Shown here piece after piece: positions 1 through 64,000 of a DNA stretch of 64,000 bases. A program made the position numbers and the translations under genes. The notes below the pieces were generated by a model. That model did not search any database, had not been told where the DNA came from, and was given only the letters and a program-made list of their open reading frames with translations. The first letter of the stretch is position 1, and the number at the start of each line of letters is the position of its first letter. The stretch is from Streptomyces sp. NBC_01571 (GTDB lineage Bacteria; Actinomycetota; Actinomycetes; Streptomycetales; Streptomycetaceae), in NCBI RefSeq assembly GCF_026339875.1, contig NZ_JAPEPZ010000001.1:1-64000 (forward strand), read 5' to 3'.

Positions 1-763
1 GACGGCCGATGCCCAGCTGGGCGGAGAACCCGCCGTCGACGCAGAGCAGTTCGCCGGTGGTGTAGCCGGAGTCGGGTCCGGCCAGGAACACCGCTGCCGC
101 GGCGACCTGCTCGACGGTGGCGAAGCGGCGCAGCGGTATCTGCCGCTTGATGCTGCGGCCGCCGTCGCGCTGCATCACCCCGTCCACCAGGTCGGTCGGG
201 GTGAACCCGGCCAGGACCGCGTTGACCCGCACGCCGAAGCGGGCGAGTTCGATCGCCGCGCAGCGGGTGAAGGAGTTCAGCGCGCCCTTGGAGGCCGAGT
301 AGTTGGCCTGGCCGATCCAGCCGCGCTCGCCCATGGCCGAGGAGATGTTGACGATCGTGGCGTCGCCGTGGGCCATGAACTGCTCCATGACGGCGTGCGT
401 GCAGTGGTACGCGCCGCCGAAGTTGACTTTCATGACGTTCAGCCAGGCGTCCGGCGGCGCGTCGTAGATGAGGCCGTCGTCGCTGGTGCCCGCGTTGTTG
501 ACGAGCACGTCGAGGGAGCCGAGGAGGCGGGTGGCCTCCTGCACCAGGCGGGCGGCCTGCTGCGGGTCGGCGACGTCGGCGCCGATCGCCACGGCCCGGC
601 CGCCCGCGGTCTCGATCTCCTTGACGACCGCGGCGGCGTCCTCCTGCCGGGAGCGGTAGTTGACGGCGACGGCCGCCCCCTGCTCGGCCAGGGCCAGGGC
701 GATGGCCCGGCCGATGCCGCGTGAGGCACCGGTGACCAGGGCGGTGCGGTCCTTCAGCTTCAT
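1..763 (-). CDS. FabG-type 3-oxoacyl-ACP ketoreductase (SDR), 3' end cut by window edge
   Basis: A classical short-chain dehydrogenase expected to reduce beta-keto groups on ACP-bound acyl chains with NADPH. The visible 254 codons start at an ATG and carry the Rossmann motif TGASRGIG (residues 11-18), an NNAG motif, and the catalytic Ser with YSASK. The VDGG motif typical of FabG C-termini lies at the window edge, so only a few residues are missing. It follows the acyltransferase and ACP genes on the same strand, which suggests it acts on chains carried by that ACP. Family assignment is firm; the exact substrate is inferred. Confidence 0.9.
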   Translation of the reverse strand, partial: MKLKDRTALVTGASRGIGRAIALALAEQGAAVAVNYRSRQEDAAAVVKEIETAGGRAVAIGADVADPQQAARLVQEATRLLGSLDVLVNNAGTSDDGLIYDAPPDAWLNVMKVNFGGAYHCTHAVMEQFMAHGDATIVNISSAMGERGWIGQANYSASKGALNSFTRCAAIELARFGVRVNAVLAGFTPTDLVDGVMQRDGGRSIKRQIPLRRFATVEQVAAAAVFLAGPDSGYTTGELLCVDGGFSAQLGIGR

Positions 764-918
764 CTGTCTCTTCCCGTTTCTGCTACGAGGTGGGCGGCGG
801 CTGCCGGGGCCCGCGCGGACAGGGGCCGCACCCCGGCCGGCCGCTGGCAGGGGAGGGGCGGGAGGCGACAGGTGGTGCGCGGGACGCCGCCTGCCCGCAC
901 ACCACCGGCCGGGTGGGG

Positions 919-1341
919 TCAGGCGGCGTTCTGCGCCGCGGCCCGCTCGGTCAGCAGGTCGGTCAGGTTCTGCACGGTGAACAGGCCCAGCACGCCCTCG
1001 GCGGTCAGCGGCTCGGCGAGCTGGCTGCGGTCGAACTGCGGCAGGACCTTCTCCAGGTGGGTGAGGCCGGTGTCGTTGACGACCTCGTTCTCGTCACCGA
1101 ACTCCTCGTCGGGGATGCCGCCCTGGAGCAGCGCGGCGATGTCGGCCACGGTGATCTTCACCTTGGTGGCGCGCTCGATGCGGAAGAGGATGTCGAGCAG
1201 GTCGATCGACTCGGCGCCCAGCTGTCCGAGCAGGGTCGCCTCGGCAACCGCCTCGGACTCGTCGATGCCGAGGGCGTCGGCGATGGCGGCCTGGACCGCA
1301 TGGAAGTAGTCGGTCGAGGTGGAAGTCAGGGTTTCGGACAC
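919..1341 (-). CDS. Discrete acyl carrier protein, long form (140 aa)
   Basis: An acyl carrier protein; the phosphopantetheine attachment site is Ser45 in LGAESIDLLD, using GAES rather than the GxDS motif usual in aromatic type II ACPs. GAES-type ACPs are, from memory, commoner in reducing or polyene-type systems. At 140 residues it is longer than a minimal 80-90 aa ACP, with about 60 residues after the core. I chose the GTG start because AAAGG sits about ten bases upstream; a GTG at 1383 is an alternative. It lies between the acyltransferase and the ketoreductase, probably one transcription unit. Confidence 0.88.
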   Translation of the reverse strand: MSETLTSTSTDYFHAVQAAIADALGIDESEAVAEATLLGQLGAESIDLLDILFRIERATKVKITVADIAALLQGGIPDEEFGDENEVVNDTGLTHLEKVLPQFDRSQLAEPLTAEGVLGLFTVQNLTDLLTERAAAQNAA

Positions 1342-1551
1342 CGTTGGCTGCCTTTCGGATGGGTCGTTCTCCGGTGCCGGCACCGGAGGCCGGCACCGGA
1401 CGGACGGGAACGGGAGAGGGAAGAAGGAGAAGAGGGAACAGGACGGGAGCAGGACGAGCAGGACGAGCAGGACGAGCAGGACGGGCAGGGGGAGCAGGTG
1501 CGGGGGCGGGGGGCGGGGGCCCGTGGGTCGGGGGCCGCCCCGCGCGGCGGG

Positions 1552-2520
1552 TCAGGCGGCGGCGTCAGGGGCGGACTCCTGCCTCAGCTCGCGCAGCAGC
1601 GCGGTGATGCGGCGCGCGTCGTGGGTGCTGCGCACCACGGAGTGGACGCCGGTGCGGTTGGCGAAGCCGCTCAGCACCCGGCCGGGGCCGGCCTCGAGGC
1701 AGCCGCCCGTCCCGTGCGCTCCCGCGGCGCCCAGCACGTCCACCCAGCGCACCGGCCCGGCCAGCTGACGGCGCAGCAGGTCCCGGGCGTGCGCGCCGTC
1801 GCGCACCAGGGTGCCGGTGACCGAGCTGATCACCGGCAGCCGGGGTGCGGCGAAGGTGACGCGCTCCAGTTCGGCGGCGAACTCGTCCTCGATCGCCCGC
1901 ATCAGCGAGCAGTGGAAGGGCGCCGAGACCTTCAGCGCCACCACCCGTTCGGCGCCGGCCGCCAGCGCGCGGCGGGCGGCCTCCTCGACCGCCGCGCGCT
2001 GCCCGGAGATCACCGTCTGGCCCGGCTCGTTGTAGTTGGCGATCTCCACCACGCCCAGCGGGGCACAGCCGGCGCAGATCTCCTCGATCCGGGCGGGGTC
2101 GAGGCCCAGTACGGCCGTCATCGCCCCGCCGGCCCGGCGCGAGACGCCGGCCATCAGCTCGCCGCGGCGGCGCACCAGCCGCAGCGCCTCGTCGGCGCCC
2201 AGCACCCCGGCGGCGACCAGCGCCGTGTACTCGCCCAGGCTGTGCCCGGCCACCACGGCCGGCACGAACCCGGCCTCCTCGCGCAGCACTTCGAGCACCG
2301 CGAGGCTGGTGGCGACGATGGCGGGCTGGGCAATCTCGGTCGGGGCCAGCTCCTCCTCCCCCGCCGTGCTGCACAGCGCGGTCAGCGGCAGGCCGGTGGC
2401 GTCCTGCGCGCGCGCCAGGACGCGTCCGGCGGTGCGGGGGTGCTCACGCAGCAGATGCCCGGCCATGCCCGCGCGCTGCGAGCCCTGCCCGGGAAACATC
2501 GTGAAGAAATTGTCGATCAT
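1552..2520 (-). CDS. Discrete malonyl-CoA:ACP acyltransferase (FabD-like)
   Basis: Loads malonyl or a related extender unit from CoA onto an ACP. The 322-residue protein has the FPGQGSQ motif near the N-terminus, the nucleophile in GHSLGEY (Ser94) and a downstream KVSAPFH segment that supplies the catalytic His, so it looks active. A cluster-dedicated acyltransferase suggests the carrier proteins here are not served only by housekeeping FabD. The ATG follows GGAACGGGG. It is the first gene of the leftward AT-ACP-ketoreductase series and has a SARP-type box 45 bp upstream. Confidence 0.9.
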   Translation of the reverse strand: MIDNFFTMFPGQGSQRAGMAGHLLREHPRTAGRVLARAQDATGLPLTALCSTAGEEELAPTEIAQPAIVATSLAVLEVLREEAGFVPAVVAGHSLGEYTALVAAGVLGADEALRLVRRRGELMAGVSRRAGGAMTAVLGLDPARIEEICAGCAPLGVVEIANYNEPGQTVISGQRAAVEEAARRALAAGAERVVALKVSAPFHCSLMRAIEDEFAAELERVTFAAPRLPVISSVTGTLVRDGAHARDLLRRQLAGPVRWVDVLGAAGAHGTGGCLEAGPGRVLSGFANRTGVHSVVRSTHDARRITALLRELRQESAPDAAA

Positions 2521-2564
2521 CCCCGTTCCTGCCTCACTGAGTTGACGAAAGCGCCGGAGAAAGG

Positions 2565-2593
2565 TCATCGAGCCGTCGGCGAGCGGATCTCGA
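2565..2593 (-). promoter_or_regulatory. SARP-type triple heptamer box upstream of the acyltransferase gene
   Basis: Read on the minus strand there are three heptamers, TCGAGAT, TCGCCGA and TCGATGA, each separated by four bases, giving an exact 11-bp period. SARPs such as ActII-ORF4 bind 7-bp direct repeats of this kind spaced one helical turn apart. The box ends about 45 bp before the acyltransferase start codon. Spacing and TCGA cores are seen directly; binding is inferred. Confidence 0.6.
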
Positions 2594-2768
2594 TTCTGTG
2601 AATCTGGCACGGAGTTCTGGCGCATTCCTCGAATGCGTCTGGACCGGCACCACCGCGCGGGATTTCCTCCACCGGATTCCCCCGTCCCCGGGGGGCGCTT
2701 TTCCCGCCGGGGTCCGCCGGGATTCCACCCGGATTCCACCCGGGCCGGGCTTTCCGCCCCGCCCCCCT

Positions 2769-2804
2769 TGACCGAGTTAGTGATCAACCACTAACTTTCG
2801 GTCA
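2769..2804. promoter_or_regulatory. TetR-type operator overlapping the start of the regulator gene
   Basis: The nested inverted repeat has outer arms TGACCGA/TCGGTCA and inner arms GTTAGTG/CACTAAC around a six-base centre. It runs into the ATG of the rightward TetR gene and faces the leftward acyltransferase promoter. This is the usual layout for autorepression, and it may also reach the divergent gene. Confidence 0.65.
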
Positions 2805-3397
2805 TGGTGAGGATGAGTGCAGACGAGCGGCGCGAGAGCGTCATCCGCGCGGCCCTGAGCGAGTTCGCCCGGGGCGGGTACGACGGCACCTCCACCGAGG
2901 CCGTCGCCCGGCGCGCGGGGGTGTCGCAGCCGTACCTCTTCCGCCTCTTCGCGGGCAAGCGGGCGCTGTTCCTCGCGGCGGCGCGGCGCTGCCTGGCCGA
3001 CACCACACGGCTGTTCGCCGAGGCGACCGAGGGGCTGAGCGGCGAGGAGGCGCTGGGCGCGATGGCCAACGCGTACACCCGCGTCATTCTCAAGGAACCG
3101 GAACGGCTGCTGATGCAGATGCAGGTGTACGTCGCGGTGGCGGCGTGCGAGGCGCGGGGCGACGCCGGGTTCGGCGAGGCGGTCCGCGCCGAGTGGCAGC
3201 GGCTGTGGGACACCGTCCATCTGCCGCTCGGCGCGGACACCGGCCGGACCACCACGTTCATGGCGTACGGGATGCTGGTCAACGTCCTGGTCTCCCTGGG
3301 GTTTCCGCCCGACCACCCGGTCTGGGACGGCCTGTACCCGGCGGCACGGGCCGCGGCGCGGCCGTCGGCGCCGCAGCGGGCGGCTCCGCCGGACTGA
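2804..3397 (+). CDS. TetR-family transcriptional regulator
   Basis: A 197-residue TetR-type repressor. The N-terminal helix-turn-helix spans roughly residues 8-55, with GTSTEAVARRAGVSQPYLFR and the FAGKRAL segment typical of the family; the rest is a ligand-binding helical domain that I cannot assign to a ligand. It is divergent from the acyltransferase gene and has an inverted repeat on top of its own start codon. The mRNA may be nearly leaderless, since no clear ribosome binding site precedes the ATG; a second ATG lies nine bases in. Confidence 0.9.
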   Translation: MVRMSADERRESVIRAALSEFARGGYDGTSTEAVARRAGVSQPYLFRLFAGKRALFLAAARRCLADTTRLFAEATEGLSGEEALGAMANAYTRVILKEPERLLMQMQVYVAVAACEARGDAGFGEAVRAEWQRLWDTVHLPLGADTGRTTTFMAYGMLVNVLVSLGFPPDHPVWDGLYPAARAAARPSAPQRAAPPD

Positions 3398-4433
3398 CCC
3401 GGAGGCGGTGCGGGGTTTCGGCCGGGGGTGTTTCCTGGCGGGGCGTCCATGTCGTTGCTTCGGGTCCTGTTGCGGTTCGGTGCCATCCCGGGGAGCCGGC
3501 CCTGGGTGCGGTGTTCCGGGCGGGCTCCGGCGCGTGGGCGGGGCGGGTGCGGTCGGTCCCGGCGTGGATCGTGAGGCCGTGCCCTGCGGGGCGTGAACGC
3601 GGGCCGTGGCGGCGGGGAGTTGAGGGTGCGGCCGAGGTCCCGGAAGTGCCGTATCGGGGCGGGGCGGGCGCCGTGGCCGGCCGGTGGCTTCGGGAACGGG
3701 CCGGGGTACGCAGGCGGGGGTGCTCGGGCGGGCCCCCTCGACGGCTGCGGCAGGCGGGCGCTCCGGCCGCCGCTGCCCTCCCCGGCGGGAGCGCGGCCCG
3801 GGGCCGATGCCTCGGCGGCCGACGCGCGCGGGCGGCCGGGTCCGGAGCGCTCGGGTCCGGAGCGCTCGGGCGCGCCCCGGACCGGAGGCGGAGCCCGGAC
3901 CGGAGTGCGCCCCGGACCGGAGTGCGCCCTGGAGCAGAGTGCGCCCTGGAGCAGAGTGCGCCCCTGTCCGAGTTGCACCCCTGGCCAGGGCGCGCCCCCG
4001 ACCGGCCCGGGGCCCGGGCCGGGCCGGGGCGTTGGCCCAGGACGGTGCGGGCCTGGGGCCGGTGCACGGCGGTTCGGGCCTGGGACGGGTCCACGGTGCT
4101 GCCGGCCTGGGGTCAGCCCAGCGGGGTTCGGGCCTGGCATCAGCCCATTGGGGTTCGGGCCCGGGGCCGGTCCACCATGGCGCGGCCCAGAGCCGGCCCG
4201 CAGTGACACGAACCCGGAGGCGACCCACCGGGGTACGGGCCCGGGCCGGTCCGCGATGGCACGAACCCGGGGCCGGACCACCGGAGTTCGGGCCCGGGGC
4301 CGGTCCACCATGGCGCGGCCCAGAGCCGGCTCGCAGTGACACGAACCCGGAGGCGACCCACCGGGGTACGGGCCCGGGGCCGGTCCGCGATGGCACGAAC
4401 CCGGGGCCGGACCAACGGAGTTCGGGCCCGGCG
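3398..4433. other. 1-kb non-coding G-rich region between convergent genes, with repeats
   Basis: No gene is supported here. The long open frames are a by-product of the near absence of AT-rich stop codons. The right half contains imperfect short repeats (GGGCCTGGGGCCGGT-like) that grade into the 133-bp tandem repeat described separately. The two flanking genes converge on it, so it may hold their transcription ends. Confidence 0.6.
4153..4419. repeat. 133-bp tandem direct repeat, two copies plus partial third
   Basis: The segment beginning GTTCGGGCCCGG at 4153 is repeated almost perfectly from 4286, with the start of a third copy at 4420, an offset of 133 then 134 bp. Each copy contains two related sub-blocks around CCGGTCCACCATGG and CCGGTCCGCGATGG. 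The repeat ends 15 bp from the stop codon of the flavin monooxygenase gene. Confidence 0.85.
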
Positions 4434-5657
4434 TCAGTCCACGGTGGTGCGGGGGGCGGGGACCGGGTGGTCCGGGCGGGTCTCGCGGGCCCAGCGGGTG
4501 CCGTAGGAGACCTGGCCCTTCTCGGCCGCGGCGAAGGCCTTGGTGTTCCAGTTCTTGCGCATGAACGCCTCGCGCGCCCGGATCAGCAGCGGATTCTCCA
4601 CCGCGCCCATCCGCCCGATCCGCCACGCGATCCGCTGCAGCGGCGCGGTGCGGGCGCGGCGCTCCTGCTCGTAGCGGCGCAGCGCCGCGACCGGGTCGCC
4701 GCCGGCGGGTGCCAGGTGCTCGGCGAGCACGAGGGCGTCCTCCAGCGCCTGACAGGCGCCCTGGCCGATGTTGAAGGTGATGGGGTGCGCGGCGTCCCCG
4801 AGGAGGGTGACACGGCCGCGGCCCCAGCGGCGTTCGGGGCGGCGGCCCTCGACGTCGCCCCGGATGATGCCCTCCTCCGGGGTGGCGGCGAGGATGTCGG
4901 CGACCGGGCCGCCCCAGCCCCGGTGCCGGCGCAGCAGCATCTCACGCACGCCGGGCTCGTCGCGTCCGCCGGCGGGCCCGTTGGCCACGCTCATCCAGTG
5001 CACCAGGCCGGGCGCGACGTCGTAGTAGGTGAACCGGACCCCGGGCCCGAACATCGCGTTGAAGGTCCCCGGCGGGATGTCGGGGTGCTGGAGGGGGGAG
5101 CGGCCGCGCCAGGCGATGTAGCCGCTGTAGCGGTTGCCGGCGGGGCCGAACAGGCAGTCGCGGACGGTGCCGTGGATGCCGTCGGCCCCGATGAGCAGGT
5201 CGCCCCGCTCGCTGCCGCCGTCCGCGAAGCGCACGGTGACCCCGTCCTCGTCCTGATCGAAGCCGACCACGTGCGCCCCGGTGCGCACCGGGGAGCCCTG
5301 CAGGGCGTCGCGCAGCACACCGTGCAGGACGGAGCGCTCGACGGCGATCGTGGGCGCTCCGTAGCGCTCGACGAAGTCACCCACCGGCCAGGCGCCCAGC
5401 ACCTCGCCGCGGTGGGTGCTGAAGTGCGCGACCTGCTGCGCGGGGGCCGTCTCCAGGACCTGGCCGGCCACGCCCAAATAGTCCAGCGCGAGGACTCCGT
5501 TGGTCCAGATGTGCAGGCCCGCGCCGCCGTCGCGCAGTTCCTCGGCCCGTTCGAAGACCACACACTCCACACCGCTGCGCTGCAGCGCGAGGGCCGCGGC
5601 CAGGCCGCCGATCCCTCCGCCGGCGATGAGTACGCGACGGGCACGTCCAATGGCCAT
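4434..5657 (-). CDS. FAD-dependent aromatic monooxygenase (PHBH fold)
   Basis: A 407-residue group A flavoprotein hydroxylase that uses NAD(P)H and O2 to hydroxylate, probably, an aromatic polyketide. It has the N-terminal FAD motif GGGIGGLAAALAL, the DG motif in LLIGADGIHGTVR, and the second FAD motif GRVTLLGDAAHPITFNIGQG. The length is normal for the salicylate-hydroxylase-like branch. It is divergent from the DUF1772 protein, which supports a shared role in oxidative tailoring. The ATG is followed closely by the Rossmann strand, so the start is secure. Confidence 0.92.
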   Translation of the reverse strand: MAIGRARRVLIAGGGIGGLAAALALQRSGVECVVFERAEELRDGGAGLHIWTNGVLALDYLGVAGQVLETAPAQQVAHFSTHRGEVLGAWPVGDFVERYGAPTIAVERSVLHGVLRDALQGSPVRTGAHVVGFDQDEDGVTVRFADGGSERGDLLIGADGIHGTVRDCLFGPAGNRYSGYIAWRGRSPLQHPDIPPGTFNAMFGPGVRFTYYDVAPGLVHWMSVANGPAGGRDEPGVREMLLRRHRGWGGPVADILAATPEEGIIRGDVEGRRPERRWGRGRVTLLGDAAHPITFNIGQGACQALEDALVLAEHLAPAGGDPVAALRRYEQERRARTAPLQRIAWRIGRMGAVENPLLIRAREAFMRKNWNTKAFAAAEKGQVSYGTRWARETRPDHPVPAPRTTVD

Positions 5658-5771
5658 CTGGGTGTCTCCTCGTGGCGGTGCGGGCGGATGTCCTCGCAGG
5701 GCGCGGTACGGCGGACCGCCGCGGCCGGGCCGTCCCACGTCCCCGCTGAATCCCTTGCGAACCAATGCAGT

Positions 5772-5828
5772 TGTCAACGCTAGCATTCGAAGCACTGAAC
5801 TTGATAGTGTCGGCAGGACATCTAGCAT
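5772..5828. promoter_or_regulatory. Divergent promoter between the monooxygenase and the DUF1772 gene
   Basis: This is one of the few AT-richer stretches in the cluster. Rightward, TTGATA (5801) and TAGCAT (5823) are separated by 16 bases. Leftward, TTGACA (complement of 5772-5777) could serve the monooxygenase. The octamer AATGCTAG occurs twice on the minus strand about 40 bp apart, a possible operator pair. Confidence 0.4.
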
Positions 5829-5890
5829 TGATATATCCACGGGGCGGCAAGGCCCTTGTGGCAACCGGCAGACGGACAAGGGTGGTTGTG

Positions 5891-6364
5891 ATGGAAGCGC
5901 TCGTACAAACCCTGGCCGTGGTGGCCACGATGGCCAACGCGGTGGTCTACGGCACCGACGTCTTCTCCGCGATCGTCCAGCGGCCCGCCCTCGCGCACGT
6001 CGACGACGCGGTGCTGACCAGCACCATGGGGCAGATCCACCGCTTCGGGGACCGGCGGATGCCCGTCCCGGGCGTCTTCGGCCTGGTCGCCACCGTGGCC
6101 ACGGCCGTCGCGGCCGGCTTCGGCGGCGAGACGGCGCCGGCCGTCGCCGCGGCGGTGGCGGCGCTGGCCCTGGTGGTGTGGCTGGCCGTCTACAACAAGG
6201 TCAGCGCGCCGGTGAACAAGGAGCTCACCGGCGCGGCGCTGGACTGCCGCACCGCGCCCGACGCGCGGGGCCTGCAGCGCACCTGGGACAGCGTCATCAA
6301 CGCCCGGGTCGTGCTGCAGGCGGTGGCCCTGGGCGCGATGTGCGTGGCGCTCGTGACGTCCTGA
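5891..6364 (+). CDS. DUF1772 / anthrone oxygenase-like membrane protein
   Basis: A 157-residue protein with about four membrane segments (roughly residues 5-25, 60-80, 83-103 and 140-156). It fits the DUF1772 family, some of whose members are cofactor-free anthrone oxygenases; the late WDSVINARVV segment resembles the conserved Trp/Asn/Arg region of that family. Position beside a flavin hydroxylase and within a cluster encoding an aromatase makes a role in oxidising an anthrone-type intermediate plausible. Substrate is not shown by the sequence. Confidence 0.75.
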   Translation: MEALVQTLAVVATMANAVVYGTDVFSAIVQRPALAHVDDAVLTSTMGQIHRFGDRRMPVPGVFGLVATVATAVAAGFGGETAPAVAAAVAALALVVWLAVYNKVSAPVNKELTGAALDCRTAPDARGLQRTWDSVINARVVLQAVALGAMCVALVTS

Positions 6365-6401
6365 CGGCACCGGCCGGCGGACGGGACGAGGGGAGACGAG
6401 G

Positions 6402-6430
6402 GGAGGGGACCCGCCGGGCGGGTCCCCTCC
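6402..6430. terminator. Bidirectional terminator hairpin
   Basis: Arms GGAGGGGACCC and GGGTCCCCTCC flank a seven-base loop. It lies between the convergent ends of the DUF1772 gene and the 42-residue peptide gene, as expected for a shared factor-independent stop without a strong U tract, common in Streptomyces. Confidence 0.7.
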
Positions 6431-6467
6431 CCCGTGTCCGCCCGCCGTCCTGCTGCGCGACGCCGCC

Positions 6468-6596
6468 CTACTGCAGGGCGATGCTGCCCAGGACGTCCGC
6501 CTCCGTGTCCTCGTCCAGACCGTCGGTGACCTCACTGCCGAAGGCGGGGATGAGCTCCGGCTCGGGTCCTGCGGGATTCCTCTTCTTGCTGACCAC
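6468..6596 (-). CDS. 42-residue acidic peptide of unknown function
   Basis: A short open frame beginning VSKKRNPAGPEPELIP and ending VLGSIALQ. AAGGGA lies about eight bases before the GTG start, and a TTGACG/TGAATC promoter with 17-bp spacing lies just upstream, so expression is plausible. A basic start is followed by a strongly acidic middle (DGLDEDTEAD). It has no cysteine, no membrane segment and no signal peptide. It resembles in size a precursor or scaffold peptide but I recognise no family. The next gene on the same strand upstream is the XRE-TPR regulator. Short-gene risk remains. Confidence 0.5.
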   Translation of the reverse strand: MVSKKRNPAGPEPELIPAFGSEVTDGLDEDTEADVLGSIALQ

Positions 6597-6637
6597 GATG
6601 GTGTCCCTTCGGGCGTGAACGGCCAGTACCGTACCGA

Positions 6638-6666
6638 GATTCACGAACCGGCACTCCACACGTCAA
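6638..6666 (-). promoter_or_regulatory. Candidate promoter of the 42-residue peptide gene
   Basis: On the minus strand TTGACG is followed after 17 bases by TGAATC, an acceptable sigma-HrdB promoter, about 40 bases before the peptide start codon. Confidence 0.45.
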
Positions 6667-6854
6667 GGCAACTTCCGCCCCGTCCACCGGAATTCGAGGC
6701 GCCGTCGAGAAAAACCCGGAAAAGCGGGAAGGTCGGGAAGGCGGGAAGGCGGGAAAGCAAATCCCCCGGGGCGGCGGGAAATCCGCTGCGCCGGCCATCC
6801 GAATTTCCCGCCCCGCCGGCTGCCGGCCCCGGGACCGGGACCGGGACGCACGAG

Positions 6855-6965
6855 GGTGGGCGTGCCGGGGGGGGTGAGCGTGCCGGGCGGAGTGTGCGGG
6901 GTGGGGTGTGCGGGGTGGGGTGTGCGGGGTGGGGTGTGCGGGGGGGGTGTGCGGGGGGGGTGCGG
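6855..6965. repeat. G-rich minisatellite, GTGTGCGGGGTGG-type units
   Basis: Tandem imperfect units of GGGGTGTGCGG run for about 110 bp immediately after the stop codon of the XRE-TPR gene, inside the gap before the peptide gene. Runs of four or more G on the + strand could form G-quadruplexes. The rest of the gap (6597-6854) holds the peptide promoter and AAGGCGGGA-type repeats. Confidence 0.75.
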
Positions 6966-6974
6966 GGACAGTCC

Positions 6975-8186
6975 TCAGGCCGGCGGGGCGGGGGTGAGGG
7001 CGTCCGCGAGGGTGCGCCAGATCTCCGCGGCGAGGTCGATGTTGGCGTCGGCCTGGGCCTGCTGGGCGAGGGTGCGCAGCCCGTCCACGCCGGAGACGTC
7101 GCCGCCCAGGATCAGCAGCTGCTGGCGCAGGATCTCCAGCCGGACCCGGTCGCGGTAGGTCATCCTCGGCTCGTCCCCGGCCAGGCCGCCCAGCAGGGCG
7201 CGGGCATCGTCGTAGCGGCCGGTGGCGAAGGCCAGATCGGCCTTCAGCGCGGTCAGGTCCTGGCGCAGGGCGGGGGTGCCGACGAAGGTGAGAGCGGCCT
7301 CGGCCTGCTCGGCGCAGCGCTGTGCCTGTGCGGGGTCGGCGGGCAGTTTCTGCAGGTGCAGCCGGCCCGCGGCGAGCCGCAGTCTCAGCCACAGCACCAG
7401 GTCCTCCTGGCTGCTGAAGCGTTCCAGGGCCTGGTCGAGGCAGTGCTGCGCGCCGGTGTGGTCGCCCTGGCGCACCCGCACGGCGGCGGCCGTCCACATC
7501 GCCTCGGCCCACAGCGTGTCGCTGCGGCCCTCGACCAGGGCGGTGAGTTCGTCGGCGTGCACCCGGGCCTCCGGCACCTGCCCGGCCTCCGCCTGGACCG
7601 ACACCAGGGCCAGCAGCGCGGCGGCACGGTCCTCGACGCCCAGGTCCTCGCCCAGGGCGAGCCGGTGGGCGGCGACGGCCGCGTCCAGGGCGGGGGTGAT
7701 CTCGCCGAGCGAACGCAGGCAGCGTGCCAGCCGGGTCAGGCCGCGCACCCGCAGCTCGGCCAGGCCCACCTCGTCGCCGAGCGCGACCAGTTGGGCGAGG
7801 TGGGCGCGCTCCGCGGCATGGTCGCCCTGCAGGCGTGCGGCCCTCGCCAGCAGCCACAGCGCCTGCCAGCGCAGCACCGCGCTTTCGTGGCCCTCGGCGG
7901 CGAGTGCCGCGCGCAGCGCCTCGATGGCGTCCGCGGAACCGGTGGAGGAGGCCAGGGTCAGCGCGTGGGCCAGCGAGCCGGTGACCGGCTCCTCGAAATC
8001 GGCGACCTCAAGGCCCAGCCGGTCGGCGAGGTAGCCCACGGCCCGGTCGGTGGGCTGGCGCGCCCCGGACTCCAGACGGGAGAGGTAGCCGGTGGACATG
8101 CCCTCACCGGCCAGGGCCGTCTGCGACAGCCCCTGGGCCATCCGGAGCTTCTTCAGGCGGTGTCCGAACGCGGGCTGTCGCAGCAT
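6975..8186 (-). CDS. XRE-family regulator with TPR-like C-terminal domain
   Basis: A 403-residue protein with an N-terminal helix-turn-helix (about residues 8-65; LSQTALAGEGMSTGYLSRLE) and a long alpha-helical repeat region from about residue 70 to the end, rich in A/L helices of TPR type. This architecture is seen in peptide-responsive RRNPP regulators of Firmicutes and in many uncharacterised Streptomyces regulators. The start is supported by AGGGG before the ATG. A 10-bp palindrome GATTCGAATC abuts the start codon and could be its own operator. The 42-residue peptide gene lies downstream. Confidence 0.85.
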   Translation of the reverse strand: MLRQPAFGHRLKKLRMAQGLSQTALAGEGMSTGYLSRLESGARQPTDRAVGYLADRLGLEVADFEEPVTGSLAHALTLASSTGSADAIEALRAALAAEGHESAVLRWQALWLLARAARLQGDHAAERAHLAQLVALGDEVGLAELRVRGLTRLARCLRSLGEITPALDAAVAAHRLALGEDLGVEDRAAALLALVSVQAEAGQVPEARVHADELTALVEGRSDTLWAEAMWTAAAVRVRQGDHTGAQHCLDQALERFSSQEDLVLWLRLRLAAGRLHLQKLPADPAQAQRCAEQAEAALTFVGTPALRQDLTALKADLAFATGRYDDARALLGGLAGDEPRMTYRDRVRLEILRQQLLILGGDVSGVDGLRTLAQQAQADANIDLAAEIWRTLADALTPAPPA

Positions 8187-8299
8187 GATTCGAATCCCCT
8201 GGGGTGAGCGGGCAAGAAAGTTTCGCCGGGAGCCGCCCCGAGCGTAGGGCGCCGGGCAACACGCGGGCAAACCTTTGCCAGGCCGGGGGCGGAAATCTC

Positions 8300-8376
8300 G
8301 TGCGGACCTCACGCCCGCCTCACGCCCCTCTCACGCCCCTCTCACGTCCGTCTCACGTCCGTCTCACGTCCGTCTC
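8300..8376. repeat. 11-bp tandem repeat CTCACGTCCGT / CTCACGCCCCT
   Basis: About six units of an 11-bp sequence, two variants, lie in the region upstream of the XRE-TPR gene. The 11-bp period puts every unit on the same face of the helix, but the region could equally be a simple minisatellite. Nothing else is recognisable in 8187-8487. Confidence 0.7.
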
Positions 8377-8487
8377 GTGCACTTCTCCAGCGTTCCTCCA
8401 GCGCGGCCGGGCACGCTCGGCATCATCCGGCCGGCACACCCGGCCGGCGTGGAGTCCTTGCGCATGTCAAACGTCCGGGAGTCGACG

Positions 8488-8619
8488 ATGAGGCCATCGG
8501 TGTGCGCGCACCGGGCGGCGTGGACGGCCGCCGCGGGACACGGCAGCCGGGCCCGGGCACCGGGCGCCGGCGGGCCGGCCGGAGAGGCACCCGCCCCCTC
8601 CGACGAGGACATCGGCTGG
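8488..8619 (+). pseudogene. 5' part of a small ORF interrupted by the IS607 element
   Basis: An ATG preceded by GGGAG opens a frame of 44 codons that ends ...PSDEDIGW exactly where the mobile element begins. Joining it to base 10810 past the element restores one continuous frame of 95 codons in total with a hydrophobic segment in the second half. The product is unrecognised. That both halves join in frame at a shared CGGCTGG core supports a real interrupted gene, though one in three random joins would also be in frame. Confidence 0.4.
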
Positions 8620-8700
8620 CCCAGACGGTGCGCCGTTGCTAAGAGCCTCAGCTGCTCTCAGCATTCCGGGCATTTCGGCCCGGAAGGTCCGTCTCGTCAC
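8620..8700 (-). ncRNA. Candidate omega-RNA scaffold at the tnpB 3' end
   Basis: Two tight hairpins follow the tnpB stop codon: TTCCGGGC/GCCCGGAA with a six-base loop (8664-8685) and CTGAGAGC/GCTCTTAG with a seven-base loop (8639-8661, one G-U pair). In characterised TnpB systems the omega-RNA covers the tnpB 3' end and right element end, and the guide is the flanking DNA. Here the guide would begin near 8619 and read into the interrupted ORF on the minus strand. The 5' boundary of the RNA is unknown and may extend into tnpB. Confidence 0.55.
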
Positions 8701-10154
8701 CAAAGCGTGAGGGCTTCGGCGTGAGTACGGTCTCTCGCTTCCTCCTGCCGCTGGTGCGGCAGGGGTGCGCCACCTGCCCGCCCCGCGCTCGCCTTGCGGC
8801 GGGTGCGGGTGGCGCGGGTCTTCTGGTCGGCTCTACGAGGCTTCGACACCACCTCGGTGGCGTCCTGGTCTCCAGCCACTCCGGTACCAGTCAGGCAGGC
8901 TGCCGCGAGAGCGGCGAGGTTGAGTGCGGCGTTGTCGTCCCGGTCGATGACCAGGCCGCAGGTGTCGCATTCGTAGGTCCGGACGTGCAGCGGCAGCTTG
9001 GCTTTCACCGCGCCGCACCCGGAACAGGTCTTCGAGGAGGGGTACCAGCGGTCCGCGGCCACGAGGTGGGTGGTGTGGCGCTGGCGGGTTTTATAGGTGA
9101 GCTGGCGTCGGATCTCTGCGAATCCGGCGTCGGCGATCCTGCGCGCGAGGCGCCGGTTGCGGAGCATCCCGGCGACGTTCAGGTCCTCGATCACGACCGT
9201 GCCGTACTCGGCCGCAACGCTCGTGGTGAGCTTGTGCAGGGCGTCCGCGCGGAGGTTCGCCACCCGGTGGTGCACGCGGTTGCGGGCGGCGTTGGCCTTC
9301 TCCCACCGCTTCGACGGCTTCTGTCCGGTGCGCCGGTCGGGGCCCTGGCGGCGGGAGACGATGCGAGAGGCGCGGCGCAGCTGCTTGCGTGCCCGGTCGT
9401 AGTGTCCGGGGTTCGCGACGGTGCGGATCTCACCCGTCGAGTCGGCCATGACCGCGAGGGTCTTCACGCCGAGGTCGATGCCGACCGCCACGTCCGGCCG
9501 CGCCACACGTTCGAGGTCGCGCTTGACCTCGGCCTGGAAGGCGACGTACCAGCGTCCGCGCTCGTGCCGCACGGTCGCGGACAGGATCCGGGCCGTCCCG
9601 GCCTCAACGCGCGCGAGGAGCTTCACCGTGGGCTCGTGGGTACGGATCGTGCCCAGCCTCGGCAGCGTCACGTGCCGGCCGCCCGTGTCCACGCGGATCG
9701 CGCCGGTCGTGAACCGGCAGGAAAGACGGGCCTTCCGCTTCGACTTGAAGCGGGGCGTACCCATCCGCTTGCCGTGCCGCTTGCCCTGCTTGGACTTGGT
9801 GTAGTTGTCGAACGCCGCCGCAGCGTTGGCGAGGCCGGTGTTGTACGCCTCTTTGGAGTTCTCCTCCCACCAGGCGGCGAACCTGGGGTCAGCGTGCTTG
9901 GTCTCGTTGAACGCCTTCCTCAGTGCGGGCAGCGACCACGGCCGCCACTGCGTCAGCCCGGCCTCGGCGATGCCGTAGGACTCCTCCGCGCGGCGCTGCC
10001 ACCACGACGCGGTCACCCAACCGACAGCCCAGTTGTACGCGGCACGCGCCGCGCCGCAGTGCGAGCGCAGCGCGTGCTCCTGAGTCGTGTTCGGGTCCAG
10101 GGCGAACCGGAACGCCTGAACCTGGAACCCGGGCTGTGGCTGGAATTTCTTCAC
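8697..10154 (-). CDS. tnpB: TnpB RNA-guided nuclease of the IS607 element
   Basis: A 485-residue TnpB, ancestor-type of Cas12. The RuvC-like acidic residues are all present: Asp in GIDLGVKTLAV, Glu in VIEDLNVAGM and Asp in VIDRDDNAALN. A four-cysteine zinc ribbon (CSGCG and CDTCG) lies before the last motif. An N-terminal helix-rich region opens KKFQPQPGFQ. Nothing suggests inactivation. The GTG start overlaps the tnpA stop as GTGA, so translation is coupled. Such proteins cut the empty donor site under omega-RNA guidance, which helps the element persist. Confidence 0.93.
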   Translation of the reverse strand: MKKFQPQPGFQVQAFRFALDPNTTQEHALRSHCGAARAAYNWAVGWVTASWWQRRAEESYGIAEAGLTQWRPWSLPALRKAFNETKHADPRFAAWWEENSKEAYNTGLANAAAAFDNYTKSKQGKRHGKRMGTPRFKSKRKARLSCRFTTGAIRVDTGGRHVTLPRLGTIRTHEPTVKLLARVEAGTARILSATVRHERGRWYVAFQAEVKRDLERVARPDVAVGIDLGVKTLAVMADSTGEIRTVANPGHYDRARKQLRRASRIVSRRQGPDRRTGQKPSKRWEKANAARNRVHHRVANLRADALHKLTTSVAAEYGTVVIEDLNVAGMLRNRRLARRIADAGFAEIRRQLTYKTRQRHTTHLVAADRWYPSSKTCSGCGAVKAKLPLHVRTYECDTCGLVIDRDDNAALNLAALAAACLTGTGVAGDQDATEVVSKPRRADQKTRATRTRRKASAGRAGGAPLPHQRQEEARDRTHAEALTLW

Positions 10155-10726
10155 TCGGCAGCCTCGCCGGTCGCCACGGCCACCGCGCGGGCGGCCCGGT
10201 CCTTCGCCGCCCGCCGCCCGTACAGGCGGGCACACATCGAGGTCAGCACCTCGGTGATGTCGCGCACCAGGTCATCGGCGGTCTCGGTGGGGTCGAGGAC
10301 AACCAGGCGCCGCCCGGAGGCGGACAGGACGGCTTCGAGATGCTCGACGCCGAACCGGGCCAGCCGGTCCCGGTGCTCGACCACGATCACCGCGGCCCGC
10401 GGATCGGACAGCAGGCGGTGCAACTTGCGCCGACGCCCGTTCAGCCCCGAGCCGACCTCGGTCACGACCTCCGCAACCGGCAGGCCGAGCCCGGTAGCCC
10501 CCTGGACCACGCGGGCCACCTGCCGGTCAAGATCCGGCTTCTGGTCCGCCGACGAAACCCGGCAGTACGCCACGACACGGCCGGACGTCTCCGGGGCGGG
10601 CTCGTCGACCAACCACGTACCAGACGGCGTCTGGCGCACCGGGACCGGCATGCGGCCCTCTTTCGCCCACGTCCACGCGGTCTGGTAGTGCACACCGTTG
10701 CGCGCCGCCCATTCGGAAAGCTTCAC
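10151..10726 (-). CDS. tnpA: IS607-type serine recombinase/transposase TnpA
   Basis: A 191-residue protein with a short N-terminal MerR-like helix-turn-helix (about residues 1-45) that reads VHYQTAWTWAKEGRMP, followed by a serine recombinase catalytic domain. The nucleophilic Ser is in AYCRVSSADQKPDL, and the conserved Arg motif appears as VEHRDRLARFG. The reversed order, DNA-binding domain first, is diagnostic of IS607. The GTG start is followed at once by the conserved KLSEWA segment. Confidence 0.93.
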   Translation of the reverse strand: MKLSEWAARNGVHYQTAWTWAKEGRMPVPVRQTPSGTWLVDEPAPETSGRVVAYCRVSSADQKPDLDRQVARVVQGATGLGLPVAEVVTEVGSGLNGRRRKLHRLLSDPRAAVIVVEHRDRLARFGVEHLEAVLSASGRRLVVLDPTETADDLVRDITEVLTSMCARLYGRRAAKDRAARAVAVATGEAAE

Positions 10727-10809
10727 GCGATCAAGATAACAGATGAGAAAAGCTGATATTTACTGATGGATCATGCAACAGTTGAAAGCCCTACCAACTC
10801 CACGGCTGG

Positions 10810-10965
10810 GAACCCGTCTCCGCTTCCAAATGGATCTCCTGGGCCCTGCTGATCAGCGTCACCTTCGTCATCTGCCGGGCCCGTCACCCCGCCCGGCCCG
10901 GCGCTCCCGCGGCCGTCCGGCCGAAGACCCAAACCCTGAAGACCGGGCTCGAAGGCCGCACTTGA
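10810..10965 (+). pseudogene. 3' part of the small ORF interrupted by the IS607 element
   Basis: The frame continues from the 5' part at 8488-8619 and ends at a TGA after 51 codons. It contains a likely membrane segment, SKWISWALLISVTFVICR, followed by a basic tail. On its own it has no start codon. The remainder of the gap to 11049 is GC-rich and holds GGGGGACGGGCTTG-like short repeats with no gene. Confidence 0.4.
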
Positions 10966-11049
10966 GGGCCGGGCCAAGCGAGACGGGCTGGAGAGCCGCC
11001 TTCGGGGGACGGGCTTGAGGGCCGGGTCCGGGGGACGGGCTTGGGCGGG

Positions 11050-11793
11050 TCAGGCGGAGGGGCGGGCGGCCGGGGGGCGCAGGCCTGATTCGAAGGCGTA
11101 GATGGCCGCGTGGACGCGGTTGCGCAGGCGCAGCTTGTGCAGCAGGTTCTGCACGTGGGTCTTGACGGTGTGCTCGGACAGGGTCAGGGCCTGGGCTATC
11201 TCGCCGTTGGACAGGCCGCGGGCCAGCAGGTCGAGGACCTGGCACTCGCGGTCGGTCAGCCGGTCGGGGCTGACCGGTGAGATCGGCGGGATGGGCGCGG
11301 CGGCGGATCGGCGTCCGGCCGGGGCCGGGGCGGGTCCGTGCGCGAGGGTGTAGCCGGCCGCGGCCAGCACCACGGCGGAGGCCAGCTGGCCCGCGGTGGC
11401 GGTGGCCGGCAGATGCCCGCCGGCCGGCCGGCCGGCACGGTCGGTGCGGGCCGGGCCGCCCAGGACCAGCAGCGGCAGGTCCCCGCCGCCGAAGGCCAGG
11501 GCCTCGCGCTGGTCGCCCGCGAACGCGCCGTGGGCGACCAGGACATGGGGCGGCCGGGCGGCCAGCGCGCGCAGCAGTTCCGGCCCCGGTTCGCTCTCGC
11601 CGGTGACACGGATACCGGGGTGGCCCTCGAGCAGGGCCGTGATGCCGCGGCGGGCGAGCGGGTCCTCGCCGACCACGTGCACCCGCACGGCGGCCGTCGC
11701 GCCGGGCCGGGGGGCCGGGGCACGGCCGGCGTGTTCGTCGTGTGCGGGGGCTGGCGCGGGGAGCACCCGGAGTGCGGCGTGCCGCTCGTCCAT
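11050..11793 (-). CDS. LuxR/NarL-type response regulator with atypical receiver
   Basis: The 247-residue protein ends in a clear LuxR-type DNA-binding domain (about residues 175-240: LTDRECQVLDLLARGLSNGEIA, then LSEHTVKTHVQNLLHKL). The N-terminal domain follows the receiver pattern (VRVHVVGEDPLARRGITALL) but the phosphoacceptor Asp is not evident where expected, so it may be an orphan regulator controlled without phosphorylation. GGAGGCCGCC precedes the ATG. It lies downstream of the AMP-ligase-like gene and is probably a pathway regulator. Confidence 0.87.
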   Translation of the reverse strand: MDERHAALRVLPAPAPAHDEHAGRAPAPRPGATAAVRVHVVGEDPLARRGITALLEGHPGIRVTGESEPGPELLRALAARPPHVLVAHGAFAGDQREALAFGGGDLPLLVLGGPARTDRAGRPAGGHLPATATAGQLASAVVLAAAGYTLAHGPAPAPAGRRSAAAPIPPISPVSPDRLTDRECQVLDLLARGLSNGEIAQALTLSEHTVKTHVQNLLHKLRLRNRVHAAIYAFESGLRPPAARPSA

Positions 11794-12186
11794 GGCGGCC
11801 TCCTCCCTGTCGTCCGGGGATGTCCCGCCGGATCCCGGGATGTCCCGCCAGGTCACCGTAGGCGGCGGGCGGCGCCGTGTCCGGTGCGCTCCAGCGGGCC
11901 ACGACCGGTCCGCTACCACGTCTCACCCCGCCGGCCCGGCCCCCGCCTGCGGCCGGCCTCCGATCTCTCCGGCCCTGTGTCCCCGGCCCGTTGACCTCCG
12001 GGCCGCCGGGGCCGGGATGCGCGGGCTCCGGCCCGGTCTCCTCCGGGCGGCGGGCGCGGGGCCGTTGCCCGCGGGGCGGGTCCGGGGTCCGTCGCCCTCA
12101 AGTCCCCTTGTCCGCAAGTCTCCTTGTCTTCTTGTCCCCGGGCTGGTTGTGCCGCGGTCCGTACCGGGGGTGCCGGCCGGGGTGGG
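11794..12186. other. Intergenic region, no gene seen
   Basis: This 393-bp stretch separates the LuxR-type gene from the AMP-ligase-like gene upstream on the same strand. CCGGGATGTCCCGCC-like repeats occur near 11820 and AAGTCTCCTTGTC-like repeats near 12110. No reading frame with family resemblance is present. Confidence 0.5.
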
Positions 12187-13944
12187 TCAGGCGGCGGCTT
12201 CCCCGGCGGCCAGGGCGTGCAGCCGCAGGCGCAGTTCGCGGCGGGCGGGCCGGCCGCCCGGCCGGCGGGGGACGGCGTCGAGGGCCTCCAGGCGGCGGAT
12301 CTGCTCGCCGGGGCCGAGCCGGGCGTTGGCCTGTTCGGCGACGGAGTCGAGGACGTCGAGGAGACCGGGGGCATCGCCGTCGGGCGCCTCGCGCAGCACC
12401 ACGCCGGCCCAGACCAGGGCGCCGCGCGCCGGGTCGGGCCAGTCCGCGACGATGCAGTCGGCCACCCGCGGGTCCTGGCCGATGACCCGCTCCACCACGC
12501 TGGGCGCGACCAGCGCGTCGTCGCAGGTGAACACGGAGCGGTGCGCGTCCACGAGGTGCAGTCCGCCGTCCGCGTCGAGGTAGCCCGTGTCACCGGTGGC
12601 CAGCCAGCCGTCCGCGTCCCGCGGTGCCGGGCCGGGTCCGTCCGCCGGGCCGGGGCTCAGCTGCGGTCCGCGGATCTGCACCTCGCCGGTCGACCACACC
12701 GCGGCGGGCCGGGTGCTGCCGGGCAGGACGACCCGGCACTCGGTGCCCGGCAGCGGCACCCCGACCGCGCCGAGACCGGGCCGGGAGCCGGGCGGCTGGT
12801 GGTGGGAGAGCGTGAAGACCTCGGTCAGGCCGTAGCCCTGCAGAACGGACACGCGCAGCGCGTCGCGCAGCGCACGGGCCCGTTCCGGCGCCAGTACCCC
12901 GCCGCTGACATGGATGGCGCTCAGGTGCCGGCCGGGCAGGTGCGCCCGGCCCGCGGCCAGCCGGGAATCACCCGCCAGCCGGTCCAGCCGGGCGGGCAGC
13001 CCGTAGTAGTGCGTGGCCTCCGCCCGCGCTGCCTCCGCCAGCGCCCCGAAGGGGTCGGGGTCCGTGCACAGCACCTGCCGGGCTCCGGCGTGCACGGCCG
13101 AGTTGAGGTGCACGGCGTGGTACTGCGGCAGATGGTTGAGGACGACGGAGGAGGCACCGAGCCGGTGGGCCAGGGCGGTCTGGGCGGCGCCCGCGACGAG
13201 ATTGCGGTGCGTCATGCGCACACCTTTCAACCGCCCGCCGCCGTCCGGCGCGAACTGCAGGCACGCCACCGCGTCCACACCGGGCCGCGCCCTGCGTACG
13301 GACCCGGTGGCGGGCACCGCCGCCAGAGCCGCGGACAGCGCCACCACCGCGCAGGCCCCCTGCCCACCGGACACCGCAGCACCCGACACCGCAACATCCG
13401 ACACCGGGACACCGGACGGCTGGACACCGGACAGCTGGACACCGGACGGCTGACGGTCCGGCACCCAGCCGCCGGATACCGAGCCGCCGGGTGCGGGGCG
13501 CACGGGTGCGGGGCGGCCGGTGGGGTCCGTGGGGTCGGTCACCACGATGGTGTGCAGCCGGGGCAGCCGGTCCGCGAGTGCGGCGAGCAGCGCGGCCAGC
13601 GCTCCGGGTACGAAGGCGATCTCGACCCCGGCCGCCGCGCACACCTCGTGCAGCGCGGCCGGCCCCATCCGCGGATCGAGCAGGGCCAGCAGCCGGCCGC
13701 TGCGGACGGTGCCGTAGTACACGGCGGGGAAGGCGGTGTCGAGGGTGGTGGCCGCGGCGACGACGGCGTCGGCCCGCCGGACGGTGCGCCCCACGTAGCG
13801 GGCGATGCGGTCCGCCTCCCGGTCCAGGGCGGCGTACGTCACCGCGGCCCCGGCCGTGACCACGGCCGGGGCGTCGCCGTCACGGTCCGCGGCCCGCCGC
13901 AGCAGGTCGTCCAGCGGGCTCTGCGGATACCTGAGGATGGGCAC
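12187..13944 (-). CDS. AMP-dependent acyl ligase-like protein with altered catalytic motifs
   Basis: A 585-residue ANL-superfamily protein that would normally activate an acid as its adenylate and load it on CoA or an ACP. The overall order is retained: QGYGLTEVF (A5), GWLATGDTG (A7) and a C-terminal PRRPGGRPARREL (A10). The phosphate-binding loop reads APDGGGRLKG instead of TSGSTGRPKG, and the A10 lysine is replaced by Arg, so activity is doubtful. An in-frame serine/valine/proline-rich repeat (about residues 155-195) is inserted in the N-domain. It follows the PPTase gene. GTG start with CAGGAGG upstream. Confidence 0.8.
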   Translation of the reverse strand: MPILRYPQSPLDDLLRRAADRDGDAPAVVTAGAAVTYAALDREADRIARYVGRTVRRADAVVAAATTLDTAFPAVYYGTVRSGRLLALLDPRMGPAALHEVCAAAGVEIAFVPGALAALLAALADRLPRLHTIVVTDPTDPTGRPAPVRPAPGGSVSGGWVPDRQPSGVQLSGVQPSGVPVSDVAVSGAAVSGGQGACAVVALSAALAAVPATGSVRRARPGVDAVACLQFAPDGGGRLKGVRMTHRNLVAGAAQTALAHRLGASSVVLNHLPQYHAVHLNSAVHAGARQVLCTDPDPFGALAEAARAEATHYYGLPARLDRLAGDSRLAAGRAHLPGRHLSAIHVSGGVLAPERARALRDALRVSVLQGYGLTEVFTLSHHQPPGSRPGLGAVGVPLPGTECRVVLPGSTRPAAVWSTGEVQIRGPQLSPGPADGPGPAPRDADGWLATGDTGYLDADGGLHLVDAHRSVFTCDDALVAPSVVERVIGQDPRVADCIVADWPDPARGALVWAGVVLREAPDGDAPGLLDVLDSVAEQANARLGPGEQIRRLEALDAVPRRPGGRPARRELRLRLHALAAGEAAA

Positions 13945-14062
13945 GGCGGCCTCCTGGCTGCAGACAGCAGGAACAGCGGACGCCTCACGGTAGGTGTCCC
14001 GGCTCAAGAGGTCTTCGAAGCCCGCTGGAGATGCCCCCGGGCCGCCGCACCGGCCCGGGAAG

Positions 14063-15007
14063 TCACGCCGGGACCGCGGCCAGGCGGCCCCCCACCGGCC
14101 GGGGCAGCGGGAAACTGCGGAGCTCCGAGCGGCTCCAGGGGAAGCCGTAGCCGAGGTGGAGCACCGGGTCCTGGGCCGCGTCGGCGGGCACGGCGACGGC
14201 GACCAGCACGCCGGGCACCGGCTCCAGTTCGACGAACCGCCACGGGCGGGCCGTGTCGTCGGCGGGCGGCGTGAAGGCGCGTACGCCGCGTTCGTCGTCC
14301 AGGGTGAAGACGAACGCGTCGAAGGGCAGTCCCAGGCCGAGCCCGCGGGCCTTGGAGTAGGCCTCCTTGAGCGTCCACACCCGCAGTGCCCGCCGGTCGC
14401 GGTCCGGGCCCTGTGCCGCCTGCTCGACCCACTCCCGCTCCGGGGCGGCGAAGGTGCGCACGATGGTGGTGATGGCCCGCTCGTCCCGGTCCTCCAGCCG
14501 CTCCACGTCCACACCGATGCGGTGGCGGCGCACGATACCCAGCAGGCTGTAGCCGCCCGCGTGGGAGAGGTTGAAGTCCAACTGCGCTCCGCCGCGCGGC
14601 AGTTCACCCGGAGCGGGCCGCAGGAAGGGACGGCCCCGCGCGGAACGCCAGATGACCAGCTCGGCCTCGGCCAGGCCCGCCTCCAGCGCCAGCGCGCGCC
14701 GCACCAGGGTGTGCGCGAGCAGGTACTGGCGCCGGTCGCGTTCGAACAGGAAACGGCTCGCGGTCTTCTGCTCCTGCGCGTCGAGCCAGTGCGCGGCGAG
14801 CAGGCCGGCGACCGCGGGCGGCAGGCCGTCGTTGGGACACAGCCACAGCTTGACCGGCTCGTCCGTGCCCGCGTCCGCACCCGCGACGCCAACCGGAACG
14901 GACGCCGGGACCAGGGCCGGAGCCGGGGCCGGGGCCGGGAACGAGGACGAGGGTGCGACCGCGGACAGCGACGGTGACGGGGGCGGGGATGTCAGGGGTG
15001 CGGTCAC
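14063..15007 (-). CDS. Sfp-type 4'-phosphopantetheinyl transferase
   Basis: Converts apo carrier proteins to the holo form using CoA. The 314-residue protein has the Mg/CoA-binding motif GVDVE and the second signature [14 protein letters not shown], with the PLPFDAF-like continuation usual in Sfp homologues, so it looks active. About 50 N-terminal residues are a Ser/Pro/Ala-rich extension. The GTG start overlaps the stop of the KS-like gene (GTGA), so the two are translationally coupled. Likely targets are the tandem ACP two genes upstream and the discrete ACP. Confidence 0.92.
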
Positions 15008-17313
15008 CGCCGTGCTCCGTCCGTGCCGCCGTCGGGTGCGGGCACACCCGCGCCGGACGCCGTCGCGTCCGGGCCGGACTCCACCGGCCGTTCCTGAGGC
15101 CCGCGTCGAGACCGGAACTGCACCTGAGACCGGGCGTGGACCTGAGACTCGGGCTCGGGCTCGGGCTCGGGCTGAGAGTGGGGCTCAGGCTGAGAGTGGG
15201 GCTCGGGCTGGGGTTGGGGCTCGGGCTGGGGTTGGGGCTCGGACTGGGGTTGGGGCTCGGACTCGGGTTGGGGCTCGGGTTGGGGCTCGGGTTGGGGCTC
15301 GGGTTGGGGCTCGGGTTGGGGCTCGGGTTGGGGCTCGGGTTGGGGCTCGGGTTGGGGCTGGGGTTGGGGCTGGGGTTGGGGCTGGGGTTGGGGTTGCAGG
15401 ACGGTGGGGGGCAGTTCGATGCCCGCGGATCCGGGGTGCGCGGGCAGTACGGCGCAGATGTCGGTGCCGGCCAGCCACAGCCGCGCCAGCTGTTCGAGGC
15501 GGCCGCCCTGCCACAGGGCGGCCACGTAGGTACGGGTCTCCGCGAGCCCGTCGAGCAGCAGCGGGTCGCCTGCGTCGCGCAGGTCGGCGCTGTGTACGCC
15601 CGCCGGGTGCCGGCCGGGGCCGGCGGCCTCGGCGAAGGCGGCCAGCTGTGCGGCCAGGCCGGTGACCGTGTGGGCGACCACCGCCAGACGGCAGCGCAGG
15701 GCCGCGCGTCCCAGCCGCAGTTCGTGCGCGACCGCGGCGAGGTCCGCTCCGGGCGGGCCGCCGTGCGCAGCGGCGCCGGTCAGCCAGCGGGCGAACCGCG
15801 CCGCGGTGGCGGCCAGTTGCCGGGGCGTGGCGGCGGACAGCAGTACCAGTTCCGCGTCTGCGGGGCGGCGGGCGGGCCGCGCGGGGGGACGGTGGGCGGG
15901 GGGTGCCTCCTCCACGACCAGCACGGCGTCCGCGGCCGGCGGCCCGGACACGCCGACCAGGGCCCTGCGGGGCACCGTGGTGCCGTCGTCGCGGCGGGCC
16001 GGCTCCCAGCCGGCGGGCGCCGCCCGGCCGGGCCCGGGCAGCAGCGTGGCGTGGCGCAACTGCCCCACGGCACGGACCAGGGCGGCCGCCCCGGCGACCA
16101 CCCCCGGGCCGTCCCCCGTGTCACCCGCCGGGTCCGCCGTCCGGGCGCTCTCCCGCACAGCGATGCCCAGCGCCTCCAGTCCGGCCCCCGCCACCAGGCC
16201 CGCCCCCGGGCCGTCCGGACCGGGGGCGGCGGCCGGCGCCGGCTGCCGAGTGATCTGCGGCGGCGGCCCGGTGCGCGTCCCGTGCGGATCGGCGGCCGGG
16301 GCGGTCAGGCCGGCCGCAGCCAGCGCCCGGCCGACCAGCCGGGCGTGGTGCGGTACGGCTCCCAGGCGGCCCGGGTGACCGGCCGCGCCGGCGCGGATCA
16401 CCGCGTACACGCGGTCCCCGGCGGCACGGGCCGCGGCCAGCGGCTTGAGCAGCACGACCACCACTCCCCCGCCACCGTCCCCGACACCACCACCCCCACC
16501 ATCGGCATCGACACCGGCATCCGTGCCCGCACCGGTGTCGGTGTGGGTGCCGGTGTCAATGTGGGTGCCGGTGCGGGGCGGCCGAGGTGCCGGACGCGGT
16601 GGCAGCTCGACGGCGCCGGCCAGCGCCGCCTCGCACTCCCCCGCGCGCAGCGCGCCGAGTGCGAGGTGCAGCGCGGTGAGGAAGGAGGACGCGCCGGTGT
16701 CGACGCTCAGGCTGGGCCCGCGCAGGTCGAGCAGCCGCGACAGCCGCCCGGCCGGTCCGGGCCCGCCCGGCGTGTCCCCGCCCGGCGCGTTGTCTGCCGG
16801 GCCGGCGGCGAGGTAGACACCGACGCTGCGCCCTGCGTGGTCGGGGCCGGTGAGCCGGTCGGTCCGTACTCCGGCGTATCCGGCGCTCTCCAGGGTCTGC
16901 CACGCGCTGCGCGCCAGCAGGCGTTCACGGGAGTCCAGGACGGCCGCGCCGGCGGTGTCGAGGCCGAACAGGGCGAGCAGGCCGGCGTCGAACTCCCGGA
17001 TGCCGTCCGCGAATCGGTCCCCTCCCCGCGGGGACGATGCCGTGGGGGTGTGCTGTTCCAGGGCGTGGCGCCAGAAGGCGTCCAGGTCGTCGGCGTGCGG
17101 GAAACAGCCCTGCATTCCCACGACGGCGCACGGCTCGGCGCCGCCGGCACCGGGGCCGGCCGGTGGTTCACGCTCCGCCGCGGGCCGCACCGCGGGGCCG
17201 GGCCGCGGCGGTGCTCCGGCCGGCGATGCGGCGCCGCGCAGCAGGGCCACGGCGTGCTCGCGCTGCAGGGTGCCGCCTTTGAACCGCGTCAGGATCTCGC
17301 GGGTGTCCGTCAC
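15004..17313 (-). CDS. Ketosynthase-like protein lacking the catalytic triad
   Basis: Residues 60 to about 430 follow the modular ketosynthase fold ([39 protein letters not shown]). The active-site Cys of DTACSS is Ala208 (DTGASS), and the two catalytic His regions read [10 protein letters not shown] and [10 protein letters not shown] without proper HGTGT or NIGH matches. It should therefore not condense chains. A linker domain follows (about 480-600), then about 120 residues of PQPEPQ repeats. The N-terminus [13 protein letters not shown] resembles a PKS docking helix. It is 16 bp after the tandem ACP gene and coupled to the PPTase. Confidence 0.82.
15140..15400. repeat. In-frame minisatellite encoding PQ/PE repeats in the KS-like gene
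   Basis: Units of CTCGGGTTGGGG and CTGGGGTTGGGG (12 bp) are repeated about 20 times. Because the unit is a multiple of three, copy-number change lengthens or shortens a proline-rich linker without breaking the frame. The G-rich + strand could form quadruplexes. Confidence 0.9.
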
Positions 17314-17328
17314 CGTGTGCCCTTCGTG

Positions 17329-18141
17329 TCAGGCGGAACGGGCCGCCAGCAGGGCAGCCGCCTCGTCGATGCTGAGCACCTCGTCGCGCACCGCGTCCAG
17401 CAGGGCGTTCAGGTCGATCTCCACGGCCCGCGGCGGCTGCGCGGGGGCGGGGCCGGACGCGGGTGCGGGTGCGGAGCCGGACGCGGGTGCGGGGCCGGTG
17501 GTGCGGGTGTCCGTCACCTGCGCGGTGACGTGTGCGGCCATGGCCGCGAGGTCGGGGTGGTCGTAGAGCAGGTCGGTCTGCTCGCTGAGGCCGTAGGTGC
17601 GGTTGATGCCGGCCAGGAACTCCGCGGCCAGGATGGAGTCCAGTCCCAGCGCGGCGAACGGCGCGCTCACGTCGATGTCCTGCGCGGCGCAGTGCAGGAT
17701 CCCGGCGAGCTGCGTGCGCAGGGTGTCGGTGACGGTGTCCGGCCCCGCGACGGGCCACGGGCCGGCACCGCGCACCGCAGCCGCAGCCTGAGACGGGGCC
17801 TGGACCGGGTCGGGCTGCCCGTCACCGTGCCGCGGGGCGGGGCCGGTGCGCGGCAGGGGCCCGGGCGCGGCGAGTTCGGCCGCGACGTGCCGGGCCAGTG
17901 CCTCCGGGGTGGGGTGGTCGTACAGCGCGGTGGCCGCAATCTGGGTGCCGTAACGGGCGTTGAGCGCCGCGACGAACTCGAGGGACAGCATCGAGTCCAG
18001 GCCCAGCAGCCGGAAGGACTCCTGCGTGTCGAGGGACTGCGGCTCGACCCGCATCATGCCCGCCAGTACCGCGGTGAGCTCGGCGAGCACGTCGGCCGCC
18101 GGCGTCGGCGAGGCCGTGTGCGGATGAGGGGCGGAGGTCAT
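17329..18141 (-). CDS. Tandem (two-domain) acyl carrier protein
   Basis: A 270-residue protein with two complete carrier domains: the first has LGLDSMLSLEFVAALNARYG (about residues 40-75) and the second LGLDSILAAEFLAGINRTYG (about 160-190). Both phosphopantetheine serines are present. The domains are joined by a Pro/Ala-rich linker, and the C-terminal IDEAAALLAARSA helix resembles a docking element. It is first in the series tandem ACP, KS-like, PPTase, AMP-ligase-like, so the carrier may be the working platform on which neighbours assemble. ATG with GGAGACGCCCACC upstream. Confidence 0.9.
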   Translation of the reverse strand: MTSAPHPHTASPTPAADVLAELTAVLAGMMRVEPQSLDTQESFRLLGLDSMLSLEFVAALNARYGTQIAATALYDHPTPEALARHVAAELAAPGPLPRTGPAPRHGDGQPDPVQAPSQAAAAVRGAGPWPVAGPDTVTDTLRTQLAGILHCAAQDIDVSAPFAALGLDSILAAEFLAGINRTYGLSEQTDLLYDHPDLAAMAAHVTAQVTDTRTTGPAPASGSAPAPASGPAPAQPPRAVEIDLNALLDAVRDEVLSIDEAAALLAARSA

Positions 18142-18793
18142 GGTGGGCGTCTCCAAGGGTCGGATCCCGGGTGGCCGTCCTGGCATTGTGGGCGCCGCCG
18201 CCACCGCGCCACATCCCCGGCCGTGGTGATCCCGCCGAAGGCGACTGGCTCCCGGGAACCAGCCGGCGCCCAAACCCTCCGCCCAAAGAATGAGCCGCCC
18301 GCCCACCTGCCTGCCCCTGCCCGCCCACGGCAGCCGCAACGGCGGCTGCCGGCCCGCGCGCCGGTCTCCCGGCGGGCATGGGCTGCGTGCGGCGCCCGCC
18401 GGGCCCGTCCGGCAGGCGACCCGCGGTCCGGGCAGGGGAGTCGCGCCACTGGTCCCGTGGCGCCGGGGGTGCCGTCCATCCGGCCCGCGGATACGGCGCG
18501 TTCAGCCGCTTCCCGCATCCGCGGGCAGCCCGCGCACCACCCGCACCACCCACCCCGTCCGTCCGCACCATCCGCTCCGTCCGTCCGCACCATCCGGCCC
18601 GTCCGCACCGCTCGGACGGTCGGTGCGGCCGGACGGTCGGGGCGGCCCGAGGTGCCCGAGGTGCCCGAGGTGCCCGAGGTGCCCGAGGTGCCCGGGCGGC
18701 CCGAGGTGCCGAACCGCCTTGCAGTCCGGCGCAGTTGCTGCCGGCCGCCCGCACGGCGGTGGCCCGTGCCGCCGCCGCGTGGGCGGTGCGGGT
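18142..18793. other. Intergenic region with a palindrome and a 9-bp minisatellite
   Basis: No gene is supported. A near-perfect 18-bp palindrome, CTGGCTCCCGGGAACCAG (18245-18262), lies about 100 bp upstream of the tandem ACP gene and could be an operator. At 18644-18700 the unit GAGGTGCCC is repeated about six times just beyond the SARP gene 3' end. Confidence 0.5.
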
Positions 18794-19618
18794 TCAGCGG
18801 GCCCGTGCGGGCGCGGGGGGTCCCGCGCCGTCGAACGGTGCGGGCGCCGCCGCCGTCTCCGGCGCCGCCGTCTGGATGGAGTGCTGCAGCCGCCGCAGCC
18901 GCGGCGAGGGCTCCAGGCCCAGGTCGTTGACGAGGGTGGCGCGCAGCTGGTGGTAGACGCTGAGCGACTCGCTGCGCCGGCCGGAGCGGTGCAGGGCCAG
19001 CATGAACTGCGCGTGCAGGTTCTCGTGGGTGCGGTAACGGCTGGTCAGCACGGTCAGTTCGGGCAGCAGTTCACGGTGGCGGCCCAGCCGCAGATCGGCC
19101 TCGATGCGCTGGTCCAGCGCGCACAGCCGGCTCTCCTCCAGCCGCCGGGTCTCCATCGCCAGCTGCGCCCCGGCCTGCACGTCGGCGAACGCGGCCCCCG
19201 TCCACAGCCGCAGCGCCCCGGCCAGGGTGCGGGCCGCCTCGGCGAAGGCCCCCTGGTCCATGGCCCGGTAGCCCTCCCCCGCGAGCCGCTCGAACTCGCG
19301 CACGTCGCTGCTGCCGCCGCCGGAGACGAGCAGATAGCCGCCCGGCAGGGTCATCAGGACGTCCTTGGCGCCGCTGCGGCCGTGCTCGAGCGCCTGCGCG
19401 ATGAGCTCGCGCAGCTGCAGCACGTACGTCTGCAGGGTGGTACGGGCGCTGCGCGGCGGGGAGTTGCCCCACAGTTCCTCGATGAGGGCCGCGACGGGCA
19501 CCACCTGGTCGGCACGGAGCGCGAGCAGCGCCAGGACCTGCCGCGGTTTCGGCGCCGTCGGGGTGATGGACACCCCGTTCTCCCGCACTGCCAGTGCGCC
19601 CAGTACGTCGATGTCCAC
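18794..19618 (-). CDS. SARP-family pathway activator (first of three)
   Basis: A 274-residue Streptomyces antibiotic regulatory protein: OmpR-type winged helix (about residues 1-95, with TPTAPKPRQVLALLALRADQ) followed by the bacterial transcriptional activation domain to about residue 255. It is a close relative of the SARP at 31277-32143, sharing LQLRELI, EESRLCALDQRIEADLRLGR and the same untranslated leader GGGGAGACGGC before the GTG start. A double ARE-like site sits upstream. Expected to activate genes with 11-bp-spaced heptamer boxes. Confidence 0.93.
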   Translation of the reverse strand: MDIDVLGALAVRENGVSITPTAPKPRQVLALLALRADQVVPVAALIEELWGNSPPRSARTTLQTYVLQLRELIAQALEHGRSGAKDVLMTLPGGYLLVSGGGSSDVREFERLAGEGYRAMDQGAFAEAARTLAGALRLWTGAAFADVQAGAQLAMETRRLEESRLCALDQRIEADLRLGRHRELLPELTVLTSRYRTHENLHAQFMLALHRSGRRSESLSVYHQLRATLVNDLGLEPSPRLRRLQHSIQTAAPETAAAPAPFDGAGPPAPARAR

Positions 19619-19659
19619 GCCGTCTCCCCTGCTCGGTGTCCCGTGCCGCACCCCCGATT

Positions 19660-19711
19660 ACAAAACAGCGCATCCGGTCTGTCAATACCCGACCGGTCGT
19701 GCTGTTTTAAT
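19660..19711. promoter_or_regulatory. Two adjacent GBL-receptor-type (ARE) sites before the first SARP gene
   Basis: On the minus strand GACAGACCGG (19683-19674) and GCGCTGTTTTGT (19671-19660) form one ARE-like half pair. The abutting second block (19683-19711) contains CCGACCGGTCG followed by TGCTGTTTTAA. The same two-block order occurs before the third SARP gene. The region also supplies the only AT-rich promoter-like bases nearby. The rest of the gap to 20030 is G-rich with no gene. Confidence 0.6.
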
Positions 19712-20030
19712 GGGGGTGGGGGAGGCTGTCCGTCCGCGGCCCGTGCGCCGCCGGGGAGGGGCGGCTGCCAGGCGTCCTGCGCAACTCCGGTCCGGTTCCG
19801 GCCTGTTCCGGCCCGCTCCGGTGGGGCGGGGAGCGGCGGGGCGGGACCGGTCGGCGTCCCGCAAAGCAGACCGTGGGGTCTGCTCCTGGTGCGGAATGCC
19901 GGGCGGAAAGCGGAGCGGCGGGGAGTGCGGGGGGCGGGAAGTGCAGGGGCGCGGGGGCGGGTGCGGTGCGGGCGGGTGCCGTGGCGGTGCGGGGCGGTGC
20001 GGGCGGGTGCGCCGTGGCCGGTCCGCGGGG

Positions 20031-21623
20031 TTACTGCGGGGGGTTGCCGTGTTTGCGGGAGGGCAGGTCGGCGTGTTTGGCGTGCAGCATCGCCAGCGCG
20101 CGGATGAGGACCTCGCGGGTCTCGGCGGGGTCGATGACGTCGTCGACCAGGCCGCGCTCCGCCGCGTAGTAGGGGTGCATGAGTTCCGCCTTGTACTCCT
20201 TGACCATGCGGGCGCGCATGGCCTCGGGGTCGGCGGCGTCGGCGATCTGGCGGCGGAAGATGACGTTGGCGGCGCCCTCGGCGCCCATCACGGCGATCTC
20301 GTTGGTGGGCCACGCGTACGTGAGGTCCGCGCCGATGGACTGGGAGTCCATCACGATGTAGGCACCGCCGTACGCCTTGCGCAGGATCAGCGAGATCCTC
20401 GGCACCGTCGCGTTGCAGTACGCGTACAGGAGTTTCGCGCCGTGCCGGATGATCCCGCCGTGCTCCTGGTCCACGCCGGGCAGGAAGCCGGGCACGTCCA
20501 GCAGGGTGAGGATGGGGATGTTGAAGGCGTCGCACAGCTGCACGAACCGGGCGGCTTTTTCGGAGGCTTCGATGTCCAGGACGCCGGCGAGGGTCTGCGG
20601 CTGGTTGGCGACGATGCCCACCACCTGGCCGTCCAGGCGGGCCAGCGCGCAGATGATGTTGCGGGCCCAGCGTTCGTGGACCTCGAGGTAGTCGCCGTCG
20701 TCGACGAGTTCCTCGATGACCTTCGTCATGTCGTAGGGCCGGTTGCCGTCCGCGGGCACCAGGTCGAGGAGGATCTCGCCGCGCCGGCCGGCCGGGTCGT
20801 GGGCGGTGGTGTGCGGGGGGTTCTCGCGGTTGTTCTGCGGGAGCATCGACAGGAGGTAGCGGACCTCGGCGAGGCAGGTCTCCTCGTCGTCGTAGGCGAA
20901 GTGGGCCACGCCGCTGGTCTCGGCGTGCACGTCGGCGCCGCCGAGCCCGTTCTGGCTGATCTCCTCGCCGGTGACGGCCTTGACCACGTCCGGGCCGGTG
21001 ATGAACATCTGCGAGGTCTCACGGACCATGAACACGAAGTCGGTCAGGGCCGGCGAGTAGGCCGCGCCGCCCGCGCACGGGCCGAGCATCACCGAGATCT
21101 GCGGGATGACGCCGGAGGCCTTGGTGTTGCGCTGGAAGATGCCGCCGTAGCCGGCCAGCGCGGAGACGCCCTCCTGGATCCGGGCGCCCGCGCCGTCGTT
21201 GAGGGAGACCAGCGGCGCCCCGGCCGCGATGGCCATGTCCATGATCTTGTGGATCTTCGTGGCGTGCGCCTCGCCGAGCGCGCCGCCGAAGATACGGAAG
21301 TCGTGGGCGTAGACGAAGACCGTACGGCCCTCCACCGTGCCCCAGCCGGTGATCACACCGTCCGTGTACGGCTTCTTGGCCTCCAGGCCGAAGCCGGTCG
21401 CCCGGTGCCGGCGCAGCTGCTCGACCTCCTGGAAACTGTTCTCGTCCAGCAGCAGGGCGATGCGTTCCCGGGCGGTCAGCTTGCCCTTGGCGTGCTGGGC
21501 GGCGGTCGCCTTCTCGCTGGGGCCCAGCCGGGCCGCCTCACGGATCGCGTGCAGTTCCGCCACGCGTCCGCGGATGTCGGTCGGCCCCGGCTCGACGGGG
21601 GCGGGGGCAGTGGTCATTGCCAT
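20031..21623 (-). CDS. Acyl-CoA carboxylase beta (carboxyltransferase) subunit, AccB/PccB-like
   Basis: A 530-residue biotin-dependent carboxyltransferase that makes malonyl- or methylmalonyl-CoA for polyketide synthesis together with a biotin carboxylase (alpha) subunit encoded elsewhere. It shows both crotonase-fold halves with the glycine-rich oxyanion motifs (LNDGAGARIQEG, CAGGAAYSPA, and VDVPGF-like LLDVPGFLPG with YGGAY). Length is standard. It is followed upstream by the small epsilon subunit gene. Presence inside the cluster implies local extender supply. Substrate choice is not decided here: the residue controlling it (Asp/Ile position) I could not place with certainty. Confidence 0.93.
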   Translation of the reverse strand: MAMTTAPAPVEPGPTDIRGRVAELHAIREAARLGPSEKATAAQHAKGKLTARERIALLLDENSFQEVEQLRRHRATGFGLEAKKPYTDGVITGWGTVEGRTVFVYAHDFRIFGGALGEAHATKIHKIMDMAIAAGAPLVSLNDGAGARIQEGVSALAGYGGIFQRNTKASGVIPQISVMLGPCAGGAAYSPALTDFVFMVRETSQMFITGPDVVKAVTGEEISQNGLGGADVHAETSGVAHFAYDDEETCLAEVRYLLSMLPQNNRENPPHTTAHDPAGRRGEILLDLVPADGNRPYDMTKVIEELVDDGDYLEVHERWARNIICALARLDGQVVGIVANQPQTLAGVLDIEASEKAARFVQLCDAFNIPILTLLDVPGFLPGVDQEHGGIIRHGAKLLYAYCNATVPRISLILRKAYGGAYIVMDSQSIGADLTYAWPTNEIAVMGAEGAANVIFRRQIADAADPEAMRARMVKEYKAELMHPYYAAERGLVDDVIDPAETREVLIRALAMLHAKHADLPSRKHGNPPQ

Positions 21624-21652
21624 GTCAGATCCCTTTCTGGGCGAGGTCCGTA

Positions 21653-21850
21653 TCACTGCCAGCCGCGCGGGCCGCGGTAGGCCCGGGGCCTCCTCCACCA
21701 GCGGGAGCCGTTGACCGGCCTGCCCCGGCGGGCGGGTGCGCCGCCCGCGCTGAGCGCGAGCAGCACCACGGTGAGTGCGGCCAGTTCCTCTTCGCCGGCC
21801 CGCCCGCGTTCCACGCGCAGGACGGGCTCGTACTGGTTCGGGGTGCCCAT
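21653..21850 (-). CDS. Acyl-CoA carboxylase epsilon subunit
   Basis: A 65-residue protein matching the small epsilon subunits that stabilise actinobacterial carboxylase beta hexamers: VLRVERGRAGEEELAALT helix followed by a C-terminal WWRRPRAYRGPRGW tail. GGAGGAGGT lies right before the ATG. It precedes the beta subunit by 29 bp and shares its promoter, which carries a SARP-type box. Confidence 0.88.
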   Translation of the reverse strand: MGTPNQYEPVLRVERGRAGEEELAALTVVLLALSAGGAPARRGRPVNGSRWWRRPRAYRGPRGWQ

Positions 21851-21905
21851 ACCTCCTCCCTCCTCCTCCTTCTTCTTCAGCCTTGGGGGACACCATCGGT
21901 CACCG

Positions 21906-21934
21906 CGCTCAAGAACCGCTCTCACTGCGCTTGA
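21906..21934 (-). promoter_or_regulatory. SARP-type triple heptamer box upstream of the carboxylase operon
   Basis: The minus strand reads TCAAGCG, GAGAGCG and TTGAGCG, each followed by a four-base spacer, an exact 11-bp period with a constant AGCG end. The box ends 56 bp before the epsilon-subunit start codon. It matches the SARP recognition layout and parallels the box before the acyltransferase gene. Confidence 0.6.
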
Positions 21935-22505
21935 AGAGCGCTCCACGCCGCCGCCCGCGACCACAGGACGGCCCGGCACACCCGCGCCGCGGGGCCGCGG
22001 CGGCCGGACACGGCCCGCACGCAGCAGCACAGGCCGGGACGGGACGGCCGGGGCGGGGCGGGGCGGGGCGGGGGGAAACGCTTCGGCCAGTTGCCGTGGG
22101 TGCGGGGCGGGCGGGAGGTGTCCGGCGGGGCGGGCCGGGAGCGCGGGGGCGGGGCGTGCGCTCCGGTGCGCGGCGGGTGCGGGGCGGGGCGCGGACGTGA
22201 TGTCTTGACGGCGCCCGCGGCGGTGATTACGGATGCCGCCGGCAGCGGCGCGGGCGCGTGGAAATGGCCGACGGTAACCGTCTGGAGTGCGGCGACGGCG
22301 GAATCAGGAGTTCGATTCGAGCCGCGCTGCAAGCGTCCTCCAGCGCCCCGGACAGCGGGCGTGACACCGGACTTGGAAGTCCGCTCGAGAACGGCTCCAG
22401 GAAATCGCTGGGGAGGGACGGCCGCGGCTAGCGTGAGCGGCGGCGCGGATTTCTGGCCACAAAAAGGAACGGGACAAGGAGCTCGACGACATACGGAGGA
22501 GACCG
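21935..22505. other. Divergent intergenic region upstream of the second SARP gene
   Basis: No gene is supported. It contains a GGGCG run (22050-22070), an 11-bp palindrome ACGGTAACCGT at 22271-22281 and an AT-richer stretch CCACAAAAAGGAAC near 22460 that may hold the SARP promoter. I see no ARE-like site here, unlike upstream of the other two SARP genes. Confidence 0.45.
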
Positions 22506-23327
22506 GTGAGGATTCAGGTTCTGGGTCCGTTGAGTGCCGAGGTCAACGGGGGATCCATCGTTCCGAGCGCGGGCAAGCCGCGGCAGATCCTGTCGCTGCT
22601 GGCGTTGTATCCCGGACGGGTGATGCCCGTCCCGACCCTCATGGAGGAGATCTGGGCGACGCAGCCCCCGCAGAGCGCACTGACGACCCTGCAGACCTAC
22701 ATCCTGCAGCTGCGCCGGCGGCTGGGCACCGCGATGGGGCCCGGCGCGCCGGGCGGCGCCAAGGAGGTACTGGCCACCCGGCACGGCGGCTACCTGCTGC
22801 AGATCCCGCCCGACAGCGTCGACGTGCACCAGTACGACCGGCTGACACGGGAGGGACAGACCGCGTTCGAGAGCGGCGACGACGAGGTCTCCGCCGCCCG
22901 CTTCCGCGAGGCCCTGGGACTGTGGGAGGGACCCGCCCTGGTCGACGTACGCCTGGGGCCGGTCCTGGAGATCGAGGTGGTCCGGCTGGAGGAGAGCCGG
23001 CTGGTCACCGTGGAGCGGCGCATCGACGCCGACCTGCGGCTGGGCCGGCACGCCGAACTCATCGCCGAACTCATCGAACTGACCGCCCGTCACCCCCAGC
23101 ACGAGGGGCTGCACTCGCAGGCCATGGTGGCGCTCTACCGCTCCGGCCGGCAGGCCTCCGCCCTGGAGGTCTACCGCAGACTGCGGGTCCGGCTGATCGA
23201 GGACCTGGGCGTGGAACCCTCCCCCCAGCTGCAACGGCTGCACCAGGCCGTCCTCACCGTCGACCCCCAGCTGGACGTACTGGCCGGACCGCGCCACAGC
23301 TCCACCTACGACCTGTTCACGGCCTGA
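22506..23327 (+). CDS. SARP-family pathway activator (second of three)
   Basis: A 273-residue SARP with winged-helix domain (SAGKPRQILSLLALYPGRVM) and activation domain (EESRLVTVERRIDADLRLGR). It is clearly diverged from the other two SARPs, sits on the opposite strand, and has a different leader (CGGAGGAGACCG before the GTG). It lacks the double ARE-like promoter, so it probably sits at another level of the cascade. Divergent from the carboxylase operon. Confidence 0.93.
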   Translation: MRIQVLGPLSAEVNGGSIVPSAGKPRQILSLLALYPGRVMPVPTLMEEIWATQPPQSALTTLQTYILQLRRRLGTAMGPGAPGGAKEVLATRHGGYLLQIPPDSVDVHQYDRLTREGQTAFESGDDEVSAARFREALGLWEGPALVDVRLGPVLEIEVVRLEESRLVTVERRIDADLRLGRHAELIAELIELTARHPQHEGLHSQAMVALYRSGRQASALEVYRRLRVRLIEDLGVEPSPQLQRLHQAVLTVDPQLDVLAGPRHSSTYDLFTA

Positions 23328-24192
23328 GCCCGAGCCCGAGCCGAACCCGCGAGCAGGAGGGGCGAAAGCGGGAACGGGAGCGTGGACGGAGGCGGAGGCG
23401 GGGGACGGGCGACACGGCCGCCGCCGGGCAGCCTGCGGCCCCCGACCGGCCGGTGACAGCACGACAGGAAACCGGCCCGGGCCCGCCACCCCCGCCCCTG
23501 ACCCCGGCCCCGGCCCCGGCCCCGGCGCTGGTTCGGCACCGGGTCTGGGCGGGGCGCGGGGGGCCGCCTGCATTTCCGCCCGCCACGGGCCGGGGGCCGC
23601 GCGGGGCGCGGGGCGCGGGGGCCGCGTGACTTCCCCGCCCGGTCCCGGCTCGGCCCGATGCCGGGCGGTGCCGGGACCGGGCGGTGCCGGCACCGGGCCG
23701 TTTTGGGCGCGTGCGGATGCCCCGCGGAACCGGCGCGCTCTCCCCGGCCCTTCAACTCCTCGACGGGAACGGGGTACGGGCGCATCCGTGCCGTGCGGGT
23801 CCGCCCACGGTCCCCGAACCTGCCGCAACGGCGGCGGGCAACGACGGCAGGGACGGTCCGCCCCGGCGGTGTCCCGGCAGCGCCGCGCAGCGGTGGCCGC
23901 CGGGACACCGCCGTCCGCGCCCCGCCCGGCCCGCCCGGCCCGCCCGGGGCGGCCGGGCGCGAACACACCGCCGCAGCCCCCTCCTTCACGGCCCCCTCCT
24001 TCGCGGCCCCCTCCTTCGCGGCCCCCTCCTTCGCGGGCCCCCTGCTTCGTGGACCCCGCTGCTTCGCGCGGGCGGCGGGGCCGCTGGTGCGCCCGCCCGG
24101 GCAACGCCCTGCCCCCGCCCCGGCAGCGCCCTGCGCTCACCGGACTTGCGCGCGACGCCGGCCCGGGGCCGGGTTCAAAAGGGCGGAGTTCA
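23328..24192. other. Intergenic region with a 15-bp minisatellite, no gene
   Basis: This stretch lies between the convergent second SARP and condensation-like genes. Four units of GGCCCCCTCCTTCGC occupy about 23976-24045. The + strand is C-rich here and switches to G-rich at about 24190. Long open frames show only low-complexity Pro/Arg/Ala translations. Confidence 0.55.
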
Positions 24193-24260
24193 GGGGGGCA
24201 GGGTTCAGGGGGCGGGGTTCAGGGGGCGGGGTTCAGGGGGCGGGGTTCAGGGGGCGGGGT
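24188..24260. repeat. 14-bp minisatellite overlapping the 3' end of the condensation-like gene
   Basis: About five units of GGTTCAGGGGGCGG run through the stop codon of the leftward gene. Since 14 is not a multiple of three, unit gain or loss would change the last few residues, though several units contain in-frame stops. Confidence 0.85.
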
Positions 24261-26486
24261 GAGGACGGCGCGGACGCCGCGGGCGAGGGCGGACGCGCTG
24301 GCGGCGGCATCGCCGATGCCGGTCATGACCACGGCCGGAGCGGGGCCGGCGGCATACGGCATGTGCTGGGCGAGTTCGTAGGCCGCCCGCCCGCCGGGCC
24401 CGCACCCGCACAGCACCAGCCGCCGGCCCGGCCCCCGGGCCTGGTGCAGTACGGCCTGCGGGGCGCCGGGGGCACCGTCGGCGTGCACGGCCACGATCTT
24501 CTCCGGGCCCCGGTGGCCGCGGACGAACAGGTCGTAACCGCCCCTGGGCACACCGGGGACGACGACCAGGCAGATCACGTCCGCGTGGGGGTGTCCGGGC
24601 CGCAGCACGCTCAGCGCGGGACGCGGCGGGGGCGGGGCGGGGCGGGCCATGCGCGGGACCGCGGCCCGGGCCAGCACGTCCAGCAGCTGCCCGGCGGTGG
24701 CCGCGGCATCCCGGTGTCCGGGCAGCGCGCCCAGCAGACGCACGCACTGGGCGTGCAGGGCGGCGGCGTCCTCGTCGGCCAGGCGCGCCCGGTCATAGAC
24801 GGCAGTGAGGGCCAGACCGCCCCCGGTGTCGTGGCGGGCGGTGAGGGTCAGGGGCCGGCCGGTGGCGCCGGCCGCGGTGCGCGGGCTCTGCACGTCGATG
24901 CCCTGGGCGGCGAGTTCACCGCGCAGCGCCTGCGGCAGCAGGAGCGGGCCCTCGAACCGCACCAGGGTGTCGGCGCAGGGGTCGGTGAACGTGTCGGCGA
25001 ACAGACCCGACCCCGCCCCCGACCCCGACACCGACGCAGACACGGACCCGGACACGGCTGGGGGCGGGGAGGGTGGTCTGCCGCTCCACGCGCGGATCGA
25101 CTCGGCGCCGGCCCACGGATAGGCGGCCAGGTCCAGGAGTGTGTCGCGGACCTGGTGCAGCAGGTTGGTGAGGGGTTCGTCGGGGTCGACGGTCACGGTC
25201 ATCGGCAGCGGCCCGTCCAGCGGGCCGGGGATGCCCGCGGCGCCCGGCAGGGCGATGTCCCGGCCGGACAGCTGCACCCCGAAACTCACCGGCAGCGGAC
25301 CTTGCGCGTCCGCCGCCCGGTACAGCAGCAGCGCCCACACCAGGTGCAGGGCGCTGCTCTCCGCCACGCCGCGCAGGGCCGCCCAGGAACGCAGCCGGAA
25401 GGTCTGGGCCGCCCGCAGCCGGGTGTGCAGGAGTCCGGGCCCGTGCTGCCCGGTTTCCCCGCCCGCCCGGCCCGGACGGGTCGCGGCGTGCCGCGGCGGC
25501 GCGGCCCGCGCCCACAACTGCCGTGCGGCGTCGGTGTTCTGGCCGGCCAGCCAGCGGGCGTGATCACGCAGGTCGGGGCGGCGTTCCCCGCCGGGCAGCA
25601 CACCGCCCGCGGCGTAGGCGCGGTAGAACTCCCGCAGCAGCAGGTGCACGCCCCGCTCGTCCAGCAGCGCCGGGTGGTAGGTCAGCAGCACCCGCGGGGG
25701 CGGGGCCGGCACCGCGGCCGAGGACGCCCCCCGCAGCAGGGCCAGGCGCAGCAGGCCGGGCCGGTGCAGTGCAAAACCCCGCGCCCGGTCGCGCCGCAGA
25801 AGCCGCGCCCAGGTGACGGCGGTACGGGAGTGGACGGCGATGTCGGCATCGGCGCGGGCGTGCAGCACCAGACGCGGTGAGGCGACCCAGTCGAAACAGG
25901 CCCGCAGCACCGACTCCCGGTCCACGACCGACTGCCACGCCGCGGCGAACCGGGCCACGTCCAGCGGCCCGGACCAGTCCCAGTACAACTGCTCCAGCTG
26001 ACCGTCCCCGCCACCCGCGCCGCCCGTACCGTCCCCGCCGCCGGTGCTGTCCCAACCGTCCGTACCGCCGGTGCTGTCCGTGCCGTTGGCGGGGCCGGTG
26101 TGATCAATGTGGTCGGTGTGGTCGGTGGCGCCGGCGGGGGCGAGGGCCGCGATCAGCAGGGTCTGCTGGTGTCCGGTGACCGGGAGGACCTCACCGCCCG
26201 GCGGGGGCGGGGCCAGCACGTCGGCCAGCAGTTCCGCGGGCAGCGGGACGGGGCCCGGCGCGCCGGCGGGCGGGGTCAGGCGCAGGGTGTGACGGCCGGG
26301 CCGGTGACTGTCCAGCGCGACGTCGAAGGCACGGTGGCGCTGCGCGAGGCGGGCGGCGACGCTCTCCGCGTCGGCCGGGCCCAGCGGGCCGCACAGTTCC
26401 AGCACGAGCGGGCCCCCCGGCGGGGGCGTACCCGGCTCGTGGACCACGGCAAGAACGGCGCCCCGCGGCGCGTACCGGCTGCTCAT
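24219..26486 (-). CDS. Condensation-like plus thioesterase-like protein with degenerate active sites
   Basis: The 755-residue protein has an NRPS condensation-domain fold (about residues 100-560; LYWDWSGPLDVARFAAAWQ is the typical early motif) and a C-terminal alpha/beta-hydrolase resembling a type II thioesterase (about 630-740). The condensation HHxxxDG motif reads HPALLDE (271-277), so the catalytic second His is Pro. The thioesterase GxSxG reads GCGPG, with Gly in place of Ser. Asp/Thr/Gly-rich linker repeats occupy about 120-160. It follows the second PPTase gene by 339 bp. Likely a non-catalytic or rewired partner of carrier proteins. Confidence 0.78.
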   Translation of the reverse strand: MSSRYAPRGAVLAVVHEPGTPPPGGPLVLELCGPLGPADAESVAARLAQRHRAFDVALDSHRPGRHTLRLTPPAGAPGPVPLPAELLADVLAPPPPGGEVLPVTGHQQTLLIAALAPAGATDHTDHIDHTGPANGTDSTGGTDGWDSTGGGDGTGGAGGGDGQLEQLYWDWSGPLDVARFAAAWQSVVDRESVLRACFDWVASPRLVLHARADADIAVHSRTAVTWARLLRRDRARGFALHRPGLLRLALLRGASSAAVPAPPPRVLLTYHPALLDERGVHLLLREFYRAYAAGGVLPGGERRPDLRDHARWLAGQNTDAARQLWARAAPPRHAATRPGRAGGETGQHGPGLLHTRLRAAQTFRLRSWAALRGVAESSALHLVWALLLYRAADAQGPLPVSFGVQLSGRDIALPGAAGIPGPLDGPLPMTVTVDPDEPLTNLLHQVRDTLLDLAAYPWAGAESIRAWSGRPPSPPPAVSGSVSASVSGSGAGSGLFADTFTDPCADTLVRFEGPLLLPQALRGELAAQGIDVQSPRTAAGATGRPLTLTARHDTGGGLALTAVYDRARLADEDAAALHAQCVRLLGALPGHRDAAATAGQLLDVLARAAVPRMARPAPPPPRPALSVLRPGHPHADVICLVVVPGVPRGGYDLFVRGHRGPEKIVAVHADGAPGAPQAVLHQARGPGRRLVLCGCGPGGRAAYELAQHMPYAAGPAPAVVMTGIGDAAASASALARGVRAVLTPPPEPRPLNPAP

Positions 26487-26825
26487 CCGCCCTCCCGCGA
26501 ACCAGGGACCACACCCGCGGCACACCAGCGGACCGGCCCCCCGCTCCCCCTACCGCACCCACCGCACCGGCCAGACCGGCCGGACCGGCCCCGCGCAGCC
26601 AACACACCCGGCACACCCGGCAGTACCGGCTGGGCGGGCAGTAACGGCTGGGCGGGCCGAAGGGATCGTGGGGACAGGCGGGATCGTGGTGCCCGGCCGG
26701 TATCCGGCCGGGCGGCGGCGAAAGCTGCCGCCCGGCCTGCCGCCGGCGGCACGGGGCCGCGCGGGGGCGGGCGGGGCGGTGTGCGGTGGGGTGGCTGCAC
26801 GGTGGTTCACGACGCCCGCCTCTCG
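26487..26825. other. Intergenic region, no gene
   Basis: This 339-bp stretch lies between the second PPTase gene and the condensation-like gene, both leftward. It carries short repeats (GGCTGGGCGGGC twice near 26630; CACCGGCCAGACCGGCCGGACC near 26565 in part) and no supported reading frame or clear promoter. Confidence 0.45.
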
Positions 26826-27929
26826 TCATGTCGGCTGTGCGCCGGAGCTGCCCGGCAGCGGCCAGCCTAGCGTCGCCGCAGGTGGGAGGCCTGTTTCCTC
26901 GAGCGGGTGTGGAGCGGGCCGCGAAGGGGTCTCGACCGGGAACAGCGGATGGTGGGCGGCACTGACCAGATAGCGGCCGTGGACGAGGTGGGTGGCGAGA
27001 ATCCACCGCGGCGCGCCGGCCGGTTCGTCGGCCAGGACCGTACGGCCCTGCTCGTCGCGGCTGAAGCCGAACGCGGCGAAACGGCGCCGCATGCCGTGCC
27101 CGAGTGCCTTGGTGTAGGCCTCCTTGAGCGTCCACAGGTGCAGCAGCCGCGCCGTGCGGTCGTCCTCGGGCAGCGCGGCGAGTTCGGCGGCCTCGGCGGG
27201 GGTGCACACGTAGGGGTGCAGCAGCTCGAAGGACGGCCGGCGGGTGACGGGCTCGGCGTCCACCCCGATCGGCCCGGTGCGGCTGACGGCGACCACGATC
27301 AGCTCGTCGGTGTGGGCCAGGCTCACCTCGGTGCCGGCCAGGCCGCGCAGATGGGGGCGGCCGCCGGGCCGGTAGGCCAGGTCGAGGGCGTCCGCGGGCA
27401 GTTGCAGGGCGGCGGCCGCGGTGTGTTTGAGGACCATCCGCGAGGCGGCGAAACGCAGCCGGCCGGCCGGCGCGGCCGTCTGCCGGTAGCGCGGCCAGTC
27501 ACGGCCGAGCAGGCCCCGCAGTCCCGGATCCAGCAGCGCGGCCGCCAGCCACTGCCCCCAGGTGGTGTGCACCAGGACGTGACCGCGGCCGGTGAGCTGG
27601 TCATGGACCTCCTCCCAGGGACCCTCGGGACCCGCCACGTGCAGCGGCGGCCCGAGCAGCCCCCCGCTGCTCCCCCGCCCCTGCCCGCCCCCCGGACCCA
27701 CCCGGCCCACCCGGCCCACCAGATCCGCCGGTTCCGCCAGTTCCGCCGGTTCCGGCAGACCCGGGCCGCCCGTACCCGGCCCGCCCGTGCCCGGCCCGTC
27801 CGGGGCGGGGACGTCCGGGGCGGGGACGTCCGGGGCGGGGACGTCCGGGTGGGAGGGGTGCGGGCGGGACGACGGGCGGGGGCGGGCGGGGCCGGTGCTG
27901 CCCGGGGCGGCCGGGCCGTGTCCGTTCAC
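26826..27929 (-). CDS. Second Sfp/4'-phosphopantetheinyl transferase
   Basis: A 367-residue PPTase with GVDAEPVTRR and WTLKEAYTKALGHGMRR signatures and an extended N-terminal part. The first about 75 residues are low complexity, including four PDVPA-type units encoded by a 15-bp tandem repeat. The catalytic acidic residues and Lys are in place, so it looks active. The GTG start overlaps the upstream gene stop (GTGA). Having two PPTases in one cluster, each coupled to an enzyme-like protein with damaged motifs, is unusual. Confidence 0.88.
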   Translation of the reverse strand: MNGHGPAAPGSTGPARPRPSSRPHPSHPDVPAPDVPAPDVPAPDGPGTGGPGTGGPGLPEPAELAEPADLVGRVGRVGPGGGQGRGSSGGLLGPPLHVAGPEGPWEEVHDQLTGRGHVLVHTTWGQWLAAALLDPGLRGLLGRDWPRYRQTAAPAGRLRFAASRMVLKHTAAAALQLPADALDLAYRPGGRPHLRGLAGTEVSLAHTDELIVVAVSRTGPIGVDAEPVTRRPSFELLHPYVCTPAEAAELAALPEDDRTARLLHLWTLKEAYTKALGHGMRRRFAAFGFSRDEQGRTVLADEPAGAPRWILATHLVHGRYLVSAAHHPLFPVETPSRPAPHPLEETGLPPAATLGWPLPGSSGAQPT

Positions 27930-29560
27930 CACAGCAGCCGGGTCGCGTAGATGTCGCAGTCCACGCCGTGCCGGACCCGGTCGGCGAGTTCCGCCCAGAC
28001 CTGTTCGCGCGGGTCGGCGGCCGGGCCGGGCAGCGGCACCCCGAGCCGTTCGGTGATGCCCGACAGTGCCAGCAGCGCCCAGTGCGGGCCGCCCAGGAAC
28101 AGACCGCGCCCGTCGTCGGCCGCCTCCTGGACCCCGAGCACGGCCGCGGCCAGCCACAGCAGCGCCTGACGGTCCGCCAGCGCCCGTACGGCCGGACCGT
28201 CAGGACCGTCCTGGCCCGCCGCGCGGCACGGACGGCGCAGCGCGCGCTGCTCGCTCAGCAGCCGCCGGGCCGCACCGGCCAGCGCGGCACGGTCCGGATC
28301 ACCGCCGCCCGCACGGGCGGCAGCACGCAGCAGCCCCGACAGCACCACACCGTCCCCGCCCTGCCCGCCCCCGCCCTGTTTGTCCCCGCCCCGCCCGTCC
28401 CTGTCCTGCCCGTCCCTGTCCCGCTCCTGCCGGTCCTGCCGGTTCGCGGCGGTGACGGCGGGGTCGGAGCCGGGGTGGGGGTCGGAGGCGGAGCCGGGGT
28501 GGGGGTCGGCGAGCCGGAACAGGGCCGGGAGGGCGGTGGGGTGCGGGGGGCGGGGGCTTTCGGCCAGCGCCGGCAGAGCCCGTACCAGGTGGGTCTGCCA
28601 GGACCCGGCGGCTGCCGCGTCCACGCCGGCCGCCGGGAGGTCACCGGCCAGTTTCGCCAGCATGCGGCCCTCAGGACCGGCGGGCCCGTGGCCGCACTCG
28701 GTCAGCACCAGTTCGAGCTGGGCCAGTACGTCCGCCACTACCGTCGGCACCACGTAGCCGGCCACCGCGGGCAGCAGCGCACCGGACGCGGGACGCATCG
28801 GGCGGCGCAGCGCCACGCTGGTCAGGCTCTCGCAGGCCAGCAGGTCGGCGAAGACGGTGGCGAGCACCGGCCGCCACTGCCGCAGGGCCGGCTCGCTGTG
28901 GCAGCGGCCGGCCACGATCCGCGCGGCCTGGCGCAGCACGGTACCGGTGGCGGCCAGCAGCGCGGCCGGCCCCAGCAGGGCGGCGGGCACCGGGCACGCC
29001 CGCACGGCCGATGCGCAGGCCTGTCCCAGGGCAACGTCCCGGCGCAGGACCGGCCGCAGGGCACGGACCAGCTGGTCGGCGGCCCGTATCCGGCCAAGGC
29101 CCGCCGCCGCCAGGAGCCCGGCCCGGTCCTCCCCCGCACCACCCGCACCACCCGCACCACCCGCACCACCCGCACCACCCGCACTGCCGGCGGTGCTGCC
29201 GGTGGTGCTGCCGGTGGTGCTGCCGGTGGTGCGGGTGGTGCTGCTGCCGGTGGTGGTGCTGCCGGTGGTGGTGCTGCCGGTGATACGGGTGGTGGTGAGG
29301 GCGGGCAGGCCGTAGGGGTTGGCGGCATCCCGGGGGTCGCCGAGCAGGGCGTCCAGGCGCAGTGCGGCGAGTGCCACCTCCAGGGGCGGGGGCAGTGCGG
29401 CATAGCGGTGCGCGACGCCCCGGCGGGGCCCGGGTATCACCGCACCACTGCCACTGCCACTGCCACTGCCACTGCCGCTGCCTTGGCCTTGGCCGTGGCC
29501 GGGCCGGGCGGGCGGGAGGCCGGCGGGGACGGTGCGGGGGGCGGGACGGGTGACGGCCAT
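27926..29560 (-). CDS. Acyl-CoA-dehydrogenase-like protein lacking the central FAD domain
   Basis: Parts resemble the acyl-CoA dehydrogenases found in polyketide clusters: an N-terminal GDPRDAANPYG segment, a central helical segment (LACESLTSVALRRPM, VAGYVVPTVVADVLAQLELV) and a C-terminal helical segment near ADRQALLWLAAAVLGV. The beta-barrel FAD-binding domain that should lie between the first two is missing, so only about 40 residues separate them. Several in-frame low-complexity insertions (Gly-Ala, Thr-Gly-Ser and Asp-Arg-Gly rich) are present. Redox activity is unlikely. Assignment is by pattern and tentative. GGAGG precedes the ATG at 29560. Confidence 0.55.
   Translation of the reverse strand: MAVTRPAPRTVPAGLPPARPGHGQGQGSGSGSGSGSGSGAVIPGPRRGVAHRYAALPPPLEVALAALRLDALLGDPRDAANPYGLPALTTTRITGSTTTGSTTTGSSTTRTTGSTTGSTTGSTAGSAGGAGGAGGAGGAGGAGEDRAGLLAAAGLGRIRAADQLVRALRPVLRRDVALGQACASAVRACPVPAALLGPAALLAATGTVLRQAARIVAGRCHSEPALRQWRPVLATVFADLLACESLTSVALRRPMRPASGALLPAVAGYVVPTVVADVLAQLELVLTECGHGPAGPEGRMLAKLAGDLPAAGVDAAAAGSWQTHLVRALPALAESPRPPHPTALPALFRLADPHPGSASDPHPGSDPAVTAANRQDRQERDRDGQDRDGRGGDKQGGGGQGGDGVVLSGLLRAAARAGGGDPDRAALAGAARRLLSEQRALRRPCRAAGQDGPDGPAVRALADRQALLWLAAAVLGVQEAADDGRGLFLGGPHWALLALSGITERLGVPLPGPAADPREQVWAELADRVRHGVDCDIYATRLLW
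29120..29290. repeat. In-frame CCACCCGCA and GGTGGTGCT minisatellites in the dehydrogenase-like gene
   Basis: Six 9-bp units of ACCACCCGC encode Gly-Gly-Ala on the minus strand and are followed by 15-bp GCCGGTGGTGCT-type units encoding Gly-Ser-Thr-Thr. All unit lengths are multiples of three. Confidence 0.85.
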
Positions 29561-29582
29561 GGGCGGCCTCCTGTTCATCTGT

Positions 29583-30560
29583 TCATCGCAGACGGCGGAC
29601 GGTGCTCTCCGCATGCCACTTGGCCAGGCCCAGTGCCTGTCTGTCGGCCCGGGACAGCCAGCCGTGCACGTACCGGCGGGCCTCCAGGAGGCTGGTGTTC
29701 TCGCCGAGTTCCCGGGCGACGGCGTCCTGCCGGAGCATCGCCCGGTGGGCGGCGACGACCGTCACCCCGGAGGCGTCCGGCAGCAGGGACCACTCGCCGC
29801 TGTGGGCGGCGAGCAGGCGGGGCGTGAGGGTCTCCTTGTAGACGATGCGACCGGCGTGCGGGAAACACAGCCGTACCGCCCGGGTGGTGACGGTCCCTGC
29901 GTCCTCGGCGGCGCAGGTGTCCACCTGCACCACCTGGACGCCCGGCGCGTCCTCGCGCACGCGGGTCCCCTCGACGTGCGGCAGCCGTTCCTGCCAGTCC
30001 CCGATCCGGTAGAGGAAGTCGTAGACCAGCTCGGCGGGGCCCTCGACACGGATCCGGTCCTCGAAGGACAGCAGCAGCTCGTCGAGTTCCTCCCACCGTT
30101 CGGCCGCCCCGCGGACCTCGCCGAGCCGGCGCCGTACGCCGGCGGCCGCGTCACCGCGCAGGCGGCTGTCGCCCGCGGCGAGCAGCACGGGCAGCACCCG
30201 TTCCTGACGCAGGCTCAGCACGCACCGGGTCTCACCCGCCGGGCGCACCGTCCACACCCCCGAGGTCACCATGCCCGGGCGGGCCTGGTCCTCCTCCTCG
30301 AAGACGACACTGCGGTCCTGCGGCCGCAGGACCCGCCGGGTGTGCCGGGAGCGGACGTGGCCGCCCGGGGCACCCGCCTCGTCGGCCACCTCCCACACCA
30401 GCAGCCGTTCCCGCACGCCGTCGAAGTCCAGCCGCTCGACGTGCACATGAGAGGGCAGGAACACCGGCCAGCGCACGGCATCGGCCAGCAGGCCGTAGAC
30501 CACACCGGCCGGAGCGGCCACCTCCACGGCGTCCTCGCCGGCGTGCACGCGCGACGACAT
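29583..30560 (-). CDS. Di-domain aromatase/cyclase (START/Bet v1-like)
   Basis: A 325-residue two-domain polyketide aromatase/cyclase that folds and dehydrates a poly-beta-ketone chain to an aromatic ring. Each half follows the SRPBCC pattern: the first begins AVEVAAPAGVVYGLLADAVR, the second RIRVEGPAELVYDFLYRIGDW. The Bet v1-like WPVFLPS and WQERLPHVEG segments occur at matching positions. Di-domain members act with type II PKSs of the actinorhodin or tetracycline type. This is the strongest evidence that the cluster makes an aromatic polyketide. GGAGGGGCAGGC before the ATG. Confidence 0.9.
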   Translation of the reverse strand: MSSRVHAGEDAVEVAAPAGVVYGLLADAVRWPVFLPSHVHVERLDFDGVRERLLVWEVADEAGAPGGHVRSRHTRRVLRPQDRSVVFEEEDQARPGMVTSGVWTVRPAGETRCVLSLRQERVLPVLLAAGDSRLRGDAAAGVRRRLGEVRGAAERWEELDELLLSFEDRIRVEGPAELVYDFLYRIGDWQERLPHVEGTRVREDAPGVQVVQVDTCAAEDAGTVTTRAVRLCFPHAGRIVYKETLTPRLLAAHSGEWSLLPDASGVTVVAAHRAMLRQDAVARELGENTSLLEARRYVHGWLSRADRQALGLAKWHAESTVRRLR

Positions 30561-30605
30561 GCCTGCCCCTCCTCCTGCGGATACCCCCACCCTGCCCCAC
30601 CCCAC

Positions 30606-30623
30606 TCGAGCCCGCCTCGCGCC
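30606..30623 (-). promoter_or_regulatory. Weak SARP-type repeat pair upstream of the aromatase gene
   Basis: On the minus strand GCGAG and TCGAG cores are exactly 11 bp apart and end about 46 bp before the start codon, a distance close to that of the stronger boxes before the acyltransferase and carboxylase genes. Only two units are recognisable, so this is tentative. Confidence 0.3.
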
Positions 30624-31276
30624 CGCACCGACCCCCCGCACCCCGCCACCCCGGCCGGCACCCCGAACCCCGAACCCCGAACCCCGAACAACCACCGACC
30701 CCGCCAACCCCGCCGGCCCCGCCAACCCCGCCGGCCCGAACAACCCGGCCGACCCGCACGGCATGCACCGGCATGCACCGGCATGCACGGCACGGGACAC
30801 GACAGGTACTGGCTCGGCACTGGCGGGGAGCGGCTTCGCGCGGCCCGGCCCAGGCTTCGCACGGCACCGCCGGTATCGCACGGCCGACGCGGCACGGCAT
30901 GTCCAGGCCCCCGAGCGGGCGGCCCGCGCCACGCCAAGCCCTACCGCGCCCCCGGCCGAGCCCCGGCCAGATGCCCGTACCCCGGGGGCCCGCGCCAGGG
31001 ACCGGACCGCCCGGACTTCCCGGCACGGCCTGGCGGTCCAGTCGGTCCAGTCGGTCCGGACGGTCCAGTCGGTCCGGGCGGTCCGGGCTGTGCCTCTCGG
31101 CACCGGGGCCCGCCCGGGGAGGAACAAGAGCCCCGGGCCGGGGAGTTGGGGGCCGCTGCCAGGGGATCGGGGCCGGTGACCAGGGGGTTGAGACGGAGCC
31201 CGGGGGGCGGGACGGTGCTGGGCCGGGGCGGGACGGTGCTGGGCCGGTGCTGGGCCGGGGTGGGGGTGGGGGTGGG
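30624..31276. other. Intergenic region with tandem repeats, no gene
   Basis: Divergent low-complexity repeats fill the space: ACCCCGAACCCCGA (30665), CCGCCAACCCCGCCGG (30705), GCATGCACCG (30760-30790), and CAGTCGGTCC units (31035-31075). No plausible coding frame or RNA gene is present. Confidence 0.55.
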
Positions 31277-32143
31277 TCAGCCGACCGGGGCGGCGAGCCG
31301 TCCGCTCCCGGCGGGGCCCGTACCGGGACCGGCGGACCCGGATCCGGCCGTGGCGGTTGCGGCGGGTGAGCCGTCCGGCCGGGCCATCAGGATGGAACGC
31401 TGCAGCTTGCCCAGGGCCGCCGACGGCTCCAGGCCCAGACCGCGTACCAGGGTGGCCCGCAGCCGCTGGTAGGCGTCCAGGGCCTCGCCCCGCCGCCCGG
31501 AGCGGTACAGGGCCAGCATGTACTGCCCGCACAGGCTCTCGTGGGTGGGATACCGGCTGACCAGCACGGTCAGCTCGGCGAGCAGTTCACGGTGGCGGCC
31601 CAGGCGCAGATCGGCCTCGATGCGCTGGTCCAGCGCGCACAGCCGGCTCTCCTCCAGCCGTTTGACCTGGGTGGCCAGGTGCGGGCCGGCCTGCACGTCG
31701 GCCAGCGGCGGCCCGCTCCACAGCGCGAGCGCGGCCCGCAGGTGCCGGGCCGCCTCGGGGAAGTCCGCCCCGTCCATCGCCCGGTAGCCCAGCCCGGCCA
31801 GCCGCTCGAACTCCCGCACGTCACTGCTGCCCTCACCGCTCTTGAGGAGATAACCGCCCGGCACGGTCAGCAGCACGTCCTTGGCCGTACGGTGCCCGCC
31901 CGGATCCCTCTCCAGCGCCGCGGTGATCAGCTCACGCAGCTGCAGGATGTACGTCTGCAGGGTGGGCCGTGCACTGCGCGGCGGCTGCGCGCCCCACAGT
32001 TCCTCGCTCAGCATGCCCACCGGCACCATCTGGTCGGCATGCAGCACCAGCAGCGCCAGCACCTGCCGCGGCTTGGGAGCGGTCGGGGTGATCGAGATGC
32101 CCTTCTCCCGCACATCAAGTGTGCCGAGTATGTCGGTGTCCAC
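31277..32143 (-). CDS. SARP-family pathway activator (third of three)
   Basis: A 288-residue SARP very close to the first one over the winged helix (SITPTAPKPRQVLALLVLHA) and activation domain (LGYRAMDGADFPEAARHLR). The identical GGGGAGACGGC leader precedes the GTG. The C-terminus ends in a Ser/Gly/Pro-rich tail. The pair with the first SARP and their shared two-site promoters suggest a segmental duplication. Probable role: activating cluster operons in response to GBL. Confidence 0.93.
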   Translation of the reverse strand: MDTDILGTLDVREKGISITPTAPKPRQVLALLVLHADQMVPVGMLSEELWGAQPPRSARPTLQTYILQLRELITAALERDPGGHRTAKDVLLTVPGGYLLKSGEGSSDVREFERLAGLGYRAMDGADFPEAARHLRAALALWSGPPLADVQAGPHLATQVKRLEESRLCALDQRIEADLRLGRHRELLAELTVLVSRYPTHESLCGQYMLALYRSGRRGEALDAYQRLRATLVRGLGLEPSAALGKLQRSILMARPDGSPAATATAGSGSAGPGTGPAGSGRLAAPVG

Positions 32144-32429
32144 GCCGTCTCCCCTGTCCGTTCGCTGCCATCTGCCAGAGCCCGCGGCCACGCACCGGCC
32201 ACCACCGCCCCGCCGCCCGCCGCAGAGCCGGCCGGCCCGGTCCCGGGCCCCGTACCGGCCCACCGGCCCACCAACCCGCGGACCGGTAGGACCCGTGAGC
32301 CCGTCCGGCCGGCCGCCGGCCCGCCGGCCGCTCTGCGGCTCGTCACCGGCCGGCCGGCCTTCAGACCCGCCGGCGTCAGATCCTCAGATCATCCGCCCAG
32401 CCGGTCCGCCGGCCTCCAGGTCCGCCGGG

Positions 32430-32495
32430 CTCCAGGTCCGCCGTCTTCAGGTGTGCCGTCTTCAGGTGTGCCGTCTTCAGGTGTGCCGGCCGAGG
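32430..32495. repeat. 15-bp minisatellite GCCGTCTTCAGGTGT
   Basis: Three tandem units lie in the leader region upstream of the third SARP gene. With the ARE-like sites they are the only recognisable content of the 32144-32935 gap. Confidence 0.8.
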
Positions 32496-32586
32496 GTTCT
32501 GCCGGTCCGTCAGCAGGCCCCGTTCTGCCGGGACTTGCCGGGCCGCGGACTGACCGCCGCCCCCGTGCTTCCCGGCACACCCGAGT

Positions 32587-32638
32587 AAAAAACAGCATGG
32601 ACGGTATGTCAATCTCAAACCGGTCGTCGTGTTTTCTC
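32587..32638. promoter_or_regulatory. Two adjacent GBL-receptor-type (ARE) sites before the third SARP gene
   Basis: The minus strand reads GACATACCGTC then CATGCTGTTTTTT (32610-32587), which matches the ARE half-site pattern ACATACCG...G(C)GGTTTG-like found before the receptor gene. The abutting block (32610-32638) contains AAACCGGTCG and GTGTTTT. The order and spacing mirror those before the first SARP gene. Confidence 0.6.
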
Positions 32639-32935
32639 TCCGCCGGCACTCGAGACCCCCTCCAGGGAACGCGACTTTTGCCGCACAACGCCCCGGCCAG
32701 GCGGAACACCGGCCCTGCGGGCCCGCTCCCCGCACGACTTGACCTCTCCATTGCCGGACCATGCGGTCTGTTTACCCGGAGGCGGGTGCGGTCCCCCGCA
32801 CGGAACGAGCCGGATCCCCGCCCCGACGGGCAGAACCGGTCCGCCGCCCGCAGGCGGACTCGGCCTGCCGCCGCAGACGGAACCGGCCTGCGCCCGGGGG
32901 CGGGACCGGAGATCCGCCGCCGGGGGGCGGGGCCG

Positions 32936-33613
32936 CTAGCGGGGGGCGGGGCCGGTCTCGGCGGCGGGTATGCCCGGCCGTGCCGGGCGCCGGGGCGGGG
33001 GCGCGGCGAGGCCGGGCAGCAGCAGGGCCCAGAACTGTTCCACCAGATGCGGGGAGAGGTGGAAGCGGTGGCGGGAGGCGAGACCGGCCAGCCCGAGGGT
33101 GGCGGCGACCACGGCCACCGCGGCCGCCTCCGGGGAGACCCCCTCCGCCAGTTCACCCGCACCATGGGCCTCGCGCAGCAGCGCGTGCACCCACTCGCTC
33201 CACCACCGGCCCGGCCCCTCACCGCCCTTGCGCGAGGGATCACCGCCCAGCCCGAACCCGGCCCGCAGCACCGGGTCGGCCGACAGCCCCAGCACCAGGT
33301 CACGGCTGACCTCCACCAGCAACCGCAGCGCCGCACCCCCCGCACCCGCTCCGGCGGGGCCGCCCGGCACCCCGCCCGGCGGCGCGTCCTGGCGCGCGGC
33401 CAGCCGCTGCAGGGAGACGGTCGCCGCCGCCTCCACCTCACGGGCCAGCAGATCCTTGCTCGGGAAATGGAAATGCAGCGCCCCGGTACTCACCCCGGCC
33501 CGCCGGCTGATCGCCGGCAGCGAGGCGAGGGCGTACCCGTCATCGGCGAACACCTCGGCCGCCGCCCGGACCAGGGCCTGGCGCGTACGTGCCGCCCGAA
33601 CCTGCTTGACCAT
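32936..33613 (-). CDS. ArpA/ScbR-family GBL receptor homologue (possible pseudo-receptor)
   Basis: A 225-residue TetR-type protein whose DNA-binding part (KQVRAARTRQALVRAAAEVF, then GVSTGALHFHFPSKDLLA) is that of gamma-butyrolactone receptors. The ligand domain is less typical than that of the neighbouring receptor: its AGFGLGGDP segment lacks the GTW context seen in the second one. Such diverged copies often act as pseudo-receptors that bind antibiotics or other signals. GGAGGCGGG precedes the ATG. A palindromic ARE lies about 70 bp upstream. Confidence 0.85.
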   Translation of the reverse strand: MVKQVRAARTRQALVRAAAEVFADDGYALASLPAISRRAGVSTGALHFHFPSKDLLAREVEAAATVSLQRLAARQDAPPGGVPGGPAGAGAGGAALRLLVEVSRDLVLGLSADPVLRAGFGLGGDPSRKGGEGPGRWWSEWVHALLREAHGAGELAEGVSPEAAAVAVVAATLGLAGLASRHRFHLSPHLVEQFWALLLPGLAAPPPRRPARPGIPAAETGPAPR

Positions 33614-33683
33614 CCCGCCTCCTCCCGGGCCCGCACCGGCCGCCGCCACGGCGGACACCCCCGGGCACTCCGAGGCCATACCC

Positions 33684-33709
33684 TACCAAACCGCACGCGC
33701 GGTATGTTT
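33684..33709. promoter_or_regulatory. ARE palindrome upstream of the first receptor gene
   Basis: The sequence TACCAAACCGC, ACGC, GCGGTATGTTT is a near-symmetrical 26-bp site of the kind bound by ArpA/ScbR proteins. It sits between the receptor start and its upstream region, so autoregulation or cross-regulation by the second receptor is likely. The rest of 33614-34147 is C-rich on the + strand and non-coding. Confidence 0.75.
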
Positions 33710-34147
33710 CACTGCGGGGATGCCCCGCCGGCACCCCGCCCCACCCCGGCCCGCAGACACCGCCACCGGCCGCCACCGGCCCGGAAACCCCAGGCCACCG
33801 CCCCCGGCACCCACCAACGGCCGCCCGGCCACCGGACACAGCCCCACGGAACAGAAACCGGCCGCACCCCACCCCGCCCGCACCGGCACCGGCACCGGCA
33901 CCGGCACACCGCGCGGGCAGCCACACGGCCCATCCCGCACAAGCCACCCCGCCCGGTCCGCACACACAAACCGGCCCACAGGCCGAGGCACGGGCCCCGA
34001 GTCACGGGCCGGTCCACGACTGCGAGGAGGGCCGTGCGGGACGGGCGCCGGCCTGCCCGCCCGCCGCCCTGCCGGTCTGCGGGCCTGCCGGTCTGCGGGC
34101 CTGCGGGTCTGGGGGTGGGCGGTGCGAGCGGGCCGGGTGTCAGGCGG

Positions 34148-34837
34148 TCAGGCGGGAGCGGCGACCTCGTCCAGGTCCCCCAGCTCTCCCGCCTCGGCGG
34201 CCAGCCGCTCGCCCTCGGCGGCGACCTCGGCGGCCCGGGCCGGGTCGGTGACCAGCTTGCCGAGCACCGCGGGCACCGCGATGCTCGGCAGCAGATGCTC
34301 GAACAGCGCGGAGACCCGCCGCTCCAGATCCTCCCGGCCCGCCAGCGTGTGGGAGTAGACCTGCACACCCGTCCACGCGGCCGAGAACACCCACGCACTC
34401 TCCGCCGGGTCCACATGCGGCAGCAGTTCACCCTGCTCCCGCGCCTCGCGCAGCACCTTCTCCGTCGCATCCAGCCAGGTCGTGATCGTCCAGGTGCCGA
34501 AGATGGCCCCCATCTCCTGGCCCAGCGAAAGTCTCGCCGAGGCACTGACCACCGGGTTGCGGCGCATCCGGTACGCCAGCGACAGCCCCATGTCCACCAG
34601 CTCCTGCAGCTTGCTCGCCCGGGGCGCCAGCGTGAAACCCGAGAACTGCTCCGCCAGCACCCCCTCCGCCAGCGCCTGCTTCGAGGGGAAATGGAAGTAC
34701 AGAGCCCCCTTGGTCACACCCGCCCGGGTCAGCACCTCACCGATCGTGGCGGCCTCATACCCGCGCTCGTCGAAAACCGACGCCGCCGCATTCAAAATCG
34801 CCCGCCGGGTGCGAATCGCACGCTCCTGCCGCACCAC
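34148..34837 (-). CDS. Gamma-butyrolactone receptor repressor (ArpA/ScbR type)
   Basis: A 229-residue TetR-family GBL receptor: RAIRTRRAILNAAASVFDER and GVTKGALYFHFPSKQALAEG are near-canonical for ArpA, CprB and ScbR. The ligand-pocket region contains IFGTWTITTWLDATEKVL, including the Trp conserved at the ligand site in true receptors. It is expected to release ARE sites when the AfsA-made signal accumulates. GGAGGG precedes a GTG-GTG start. An ARE-like site lies about 60 bp upstream. Confidence 0.92.
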   Translation of the reverse strand: MVRQERAIRTRRAILNAAASVFDERGYEAATIGEVLTRAGVTKGALYFHFPSKQALAEGVLAEQFSGFTLAPRASKLQELVDMGLSLAYRMRRNPVVSASARLSLGQEMGAIFGTWTITTWLDATEKVLREAREQGELLPHVDPAESAWVFSAAWTGVQVYSHTLAGREDLERRVSALFEHLLPSIAVPAVLGKLVTDPARAAEVAAEGERLAAEAGELGDLDEVAAPA

Positions 34838-34898
34838 GAACCCTCCAGTGGTCGTTCCTCACTCCATCGCAAGATGTTTTCCTTGCAACCACTCCAAA

Positions 34899-34921
34899 CC
34901 AAACCAGGTAGTCCGTATTTT
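34899..34921. promoter_or_regulatory. ARE-like site upstream of the GBL receptor gene
   Basis: The minus strand reads AAAATACGGAC, TA, CCTGGTTTGG, closely matching the site before afsA (AAGATACGAACC, TA, CCGGTTTTCTT). Position upstream of the receptor start fits autorepression. Confidence 0.65.
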
Positions 34922-36456
34922 CACAAGGGCGGCGCCCCCGCCACCACCCCGCCCCGGCTCAAAACCCCGCCCCCGCCCACCCCCGCACCACACCGCCCCG
35001 CCCGCCCCCTCACCGGGCCGGACAACACCTCCACCCCCCACCCGCCACCCCCCGCACCCACCCAACCGGAAGTCCGGATTCAACCGGTCCCCGCCCACCC
35101 CGCCCCGCCCCGAACCACCACACCCGCACACCCCGACCCCACAACAACCCCACCCGCCACCCCCACCCACACCCGACAGCCCAACAACCAACACCCGGCA
35201 CGGCAGACCCCGGCACTACAACCAGACGCTCACCCGACCACACCAGGAACGGACACGGCCCACACCCCACCCGCACCCCCCACCCCGTGCCGCCACGCTC
35301 ACCACCCGCACCGCCGGGCCCACACCCGAAAACCCCGGCGAACACCACCCAGCCGCCCGCCCGCCAACAGCCCCCAGGCGCCCCGGCACCCGGCAGCACA
35401 CCCCCCGGGACCAAGACGCCTGACCCACCCGCCCAGACAGCACACAACCGCAGACAACCGCAGACAACGACGGGGCGGACACCGGCACCCGCGCACCACC
35501 GGGCCCCTTCCCCGCACGGCCCGGCACACCGGAGAAACCGCATCCGCACACGGCCCGGCAGAACGACGTCTGCCACCCCACCCCGGCCCTGCCGCCCGGC
35601 ACCCCTGGGCACCCCGGCACCCCTGGGTGCCCGCGTCTCCTGCCGGGGCCGCACCGCAACACACCACAGGCGCCGGCCGGTTCACACAGCAGGAAAATCC
35701 CCTACACCCACAACGTCACGCAGACGGTCGCCACCAAGCCCACCCGGCACCAGGCCCCCGAACACCCGGACCGGCCGCACCCGACAGGACCGGAACCCTT
35801 CCCCCGGTCCGCGAACCCCCAACCGGCCTCCCGGACCGGCCACCGGCCACGAAACCCCCCGCCCCCGGCCTCCCGCGCACCGTCACAACCAGCAGCACCC
35901 CACCCCCACCGGCGCCGGCCCCGTCCGGGCAGCACCAGCCGAAAACTCCGGCAACCACCGACCGGAGCCTCCCCCTCAGCCCGCACTCCACCCACAGCAC
36001 CCACAGCGCCCACAGCAGCGACAAGCCACAGGCCAGAACCGGCCGGCCCCACAAAAACCCGCCCGAGACAGCCACAAGGAGAGCGCCGGGCGGCCGCCAC
36101 CGACAACCACCCACCACAGCCGGCAAACCCGAGACAAGACAACACCAGGCCCCACGAGACAAGACAAGGCACGACGAGGCAAGGCAAGCCCGGATGACGG
36201 AACTTGACGCAGCCGACACCCCCGGACCCACGCCATCCCCGGCACCGCCCGGCCCACCGCCCCAGAACGGCCACCACCACCACACACACCGCACCCGCAG
36301 GGCGACCCGGCCCGCGAAACAGACAACACACCGCCCCGCACCAGCCCCTGGCCGGCACCGGCCAGGACCCCCACCCCGGTCAACCCACCAAACCCACCAA
36401 ACCCACCAAGCCAAGCGGCCCTGGCGGGCCTGGCGGAGTCCGGCAGGCCCGGTCGC
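34922..36456. other. 1.5-kb C-rich, G-poor non-coding stretch
   Basis: The + strand is dominated by C and A with very few G, for example CACCACCCGCACC- and CCACCCCC-type runs. The frames that stay open here give Pro/Thr/His/Arg-rich translations without family features, because TAA, TAG and TGA are rare in such a composition. No regulatory site, terminator or RNA gene stands out. Confidence 0.6.
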
Positions 36457-38070
36457 TCACCCGGCCGCAGCAGCCGGGTGAGCCGCCGGGCCCGGCACCA
36501 CGGGCAGCACCCGCGGCCCGTTCGAAATGAACGACTCCGTACGCGGCAGCTCCCCCGGCCCGAACGCCGCCCGCATCCGCGGGAAACGCCCGAACAACGC
36601 CCGCAACGCGATCTCCGCCTCCAGCCGCGCCAGCGGCGCCCCCAGGCAGTAATGCACCCCATGACCGAACGACAGATGCTCCCGACGCGTCTTTCGCGTC
36701 ACATCGAACACATCCGCATCCTCCCCGTGCACCCCCGGATCCCGGCCCGCCGCCGCGAACGACATCACCAGCGCATCCCCCCGCCCGATCACCGTCTCCC
36801 CCACCCGCACATCCTCCACCGCATACCGCAAAATCGCATTCGCCCCCGGCGCCTCCACCCGCACCGCCTCCTCCACCACATCCCCCCACGACGCCCGCCC
36901 CGACCGCACCAACTCCAGCTGACCCACATCCCCCAGCAACAACGCCACCGCATTGCCCAGCAGATTCACCGTCGGCTCACACCCCGCACTCAACAACATG
37001 ATCAAGTTGTCGACCAGCTCCTTCCCACCCAACCCCCCACCCCCACCCGCACCACCCGCACCACCCGCACCACCCGCACCACCGGCATCACCCGCCGCGA
37101 TCAGCGCACTGGTCAGATCCTCACCCGGACAACGCCGCTTGAACGCGACCAACTCCCCCATCGTCGAATACAGCGCCCGGTAATTGGCCTGCGCCTCCAC
37201 CGACGACACCGCCGTATCGAAAAACCCGTCAATGATCTCCCGCAACGGCCCCCGGAACTCCTCCGGAATCCCGAACAACTCCAACATCACCAGCCCCGGC
37301 AACGGCAGCGCGAACAACTCCCGCACATCCACCACCCCGCCCGCAGCCCGCCCCGCCGCCTCCTCCACCCCATCCAGCAGACCCCCCGCGATCTCCTCCA
37401 CCCGCGGCCCCAGCAACGCCACCCGCCGCGCCGTGAACGCCGACGCCATCAACCCCCGCAACCGCCGATGCTCCGCCCCGTACGACGTCACCAGATTCTG
37501 CACCGACACCCACACCGCCAACGGCCAACTCCCCGACACCTCCCCCCGCCGCCACGCCGGCCAATGCCGATACGCATCCTTCGACACCCGCCCATCCGTC
37601 AACAACCCACGCATCACCCCCGCATCCGTCACCACCCACGCCCCCACCCCACCCGGCAACACCACCCGCGACACCGCACCCCGCCCCCGCAACACAGCCG
37701 CCTCCCCCTGCACATCCCGCCCCAACACATCCAACACAAACGGACACCCCCCACCACCCGAACCACCCACCCCAACCACCCCACCCGGACCACCCAGCAC
37801 CCCCACACCCGCCCCACTCCCCGCCAGCCCCGCCAGCCCCGCCACCACCGCCGCCTCACTCCCCGCAAGCCCAGCCGACCCCGCCGACCCGGCCACCGCC
37901 GTCACACTCCCGGCCGTCCCACCGCCCCCCGACCCAGCCACCGCCGCCGCCTCACTCCCGGCCGTCCCGGCCACCCCGCCCCCGGCCACCCCGCCCCCGG
38001 CCGCCTCGCCCCCGTCCAGCCCGTCCAGCCCACTGCGACCCTGCTCACGCCCATCCAGCCGACGCACCAT
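36457..38070 (-). CDS. Cytochrome P450 with low-complexity N-terminal extension
   Basis: A 537-residue P450. The heme-binding loop FGHGVHYCLGAPLARLE carries the thiolate Cys, the I-helix motif reads SAGCEPTVNLL, and the K-helix ExxR is EEAVRVEAPG. The core begins near residue 105 (CPFVLDVLGRD). The first about 100 residues are Gly/Ala/Val/Ser repeats unlike normal P450s, and GGAGGAGGAG repeats extend one internal loop. It is adjacent to afsA and the GBL receptor, as are P450s that finish GBL or butenolide signals in other clusters, so it may modify the signal or the product. GGGGAGGG before the ATG. Confidence 0.9.
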   Translation of the reverse strand: MVRRLDGREQGRSGLDGLDGGEAAGGGVAGGGVAGTAGSEAAAVAGSGGGGTAGSVTAVAGSAGSAGLAGSEAAVVAGLAGLAGSGAGVGVLGGPGGVVGVGGSGGGGCPFVLDVLGRDVQGEAAVLRGRGAVSRVVLPGGVGAWVVTDAGVMRGLLTDGRVSKDAYRHWPAWRRGEVSGSWPLAVWVSVQNLVTSYGAEHRRLRGLMASAFTARRVALLGPRVEEIAGGLLDGVEEAAGRAAGGVVDVRELFALPLPGLVMLELFGIPEEFRGPLREIIDGFFDTAVSSVEAQANYRALYSTMGELVAFKRRCPGEDLTSALIAAGDAGGAGGAGGAGGAGGGGGLGGKELVDNLIMLLSAGCEPTVNLLGNAVALLLGDVGQLELVRSGRASWGDVVEEAVRVEAPGANAILRYAVEDVRVGETVIGRGDALVMSFAAAGRDPGVHGEDADVFDVTRKTRREHLSFGHGVHYCLGAPLARLEAEIALRALFGRFPRMRAAFGPGELPRTESFISNGPRVLPVVPGPAAHPAAAAG

Positions 38071-38937
38071 CAGACCCTCCCCGCAGACAGCGAAAACACC
38101 GGAAAAACCACAACGACACGAACCAACACAGCAATACAAACAATCACCAACAACACAAAACCGGCACAAAACGCCAGCCCACAACACAACACAGCACGGC
38201 ACGGCGCGGCACACCCAGCGCCACCAAGGCCGCCCCGCACCCACGCACCACCCGACACCCCCGCCACCACGAACCGCCCCGCACCGAACCGCCCGGCACC
38301 GAACGGCCCGTCACCCCACCACGAGGAAACCGGCAACGCACCACCCCCGCACCCCCACCAGGAACGAAGCAGACACGACACCCACACCGGCACCAGACCC
38401 CACGCCCGCCCCGACCCCCGCACGGCCACCCCCAACCCGCACCCCCCGACCCCCGCACCCCCGCACGGCCACCCCCAACCCGCACCCCCCCGCACCCCCG
38501 CACGGCCACCCCCGGCCGGCACCCCCCGACCCCCCACACCACCAGCACCGCACCATCCCGGCCCCGCCACCAGCACCGCCACCCACAGCACCGGCCCGAA
38601 CCCTCACACCACCCACACCCACACCCGCGCACGCGCCCACGCCCACGCCCACGGCACAGGCCCGCACCCGCCCAAAACAGCACCCAAACCAAACCGCTCA
38701 GCCGGTTTCACCATAGCCCCCGAACCCGCCACCCGCGAGAGCCCCACCCCACCCCCGCCACCGAACCCGAGCCTCGCACAGCACCCCGCACCCACGGAAG
38801 ACACCACCAGAACGGAATACAACCCCCCGTTTACCCGGAAAGATCCCCACCCCGCCCGCCCCCGGCCACCGACCCCCGCCACCCCGCCCGCCCGGACCCT
38901 CCACCCGACCGCCGGCCGCGAAATTCCCCGCCCACCC
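38071..38937. other. C-rich intergenic region between the divergent P450 and afsA genes
   Basis: No gene is supported. CCCCGCACCCCCGCACGGCCACC-type units repeat near 38400-38520 and ACGCCCACGCCC-type units near 38635. The P450 promoter must lie within the first 150 bp; I see GAAAACACCGGAAAAACC at 38091 but cannot call it a proven ARE. Confidence 0.5.
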
Positions 38938-38967
38938 TTGAAAAGAAAACCGGTAGGTTCGTATCTT
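38938..38967 (+). promoter_or_regulatory. afsA promoter overlapped by an ARE
   Basis: TTGAAA (38938) and TATCTT (38962) are spaced 18 bp apart, a good vegetative promoter. The bases between form the ARE half-sites AAGAAAACCGG, TA, GGTTCGTATCTT (38943-38967). A receptor bound here would block RNA polymerase directly. The start codon is about 50 bp downstream. Confidence 0.75.
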
Positions 38968-39019
38968 ATGACCCTGCACGGTCGATCCCAGCCCATCCAA
39001 CGGCGCAACGGAGACACCC

Positions 39020-40150
39020 ATGACCCTGCTCACCGTCCACCAGGACAACCACCCCACCCCACCCGCCACCACCCCACCCCCGCACCCCGCCCCCACCACC
39101 CCCATGCCCCGCCTCACCACCACCGTCCCCCGCGAATACGTCCACCGCTCAAGCCTCGCCGAGGTCTTCCTCACCGGCAGCGAAAAAACCGGCGACAACC
39201 ACTACACCCTCACCGCCCAATGGCCCCGCGCCCACACCTTCTACACCACCCCCGACGGCACCCACCACGACCCCCTCCAAGCCGCAGAAACCATCCGCCA
39301 AACCGGCCTCTACCTCGCCCACGCCGAACTCGGCGTCCCCCTCGACCACCACTTCCTCATGTGGAACATCCACCTCACCACCCACCCCCAACACCTCCAC
39401 ATCGGCCCCACCCCCACCGACCTCACCCTCACCGCCACCTGCACCACCCTCCGCTACAAAGGCAAACGCCTCGCCGACTTCACCATGCACATCCACATCA
39501 CCCGCAACGGCCACACCACCGCCACCGGCGGCGGCCAATTCACCTGCCTCACCCCCACCACCTACCAACGCCTCCGCCAACCCCACACCACCCAACCCAC
39601 CCCCCAACCCACCCCACCCCCCACACCCCCCACCGACCCCACCCCCTACGGACGCCACCTCCCCCTCGACCTCGTCCTCACCCCCACCCCCCAACCCCAC
39701 ACCTGGCAACTCACCCCCAACCCCCACCACCCCATCCTCTTCGACCACACCACCGACCACATCCCCGGCATGGTCCTCCTCGAAGCCGCCCGCCAAGCCA
39801 CCCACACCCACACCCACCCCACCCCCACCCACCTCACCACCCTCCACGCCACCTTCCACCGCTACACCGAACACCACACCCCCACCTACATCACCACCCA
39901 CACAACCAGCGACACCCCCACCCCAAACACCAACCAAAACACCACCACCAACAACAACCGAACCAACAACAACCGAACCCACAACAACCGAACCCACACC
40001 ACCCCCACCACCAACACCCCCACCAACACCCCCACCAACACCCCCACCAACACCCCCACCAACACCCGCACCATCCACGTCACCGGCCACCAAAACAACC
40101 ACACCGTCTTCACCGCCCACATCACCACCACCCCCACCCACCACCCCTAA
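39020..40150 (+). CDS. AfsA-type gamma-butyrolactone synthase homologue
   Basis: A 376-residue AfsA-family protein that would join a beta-ketoacyl chain to dihydroxyacetone phosphate to start GBL synthesis. Two hotdog-like halves are present: the first with VPREYVHRSSLAEVFLTG, the second with ILFDHTTDHIPGMVLLEAAR. The C-terminal third has an insert of NNNRT and five NTPT units. Codons end almost always in C and the composition is extreme in Thr, His, Pro and Asn, matching the C-rich DNA around it. Next to a P450 and GBL receptors. Core motifs look intact. Confidence 0.88.
   Translation: MTLLTVHQDNHPTPPATTPPPHPAPTTPMPRLTTTVPREYVHRSSLAEVFLTGSEKTGDNHYTLTAQWPRAHTFYTTPDGTHHDPLQAAETIRQTGLYLAHAELGVPLDHHFLMWNIHLTTHPQHLHIGPTPTDLTLTATCTTLRYKGKRLADFTMHIHITRNGHTTATGGGQFTCLTPTTYQRLRQPHTTQPTPQPTPPPTPPTDPTPYGRHLPLDLVLTPTPQPHTWQLTPNPHHPILFDHTTDHIPGMVLLEAARQATHTHTHPTPTHLTTLHATFHRYTEHHTPTYITTHTTSDTPTPNTNQNTTTNNNRTNNNRTHNNRTHTTPTTNTPTNTPTNTPTNTPTNTRTIHVTGHQNNHTVFTAHITTTPTHHP
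40000..40075. repeat. 12-bp minisatellite ACCAACACCCCC in afsA
   Basis: Five tandem units encode Asn-Thr-Pro-Thr in frame near the AfsA C-terminus. A related AACAACCGAACC block (39950-39990) precedes it. Confidence 0.9.
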
Positions 40151-40320
40151 CCCACCAACCACGCAACCCAACCCCCACACCCAACCCACCACCAACCCCC
40201 ACCACCCACGCAACCCAACCCCCACACCCAACCACCACCCCGACCAACCACGGCCAACCACGGCACCCACCACCCACGCCAACCCCGCCCCGAAAACCTC
40301 CACCTCAGCCCCAGCAGCGA

Positions 40321-40623
40321 ATGCCGACCACCGCACTCGGCCTCCTGGCCGCCCAAGGAATCGGCGCACCGTCTGTCGCCAATGTGGCGCGGCACTCGCA
40401 AGTCACCAGCCCGGCGCCCGACCGCTATTACGCCAGCCGGCAACCACTCCTCATCGCCTGCACGGCGACACCGGTGCCCACGGCCAACCGCCTCACCAGC
40501 GAAATCCCCCGCACACCCAGGACACCTTGGCCCGCGACAGCGACATCCCACCCCGGTGACGAGCGACGACCGTTGGCGGATGCGGCCGCAGGCTGCCGAC
40601 CGCAGGGTGAAGTGGAGCCGTGA
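40321..40623 (+). pseudogene. Remnant of a TetR-family regulator (DNA-binding part)
   Basis: The frame reads ALGLLAAQGIGAPSVANVAR followed by HSQVTSPAPDRYYASRQPLL, which has the spacing of a TetR helix-turn-helix. The normally preceding helix is absent and the frame decays after about 60 residues. Base composition returns to normal here, so it marks the edge of the C-rich island. No ribosome binding site is visible. Confidence 0.5.
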
Positions 40624-40973
40624 ACCGCGGGTTGAGCCGCCCAGCCGACAGCGGCGAGCACAGCTCAGTACAGCGAGGCACAGCACAGGCACAGCACAAC
40701 CTAACCCCTCACTGATGCCTGGCAGGTTATATACTTGATGGTCAACTCCAGAAAGAAGTAACCACCAAGATCCCGCGGCCGCGTGCCAGCCTTCGCATAC
40801 TCGTGTGTTCCTTGCCGCCACTCCAGGCCCCCGAAGGCGCGCTCACCTTCCGAAAGCCGGAAAGGACGCGCCCGGCACCGAGACCTGCTCCTCGACGGCG
40901 GCCATTCCCAGTACGAACGCCATCTCAAGCCCGTCGCCGCCGACGTCCGCCACCTCCTCGAAAGGACATCGCC

Positions 40974-41693
40974 ATGACAGGACCTCTCAAGGGCAAGACT
41001 GCGCTGGTCGTCGGTCGAGGCGGGGGTATCGCCCACGCCATCGTCATCGCTGCTCGAGACGCGGGGGCCGACGTCGTAGCCGCCGGCCGTGATCACAAGG
41101 CCCTCGCCGACGCCTACGAGGACGAGCCCGGAATCACGAGCGAGACCGTCGACCTCACCGACGAAGATTCCATCGCCGCCCTCGGTGAGCGGCTCGGCAC
41201 CGTCGACCACGTGGTCTCCACCGCCTCGGCCCGGGCGCGCGGCCTCGTCGCCGACCTGGACCGCGACGCGGTGAGGCTCTCCTTCGACACCAAGGTCATC
41301 GGCCCACTCATGCTGGCCAAGCACCTGGCCCCTCGCATCCCCGCGTCCGGGTCGCTCACCACCTTCTCCGGCGTCGCCGCGGCGAAAATCGCGGTAGGCA
41401 CCCTGGCCGTGGCCATCACCAACGGTGCCGCGGAAGTCCTGGCCCGTTCCCTCGCCCTGGAGCTGGCGCCCATCCGCGTGAACGCCATTTCCCCCGGTGT
41501 GATCGACACCGGCGCCTGGGACGCTTTCGGGGAAGAGGGCAAGGCGGAGTACTTCGCTCGCATCCGCGCCCGTAACCCGTCCCGGCGCATCGGTACCACG
41601 GACGACGTCGCCAGCGCGGTGCTCTTCGCGATGACCAGCACATTCCTGACCGGAGAGACGGTGCACATCGACGGCGGCGAGCCGCTCAGCTGA
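40974..41693 (+). CDS. SDR-family protein with a non-canonical active site
   Basis: A 239-residue short-chain dehydrogenase-like protein. The cofactor motif reads VGRGGGIAHAI, and the C-terminal VNAISPGVIDTG and VHIDGGEPLS segments are typical. The YxxxK pair is missing: the region reads TLAVAITNGAAEVLARSLAL. This NGA-type subgroup exists in actinomycetes, so it may still bind NAD(P) but work differently. GAAAGGACATCGCC precedes the ATG. Not obviously part of the polyketide cluster. Confidence 0.85.
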   Translation: MTGPLKGKTALVVGRGGGIAHAIVIAARDAGADVVAAGRDHKALADAYEDEPGITSETVDLTDEDSIAALGERLGTVDHVVSTASARARGLVADLDRDAVRLSFDTKVIGPLMLAKHLAPRIPASGSLTTFSGVAAAKIAVGTLAVAITNGAAEVLARSLALELAPIRVNAISPGVIDTGAWDAFGEEGKAEYFARIRARNPSRRIGTTDDVASAVLFAMTSTFLTGETVHIDGGEPLS

Positions 41694-41768
41694 TCTCCGC
41701 CACTCCACGTACCTCCACGCCACGCCACCCCACGCACCGCGCAGCACCCGGTGTCGAGCCGCGGCTTG

Positions 41769-42155
41769 TCACGCCGGGTAGGGAACGGCGTCCCGCGCCG
41801 CTCGGAGCGCGGCCGCCCACCACGCCAACTGGTCGAGGACCGTCTTGGCGTACCCCACGGCCTCGAGGCCGACGGGGCGGCCGTCCTTCCATGCCGTGAA
41901 GTAGTTCGGGAAGATGAGACCGTCGCGGATCGTCACGGCATGCAATTCGGTCAGCACGTTCTCCAGGTGCAGCACCGCGTGCCGCCCGCCCGCTGCTCCG
42001 CCGTAGCTGACGAAGGCGACCGGCTTGGCCGCCCACTGGGTGAAATGCCAGTCGATGGCCGCCTTCAGCAACGCGGGATAGCTGTGGTTGTACTCCGGCG
42101 TGACGATGACGAACGCGCTTCCGACGACGATCACGAGCTTGTGCCTGTTCTCCAT
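41769..42155 (-). pseudogene. NADPH-dependent FMN reductase with internal deletion
   Basis: The 128-residue frame starts like a flavodoxin-fold FMN reductase (HKLVIVVGS) and jumps at once to the FVIVTPEYNHSYPALLKAA motif that normally lies about 60-70 residues later. The rest (WAAKPVAFVSYGGAAGG, ELHAVTIRD) is intact. The missing part contains the FMN phosphate-binding loop, so the product should be inactive. Stop follows PYPA. It lies just after the WYL regulator gene on the same strand. Confidence 0.75.
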
Positions 42156-42199
42156 GCCCACCACGATCGGGCCCCACCACGGCTCCAGCCGGACCGCGC

Positions 42200-43189
42200 T
42201 CAAGTCCGCCGGGCCGAGTTCATGAGGCGTTCGGCGAACGCCTCGACCAGGTCGCGGAGTTCGTCCGGGCGGTCGATGACGAACGGCCTGTCCAGCGAGG
42301 CGAGCACGGCAGGAAGCCAGTCGAGCCGGTCCACACGCAGGTCGACGCGGGACCACGCCTCGGTCACCGGGTCTCCACCGCTCGGGGACGGGAGTTCCTG
42401 CACGATCGCGACGCCGGCGGGAAGCCGGGTGTGGATCTCCTCGGCCGTCCCCTGGACTCGCAACGTCACCTCATGCTGGTACGGAGCCGTGGCGAGCCCT
42501 GTCAGGACGCGCTTCGCCGGGTCGAGTCCGCCGGGTGGTTCGAACGAGCCGGGAAGAGTCCTGACATCGGTGATGCGGTCCAGCCGGAACGTCCGGTCGT
42601 CGTCGGCCGTGAGATCCGCGGCCGTCAGGTACCACTTGCCCGAATGAGCGACAACTCCGTACGGGTGCAGCGTCCGTTCGCTGCGCCGGCCGTCGGCCGC
42701 CGTGTACCGGATCGCGATCGGCCGGTGGTGACGTACCGCGTCGGTGATCGAGAGCAGGACCGTGGATTCCGCGGCGACCGCCTCACCGGGCGGGGCGGTG
42801 AAGGTGAGGGATCCGGATACGGCGTCGAGTTTGCGCCGCAGCCGCTCCGGCAGTACCCGCCGGATCTTGGCCGCCGCTGTCTCACTCGCCGCGCCCATGG
42901 CTGTCGTCAGCCCGGCTCGCCGGCCCGCCATCAGTCCCAGGAGCACGGCGAGCGCTTCGTCGTCGCTCAGCATGAGCGGAGGCATGCGGTAACCGGTGGC
43001 GAGCCGGAAGCCGCCGTAGCGGCCGCGCACCGACTCGACGGGTACGTCGAGGTCGACGAGGTGGTCGACGTAGCGCCGTACGGTCCGTTCGTCGACGCCG
43101 ACCCGATCGGCGAGTTCGGCCGCGGTCCGGACGCCGCCCGACTGCAGGAGCTCCAACAGGGTGAGTACGCGAGCGATGGGCCTGGGCAT
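42200..43189 (-). CDS. WYL-domain transcriptional regulator (DeoR-type HTH)
   Basis: A 329-residue regulator with an N-terminal winged helix (RTAAELADRVGVDERTVRRY, residues about 20-45), a WYL domain (about 140-220; LHPYGVVAHSGKWYLTAADL) and a C-terminal WCX extension (RVDLRVDRLDWLPAVLASL). It is divergent from the glyoxalase-like gene with a strong palindrome between them, a standard regulator/target layout. Confidence 0.92.
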   Translation of the reverse strand: MPRPIARVLTLLELLQSGGVRTAAELADRVGVDERTVRRYVDHLVDLDVPVESVRGRYGGFRLATGYRMPPLMLSDDEALAVLLGLMAGRRAGLTTAMGAASETAAAKIRRVLPERLRRKLDAVSGSLTFTAPPGEAVAAESTVLLSITDAVRHHRPIAIRYTAADGRRSERTLHPYGVVAHSGKWYLTAADLTADDDRTFRLDRITDVRTLPGSFEPPGGLDPAKRVLTGLATAPYQHEVTLRVQGTAEEIHTRLPAGVAIVQELPSPSGGDPVTEAWSRVDLRVDRLDWLPAVLASLDRPFVIDRPDELRDLVEAFAERLMNSARRT

Positions 43190-43204
43190 GCTCAGAAGTC
43201 TCCC

Positions 43205-43237
43205 ACCTATACCGGGCGGGTTCCGCCCGGTACAGGT
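43205..43237. promoter_or_regulatory. 33-bp palindrome between the WYL regulator and glyoxalase genes
   Basis: Arms ACCTATACCGGGCGG and CCGCCCGGTACAGGT are separated by GTT and differ at one position. It begins 16 bp from the regulator start codon and 44 bp before the glyoxalase start, so it is a likely operator for the WYL protein. Confidence 0.7.
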
Positions 43238-43280
43238 CGTAGCCTGCGATCAGGAACACCGACCGACCAGGAGAATTTCC

Positions 43281-43679
43281 ATGAACTTCGTCTCCGTCCG
43301 CATCATCACGGGCGACGTCGCCCGCCTCGTCGACTTCTACGAGCGCGCCACCGGGGTATCCGCCGACTGGTCCAACGAGGACTTCGCCGAGATCAGGACG
43401 GCCTCGGCCACTCTCGCGATCGGCAGCACCCGCACCGTCCCTCTGTTCGCGCCCGGCTCGGCCCGTCCGGCCGACAACCACAGCGTCATCGTCGAATTCC
43501 TCGTCGACGACGTGGACCGGACGCACAAGAACCTGACCGACTTCGTGGAGGACTTCGTCAACGAGCCCACCACGATGCCCTGGGGAAACCGCGCGCTCCT
43601 GTTCCGTGACCCCGACGGCAACCTGGTCAACTTCTTCACCCCCGTCACGCCGGACGCCATCGCGAAGTTCGCTCGCTGA
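43281..43679 (+). CDS. Glyoxalase/bleomycin resistance (VOC) family protein
   Basis: A 132-residue VOC-fold protein with paired beta-alpha-beta-beta-beta modules: VSVRIITGDVARLVDFYERA at the start and LFRDPDGNLVNFF near the end, the latter carrying the metal-ligand type motif. Substrate unknown; such proteins may detoxify or bind small molecules. CAGGAG precedes the ATG. Controlled probably by the divergent WYL regulator. Confidence 0.9.
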   Translation: MNFVSVRIITGDVARLVDFYERATGVSADWSNEDFAEIRTASATLAIGSTRTVPLFAPGSARPADNHSVIVEFLVDDVDRTHKNLTDFVEDFVNEPTTMPWGNRALLFRDPDGNLVNFFTPVTPDAIAKFAR

Positions 43680-43825
43680 TCACGCCGACAACACCGATCA
43701 CGCGGTGGCGACAGGCAGCCAACTCCCCGGCGGCAAACGAAGGTTGGCCCCACGCCTTCCCCTTACGCGGCGGTGCCCGCCTCCATCGCGGAGACGGGCA
43801 CACAGTGGGCCGTGGTCGGGAGCGA

Positions 43826-46378
43826 TCAGACCTCTGTCGATTTCTGCGCGTACGGAGACCTGGCCGCTGGTTCCGTCACCACCGCGGGCCCGGGTCCGCC
43901 TTCGCTGAGTCCGTACCGTCCGTGGAGCTTCCGCAGGAAGCGGGGCGCGTACCACGCCGAGCGGCCGAGCAGGCGCATCGCGGCGGGTACGAGGATGCCG
44001 CGGACGGCGACGGCGTCGATGAGGACGGCCAGTCCGCTGCCCAGTCCGAACATCTGCATGAAGCTGAGCTTGGCCGTCCCGAACGCGAAGAAGCTCACCG
44101 CGAGCAGGCAGGCCGCGGCGCTGACGATGCGCCCCGTGTGCCCGAGGCCGTTGGCCACGGCGGACTCGTTGTCCTCACCCGACTCGTGGAGTTCCTTGAT
44201 CCGGCTGGTGACGAACACCTCGTAGTCCATCGAGAGGCCGAAGGCGATGCAGAACATCAGCACCGTCATCGACACCTCCATCGGCTGCGCGGTGAAGCCG
44301 AGCAGCGAGGAGAGGTGGCCGTCCTGGAAGATCCAGGTCATGACGCCGAGGGTCGCTCCCAGGCTGACCATGTTGAGGACCAGCGCGCGCAGCGGTTGCA
44401 CGATGCTGCCGGTGAAGAGGAAGAGCAGGAGGAAGGTGGTGAGGACGACCAGGGTCACCGCGAGGGGGAGTCTGCCGGCGATGGAGGCCTTGGCGTCGAC
44501 CAGTACGGCGTCGGTTCCACCGACCAGGGGATGCGACCCGGCGGGCGGCGTGACCGCTCTCACCTCGTCGACCAGGCTCTGTGCCTCCGCCGACTTCGGC
44601 GGCAGGGCGCTCACCACGTTGATCTGCTGCGCGCCTGGGCGGCCGAGCGTGGCGCTGCCGGAGCCGGTCGCCGTGGAGCGTCCGTCGGCGTAGGTGCCTG
44701 CGCTGGTCTCGACGTGGACGACGCCTTCGAGTCGGGACAGCGCGACCGCGTACGACTGCAGTGGGGCCCTCCTCAGGGGCTTGTCGATGACAACGTGGAG
44801 GGCGGCGTCGTCGTTGCCCTTGAAGTTCCGCTGCAGTGCCGAGGCGACCTGGCGGCTGTGGGCGTCCTCGGGCAGCACGCGTTCGTCCGGCGTGCCGAAG
44901 GAGATCCCGAGCAGCGGGCTCGCCGCCAGCAGCAGTACCGCGAGCACGGGCAGCGCGGTGAGCACCGGGCGCCGCATGACGATGCGGGCCAGCCGTCCCC
45001 ACGGCGGCACGCGGGCGTCGGTGCGGCGGAGCTTCGCCCACGGCAGCCGCCCGCTGTTGACGCGGTGGCCCAGGACGACGAACAGGGCCGGCATGACGAA
45101 CAGGGTGCTGACGGCGGCGATGGCGACGACACCGACCCCGGCATAGCCGAACGAACGCAGGAAGTACTGCGGGAACACCAGGAGGGCGCCGAGAGCGGCG
45201 GCCACGGTCGCGGCGGAGAACGCGATCGTACGGCCCGCGGTGCTCACTGTGCGCCGGACGGCGTCGTCCACACCCGCCCCTGCCGCGAGCTGTTCCCGGA
45301 ATCGGCTGACCATCAGCAGGGCGTAGTCGATGCCGAGGCCGAGGCCCAGTGCCGTGGTCAGGTTGACCGCGAAGACGGAGACGTCGGTGACGCTGCCGAG
45401 GACGTAGAGCTCCGCGAACGTGCCCGTGATGGCGATGGTGCCGATCACCAGCGGCAGCAGAGCCGCCACCGCGCTGCCGAAGACGACCAGGAGCAGCACG
45501 AGGGTGAGCGGTACGGCGATGGACTCGGCCAGTACAAGATCCTCGCCCGACTGCTTCCCCATCTCGCTCGTGACGGCGTCGTCCACACCCGCCCCTGCCG
45601 CGAGCTGTTCCCGGAATCGGCTGACCATCAGCAGGGCGTAGTCGATGCCGAGGCCGAGGCCCAGTGCCGTGGTCAGGTTGACCGCGAAGACGGAGACGTC
45701 GGTGACGCTGCCGAGGACGTAGAGCTCCGCGAACGTGCCCGTGATGGCGATGGTGCCGATCACCAGCGGCAGCAGAGCCGCCACCGCGCTGCCGAAGACG
45801 ACCAGGAGCAGCACGAGGGTGAGCGGTACGGCGATGGACTCGGCCAGTACAAGATCCTCGCCCGACTGCTTCCCCATCTCGCTCGTGACGGCGGCGCCAC
45901 CACCGGCCCGGACCGTGAGCGCGCCCTCGTACGGTCCTGAGTAGGCGTCGATGACGCTCTTGGCGTTCTCGTCCCGCTCCGTGCCGTCGCCCTTCACATG
46001 GGCGAGCACCAGGGCCTCGCGGCCGTCCTCGGAACGGAGATCGGCACTGGCCGTGTCCCAGTACGAGACCACGTTCCCCAGATTCCGCTCCTTCTTGAGG
46101 TCGGCCACCAGAGCCAGGCCGCTCCGCTGGGCCGCCGGTGCGTCGACACGGCCCCCGGAGGCGCGGACCAGCAGGACCAGGTTCGTCTCCCCGCCGAACC
46201 TCTCGTCGATGACGTCCATGGCACGGCTGGACGAGGAGGCCGGATCGTCGTAGCCGCCCCCCAGCAACCTCCCGAAGGCGCCGGCGCCCGCCGCGCCCAT
46301 GAGGGCCACAGCCACTACAGCGACGACCAGTACCAGCCGGGACCGGCGGATCACCAGTTCGGCTATGCGTTCAAACAC
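43826..46378 (-). CDS. MMPL-family membrane transporter with internal 105-residue duplication
   Basis: An 850-residue RND/MMPL exporter. Normal elements are an N-terminal membrane helix, an outside domain, the LGLGIDYALLMVSRFREQL motif and its partner AFGLSMDYEVFVTSRIKEL, and a second helical bundle. Residues from TSEMGKQSGEDLV to AAGAGVDDAV occur twice in tandem without a change, adding about three membrane helices; an odd number should invert the topology of what follows or be excluded. The family length is normally about 730-750. GTG start with GGAG upstream. Divergent from a TetR gene. Confidence 0.93.
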   Translation of the reverse strand: MFERIAELVIRRSRLVLVVAVVAVALMGAAGAGAFGRLLGGGYDDPASSSSRAMDVIDERFGGETNLVLLVRASGGRVDAPAAQRSGLALVADLKKERNLGNVVSYWDTASADLRSEDGREALVLAHVKGDGTERDENAKSVIDAYSGPYEGALTVRAGGGAAVTSEMGKQSGEDLVLAESIAVPLTLVLLLVVFGSAVAALLPLVIGTIAITGTFAELYVLGSVTDVSVFAVNLTTALGLGLGIDYALLMVSRFREQLAAGAGVDDAVTSEMGKQSGEDLVLAESIAVPLTLVLLLVVFGSAVAALLPLVIGTIAITGTFAELYVLGSVTDVSVFAVNLTTALGLGLGIDYALLMVSRFREQLAAGAGVDDAVRRTVSTAGRTIAFSAATVAAALGALLVFPQYFLRSFGYAGVGVVAIAAVSTLFVMPALFVVLGHRVNSGRLPWAKLRRTDARVPPWGRLARIVMRRPVLTALPVLAVLLLAASPLLGISFGTPDERVLPEDAHSRQVASALQRNFKGNDDAALHVVIDKPLRRAPLQSYAVALSRLEGVVHVETSAGTYADGRSTATGSGSATLGRPGAQQINVVSALPPKSAEAQSLVDEVRAVTPPAGSHPLVGGTDAVLVDAKASIAGRLPLAVTLVVLTTFLLLFLFTGSIVQPLRALVLNMVSLGATLGVMTWIFQDGHLSSLLGFTAQPMEVSMTVLMFCIAFGLSMDYEVFVTSRIKELHESGEDNESAVANGLGHTGRIVSAAACLLAVSFFAFGTAKLSFMQMFGLGSGLAVLIDAVAVRGILVPAAMRLLGRSAWYAPRFLRKLHGRYGLSEGGPGPAVVTEPAARSPYAQKSTEV
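45257..45886. repeat. Perfect 315-bp tandem duplication inside the MMPL gene
   Basis: Copy one starts at GACGGCG (45257) and copy two at the same heptamer (45572); a third GACGGCG at 45887 marks the end. I found no difference between copies by eye. The heptamer microhomology is typical of slippage or unequal exchange, and the length is a multiple of three. Confidence 0.93.
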
Positions 46379-46611
46379 GCACGATCTCCTTTGCGTCCTT
46401 CGTGAGGACAAGGTCAAGCGACCGACGCCGCGAGGGGACGCCGACTCGGGTCCCCGCAACGCCTGTTCGTCCCCACAGGGGCAGATGTGATGGCGCACCT
46501 CGTCGCCGCTACGACGCTAGTGAGAGAGCGGAAGATTTGGCAGTGTCAGATTTTCTCCACAGTCCTCAACTTCGTGATGCGCGGGTCGAGTTGCCGTCGT
46601 ACGGTCGCCGC

Positions 46612-47403
46612 ATGCCCACTGACGAACACGCAGCCGCCCCGCCCTCTCTGCGCCAGCGGCGGCGGGCGGCGGCTGTCCAGGAGATCCTGGACGCGGCTGA
46701 GCGCCATATCACCGAAAACGGTCCCGCGGCTCTGTCCCTGCGCGCGATCGCCCGTAGCCTGGGTATGACCGTGCAGGCGCTCTACCACTACTTTCCGAGC
46801 CGCGACGACCTTGTCACGGCGCTCATCGCCAAGGCATACGACGACTTGACCGACGCCGTGCAGGCCGCTGTCGACGCCGCCACGGAGGACTCGGCCCAGG
46901 AGCGCGTGCTCGTCGCGGCCGAGGGGTACCGCCACTGGGCCATCGCCCATCCCGAGCGGTTCCAACTCCTCTACGGAACCCCGCTGCGGTACTACGCGGC
47001 TCCCGTCGAGGGCCCGACCACCCAGGCCGTGCGGCGGATGAGCGCGATCTTCGAGCGCGAGCTGTTCGACGGGTTCACCACCGCGCAACTCGCCGCTGCC
47101 GACACCCCTGGTCTCTCGGCTGCGCTGCTCGCGTACCTGGACCAGCTGCCGCCGACCGGTCGGCGAGACCTACCGCCACCCGCGACCGCTCTGGTCCTGA
47201 GCGCGTGGGGGCACCTGCACGGCCTGGTCGTCCTCGAGGTGTTCGGGCACACCTCGTTCCTCGCCGATCACCAGGCCGAGATCTTCCGCATGGCGATGCG
47301 GAACCTGTTCCACGACATCCACAGCCGGATTCCCCCCGGGGGACCAGAAACCGCCGCGGCGGTTCCGCATCCGCGGGAACACCCCTCTTCGGCCGGCCGA
47401 TGA
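46612..47403 (+). CDS. TetR-family regulator with TetR_C_13-type ligand domain
   Basis: A 263-residue TetR repressor: helix-turn-helix at residues 18-65 (ALSLRAIARSLGMTVQALYH, YFPSRDDLVTAL) and a ligand domain with ERFQLLYGTP, common in regulators beside exporters. It is divergent from the MMPL transporter over 233 bp and likely controls it. No ribosome binding site precedes this ATG, so it may be leaderless. Confidence 0.9.
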   Translation: MPTDEHAAAPPSLRQRRRAAAVQEILDAAERHITENGPAALSLRAIARSLGMTVQALYHYFPSRDDLVTALIAKAYDDLTDAVQAAVDAATEDSAQERVLVAAEGYRHWAIAHPERFQLLYGTPLRYYAAPVEGPTTQAVRRMSAIFERELFDGFTTAQLAAADTPGLSAALLAYLDQLPPTGRRDLPPPATALVLSAWGHLHGLVVLEVFGHTSFLADHQAEIFRMAMRNLFHDIHSRIPPGGPETAAAVPHPREHPSSAGR

Positions 47404-47509
47404 CCTGTGTGGCGGAGGCTCGGGAGTCCCGAACGGTCCGTCGACTCGATGTACTCGTGCGGGTGTTCCTACGTTCCCGGTCGGCCGCCGCGTCGGGGCG
47501 ACGGCGTCC

Positions 47510-48694
47510 TCAGCCCAGCGCTGCCGCACGGTAGGGCCGGAAGAACGCCCGCAGTTCCTCCGCGTACAGTTCGGGTTCCTCGAACGGCGCGAAGTGCCCG
47601 CCGCGCGCGGGTTCGTTCAGGTACACGACGTTCGCCGTGCGCTCGAGCCAGGCCCGCGGCGGGCGGACGATGTCGCCGCGGAACAGCGAGAACCCGGACG
47701 GCACCTCGACCCGGCGGGCGAGCTGCCGCGGCGGGATGGCGGAGTTCGCGTGGTACATGCGCATCGACGAGCCGATGGTCCCCGTGAGCCAGTACAGCGT
47801 GACGTTCGTAAGGATCTCGTCCTTCGTGAAACTCCGTTCGATGTCGCCGTCGCAGTCGCTCCAGGCCCGGAGCTTCTCGACGATCCACGCGGCGAGCCCT
47901 GCCGGTGAGTCGGTGAGCCCGACGGCGGCGGTCTGGGGCTTCGTACGATGCATGGCGCCGTAGGCACCCTCGCTCGCGCCCCAGGCCGCGACCTCGTCGA
48001 ACCAGGCGCGCTCCTCGGCGGCGAGATCGGCCGGATCGCCGGTGAAGACGGGCAGGCCCCCGTCCATCCGGTGGACGGCCACTACCCGGTCGGGGTGGTC
48101 GAGCGCGAGATAGCGACTCACGTGGCTGCCGACGTCGCCGCCCGCCGCGCCGAACCGCGCGTATCCGAGAACGCCCATGAGCTCCGCCCACAGGCCGGCG
48201 ACGGTGATGGAGTCGAGCGGCGGCCCGGTGGGCCGGTCGGAGTACCCGTAGCCGGGCATGTCGGGCACGACCACGTCGAACGCGTCGGCCGGGTCGCCGC
48301 CGTGCGCGCCGGGATCGGTCAGGAGCGGGATCACCTTCGAGTAGCGCCAGAACGAGTCCGGCCAGCCGTGGCTGAGGACCAGCGGCAGGACGGGCCCGGT
48401 CGGCGCGACGGCCCGGGCGTGCACGAGGTGGATCCCCAGGCCGCCGAGCCGGATGCGGAAGTGGGGCAGCCGTGCGAGCACGGCCTCCTGCGCCGGCCAG
48501 TCGAACCCGTCCGCCCAGTAGGCGACGAGTTCACGGAGGTAGGCGATGTCCGTCCCGAGAGCCCACCCGGCGTCCTCGGGCGCGTCCGGCCAGCGTGTCG
48601 TACGCAGCCGGGTGCGCAGGTCCTCGAGCGCCGCGGGCTCGGTTTGCAGGGTGAGGGGCTCCAGGCGGGGCAGTGCATCCGACATGTCCCGCAT
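47510..48694 (-). CDS. Epoxide hydrolase family alpha/beta hydrolase
   Basis: A 394-residue protein of the microsomal-type epoxide hydrolase group with its N-terminal lid segment (LQTEPAALEDLRTRLRTTRW). HGWPDSFW provides the oxyanion hole, the nucleophile Asp is in AAGGDVGSHVS, and the base His is in GGHFAPFEEPE. It should open epoxides by water attack through a covalent ester. GGAG lies eight bases before the ATG. No operon partners are evident. Confidence 0.92.
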   Translation of the reverse strand: MRDMSDALPRLEPLTLQTEPAALEDLRTRLRTTRWPDAPEDAGWALGTDIAYLRELVAYWADGFDWPAQEAVLARLPHFRIRLGGLGIHLVHARAVAPTGPVLPLVLSHGWPDSFWRYSKVIPLLTDPGAHGGDPADAFDVVVPDMPGYGYSDRPTGPPLDSITVAGLWAELMGVLGYARFGAAGGDVGSHVSRYLALDHPDRVVAVHRMDGGLPVFTGDPADLAAEERAWFDEVAAWGASEGAYGAMHRTKPQTAAVGLTDSPAGLAAWIVEKLRAWSDCDGDIERSFTKDEILTNVTLYWLTGTIGSSMRMYHANSAIPPRQLARRVEVPSGFSLFRGDIVRPPRAWLERTANVVYLNEPARGGHFAPFEEPELYAEELRAFFRPYRAAALG

Positions 48695-49402
48695 GCTAAC
48701 GCTCCGGAGACGATCGCCGGATCGGGGCCCGGGTACGGCAACCCCGCCGGTGTCTCCCTCGGGTATGTCCACGAAACCCCAGGCAGGACGGCGTCCCCTG
48801 CGGGGTGCCTCGCTCGCCCAGCCGGCTGCGCCTGGAGAGGGACTGCGGGTCGTGGTTGCGCAACAGTTGCTGGCACTCGCGCCCGGCCTCGCACGATCTT
48901 TCGTACCGGTGCCGCCGCAGCGATCGCGGGCTGCGTCACGCTCGCCCCCGACCATCCGTTTATTCGGACGGTCGGGGGTGCGTACGTCCCCTGTGCCGCC
49001 GGACGCGCCGCATGGGCGGTGAGTCCTCAGTACCGTGCCGGTGTCTTCGAATTCCATCGACATGGTGGCCGCGGACGAGGCCATCCAGTACGAACTACCG
49101 CTGCTGCGGCGTGAGGGAGGGCGTCGAGCCACGCAAACGCGAACGCGTCACCCGCCGCGCAGCACCCCTGCGCGGCCGCGCTCTCAGTCCTCCCGGCATC
49201 ACTGCGGAATCCCTGCGCTTTCGGCAGACGAAGCAGTCCTCAACCCCCTGGTGCTCTCGTGTCATGCCGGAAATAGTGGCCGATCTTGCCGTTACCGCCT
49301 ACCTGAACGTCCGTACACCGTCGATGCGAACCTGCTGAACAGTTCCTGCCAGCAGGCGGGTTGCCGGTGTGCTGACGGCCGCCCGGCGGATCCGTACGAG
49401 CC
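48695..49402. other. Gene-poor intergenic region with a strong hairpin
   Basis: No supported gene. A hairpin with arms CCCCCGACCATCCG and CGGACGGTCGGGGG around TTTATT lies at 48945-48978 (one mismatch) and may terminate transcription from the leftward hydrolase gene. A weaker CCTGC/GCAGG inverted repeat lies near 49336-49362. Confidence 0.55.
48945..48978. terminator. Strong hairpin, possible terminator
   Basis: Fourteen-base arms with a single mismatch and a six-base loop TTTATT. It is 425 bp beyond the stop codon of the leftward hydrolase and 250 bp upstream of the epoxide hydrolase start. Confidence 0.55.
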
Positions 49403-50956
49403 TCAGGACATGCTGCCCCGGCACACCGTCCCCGGGGCCGGGGTGCGGCCCGTGCGGAGGTAATGGTCGACCGTCCCCGTGACGCAGCGGTTCTGCGGGT
49501 ATGTGCCGTGGCCCTCCTCCTCCGCCGTCAGGAGGACGCCGACGCCGTCGCCCAGGGCGCGGGCCATATGACGGGCGCCGGAGTAGGGGGTGGTCGGGTC
49601 GCCGGTGCCGCCGACCACCAGGACGGGGGCCGCGCCGTCGGCGTTCACCTGGAGCGTGGCGCGCTCGCCGTCGAACGGCCAGTCGTAGCAGAGGTAGACG
49701 CCGGTGGACCAGGCCGCGCCGAAGACGGGTGAGGCGGCTTTGATGCGGGCCTCGTCCCGGTCGAGGCGTTCGAAGCCGGGGCGCAGGCTGGAGTCCGCGC
49801 AGGTGATCGCGGTCCGGGCGGCGCGGCTGTTGTCGCGCGGGGTCGCCGCGCGGTCGGCGGAGCCGATGTCGTCCGCGCCCTTGCTCAGCGGACGGCCGTC
49901 GTTGTGGTCGATCAGCGCGGTGAGGGCCTTGGCGAGCGGCGCCCAGCCGTCCGTGCCGAGATCGAGATGGTCGCTGACGGCGTACGCGAGGTGGTCGGCG
50001 TCGAGGTTCCTTCCGGCGCCGGCCGGGGCGGGCTTCTTCGCCAGGCGGTCGGCCAGGCGCGCCATGCGCCGCGCGGCCTCCTCGGGCCCGTCGCCGGTCG
50101 GGCAGTGGCGGATACGCGCCGCGCAGTACGCGGCGAACCGGTCGAACGCCGCTTGGACCGCCTTGACCTGCGATACCTGCTCCTCGTCGAGGTCCTCGGT
50201 CGGATCGACGGACGCTTCGAGGACGAGCCGTCCGACGTGTGACGGGTACATGTGGGCGTAGACCGCGCCGAGCGCCGTTCCGTACGAGACGCCGAAGTAG
50301 TGCAGCCGCTCGTCGCCGAGGAGGTAGCGCATCAGGTCGAGGTCGCCCGCGGTGTGCGAGGTGCCGATGTACGGGAGGAGCGCCCCGGAGTGCTCGGCGC
50401 AGGCGTCGGCCCCGTTGTAGCCGGTGTCGTCCGCGGTCTTCCCGCATCGCACGGGGATGGTCGCGCCGACACCGCGCGGGTCGAAGGAGACCAGGTCGTA
50501 GCGGTCGAGGAGCGGCTCGTACTGGTTGAGGAATTCGGGCAGTCCGCTCACGCCGGACACGCCGGGGCCGCCGAAGTTGAGGACCAGTGAGCCGATGCGC
50601 CGGGCGTTCGGGCCGGTGGCCTTGCGGCGGATCAGGGCGACGTCGATCGTCCTGCCCTCGGGTTTCCGGTAGTCGAGGGGGGCCTTCATGGTGGCGCAGT
50701 CGTAGCCCGTGCGTGCGGTGGACGGCGAGGTGCAGCTGGACCAGTGGAGGTGCTGGCCGGTGGTGAGCGCGGTGGGCAGACCGGCGGGCGGGTTGTTCGC
50801 GGTGAACTCCGTACGCGGCTCCGCACTCCGGCCGGGAGCGTCGTGCTGGAGCCAGGCGCCGAGGGCCCCGATCACGGCGAGGACGACCCCGGCGATTATG
50901 CGCGCGCCGACCGAGAGGCCCGGTCTGCGGCCTCGTATCGGATGTGCGTCACTCAT
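49403..50956 (-). CDS. Secreted or membrane-anchored tripeptidyl-aminopeptidase-type alpha/beta hydrolase
   Basis: A 517-residue hydrolase of the Streptomyces TAP family. The N-terminus has a membrane segment (ARIIAGVVLAVIGALGAWL) that could be a signal anchor. The nucleophile Ser is in YFGVSYGTALG, preceded by LNFGGPGVSG as oxyanion loop; VGGTGDPTTPYSGAR and EEEGHGTYPQNRC provide Asp and His. The C-terminal TAP-like domain is present. Expected to release N-terminal tripeptides or hydrolyse related substrates outside the cell. Confidence 0.9.
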   Translation of the reverse strand: MSDAHPIRGRRPGLSVGARIIAGVVLAVIGALGAWLQHDAPGRSAEPRTEFTANNPPAGLPTALTTGQHLHWSSCTSPSTARTGYDCATMKAPLDYRKPEGRTIDVALIRRKATGPNARRIGSLVLNFGGPGVSGVSGLPEFLNQYEPLLDRYDLVSFDPRGVGATIPVRCGKTADDTGYNGADACAEHSGALLPYIGTSHTAGDLDLMRYLLGDERLHYFGVSYGTALGAVYAHMYPSHVGRLVLEASVDPTEDLDEEQVSQVKAVQAAFDRFAAYCAARIRHCPTGDGPEEAARRMARLADRLAKKPAPAGAGRNLDADHLAYAVSDHLDLGTDGWAPLAKALTALIDHNDGRPLSKGADDIGSADRAATPRDNSRAARTAITCADSSLRPGFERLDRDEARIKAASPVFGAAWSTGVYLCYDWPFDGERATLQVNADGAAPVLVVGGTGDPTTPYSGARHMARALGDGVGVLLTAEEEGHGTYPQNRCVTGTVDHYLRTGRTPAPGTVCRGSMS

Positions 50957-51161
50957 CGAGATCCCCGCGCTCCCGCCCTGGACGCCCGCCCCGTGCCCGC
51001 ATGCCCGTACCCGTGATCGTCCGATCGTCGAATGCGTGCAGGATACAAGCCGCCTCCGACAGCACGGCCCCAGCCGTTTATGTCGACGCAAGCCACGGCA
51101 GCCGGGCATCCGACAGGGAGTCTGCCGGTTACCGGTCACACGCAGATGGTGGCGCACAAGG

Positions 51162-51335
51162 GTGCAGACGGCTGTCATTGTCGTTGACGACGGCGGAGTC
51201 ATCGTCTCGGCCAACGACGCGGCCAAGGCCACAGCTTCGAGGAACTCGTCGGGCAGGGTTTTCACGAGCTGCTGCATCGCGACGGTCACGGGCACGCCAT
51301 GCCCCGCACGCGCTCTCCCCTGAGAAACGGGTGGG
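51162..51335 (+). pseudogene. Duplicate fragment of the PAS region of the PP2C phosphatase gene
   Basis: Bases from GTGCAGACGGCTGTCATTGT onward match 57782-57956 closely, with a few substitutions and a 10-base deletion (AGTGGGCTGG) that breaks the frame. The copy stops after CTGAGAAACG. The rest of 50957-51650 has no recognisable gene. Confidence 0.85.
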
Positions 51336-51650
51336 ACGCGCTGCGCGGCATCTGGAAGGCGACCGACATCCAACCCGGCATGTGTCGGAACCGATTGCCC
51401 ACTGGGCCGCCCGCACCGGACAACCGTGCTCCGACATCCGCACCGAGCTCGACCGCCAGCTCACCCAGCACGCACCGCACGCACCCGCCGTCGGGGTAAC
51501 CAGCCCCCTGGCGGGTCAGGCGCTGAACGCGGCGGCCTGTGGGCGCGCCGCAGGCGGCGCTCTGCGCCGGGACCTCGGGTCCGCTGTCGCCCGTCGAGTC
51601 CCGCCTCCGGCACGGAAGGCTTGATGATGCCCCCCGGGACGCGCCTGTCG

Positions 51651-52247
51651 TCAGTCGGCGGCCTCCTCCGCCAGGGTGGTGTACCGCTGCCGCGCCCACA
51701 ACGGCAGCACCACCCAGCACGCGAGGTACCAGGCCACCACCCCGCCGACCAGCCACGGGACGAAGCCGTCATGCGTGGCCACCCGCAGGATCAGGAACAA
51801 GGCCGAAGTGAGCGTGGCAATCAGCAGCGCCAGGCCGATGAAGGTGAGCCGCGCGGCCCAGCGCACTGCCTGCGCCTTGATACTGCGGCCAGACACCCAC
51901 CGGTGAAACGGGACCGGTGCGATGAGTGCACCGGTCGCAGTCGCGCCGAGCACGACCGTGGTGATGTAGATGATCCGGTCTATGTCGGACAGGTGTCCGA
52001 AAGCCGGCGTAAAGGCCACGCTCAGCAGGAAACCGAAGAGGATTTGGACACCAGTCTGCGCGACCCGAATTTCCTGCATCAGTTCGTTCCACTGCCGGTC
52101 GGCGCGCTCAGCCTCGGACTCCTGTCGGCGCGCCTGCTCGGCTCCTTCTGATACCCAAGCCGCTGGTATCGCTTCCGAAACTCTGCCGTCCACCACGACC
52201 CCTCCCGGTGTCTCGTCCGTGTCGGCATGTACCCCCGATCGCCGCAT
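51651..52247 (-). CDS. Four-helix membrane protein (DUF6328-like)
   Basis: A 198-residue protein with a charged N-terminal region (EQARRQESEAERADRQWNEL) and about four membrane helices (roughly residues 70-90, 98-118, 135-155, 165-185). The EIRVAQTGVQILFGFLLSVA segment is characteristic of a widespread actinobacterial family of unknown function. No catalytic residues or partners can be named. An upstream start near 52333 is possible but less likely. Confidence 0.85.
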   Translation of the reverse strand: MRRSGVHADTDETPGGVVVDGRVSEAIPAAWVSEGAEQARRQESEAERADRQWNELMQEIRVAQTGVQILFGFLLSVAFTPAFGHLSDIDRIIYITTVVLGATATGALIAPVPFHRWVSGRSIKAQAVRWAARLTFIGLALLIATLTSALFLILRVATHDGFVPWLVGGVVAWYLACWVVLPLWARQRYTTLAEEAAD

Positions 52248-52804
52248 TCGTGCACACCGAATTGACCATGTCTTGACCCCTCGACGCGGTCCGCGGCCCG
52301 GCCACAGCAGCGTGCAGGCGCAGAGCGTGGCACCGTCGAAGCCCTGCGGGGCCCGTCCCCAGGCCCTCAGTCAGGGATCCGCAGCGGCGCGGTCAGCGGG
52401 TTGGCAGAGGAGCGGGCGTGGCTCGGTGCCGATGCCGGCCGAGGAGACCGTTCCGATCGCGGCAGCGCTCGGCCGTCACGCGTGCTCGGGGCGGGATCTG
52501 CGCTGGACGGTGATCGCCTGGTACGCCGAGGCGGGTGGGGCCTCTCCTGCCGGGTGCGATGTCGGTGCCGGAGCCGCCATGGCCGGCCGTGCGGGAGGCC
52601 CTGGTGCGGGCCGCCGGGGTGGGAAGGCCTGTCAGTTCCAAGGGCACGGCGGAGCACACGGGCATGGAAGGAGAGCGGCCCATCTATCCGTGGTGGAGAA
52701 CGAAGTAGGGCGGGGCCGGCTTCCCGCACAGGCCGTTGGCTCGCCAGGGCCACAGCCTGAGCTCGGATCCGGTGAGCCTTGCGGGACAGAGCGAAAATTG
52801 CTCG
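52248..52804. other. Intergenic region, no gene recognised
   Basis: Frames on both strands give low-complexity translations. The + frame from 52437 (AEETVPIAAALGRHACSG) has a plausible composition but no family resemblance and no ribosome binding site. Confidence 0.45.
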
Positions 52805-53518
52805 TCAGGCGTTGGAGTGAACACCGACGCCGCCGGAGACGGTGAGGTTGTCGCCGGTGATGTAGCCGGCGGCGTCCGAGGCGAGGAAGGCCACGGCTTC
52901 GGCGATGTCACGGGGAGCGCCGACGCGGCCGAGCGGGACGTCCCGGGCCCAGGAGTCGATCATTTCCTGGGAGACACCCATCTTGCTGTAGGCAGGGGTG
53001 TTGATCATTCCTGGGCTGACCGCGTTGACGCGGATGCGGCGGGGGGCGAGTTCGAGCGCGAGGGACCGCATGAGGGGCAGCAGAGCGCCCTTGGCCGCTG
53101 TCATCACGGCCCCGAGCCCTTCGGCGGCGCCCACGGTGAACACGACCGAGGCGCCCTCGTTGAGGAGCGGCAGCGCCTTTTGCAAGGTGAAGAAGTTTCC
53201 CTTGACATTGATGTCGAACAGGGCGTCGAAAGCGTCTTCGTCGGTTGATTCGATCGGGCCGGGGCGGGAGATGCCCGCGTTGAGGAAGAGCAGGTCCAGG
53301 GAGCCGAGTTGGCGGCGCGCCTGGTCCATCGCCCGGTCGATGTCCGGCAGGGACCGTGCGTCGGCCCGGACAGCCGTGACGTCTTCGGGAAGTCCGGCGT
53401 CGGCGACATTGCCGAGGCCAGTGACCATGACGCGGTAGCCGCGGGAGTGGAGCAGTTCGGCGGTCGCCTTGCCGATGCCGCTGGTTCCACCGGTGATCAA
53501 AGCTGTGGGTGCAGGCAT
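52805..53518 (-). CDS. SDR-family oxidoreductase, catalytic Tyr replaced
   Basis: A 237-residue short-chain dehydrogenase with TGGTSGIG (residues 9-16), LNAGISRPG and VNAVSPGMINTPA. The YxxxK site reads AVMTAAKGAL: the Lys is kept but the Tyr is Met, so normal hydride chemistry is doubtful. AAAGGAG precedes the ATG. Divergent from a TetR gene with a perfect inverted repeat between, so probably under its control. Confidence 0.9.
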   Translation of the reverse strand: MPAPTALITGGTSGIGKATAELLHSRGYRVMVTGLGNVADAGLPEDVTAVRADARSLPDIDRAMDQARRQLGSLDLLFLNAGISRPGPIESTDEDAFDALFDINVKGNFFTLQKALPLLNEGASVVFTVGAAEGLGAVMTAAKGALLPLMRSLALELAPRRIRVNAVSPGMINTPAYSKMGVSQEMIDSWARDVPLGRVGAPRDIAEAVAFLASDAAGYITGDNLTVSGGVGVHSNA

Positions 53519-53612
53519 GATGCGCTCCTTTGCGTACTTCTGGGCGGGGGGATGCCTCTGTCCGTGGGGCAGTGGGCGGTGCTGGGCCACCGCTCTGGCA
53601 GCGTATGGCAAT

Positions 53613-53629
53613 TTGGCAGCGACTGCCAA
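53613..53629. promoter_or_regulatory. Operator-like perfect inverted repeat TTGGCAG-CGA-CTGCCAA
   Basis: The 7-bp perfect arms lie 47 bp before the TetR start codon and 95 bp before the divergent SDR start. A partial extra copy (CTGGCAGCGTATGGCAA) abuts on the left and GGACTGGCAGTGC on the right, giving a cluster of GGCAG elements as expected for a TetR operator. Confidence 0.7.
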
Positions 53630-53675
53630 GCACCATGTGACTGTCGGACTGGCAGTGCTGGGCTAGTCTGGTGGC

Positions 53676-54284
53676 ATGAAGCAGGAAGCCAAGTCAGCGA
53701 GGGGCGCACCGACCACGCTGTGGGACCGGACACGGCAGCTGGCTTCCCAGGAGATCCTCGAGACGGCGCTGCGCCTGTTCACCGAGCAGGGCTACGACGA
53801 GACGACCATCGCCCAGATCGCCCGGGAGGCCGGCGTCTCCCAGCGCACCCTGTTCCGCTACTTCGGCACCAAGGAGGACCTTCTCGGCGGCGACCAGGAC
53901 CGGTTCGGGCAGGTCCTGATGGACACGATCAGCAAACAGCCCGCCGATGCCGGTATCTGGGAGGCCCTGCGCGCAGGGGTTGCTGCCGTACTGGCCTTGC
54001 ACGACAGCCGAGAACACGCCCTGGAGCGGTTCCGCCTCCTGCACAACACCGCCTCGCTGCGTGCCGGTTGGCTCGAAAAGCGACTGCGGTTCCAGGAGAA
54101 CCTGCTGCCGCTCATCGAAACCCGGATGGACGCAGCTACCGGCACCGAGGGCGCGAAGGCCCGCGCGGTGATCGCGACGGCGTTCGCGTGCCTGGATGCC
54201 GCGTCGATGACGTGGGTCGCCAACGACGGCAAGAGCGAAATCATGGACCTATACGACGAGTGCCTGGCTGCCGTACGCGGCTGA
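53676..54284 (+). CDS. TetR-family transcriptional regulator
   Basis: A 202-residue repressor. DNA-binding helices at about residues 23-68: EILETALRLFTEQGYDETTI, IAREAGVSQRTLFRYFGTKE. The rest is a helical ligand domain with LLHNTASLRAGW. TAGTCT just upstream of the ATG could be the -10 box of a leaderless transcript. It probably represses itself and the divergent SDR gene. Confidence 0.92.
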   Translation: MKQEAKSARGAPTTLWDRTRQLASQEILETALRLFTEQGYDETTIAQIAREAGVSQRTLFRYFGTKEDLLGGDQDRFGQVLMDTISKQPADAGIWEALRAGVAAVLALHDSREHALERFRLLHNTASLRAGWLEKRLRFQENLLPLIETRMDAATGTEGAKARAVIATAFACLDAASMTWVANDGKSEIMDLYDECLAAVRG

Positions 54285-55302
54285 CACGCAGCGGCCAGCC
54301 AGCCCGGAAACCGTGGACGGAAACTAGGCGGATCCGCTGCCCCAGACAGGTTCCTCATCCGGATCTCCCAACTGGGCACAGATGGGCCACGCTGGCGTCA
54401 TGCGCAACGAGATGGCACGTCCGTTCCGCTACCTGGACTCCGCAAGACGAGTGCTCAAGTCAACCCCCGAAGGACTTCCGGAGCCGACCACTTGGCACGG
54501 TTCTGGCACATGGCTTCACGTGCCAGAACCTCGCGGTCGGTCTCACGGCCTGCTGGCCAACCGCGAAGATCTGCTACCCAGGATCCGGACCTCGGCCCCC
54601 ATCAGCAGCCGCCGCTGCCGCTCGTCCAGATGCGGAAACAACACCTCGAACTTCACGGCCAGTTGGTTACGAACTTCACCAGACATACCCATACCAGATC
54701 GACGATCCGAACCACGCGGAGCAACACGGCAATTTCCGACAGGCCCTTACTTGGATGCGGAGATCAACGGGCTGCGGCTCGAGGCCCGGTGGTGGAGCGC
54801 GGTGCTCAGGTGTCCCATAGTGCGATGCCGACCATGCTGGCGGATGCGCGTCCATTTCACCCGTCGGCGTAACCTCGCCGCGGAACGCTAGTGGCGTGCC
54901 GCCGGCAGCGGGGCGAATGGACGGAGTCCCGGACCGAATCCGGCCCGTACTCCCGGTTCTTAAGACGTCGCCGCCCGCCCCGGCCTGGTCTCGTCGACAA
55001 GGAGAGCTGACGCCGGCGCGCGACGGGGAACGTAAGCGGGTGCGGATCGACTCCGTACAAGGAGTGGATGCTGCGTGCACCTCGTTCTGACCGACACCGA
55101 CCTATGCGCCGCCACAACACTTCCCGCACCACGAAGGGCGAACGCCGCCTGCGGCCAGCGCGAACGCCTGGAACAGCTCGGCATCACGGCACTGGTCCGG
55201 AACTGGAAGCGGCCGTAAAGCCATGGTGGGTGTGAGCGCCTTCGAACAGGGCGGTTGCGGCCCTCGCGCAGTACAAGGGCCCGTACCGTCCCCAGAGGGC
55301 AC
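54285..55302. other. Gene-poor decaying region
   Basis: No intact gene is supported. A + frame from 54382 to 54891 is open but changes character several times and has no ribosome binding site. QRERLEQLGI near 55160 (ending at a stop at 55216) may belong to the helicase-associated remnant downstream. Confidence 0.45.
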
Positions 55303-55460
55303 ACAGAGACAATCGTCCTCGACGGCCTGGAGCATCCCGTGAATCTCGGGCTGTCCCTGTCGAACGCACGATCCAGGCGGGCCAAGCTCACGGCGGACAA
55401 GCTCACCGACTCGCCGCCCTCGGACAACTGTGGGTGGGGATGCCGTGCGCGGCCGAGGGG
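55303..55460 (+). pseudogene. Fragment of a helicase-associated-domain protein
   Basis: The frame reads VNLGLSLSNARSRRAKLTAD, then shifts to LAALGQLWVG, which together match the repeated helicase-associated domain pattern (KLGxWLxNxRxRxAKL...LxALG). A frameshift near 55408 and absent flanks show decay. Strand +. Confidence 0.55.
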
Positions 55461-55577
55461 GCAGAAAGCCGCGCACGGCAGGGGCACCCTGTGCTGTGCC
55501 GGGCGGAGGGCACCCGACAACATCGTGGCACCGGCCAGGTGGCCGTGCCGCGTTGAGGAGGGCATCTGTGTGACGGC

Positions 55578-55892
55578 ATGCCTCAGGAGGCTTACCTGGC
55601 CGGCGAGGGAGGCCGGCGACCGCTCGCGTTCCTGCTCACGCCGGGGCAGTGGGGCGACGCCCCGCAACTCATCCCGGTCGTGGAACGTGTCAGGGTGACC
55701 CGACAGGAAGGCGGGCGTCCCCGCACCCGGCCCGATCACCTCGGCGGCGTAAGGCGTACTCATCCCGCGGAAACCGCCGCTACCTGCGAAGACGCCAGAT
55801 CAAGCACACCATCCCCGAGCCGAGGGACCAGCGGGCCAGCCGCAAGCGCCGTGGAAGCCAAGGCGGCCGGCCCACCAGTTTCGACAAGACAA
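55578..55892 (+). pseudogene. Decayed IS5-family transposase fragment
   Basis: The first frame reads LAGEGGRRPLAFLLTPGQWG followed by PVVERVRVTRQEGGRPRTRP, then a frameshift near 55745 leads to KAYSSRGNRRYLRRRQIKHT and KRRGSQGGRPTSFDKT, all characteristic of IS5-type DDE transposases. The N-terminal part and the C-terminal YKRRNxVER motif are missing. Confidence 0.8.
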
Positions 55893-55971
55893 GGGGCGAT
55901 CCATGCGGTCGGCCGGGATGGAGCGTCACTGATCCACGGCGTTCTGTGGAAAGCGTCGGTGGGCGTGGTGG

Positions 55972-56208
55972 TCAGCCGCCCGGTGACCAGATTTCCGGGC
56001 CGCCTCCGTGCCACTCGACAACCGGCAGGACGGCCACGTCGACTTCGTCCAGGTCTTCCCAGCCGGCACGCCGCAGCAGCTCGGTCAGATCACGCAGACT
56101 GTGCGCCGCGCCCACAAGTTTCCTGTCCACCCACACGCGCCGACCTTCACCCTTCACGGGCAGGCAGACGATCACGGAACGTTCCCTCATTTCTCCAGCC
56201 TCACCCAC
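55972..56208 (-). CDS. Small hypothetical protein (78 aa)
   Basis: A compact 78-residue protein, VIVCLPVKGEGRRVWVDRKL followed by AAHSLRDLTELLRRAGWEDL and ending WHGGGPEIWSPGG. It has normal codon usage and looks like a real Streptomyces small protein, but I cannot assign a function. The GTG start has AGGGGAG just upstream; an ATG at 56190 is the alternative. Confidence 0.6.
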   Translation of the reverse strand: MGEAGEMRERSVIVCLPVKGEGRRVWVDRKLVGAAHSLRDLTELLRRAGWEDLDEVDVAVLPVVEWHGGGPEIWSPGG

Positions 56209-56640
56209 TCCCCTTCACTGCGCACTCGGGACAGAACCCCGAGCCGCTCTGAGGTGGGTGCGTCAGTTCCAGGGCCGCGCGGACTACCCTGCGCTTAGCA
56301 CCCTCGTGACAAGGGTCCTCCGCGGACTTCGCAGGGGCGTGAAGACGGTGCGGGTGTCGGTTCGGGTGGCTTCGGCGCCTTGTACACAGCCGGGTGGAGA
56401 AGCTGCTGTGACAGCGCCGAGAAGAGCACCGGTCATCGTCGCCACGCCGACGCGGCCAGCGAGGACCACGGGCGGGAGACCCTGAGCTTTCGGGTTATGA
56501 CTGCCCAGGGCCTCCGGCTGCCCGGCCACAGACCGGCAGGTTCGTGGCCCTCCATCCGACGCGAGGGACGGACAGGGACCACCGGCACCGTGCCGCGTGT
56601 CACATGACCACCGCTCACGGCACTATGCCGGCACGCCCGC

Positions 56641-56808
56641 GTCAACAGGAGAACCGGGAAGCACACCATCTTCGGCGAAGTCACCAACGACGCCGGGAAG
56701 AGGGTGGTGGGCACCATCGCCACCACCGACATCAACCCTCGCAACGATCGCCCCGCCGGCGACATCGTCATCAAGTCCGTCACGATCGAACCCATCGAAA
56801 CCCGCTGA
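56641..56808 (+). pseudogene. C-terminal remnant of a cyclophilin-type peptidyl-prolyl isomerase
   Basis: The frame reads GKHTIFGEVTNDAGKRVVGT, then NDRPAGDIVIKSVTIEPIE and a stop. These match the conserved end of Streptomyces cyclophilins (KHTIFG...DRP..DVVIxSVTI). The upstream catalytic part is absent. Confidence 0.75.
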
Positions 56809-57170
56809 GAGCCGACCCACCCCGACAAGGTCCGGCTCGGCGACAGGCCGGTGCGACGGTTGCGTTCGGCGCCATGAGGCTGGCCGGGCCGGGGATCCGG
56901 GGGCCGCCCGGGACCACTCGATCGATCCGGCTGGGAGGGGGCGCACCCGGGTCCCCACGACTCCCCCGGCTGGCTGCACACGTCGCTGCCGGAGACGACG
57001 AAGGTGCCCCCCACCTCACCGTCGAGCTGGACGCCGAGTGCGCCGAGCCAGGTAGGCGACCTGTGCGGAATCCGAACGTCGTCGAACGCGCAGAAAGCTG
57101 AGCCCTGTCCCCCAACCGCCAATACGGCGCGGCGCCAAGCACGTGGTGAACTGCTGGACTGCCATATGCG
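56809..57170. other. Intergenic region, no gene
   Basis: Nothing recognisable on either strand; short frames are low complexity. Confidence 0.4.
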
Positions 57171-57422
57171 TCAGCGGTGAGGATGTCCTTGCTCCGGGTC
57201 GTCCTCGGGGGTGCTCCATCCGTCGCCGCGGTGTGCGGGGTCCGCCAGGTCGCGGCGTGCTTGTGCGGCCTGCGGCGGAGACGTTGACACACGGCGCCGG
57301 GCGGAGTGTCGGGTACCGATGAAAAATCCGGCGACCAGGACGACGACGGCGACACCCGCCACCATCAGCCACAGCGCGCCGCCATACGAAGCGGCCTGTA
57401 CGTTCAGCGTTTCGGCGTTCAT
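57171..57422 (-). CDS. Small single-pass membrane protein (DUF6479-like)
   Basis: An 83-residue protein with one N-proximal membrane helix (ALWLMVAGVAVVVLVAGFFI), then a basic stretch (RHSARRR) and a polar Pro/Asp/Glu-rich tail ending in DDPEQGHPHR. This matches a group of short Streptomyces membrane proteins of unknown function. Divergent from the PP2C phosphatase gene 270 bp away. Confidence 0.7.
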   Translation of the reverse strand: MNAETLNVQAASYGGALWLMVAGVAVVVLVAGFFIGTRHSARRRVSTSPPQAAQARRDLADPAHRGDGWSTPEDDPEQGHPHR

Positions 57423-57691
57423 GCGCCCCGTCTACCCCACAGGAGAGCAAAATCCCGCGCCGACCTCCGACCGTGCAGTGCCGCAGGCACCGGGCGCTGG
57501 TATCGGAGCCCGATCGAGGCTGCCGCTGCTGGGATCGGGCTCTGCTACCAGGGGCGCTGCGGTCGTCACTCTGCGGGCAGTGCGTGCGCGGCGTGTCACA
57601 GGTGGCCTGAGATGCCACGGCTGATCTTGTCCGTCGCTGTCGGCGCGCGGAGGGGTACCTTCGGGTAGGCCCGCATCCGCCGAGGAGATTC

Positions 57692-59416
57692 ATGGACATA
57701 ACTGGCACGGACACCGGAGATTCGCACGTCTCCGGTCCCCAGACGTGGTCTGGCGTCCTGCTTGGACCAACCCTGGAGGACGTGCAGACGGCTGTCATTG
57801 TCGTTGACGACGGCGGACTCATCGTCTCGGCCAACGACGCGGCCAAGAGTGGGCTGGGCCACAGCTTCGAGGAGCTCGCCGGGGAGGATTTTCACGAGCT
57901 GCTGCATCGCGACAGTCACGGGCACGCCACGCCCCGCACGCGCTGTCAGCTGAGAAACGCGATTCTCGCCGGGAGAACCGAGCACGGCGACTTGGAGTGG
58001 TTCGCCCGCGGGGACGGCACGCTCGTCCAGATGTCCTGGCTCGTCGCGCCCTACTCCTGCGGATCGGACAAGGCGGGTGCGCTGGTGCTCTTGTACGAGT
58101 CGAATCGGGGCGTATCTGACGAGGGCGTCAAGGTCCCAGCACCGCTGACGGAGCTGGACCGCCTGGCTCTGCTGGCGGAGACGACCACTCAGCTGACGTC
58201 CACCTTGGATGTGGAGGAGGCATTGCGCCGGCTGGCGGTCCTGACGGTGCCCCGGCTCGCGGACTGGTCGGTGATCGATCTGCTCACCGAAAAAGACGAG
58301 GTACGACGCGCCTTGGTGACGGAGTACAGGGACGGAATCCTGGTCGAGCGGGAGGACCTGCAAGGGCCCATGCCCCCCGTTCCGGAGGAGTCCCCCATGC
58401 CCCTGTCGCGGGCTCTGCGCGGCGCCGCCTCCTCGCTCGCCGGCCCTGCCACCTATCAGGGTCCGCCCGATTCCGGAATCGCTGTCGAGCAGGGGCGCTT
58501 GTTCACCGAGACGGGCATGCACTCCGCTGTCATCGCGCCCATCCGAGGTCTGCGCGACGTGCTCGGAGCGCTGACCCTGGGACGCTCGAGACATCCTCGC
58601 GCCTTCACCGCCTCCGATCTGCCGCTGCTGGAGGACATCACCCGCCGGGCGGGCCTGGCCCTGGACAACGCGCGCCTGTACCAGCGCCAGCGCAAGGTCG
58701 CCGAAACCATGCAGCGCCACCTGCTGCCCCAGCTCCCCACCGTGCCCGGGGTGGACATGACGGCACGCTACGTACCCGCTGCGCACGCGTCCTCCGTCGG
58801 CGGTGACTGGTACGACGCCTTCGCTCTGACCGACAGTTCCCACGCCTTGGTCATCGGCGACGTCGTCGGACACGACCTCGACGCCGCAGCCGGCATGGCG
58901 CAGGTCCGCAATATGCTGCGCGCCTTCACATGGTCCCAGCCTGAGGCCATGCCCAGCGCCGTCGTCACCCAGCTCGACAACGCCGTGAAACACGTAGCCG
59001 AGGTCCCTATGGCGACCATGATCCTGGCCACCCTTTCTCTCGGTGACGACGAGCTGTGGCAACTGTGCTGGACGAACGCCGGCCACCCTCCGCCGCTGCT
59101 GGTCAGCCATGACGGCCGTGCCCGCTACCTCACCGACGTCCACGGCATTCTGCTCGGGACCGGGGTGACCCGGCCTCGCCCCGATGTCTTCACCGTCCTG
59201 CCGCCCCGCACCACTGTCCTGCTCTACACCGACGGCCTGGTCGAGTCACCACACCACTCCATCGACCACGGACTGGAACGGTTGCGTCGACACGCTGCCT
59301 CTCTTGCCCACCGCCCCCTGGATGCTTTCTGCGACCTGCTACTGGAGCAGGCCCGGCCCGGCGACAACGACGACGACGTCGCCATGCTCGCCCTGCGCAC
59401 GCCCGCTCGTGCATAG
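57692..59416 (+). CDS. PAS-GAF-PP2C (SpoIIE-type) serine phosphatase
   Basis: A 574-residue signalling phosphatase. Domains: PAS (about residues 25-140; VIVVDDGGLIVSANDAA), GAF (about 165-335; ADWSVIDLL, ALTLGRSRHPRAF) and PP2C/SpoIIE (about 350-570). The metal-binding acidic residues are present in VGGDWYDAFAL and VIGDVVGHDLDAAA, with NAGHPPPLL and LLYTDGLVES following. Such proteins control sigma factors by dephosphorylating anti-anti-sigma factors. GAGGAGATTC precedes the ATG. A broken copy of its PAS region lies at 51162. Confidence 0.92.
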   Translation: MDITGTDTGDSHVSGPQTWSGVLLGPTLEDVQTAVIVVDDGGLIVSANDAAKSGLGHSFEELAGEDFHELLHRDSHGHATPRTRCQLRNAILAGRTEHGDLEWFARGDGTLVQMSWLVAPYSCGSDKAGALVLLYESNRGVSDEGVKVPAPLTELDRLALLAETTTQLTSTLDVEEALRRLAVLTVPRLADWSVIDLLTEKDEVRRALVTEYRDGILVEREDLQGPMPPVPEESPMPLSRALRGAASSLAGPATYQGPPDSGIAVEQGRLFTETGMHSAVIAPIRGLRDVLGALTLGRSRHPRAFTASDLPLLEDITRRAGLALDNARLYQRQRKVAETMQRHLLPQLPTVPGVDMTARYVPAAHASSVGGDWYDAFALTDSSHALVIGDVVGHDLDAAAGMAQVRNMLRAFTWSQPEAMPSAVVTQLDNAVKHVAEVPMATMILATLSLGDDELWQLCWTNAGHPPPLLVSHDGRARYLTDVHGILLGTGVTRPRPDVFTVLPPRTTVLLYTDGLVESPHHSIDHGLERLRRHAASLAHRPLDAFCDLLLEQARPGDNDDDVAMLALRTPARA

Positions 59417-59456
59417 ACCGGCGGCCACGATCAGCACATAGCGCCCCGCGGCTACT

Positions 59457-59836
59457 AGGGTCCGTCTTCAAACTGATCTTGCCCAGAGCAGGAATGACGC
59501 GAGACTGACCGCTGCCTCGTAGGAGGCGGCGGTCTTGTCGTATCTGGTGGCGATGCCGCGGAAGCCTTTGAGGCGGTTGAAGCAGCGCTCGACTACGTTG
59601 CGGCGGCGATAGATCTGTCGGTCGAATGCCGGTGCCGGCCGCCGCGACGGCCGCGGCCCAGCCGGTGTCGCTGCTGGTCGGCTTTCTCCGGGATGGTGCA
59701 CGCGATACCGCGTTTGCGCAGGTAGGCGCGGAATCCTCGGGAGCTGTAGGCCTTGTCGGCGATGACCTGGTCGGGTTTGGAGCGGGGCCGGCCAGATCCT
59801 CGACGCCATCCAAGACCTGCTGAACTGTGAGGGCAC
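59457..59836 (-). pseudogene. C-terminal half of an IS5-family transposase, frameshifted
   Basis: The 3' end reads IYRRRNVVERCFNRLKGFRG and ATRYDKTAASYEAAVSLASF, the conserved C-terminal motif of IS5-group transposases including the catalytic Glu. The preceding ADKAYSSRGFRAYLRKRG and ACTIPEKADQQR segments are in another frame. The likely element end GGGTCCG lies at 59458. The 5' half is gone where the next phosphatase gene begins. Confidence 0.85.
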
Positions 59837-61195
59837 GTGTCAGAGGCTGGCGGGACGAGGCAGGCGATGTGCCCAGGTGCCGAGGGCGCCGACGCACGCT
59901 ACAACGTAGGGGTGAGGGACGAGAACATCCCTGCTGAGGATGCAGGGCCGCACCGTGCGGCGAGGCCGGGGATCGACTACCAGGCGTTGTTCGCGGTCAC
60001 TCCCAGCCCCTATATGGTGCTGGGCCCGGATCTGGTGATCGCTGACGTCAACGAGGCGGCCTGCCAGGTGACCGGCTGCACTCGGGAGTATCTGCTCGGA
60101 CGGCACCTCTTCGAGGCCTTTCCTGGCAATCCGGCGGACCCGGATGCTGAAGGGGTGCGAAAGCTGCACGCCTCCTTGCACCGGGTGCTGCGCTCGAAGG
60201 AGCGGGACACGATGGCGCCGATGAAGTACGACATTCCCGTGGCCGAGCAGCCCGGCGTGTTCGAGGAGCGGTGGTGGTCCGCGATCAACACTCCGGTGGT
60301 CGGGCCGGATGGGCAGGTGGCGTGGATCATCCACCGGGGGGAGGACGTGACCGCGTTCATCCTCTCCCACCCTCGCCTGCAAGAAGGCGAGGCGCTGAGC
60401 AACGCGGAGGCGATGGAGGTCGAACTGTACGTGCGGGCGCGCGAGCTTCAGCGGCTGAACGAGGAACTGCGCCAAGCCCACGCCCGGGAACGCCAGGTCG
60501 CCGTCACCTTGCAGGAGGCCATGCTCCACTCGCCCCACCTGGCCCGGCACCGGGACACCGCGGTGCGCTACCTGCCCGCCGCCGGGTCACTGAACGTGTG
60601 CGGCGACTGGTACGAAGTCATCGACCTGCCCGAGAACAGATTCGCCGTCGCAGTCGGCGACGTCGTCGGCCACGGCCTGGAAGCCGCCGCCGTCATGGGC
60701 ATGCTCCGCAGCGCGTTGTCCGCCTCCGTCCGGGCCGTCGAAGATCCCGCGAGGGCCCTGGACTGCCTGGGCCTGTATGCACGCTACGTGGAGGATGCGA
60801 TGGCCACCACCGTCGTCCAGGCCATCGTCGACACCCGCGCTCGCCGCGTCACGTACAGCAGCGCCGGCCACCCGCCCCCGGTCCTGCTCCACCAAGACGG
60901 AACCTGCGCCTTGCTCGATCAGGCCACCGACCCTCCGCTGGCAGCCCGTCCCAAACACGTTCCCCGCCCCCAGGCTGAGCTGCCCTACACCCCCGGCGAC
61001 ACCCTCGTTCTCTACACCGACGGCCTCATCGAACGCCGTGGCGAGGATATCGACGCCGGCCTGCAACGCCTCACCGACGCACTCGCCCGCTATACCCGCC
61101 ACCAGCCCGAACACCTCGCCGACGCCCTGCTCGCGCACCTCGGCGTCAGCAGCGGCGCCCGCGACGACATCGCCCTGATCGTCCTCCGCCTATGA
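59837..61195 (+). CDS. PAS-PP2C (SpoIIE-type) serine phosphatase
   Basis: Up to 452 residues. PAS domain (about residues 45-165 from this start; YMVLGPDLVIADVNEAACQV) is followed by a coiled-coil linker (LYVRARELQRLNEELRQAHA) and a PP2C domain with VCGDWYEVIDL, AVGDVVGHGLEAAA, SSAGHPPPVLL and LVLYTDGLIE. The metal ligands are intact. The GTG at 59837 abuts the IS remnant; a GTG at 59912 (RDENIPAEDAG) is a more natural start. Relative of the phosphatase upstream, but without GAF. Confidence 0.88.
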   Translation: MSEAGGTRQAMCPGAEGADARYNVGVRDENIPAEDAGPHRAARPGIDYQALFAVTPSPYMVLGPDLVIADVNEAACQVTGCTREYLLGRHLFEAFPGNPADPDAEGVRKLHASLHRVLRSKERDTMAPMKYDIPVAEQPGVFEERWWSAINTPVVGPDGQVAWIIHRGEDVTAFILSHPRLQEGEALSNAEAMEVELYVRARELQRLNEELRQAHARERQVAVTLQEAMLHSPHLARHRDTAVRYLPAAGSLNVCGDWYEVIDLPENRFAVAVGDVVGHGLEAAAVMGMLRSALSASVRAVEDPARALDCLGLYARYVEDAMATTVVQAIVDTRARRVTYSSAGHPPPVLLHQDGTCALLDQATDPPLAARPKHVPRPQAELPYTPGDTLVLYTDGLIERRGEDIDAGLQRLTDALARYTRHQPEHLADALLAHLGVSSGARDDIALIVLRL

Positions 61196-61517
61196 CCCGG
61201 ACCGCCAGCTGAGCACCACAGATAACCCCTCCAACTGAAGCGCCCAGTCACCGTTGAATTCAGAGATCGCGTATTAGCGCCTCATCAGTAATCGAGATCC
61301 AGATAGTCAGCGTCATTTGTTTCGACATCTGACAGTCCCAGAGCACGGCCTGTCGACGATCAAGTTTTCCCCAGGTTGGGCGGTTTGAGCGTCGTGTAAT
61401 TCCCCATCCCGAATTCTCCTAATTGGCCATGGGTAGCGCGGAGGTCGGGATCGAGGGACCTGGTCGTCGCGAAGCTGGTCCTCGTCCCGTAGTTCGGATG
61501 GCCGATGGGCAGCCCGG
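61196..61517. other. Intergenic region that should hold the left end of the IS21 element
   Basis: It contains no gene. TGTTTCGACATCTGACAGTC and CCTGTCGACGATCAAG (61318-61365) may belong to the IS21 terminus, but a matching inverted repeat at the other end could not be confirmed. Confidence 0.35.
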
Positions 61518-63137
61518 ATGGCGAGGAGAACGTTCGTCGTGGTCGACATCACCGAGATCTACGTCCACTGGTACGCAGGCCGCTCGAAGAGCGAGCTGGC
61601 CGCGTCCCTGGGGGTGGACCGCAAGACGGTCAGAAAGTACCTGGCCCCGGCGGAAGCGGCCGGGATCAGCCCGGGCGGGCCTCCGATGAGCGAGGCCGAC
61701 TGGTCGAAGCTGATCAAGGAGTGGTTCCCCGGACTCATCGACAGACGGCTGAGGCAGGTGACTTGGCCGGACATCGATCAGTACCGCGACTACATCAAGA
61801 GCCTGCTCGGGACGGTGACCGTCACGACGATCCACCAGCGGCTGCGTGACGAGCACAAGCTGCAGGTGTCGATCTCCTCGTTCCGGCGCTGGGTGCACGC
61901 GACACTTCCAGACGAGGTGGCGAAGTCACAGGTCACCGTGTTGCGCGACGAGATCGAGCCCGGATCAGAGGCTCAGATCGACTACGGCTTCCTCGGGCAG
62001 TGGATCGATCCGCGGACCGGGAAACGCCACCGGGTCTGGGCGTTCGTGATGGTCCTGCCGTGCTCGCGGCACATGTTCGTCCGGCCTGTGCTGCACCTGG
62101 ACCAGCACGCATGGACGGAAGCGCACGTCGCAGCCTTCCGCTACTTCGGCGGCGTCCCGCGCCGGCTCGTCCCGGACAACCTCAAGACCGGTGTCGACAA
62201 GCCCGACCTCTACGACCCGAAGATCAACAAGGCGTATGCCGAACTCGCCACCCACTACGGAGCGTTGGTCGATCCGGCCCGGGCGGCGAAGCCGAAGGAC
62301 AAGGCGCGGGTCGAGCGGCCGATGCCCTATGTCCGCGACTCGTTCTGGCGAGGCCGGGAGTTCACCTCGATCGAGCACATGCAGACCGAGGCCGTGACCT
62401 GGAGCCAGCAGGTCGCCGGTCGGCGCAAGTGCCGGCCACTGGGCGGGGCCGCCCCGATGACCGTGTTCGACGCGTTGGAGGCGGCCGAACTGCTGCCTCT
62501 GCCGCCGACTCCGTTCGTGCTGGCCCGCTGGTCGACGGCCACGGTCGGCCCGGACATCCACATCAAGGTCGGCCGCACCCTCTACTCGGTGCCGTGGAAG
62601 CTGATCGCCCGCCGCGTCGACGTCCGCTCGACCGCCACGATGGTCCAGGTCTTCCACGACGGCTCCCTCGTCAAGACCCACGCAGCCCTTGACCAGGGAA
62701 AACGCACCGACAAGAGCGACTATCCGCCGGAGAAGATCGCCTTCCAGATGCGGACGCCGGTCTGGTGCCGCAGTCAGGCGTCCGAGGTTGGCGACGCCTG
62801 CCGCGAGGTCGTCGACCAGCTGCTGGAGGTGAACGTGCTCTATCGGCTCCGCGCTGCCCAGGGGGTCCTCGGGCTGCGGAAGAAGTACGGCGAGACGCGG
62901 CTGGAGGCCGCCTGCGCGAGGGCCATCGCGGTTGGCGACCCGTCCTACCGCACCATCAAGGGCATCCTCATCGCCGGCACCGAAACCGACCCCGAGCACG
63001 AGACCAGCGGTGATGCCGGGGCTGCCGCCTTCCTGCATGGCCCCGCCCGGCTCTTCGCCACCGTCGCGACCCCCGACGCGACGGATGACGACCACGACGA
63101 CCAGGTGCACGACGAAGCCGAGGTGGAAGCCCGATGA
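61518..63137 (+). CDS. istA: IS21-family transposase IstA
   Basis: A 539-residue DDE transposase. It has an N-terminal helix-turn-helix (SKSELAASLGVDRKTVRKYL), an rve core with IEPGSEAQIDYGFLG (first Asp), VPRRLVPDNLKTGV (second Asp) and a later Glu near DKARVERPMPYVRDSF, and a basic C-terminal part. The frame is intact. A GTG at 61539 after GAGGAGAAC is a plausible alternative start. The stop overlaps the istB start (ATGA). Confidence 0.93.
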   Translation: MARRTFVVVDITEIYVHWYAGRSKSELAASLGVDRKTVRKYLAPAEAAGISPGGPPMSEADWSKLIKEWFPGLIDRRLRQVTWPDIDQYRDYIKSLLGTVTVTTIHQRLRDEHKLQVSISSFRRWVHATLPDEVAKSQVTVLRDEIEPGSEAQIDYGFLGQWIDPRTGKRHRVWAFVMVLPCSRHMFVRPVLHLDQHAWTEAHVAAFRYFGGVPRRLVPDNLKTGVDKPDLYDPKINKAYAELATHYGALVDPARAAKPKDKARVERPMPYVRDSFWRGREFTSIEHMQTEAVTWSQQVAGRRKCRPLGGAAPMTVFDALEAAELLPLPPTPFVLARWSTATVGPDIHIKVGRTLYSVPWKLIARRVDVRSTATMVQVFHDGSLVKTHAALDQGKRTDKSDYPPEKIAFQMRTPVWCRSQASEVGDACREVVDQLLEVNVLYRLRAAQGVLGLRKKYGETRLEAACARAIAVGDPSYRTIKGILIAGTETDPEHETSGDAGAAAFLHGPARLFATVATPDATDDDHDDQVHDEAEVEAR

Positions 63138-63881
63138 CCGTGATGGACGCCGCCCTGCGGGAGTCGCTCAAGGCCCTGCGACTGTCAGGCATGCTGGAGA
63201 CCCTCGATGCTCGCCTCGCCCAGGCCCACGGAGGCGAGCTCGGCCACCTCGACTTCCTCAAGGTCCTCTGTCAGGACGAGATCACCCGCCGGGAGACCGT
63301 CGCGTTCCAACGGCGTTTGCAGCGGGCTAAGTTCGAGCAGCAGGTCACCCTGGAGGAGTTCGACTTCACCGCTTCCTCGAAACTGCCCGCCGCCCAGATC
63401 CGCGACCTGGGAGCCCTGCGCTGGCTCCATGCCGGCGAATCGGTCATCCTCTTCGGCCCCGTCGGCGTCGGCAAGACCCACATCGCCCAGGCCCTCGGCC
63501 ACCTCGCCGTCCGCCAGGGCGCCCACGTCCGCTTCGCCAAGACCAGCCGCATCCTCGCTGACCTCGCCGGCGGCCACGCGGACCGCACATGGGAGAAACG
63601 CGTCCGCGAACTCGTGCGCCCCGACGTCCTCATCCTCGACGACTTCGCCATGCGCCAGCTGTCCGCGGCCCAGGCCGACGACCTCTATGAACTCGTCTCC
63701 GAGCGGCAGGGACGGTCTCTGATCATCACCAGCAACCTGGCGCCCAGCGACTGGTATCAACCCCGTCGTCGCCGAGTCCCTCCTGGACCGGCTCATCAAC
63801 ACCAGCCATCAGGTGATCATGAACGGGCCTAGCTACCGCCCGAACAAGCGGCCCAGGAACCCCACCGACAAGATCAAATAG
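63134..63881 (+). pseudogene. istB: IS21-family ATPase helper IstB, frameshifted near the C-terminus
   Basis: An AAA+ transposition helper with Walker A GPVGVGKTHIAQALG and Walker B PDVLILDDFAMRQL. The frame is normal up to SNLAPSDWYQ, then shifts near 63758; NPVVAESLLDRLINTSHQVI and MNGPSYRPNKRP continue in another frame to a TAG at 63879. The PLFP-like bases expected in between are missing. In its own frame it ends at 63832 with a foreign tail, so the element may be immobile. Confidence 0.85.
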
Positions 63882-64000
63882 GGAAAACCGGTGGACGTCG
63901 TCGGGATACGTGGCAGTAGAGGCGCTCCCTGGCGGTCCTTCATCCGGACGCGGCGTTTCGGCAATCAGTTTGGATGGCTGTGCCTAAAGCGCTCCGCAGT
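63882..64000. other. Sequence right of istB to the window edge
   Basis: No gene can be judged in this short piece. The right end of the IS21 element should lie here or beyond. Confidence 0.4.

Follow-up and report, generated by a model that had tools for sequence, protein, structure and literature searches.

Four enzyme-like proteins without family catalytic residues, encoded with a tandem acyl carrier protein in Streptomyces: candidates for a non-catalytic role

Results

Gene organization of the locus

The window, the whole stretch of 64,000 nucleotides from Streptomyces sp. NBC_01571 that was analyzed, begins inside a highly-reducing-like type II PKS, whose inner end (ketoreductase, ACP and malonyltransferase; 2-2520, minus strand) was recognized by the annotation of relatives and by family and homology searches. 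The KS genes of this PKS are encoded on contig 3, past the edge of the window. A near-identical repeat, carried by three contigs, includes the window from position 1 to ~40,235.

Two groups of minus-strand genes follow. The first runs in the order tandem acyl carrier protein (tACP; 17329-18141), with two PP-binding stretches and both serines; a KS-like pseudoenzyme related to trans-AT-type ketosynthases (15004-17313; Pfam, alignment and fold match); PPTase 1 (14063-15007; Pfam ACPS and AASDHPPT_N), with intact motifs GVDVE and WTLKEA; and an AMP-ligase-like pseudoenzyme (12187-13944; Pfam PF00501, motif tables and tree). The KS-like and PPTase 1 genes are predicted to overlap by 4 bases. The second group consists, in order, of a two-domain aromatase/cyclase-like protein of the SRPBCC type (29583-30560; PF03364 in two stretches), an acyl-CoA-dehydrogenase-like (ACAD-like) protein (27926-29440; alignment and weak ACAD fold matches), PPTase 2 (26826-27638, start uncertain; Pfam and intact motifs) and a condensation-like pseudoenzyme with a dead thioesterase-like tail (24219-26405; PF00668, motifs and tree).

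Between the groups lie a SARP regulator (18794-19618, minus strand; BTAD, Trans_reg_C), the beta (20031-21623, minus; PF01039) and epsilon (21653-21850, minus; position and annotation of relatives) subunits of an acyl-CoA carboxylase, and a second SARP (22530-23327, plus; homology to cassette SARPs). Beyond the second group are a third SARP (31277-32113, minus; homology to other SARPs), a TetR-family, ScbR-like regulator (32936-33679, minus; PF00440, relatives here annotated as ScbR family), an ScbR-family autoregulator receptor (34148-34837, minus; NF041196), a cytochrome P450 (36457-38244, minus; PF00067 on the part 36457-37539) and an ScbA/AfsA gamma-butyrolactone synthase (39020-40150, plus; NF041195, PF03756).

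Catalytic residues of the enzyme-like proteins

The initial annotation held that four enzyme-like proteins each lack residues or a domain required by their family, while the carriers and PPTases are intact. Motif checks and alignments bore this out. The predicted tACP has both serines (both DS), and GVDxE and WTLKEAY are found in each of the two predicted PPTases. For comparison, homologue sets were taken as the best 120 of 127, of 389 and of 364 matches, and trees were built with FastTree and midpoint rooting, with some rows, in trees and codon sets alike, taken as stop-to-stop reading frames. The window's clade is referred to as clade B and its sister clade as clade A.

The KS-like protein matched the Pfam ketoacyl-synt N family and a RhiE-like linker; PF02801 gave no match at E 0.01. 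Active ketosynthases use Cys-His-His; here, as had been claimed, Ala replaces the Cys (DTGASS vs DTACSS), and where HGTGT would be expected all 10 aligned family rows show a gap. Among the 121 rows of matches listed, the Cys column holds C in 8, a gap in 4 and another residue in 109, and the rows keeping Cys (P0112-P0114 and P0116-P0120) are all larger PKSs. The KS-like proteins are Cys-less in both clades. The AF2 model nevertheless has the thiolase-type KS fold (mean pLDDT 77.5; vs 4zdn, Foldseek E 4.2e-29, TMq 0.60), and its best fold matches were the isomigrastatin MgsF/MgsE and bacillaene KS domains, at TM ~0.6.

The ligase-like protein retains GYGLTE and TGD. Its P-loop, APDGGGRLKG, is degenerate, and Arg stands in place of the A10 Lys (GGR), so that both elements of an active ANL enzyme are altered; of the 120 best-matching homologues listed, 94 have K in the A10 column. 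P-loop-less ligases fell into one clade in 33 of 34 rows (SH 100), set against 55 intact rows, and the stray row, P0352, retains the A10 Lys. The C-terminal part of the ligase is missing in col6, 2131.1, NBC_00891 and S. olivochromogenes.

In the condensation-like protein the HHxxxDG of active NRPS condensation domains reads HPALLDE (HRALLDE in most rows), and the thioesterase-like tail has GCGPG, both as first described. The 52 rows of its clade (SH 100) include none with HHxxxDG and none with the thioesterase Ser; in the sister clade 2/10 have HHxxxDG and 8/10 the Ser. The losses therefore differ in age, since the KS-like proteins are already without Cys in both clades and 8/10 sister-clade condensation proteins without HHxxxDG.

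Typical ACADs consist of an N, a middle and a C domain and carry FAD, which the middle domain binds. Alignment with full-length relatives confirmed that this domain is missing from the ACAD-like protein; of 3 full-length relatives Pfam recognized it in the 2 that were scanned, and it found no credible match in the window protein. The predicted structure had a mean pLDDT of 61.7 and no ACAD fold match better than E 0.09; the claim of a missing domain therefore rests on the alignment. A profile of the ACAD-like protein gave one match among PDB sequences, to a transcriptional regulator, at E 0.023.

Distribution of the cassette

The cassette was found in many Streptomyces, and 11 of the 12 plasmid records retrieved with cassette genes were linear plasmids. 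Comparison of homologous loci showed that the losses co-occur in syntenic clusters, a point that the initial annotation had proposed to check. Clade B has lost the P-loop, HHxxxDG, the thioesterase Ser and the middle domain of the ACAD, and most of its ligase rows have also lost the A10 Lys, which 3 rows keep. The middle domain is absent from 12/12 clade-B loci and present in 3/3 clade-A loci having the gene. All four loci that combine an aromatic type II PKS core with a readable ligase retain both the P-loop and the A10 Lys, and three of them carry an ACAD complete with its middle domain. One such genome, NBC_00523, pairs a motif-intact ligase and aromatic core with a dead condensation protein. 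No aromatic core was found in the clade-B loci, and type II PKS genes were absent from the 34-kb stretches around the clade-B cassettes of NBC_01266, NBC_00557 and NBC_00342.

The aromatase, ACAD-like, PPTase 2 and condensation-like genes occur together in all 12 clade-B loci. The KS-like gene is missing in 2 of these, tACP and PPTase 1 in 1 and the ligase in 4, and in HUAS 15-9 the condensation gene is split over two frames. Both tACP serines are retained in 11/11 clade-B loci with a tACP, and the PPTase motifs in 22/22 and 15/15 rows. In the S. brasiliensis tACP, Ala replaces the first serine.

Selection on the cassette genes

The long, undamaged frames had been read as speaking against random decay. 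At 76.5% GC, 14 stop-free stretches of at least 500 codons were observed, compared with a mean of 1.4 and a maximum of 4 in 50 composition shuffles, indicating openness beyond composition. However, the longest stretch in the shuffles averaged 590 codons and reached 1044, and the longest real one, of 1358 codons, fits a plus-strand ORF that runs opposite the KS-like and ACP genes. Openness is therefore of little value as evidence for single genes, for which the shuffles rule out open frames as proof of selection, and the codon tests decide instead.

Under a codon model without kappa, and with small clade-A sets, omega in clades B and A was 0.245 and 0.286 for the ligase (4 clade-A rows, 156 codons), 0.233 and 0.240 for the condensation-like gene (6 clade-A rows, most without HHxxxDG; frameshifted HUAS 15-9 included in clade B), 0.269 and 0.207 for the KS-like gene, 0.338 and 0.151 for the ACAD-like gene (3 clade-A rows), 0.233 and 0.112 for the aromatase and 0.288 and 0.186 for the tACP. 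Constraint is thus lower in clade B than in clade A for the last three. Motif-intact homologues, one of the two signs by which decay confined to this lineage was to be recognized, were indeed found. The other sign was not: omega for the dead genes in clade B is 0.23-0.34 rather than near 1, and the lost state is common to the whole clade. Lineage-only decay is thereby ruled out, and simple recent decay is unlikely. Third-position differences exceeded those at first and second positions in all four dead genes and in 4/4 clade-B pairs, by 1.6-6.0 fold; for the condensation gene the ratio was just 1.18 in the close clade-A pair CB02400 / S. europaeiscabiei. Pairwise ratios of the dead genes were 0.14-0.55, compared with 0.04-0.15 for SARP2 and AccB in the same two pairs; the dead genes are less constrained than the regulators, and some members are eroded.

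The possibility was considered that the cassette is a slowly decaying relic, its frames kept mainly by translational coupling to needed PPTases and regulators. The overlap predicted between the KS-like and PPTase 1 genes, the raised clade-B omega of several genes, the loci in which members are absent or disrupted, the C-terminal losses of the ligase and the KS-like proteins P0078 and P0082, which are shorter at the N-terminus, all agree with this reading. Yet coupling guards frames and not residues, and it would leave the low omega, the third-position excess and the strong conservation of the dead condensation site to be explained; even the C-terminally short ligase of col6 vs 2131.1 keeps a third-position ratio of 4.5. 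A relic is considered rather unlikely.

Some members might instead catalyze through other residues, with the fixed HxALLDE/CGxGP, for example, as a new active site. Across 118 condensation rows, A and D are 100% and E 99% conserved (ranks 0.02-0.08) and the residues of GxGP 98%, 98% and 96%, the A, D, E and two G columns being among the most conserved. In contrast, most ligase P-loop columns are poorly conserved (ranks mostly 0.56-0.94, two at 0.38 and 0.44), as are the A10 Lys and KS Cys columns (0.86 each, many columns being near-invariant), and the ACAD-like protein has no middle domain, making new catalysis improbable. A regulatory role is more doubtful still, for instance one in which the proteins detect acyl-ACP or precursors of butyrolactones on behalf of the SARP/ScbR circuit that accompanies the cassette. 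SARP, ScbR and usually ScbA genes do adjoin the cassette beside very different pathways, but such sets also exist where no KS-like gene is annotated, and none of the dead proteins gave a Pfam match to a DNA-binding domain.

Discussion

The reading preferred here, at about even odds, is that the dead proteins now work non-catalytically as binding partners of the carrier protein, as a scaffold or gate, and are kept by selection. Related cassettes beside aromatic type II PKS cores probably make or hand over the starter unit and release the product. In clade B, where the cassette has other pathways as its neighbors (in the window, the highly-reducing-like type II PKS), the change would have run from intact to lost active sites in the ligase, the condensation/thioesterase protein and the dehydrogenase. 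The dead proteins, still selected along with the tACP, the two PPTases and the aromatase/cyclase, may hold a chain bound to the ACP, or pass it along, for those enzymes that are still active. More tentatively, the activation, desaturation and release branch as a whole could be a pseudoenzyme set on a phosphopantetheinylated tandem ACP, a non-catalytic scaffold or gate that is transferable across Streptomyces and serves again next to pathways unrelated to one another.

If this is true, several dead yet selected partners of one branch would provide a test case for non-catalytic assembly-line roles, with the motif-intact sister cassettes as natural controls. For genome mining, the labels ligase, condensation domain and ketosynthase here predict chemistry that, judged from sequence, the proteins probably cannot do.

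No account of the cassette was found in the literature searched, in which subscription journals were little covered and which included the available passages of PMC12093942, PMC10409956 and PMC11546977. The lavencidin and auricin clusters were considered as a match; the passages compared did not support it.

Single pseudoenzymes are already known, and the partner role proposed here would follow two of them, the chain-length factor and the NRPS X-domain. The chain-length factor (KS-beta) of type II PKSs is a Cys-less KS-fold protein retained for its partner. The KS-like protein has the same fold and is likewise Cys-less, but it resembles trans-AT KS domains and lacks the HGTGT stretch, and its neighbors are tACP and PPTase 1 rather than an adjacent KS-alpha.

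The highly reducing type II PKS that adjoins the cassette, with separate KS, CLF-like, KR, dehydratase, ACP and MAT genes as in other such systems, is presumably comparable to the ishigamide-like and cispentacin-like systems. To our knowledge, none of the four dead proteins belongs to these systems.

The X-domain of glycopeptide NRPSs, as described in passages of PMC11546977, has a condensation fold with HHxxxDG altered to HRxxxDD and recruits P450s. Its predicted counterpart here, with PF00668 and HPALLDE, likewise has an altered motif and, judged from sequence, shares the fold. It differs in that its gene stands alone, in a PKS context, and also encodes a dead thioesterase-like tail. The sister cassettes of S. 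katrae, S. roseus and NBC_00503 share the gene families, SARPs and ScbA with the window, but differ in having KS-alpha, CLF and ACP beside them and an intact ligase P-loop, A10 Lys and ACAD middle domain.

Organization of the cassette

The window (contig 1, bases 1-64,000) belongs to an 11.5-Mb genome and carries the cassette on the minus strand. One group begins with the tandem acyl carrier protein (17329-18141), followed by the KS-like protein (15004-17313), PPTase 1 (14063-15007) and the AMP-ligase-like protein (12187-13944), PPTase being phosphopantetheinyl transferase. The other, also on the minus strand, begins with an aromatase/cyclase (29583-30560), followed by the ACAD-like protein (27926-29440), PPTase 2 (26826-27638) and the condensation-like protein (24219-26405). 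The regulators encoded around these groups are three SARPs and two of the TetR/ScbR type; the enzyme genes there specify the beta and epsilon subunits of acyl-CoA carboxylase, a P450 and an AfsA/ScbA synthase. The window start cuts through a highly-reducing-like type II PKS, whose KS genes carry on into contig 3. An IS607-family element (8697-10726) encodes a TnpB RNA-guided endonuclease and an IS607 transposase, neither of which was matched in any other stretch of the comparison; its flanking genes are adjacent in S. olivochromogenes.

Contig 3 ends, and contig 2 starts, with a near-identical repeat of bases 1-40235 (99.99% over 20-kb pieces). We read this repeat, whose boundary lies near 40,235, as the inner end of the terminal inverted repeat of a linear chromosome, and contig 3 as the collapsed repeat. 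Between 30000 and 40235 the composition is strongly strand-asymmetric, the plus strand turning C- and A-rich; the asymmetry is uneven from 30 kb and strong from 35 kb, with 500-base GC skew reaching -0.76 and AT skew +0.84. Soon past the boundary, both on contig 1 and on contig 2, the composition is near normal again. No such skew was seen in the corresponding stretch of S. katrae.

Loss of catalytic residues

The initial annotation had described four proteins without their catalytic residues or domain, and motif columns and alignments confirmed this. In 121 aligned rows, the KS Cys column held D (46), A (22), P (19), E (13), C (8), G (5), a gap (4) or one of four single letters; the rows with C were larger PKSs. 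The nearest homologues of the KS-like protein among the matches listed were from Streptomyces. The ligase A10 position is Arg in the window and Lys in 94 of 120 rows (best matches). Among the best 120 matches of the condensation-like protein, 118 had Glu in place of the Gly of HHxxxDG, and 118 had Gly at the thioesterase Ser position. On alignment, the ACAD-like protein lacks the middle domain of the S. katrae, S. roseus and NBC_00503 proteins; Pfam found ACAD domains in those of S. katrae and NBC_00503, some under its own cut-off. In-frame low-complexity expansions (QPQPEP, GSGSGS, TTGSTTGS, GGAGGA) occur in the dead enzymes (15004-17313, 24219-29614) and are shorter or absent in most aligned relatives.

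The ligase P-loop was lost in 34 and kept in 55 of the 89 rows of the ligase tree. All P-loop-less ligases except one (P0352, which retains the Lys) formed a single clade of 33 with support of 100. The Lys was lost in 26 of the 34, kept in four and unreadable in four. In the condensation tree, 52 of 62 proteins formed the dead clade, also with support of 100.

Comparison with sister cassettes and plasmids

A single scan covering genome contigs and 28 strain stretches supplied the comparison set, whose loci were grouped by the author; seven partial or mixed loci were excluded from the count. Clade B, that of the window, comprised 12 loci (the window, S. olivochromogenes, G-G2, NBC_00536, col6, 2131.1, NBC_00891, HUAS 15-9, NBC_01266, NBC_00557, NRRL B-1140 and NBC_00342), and the sister clade A nine. 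The aromatase, ACAD-like, PPTase 2 and condensation-like genes were found in all 12 clade-B loci. An aromatic KS-alpha was present in none of these 12 within the stretches fetched, and in six of the nine clade-A loci. The ligase P-loop and Lys were intact in S. katrae, S. roseus, NBC_00503 and NBC_00523, each with an aromatic core. The KS-like Cys was absent in both clades. HHxxxDG was retained in the S. katrae condensation protein and one of the two from S. roseus; the other eight clade-A rows lacked it. However, the thioesterase Ser was retained in eight of the ten, and this gradient suggests that the losses were stepwise.

NBC_00523 departs from the co-loss pattern: its condensation protein is dead and of the clade-B type, yet its ligase motifs are intact and it has an aromatic KS-alpha/CLF. 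The condensation-like gene of HUAS 15-9 (L123, 19812-21997) is split over two frames, by frameshift or sequencing error, and a frameshift may explain why the C-terminal region of the S. roseus ACAD protein (L115, 1818-3461) differs from those of its relatives.

Plasmid counts were taken from match listings, domain loss being checked in the aligned loci only. In 25 plasmid records the match spanned 80% or more of the condensation query. The ACAD-like match was annotated as a hypothetical protein in 21 of these, one overlapping an SRPBCC gene, and was absent in four; in the remaining 24 of 45 ACAD-like plasmid records, the matches were mainly annotated as acyl-CoA dehydrogenase. In plasmid clusters L125, L132 and L134, a condensation protein of ~1,100 residues and an aromatase adjoin a mevalonate pathway. 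Putative Tap/Tpg-like telomere proteins adjoin the cassette in col6 (L107, 13030-16047; presumptive assignment), 2131.1 (L120, 12861-15698) and NBC_00891 (L124, 10357-13137), whose record annotates the candidates as HTH and XRE regulators.

Selection on the dead genes

Codon-model omega in clade B and in the small clade-A sets, respectively, was 0.245 and 0.286 for the ligase gene, 0.233 and 0.240 for the condensation gene, 0.269 and 0.207 for the KS-like gene, and 0.338 and 0.151 for the ACAD-like gene. Pairwise ratios in two pairs were 0.14-0.55 for the dead genes versus 0.04-0.15 for AccB and SARP2; in the window pair, PKS genes gave 0.19-0.33. Of the indels inside the four dead genes, 26 of 31 in the window/S. 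olivochromogenes pair and 6 of 6 in the col6/2131.1 pair had lengths divisible by three (29/40 and 7/7 over all aligned genes). Most P-loop columns of the ligase, its Lys and the KS Cys are released from conservation and sit among many near-invariant columns; unlike the released positions, the altered condensation site is fixed. The dead genes are under selection, not drift alone.

Possible role of the putative pseudoenzymes

The initial interpretation, a carrier-centred assembly of pseudoenzymes and not random decay, was partly supported and is sharpened here: within this conserved cassette a biosynthetic branch looks converted into pseudoenzymes, and the motif-intact sister cassettes serve as controls. 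Slow relic decay under coupling is the leading rival reading, though unlikely. Cryptic catalysis, in which the altered proteins would still act as enzymes, is improbable, and a regulatory role is the least probable of the rivals.

We favour a non-catalytic carrier-binding role over these three rivals, with about an even chance of its being correct. The carriers and PPTases retain their motifs, so a carrier-bound chain could still be presented, and the dead proteins would bind the carriers without catalysis. Predicted structure and fold matches support a KS fold for the KS-like protein. CLF is one of the two nearest precedents for such a role. The other is the X-domain, which, as described in an excerpt of PMC11546977, has the condensation fold with the motif HRxxxDD and recruits P450s.
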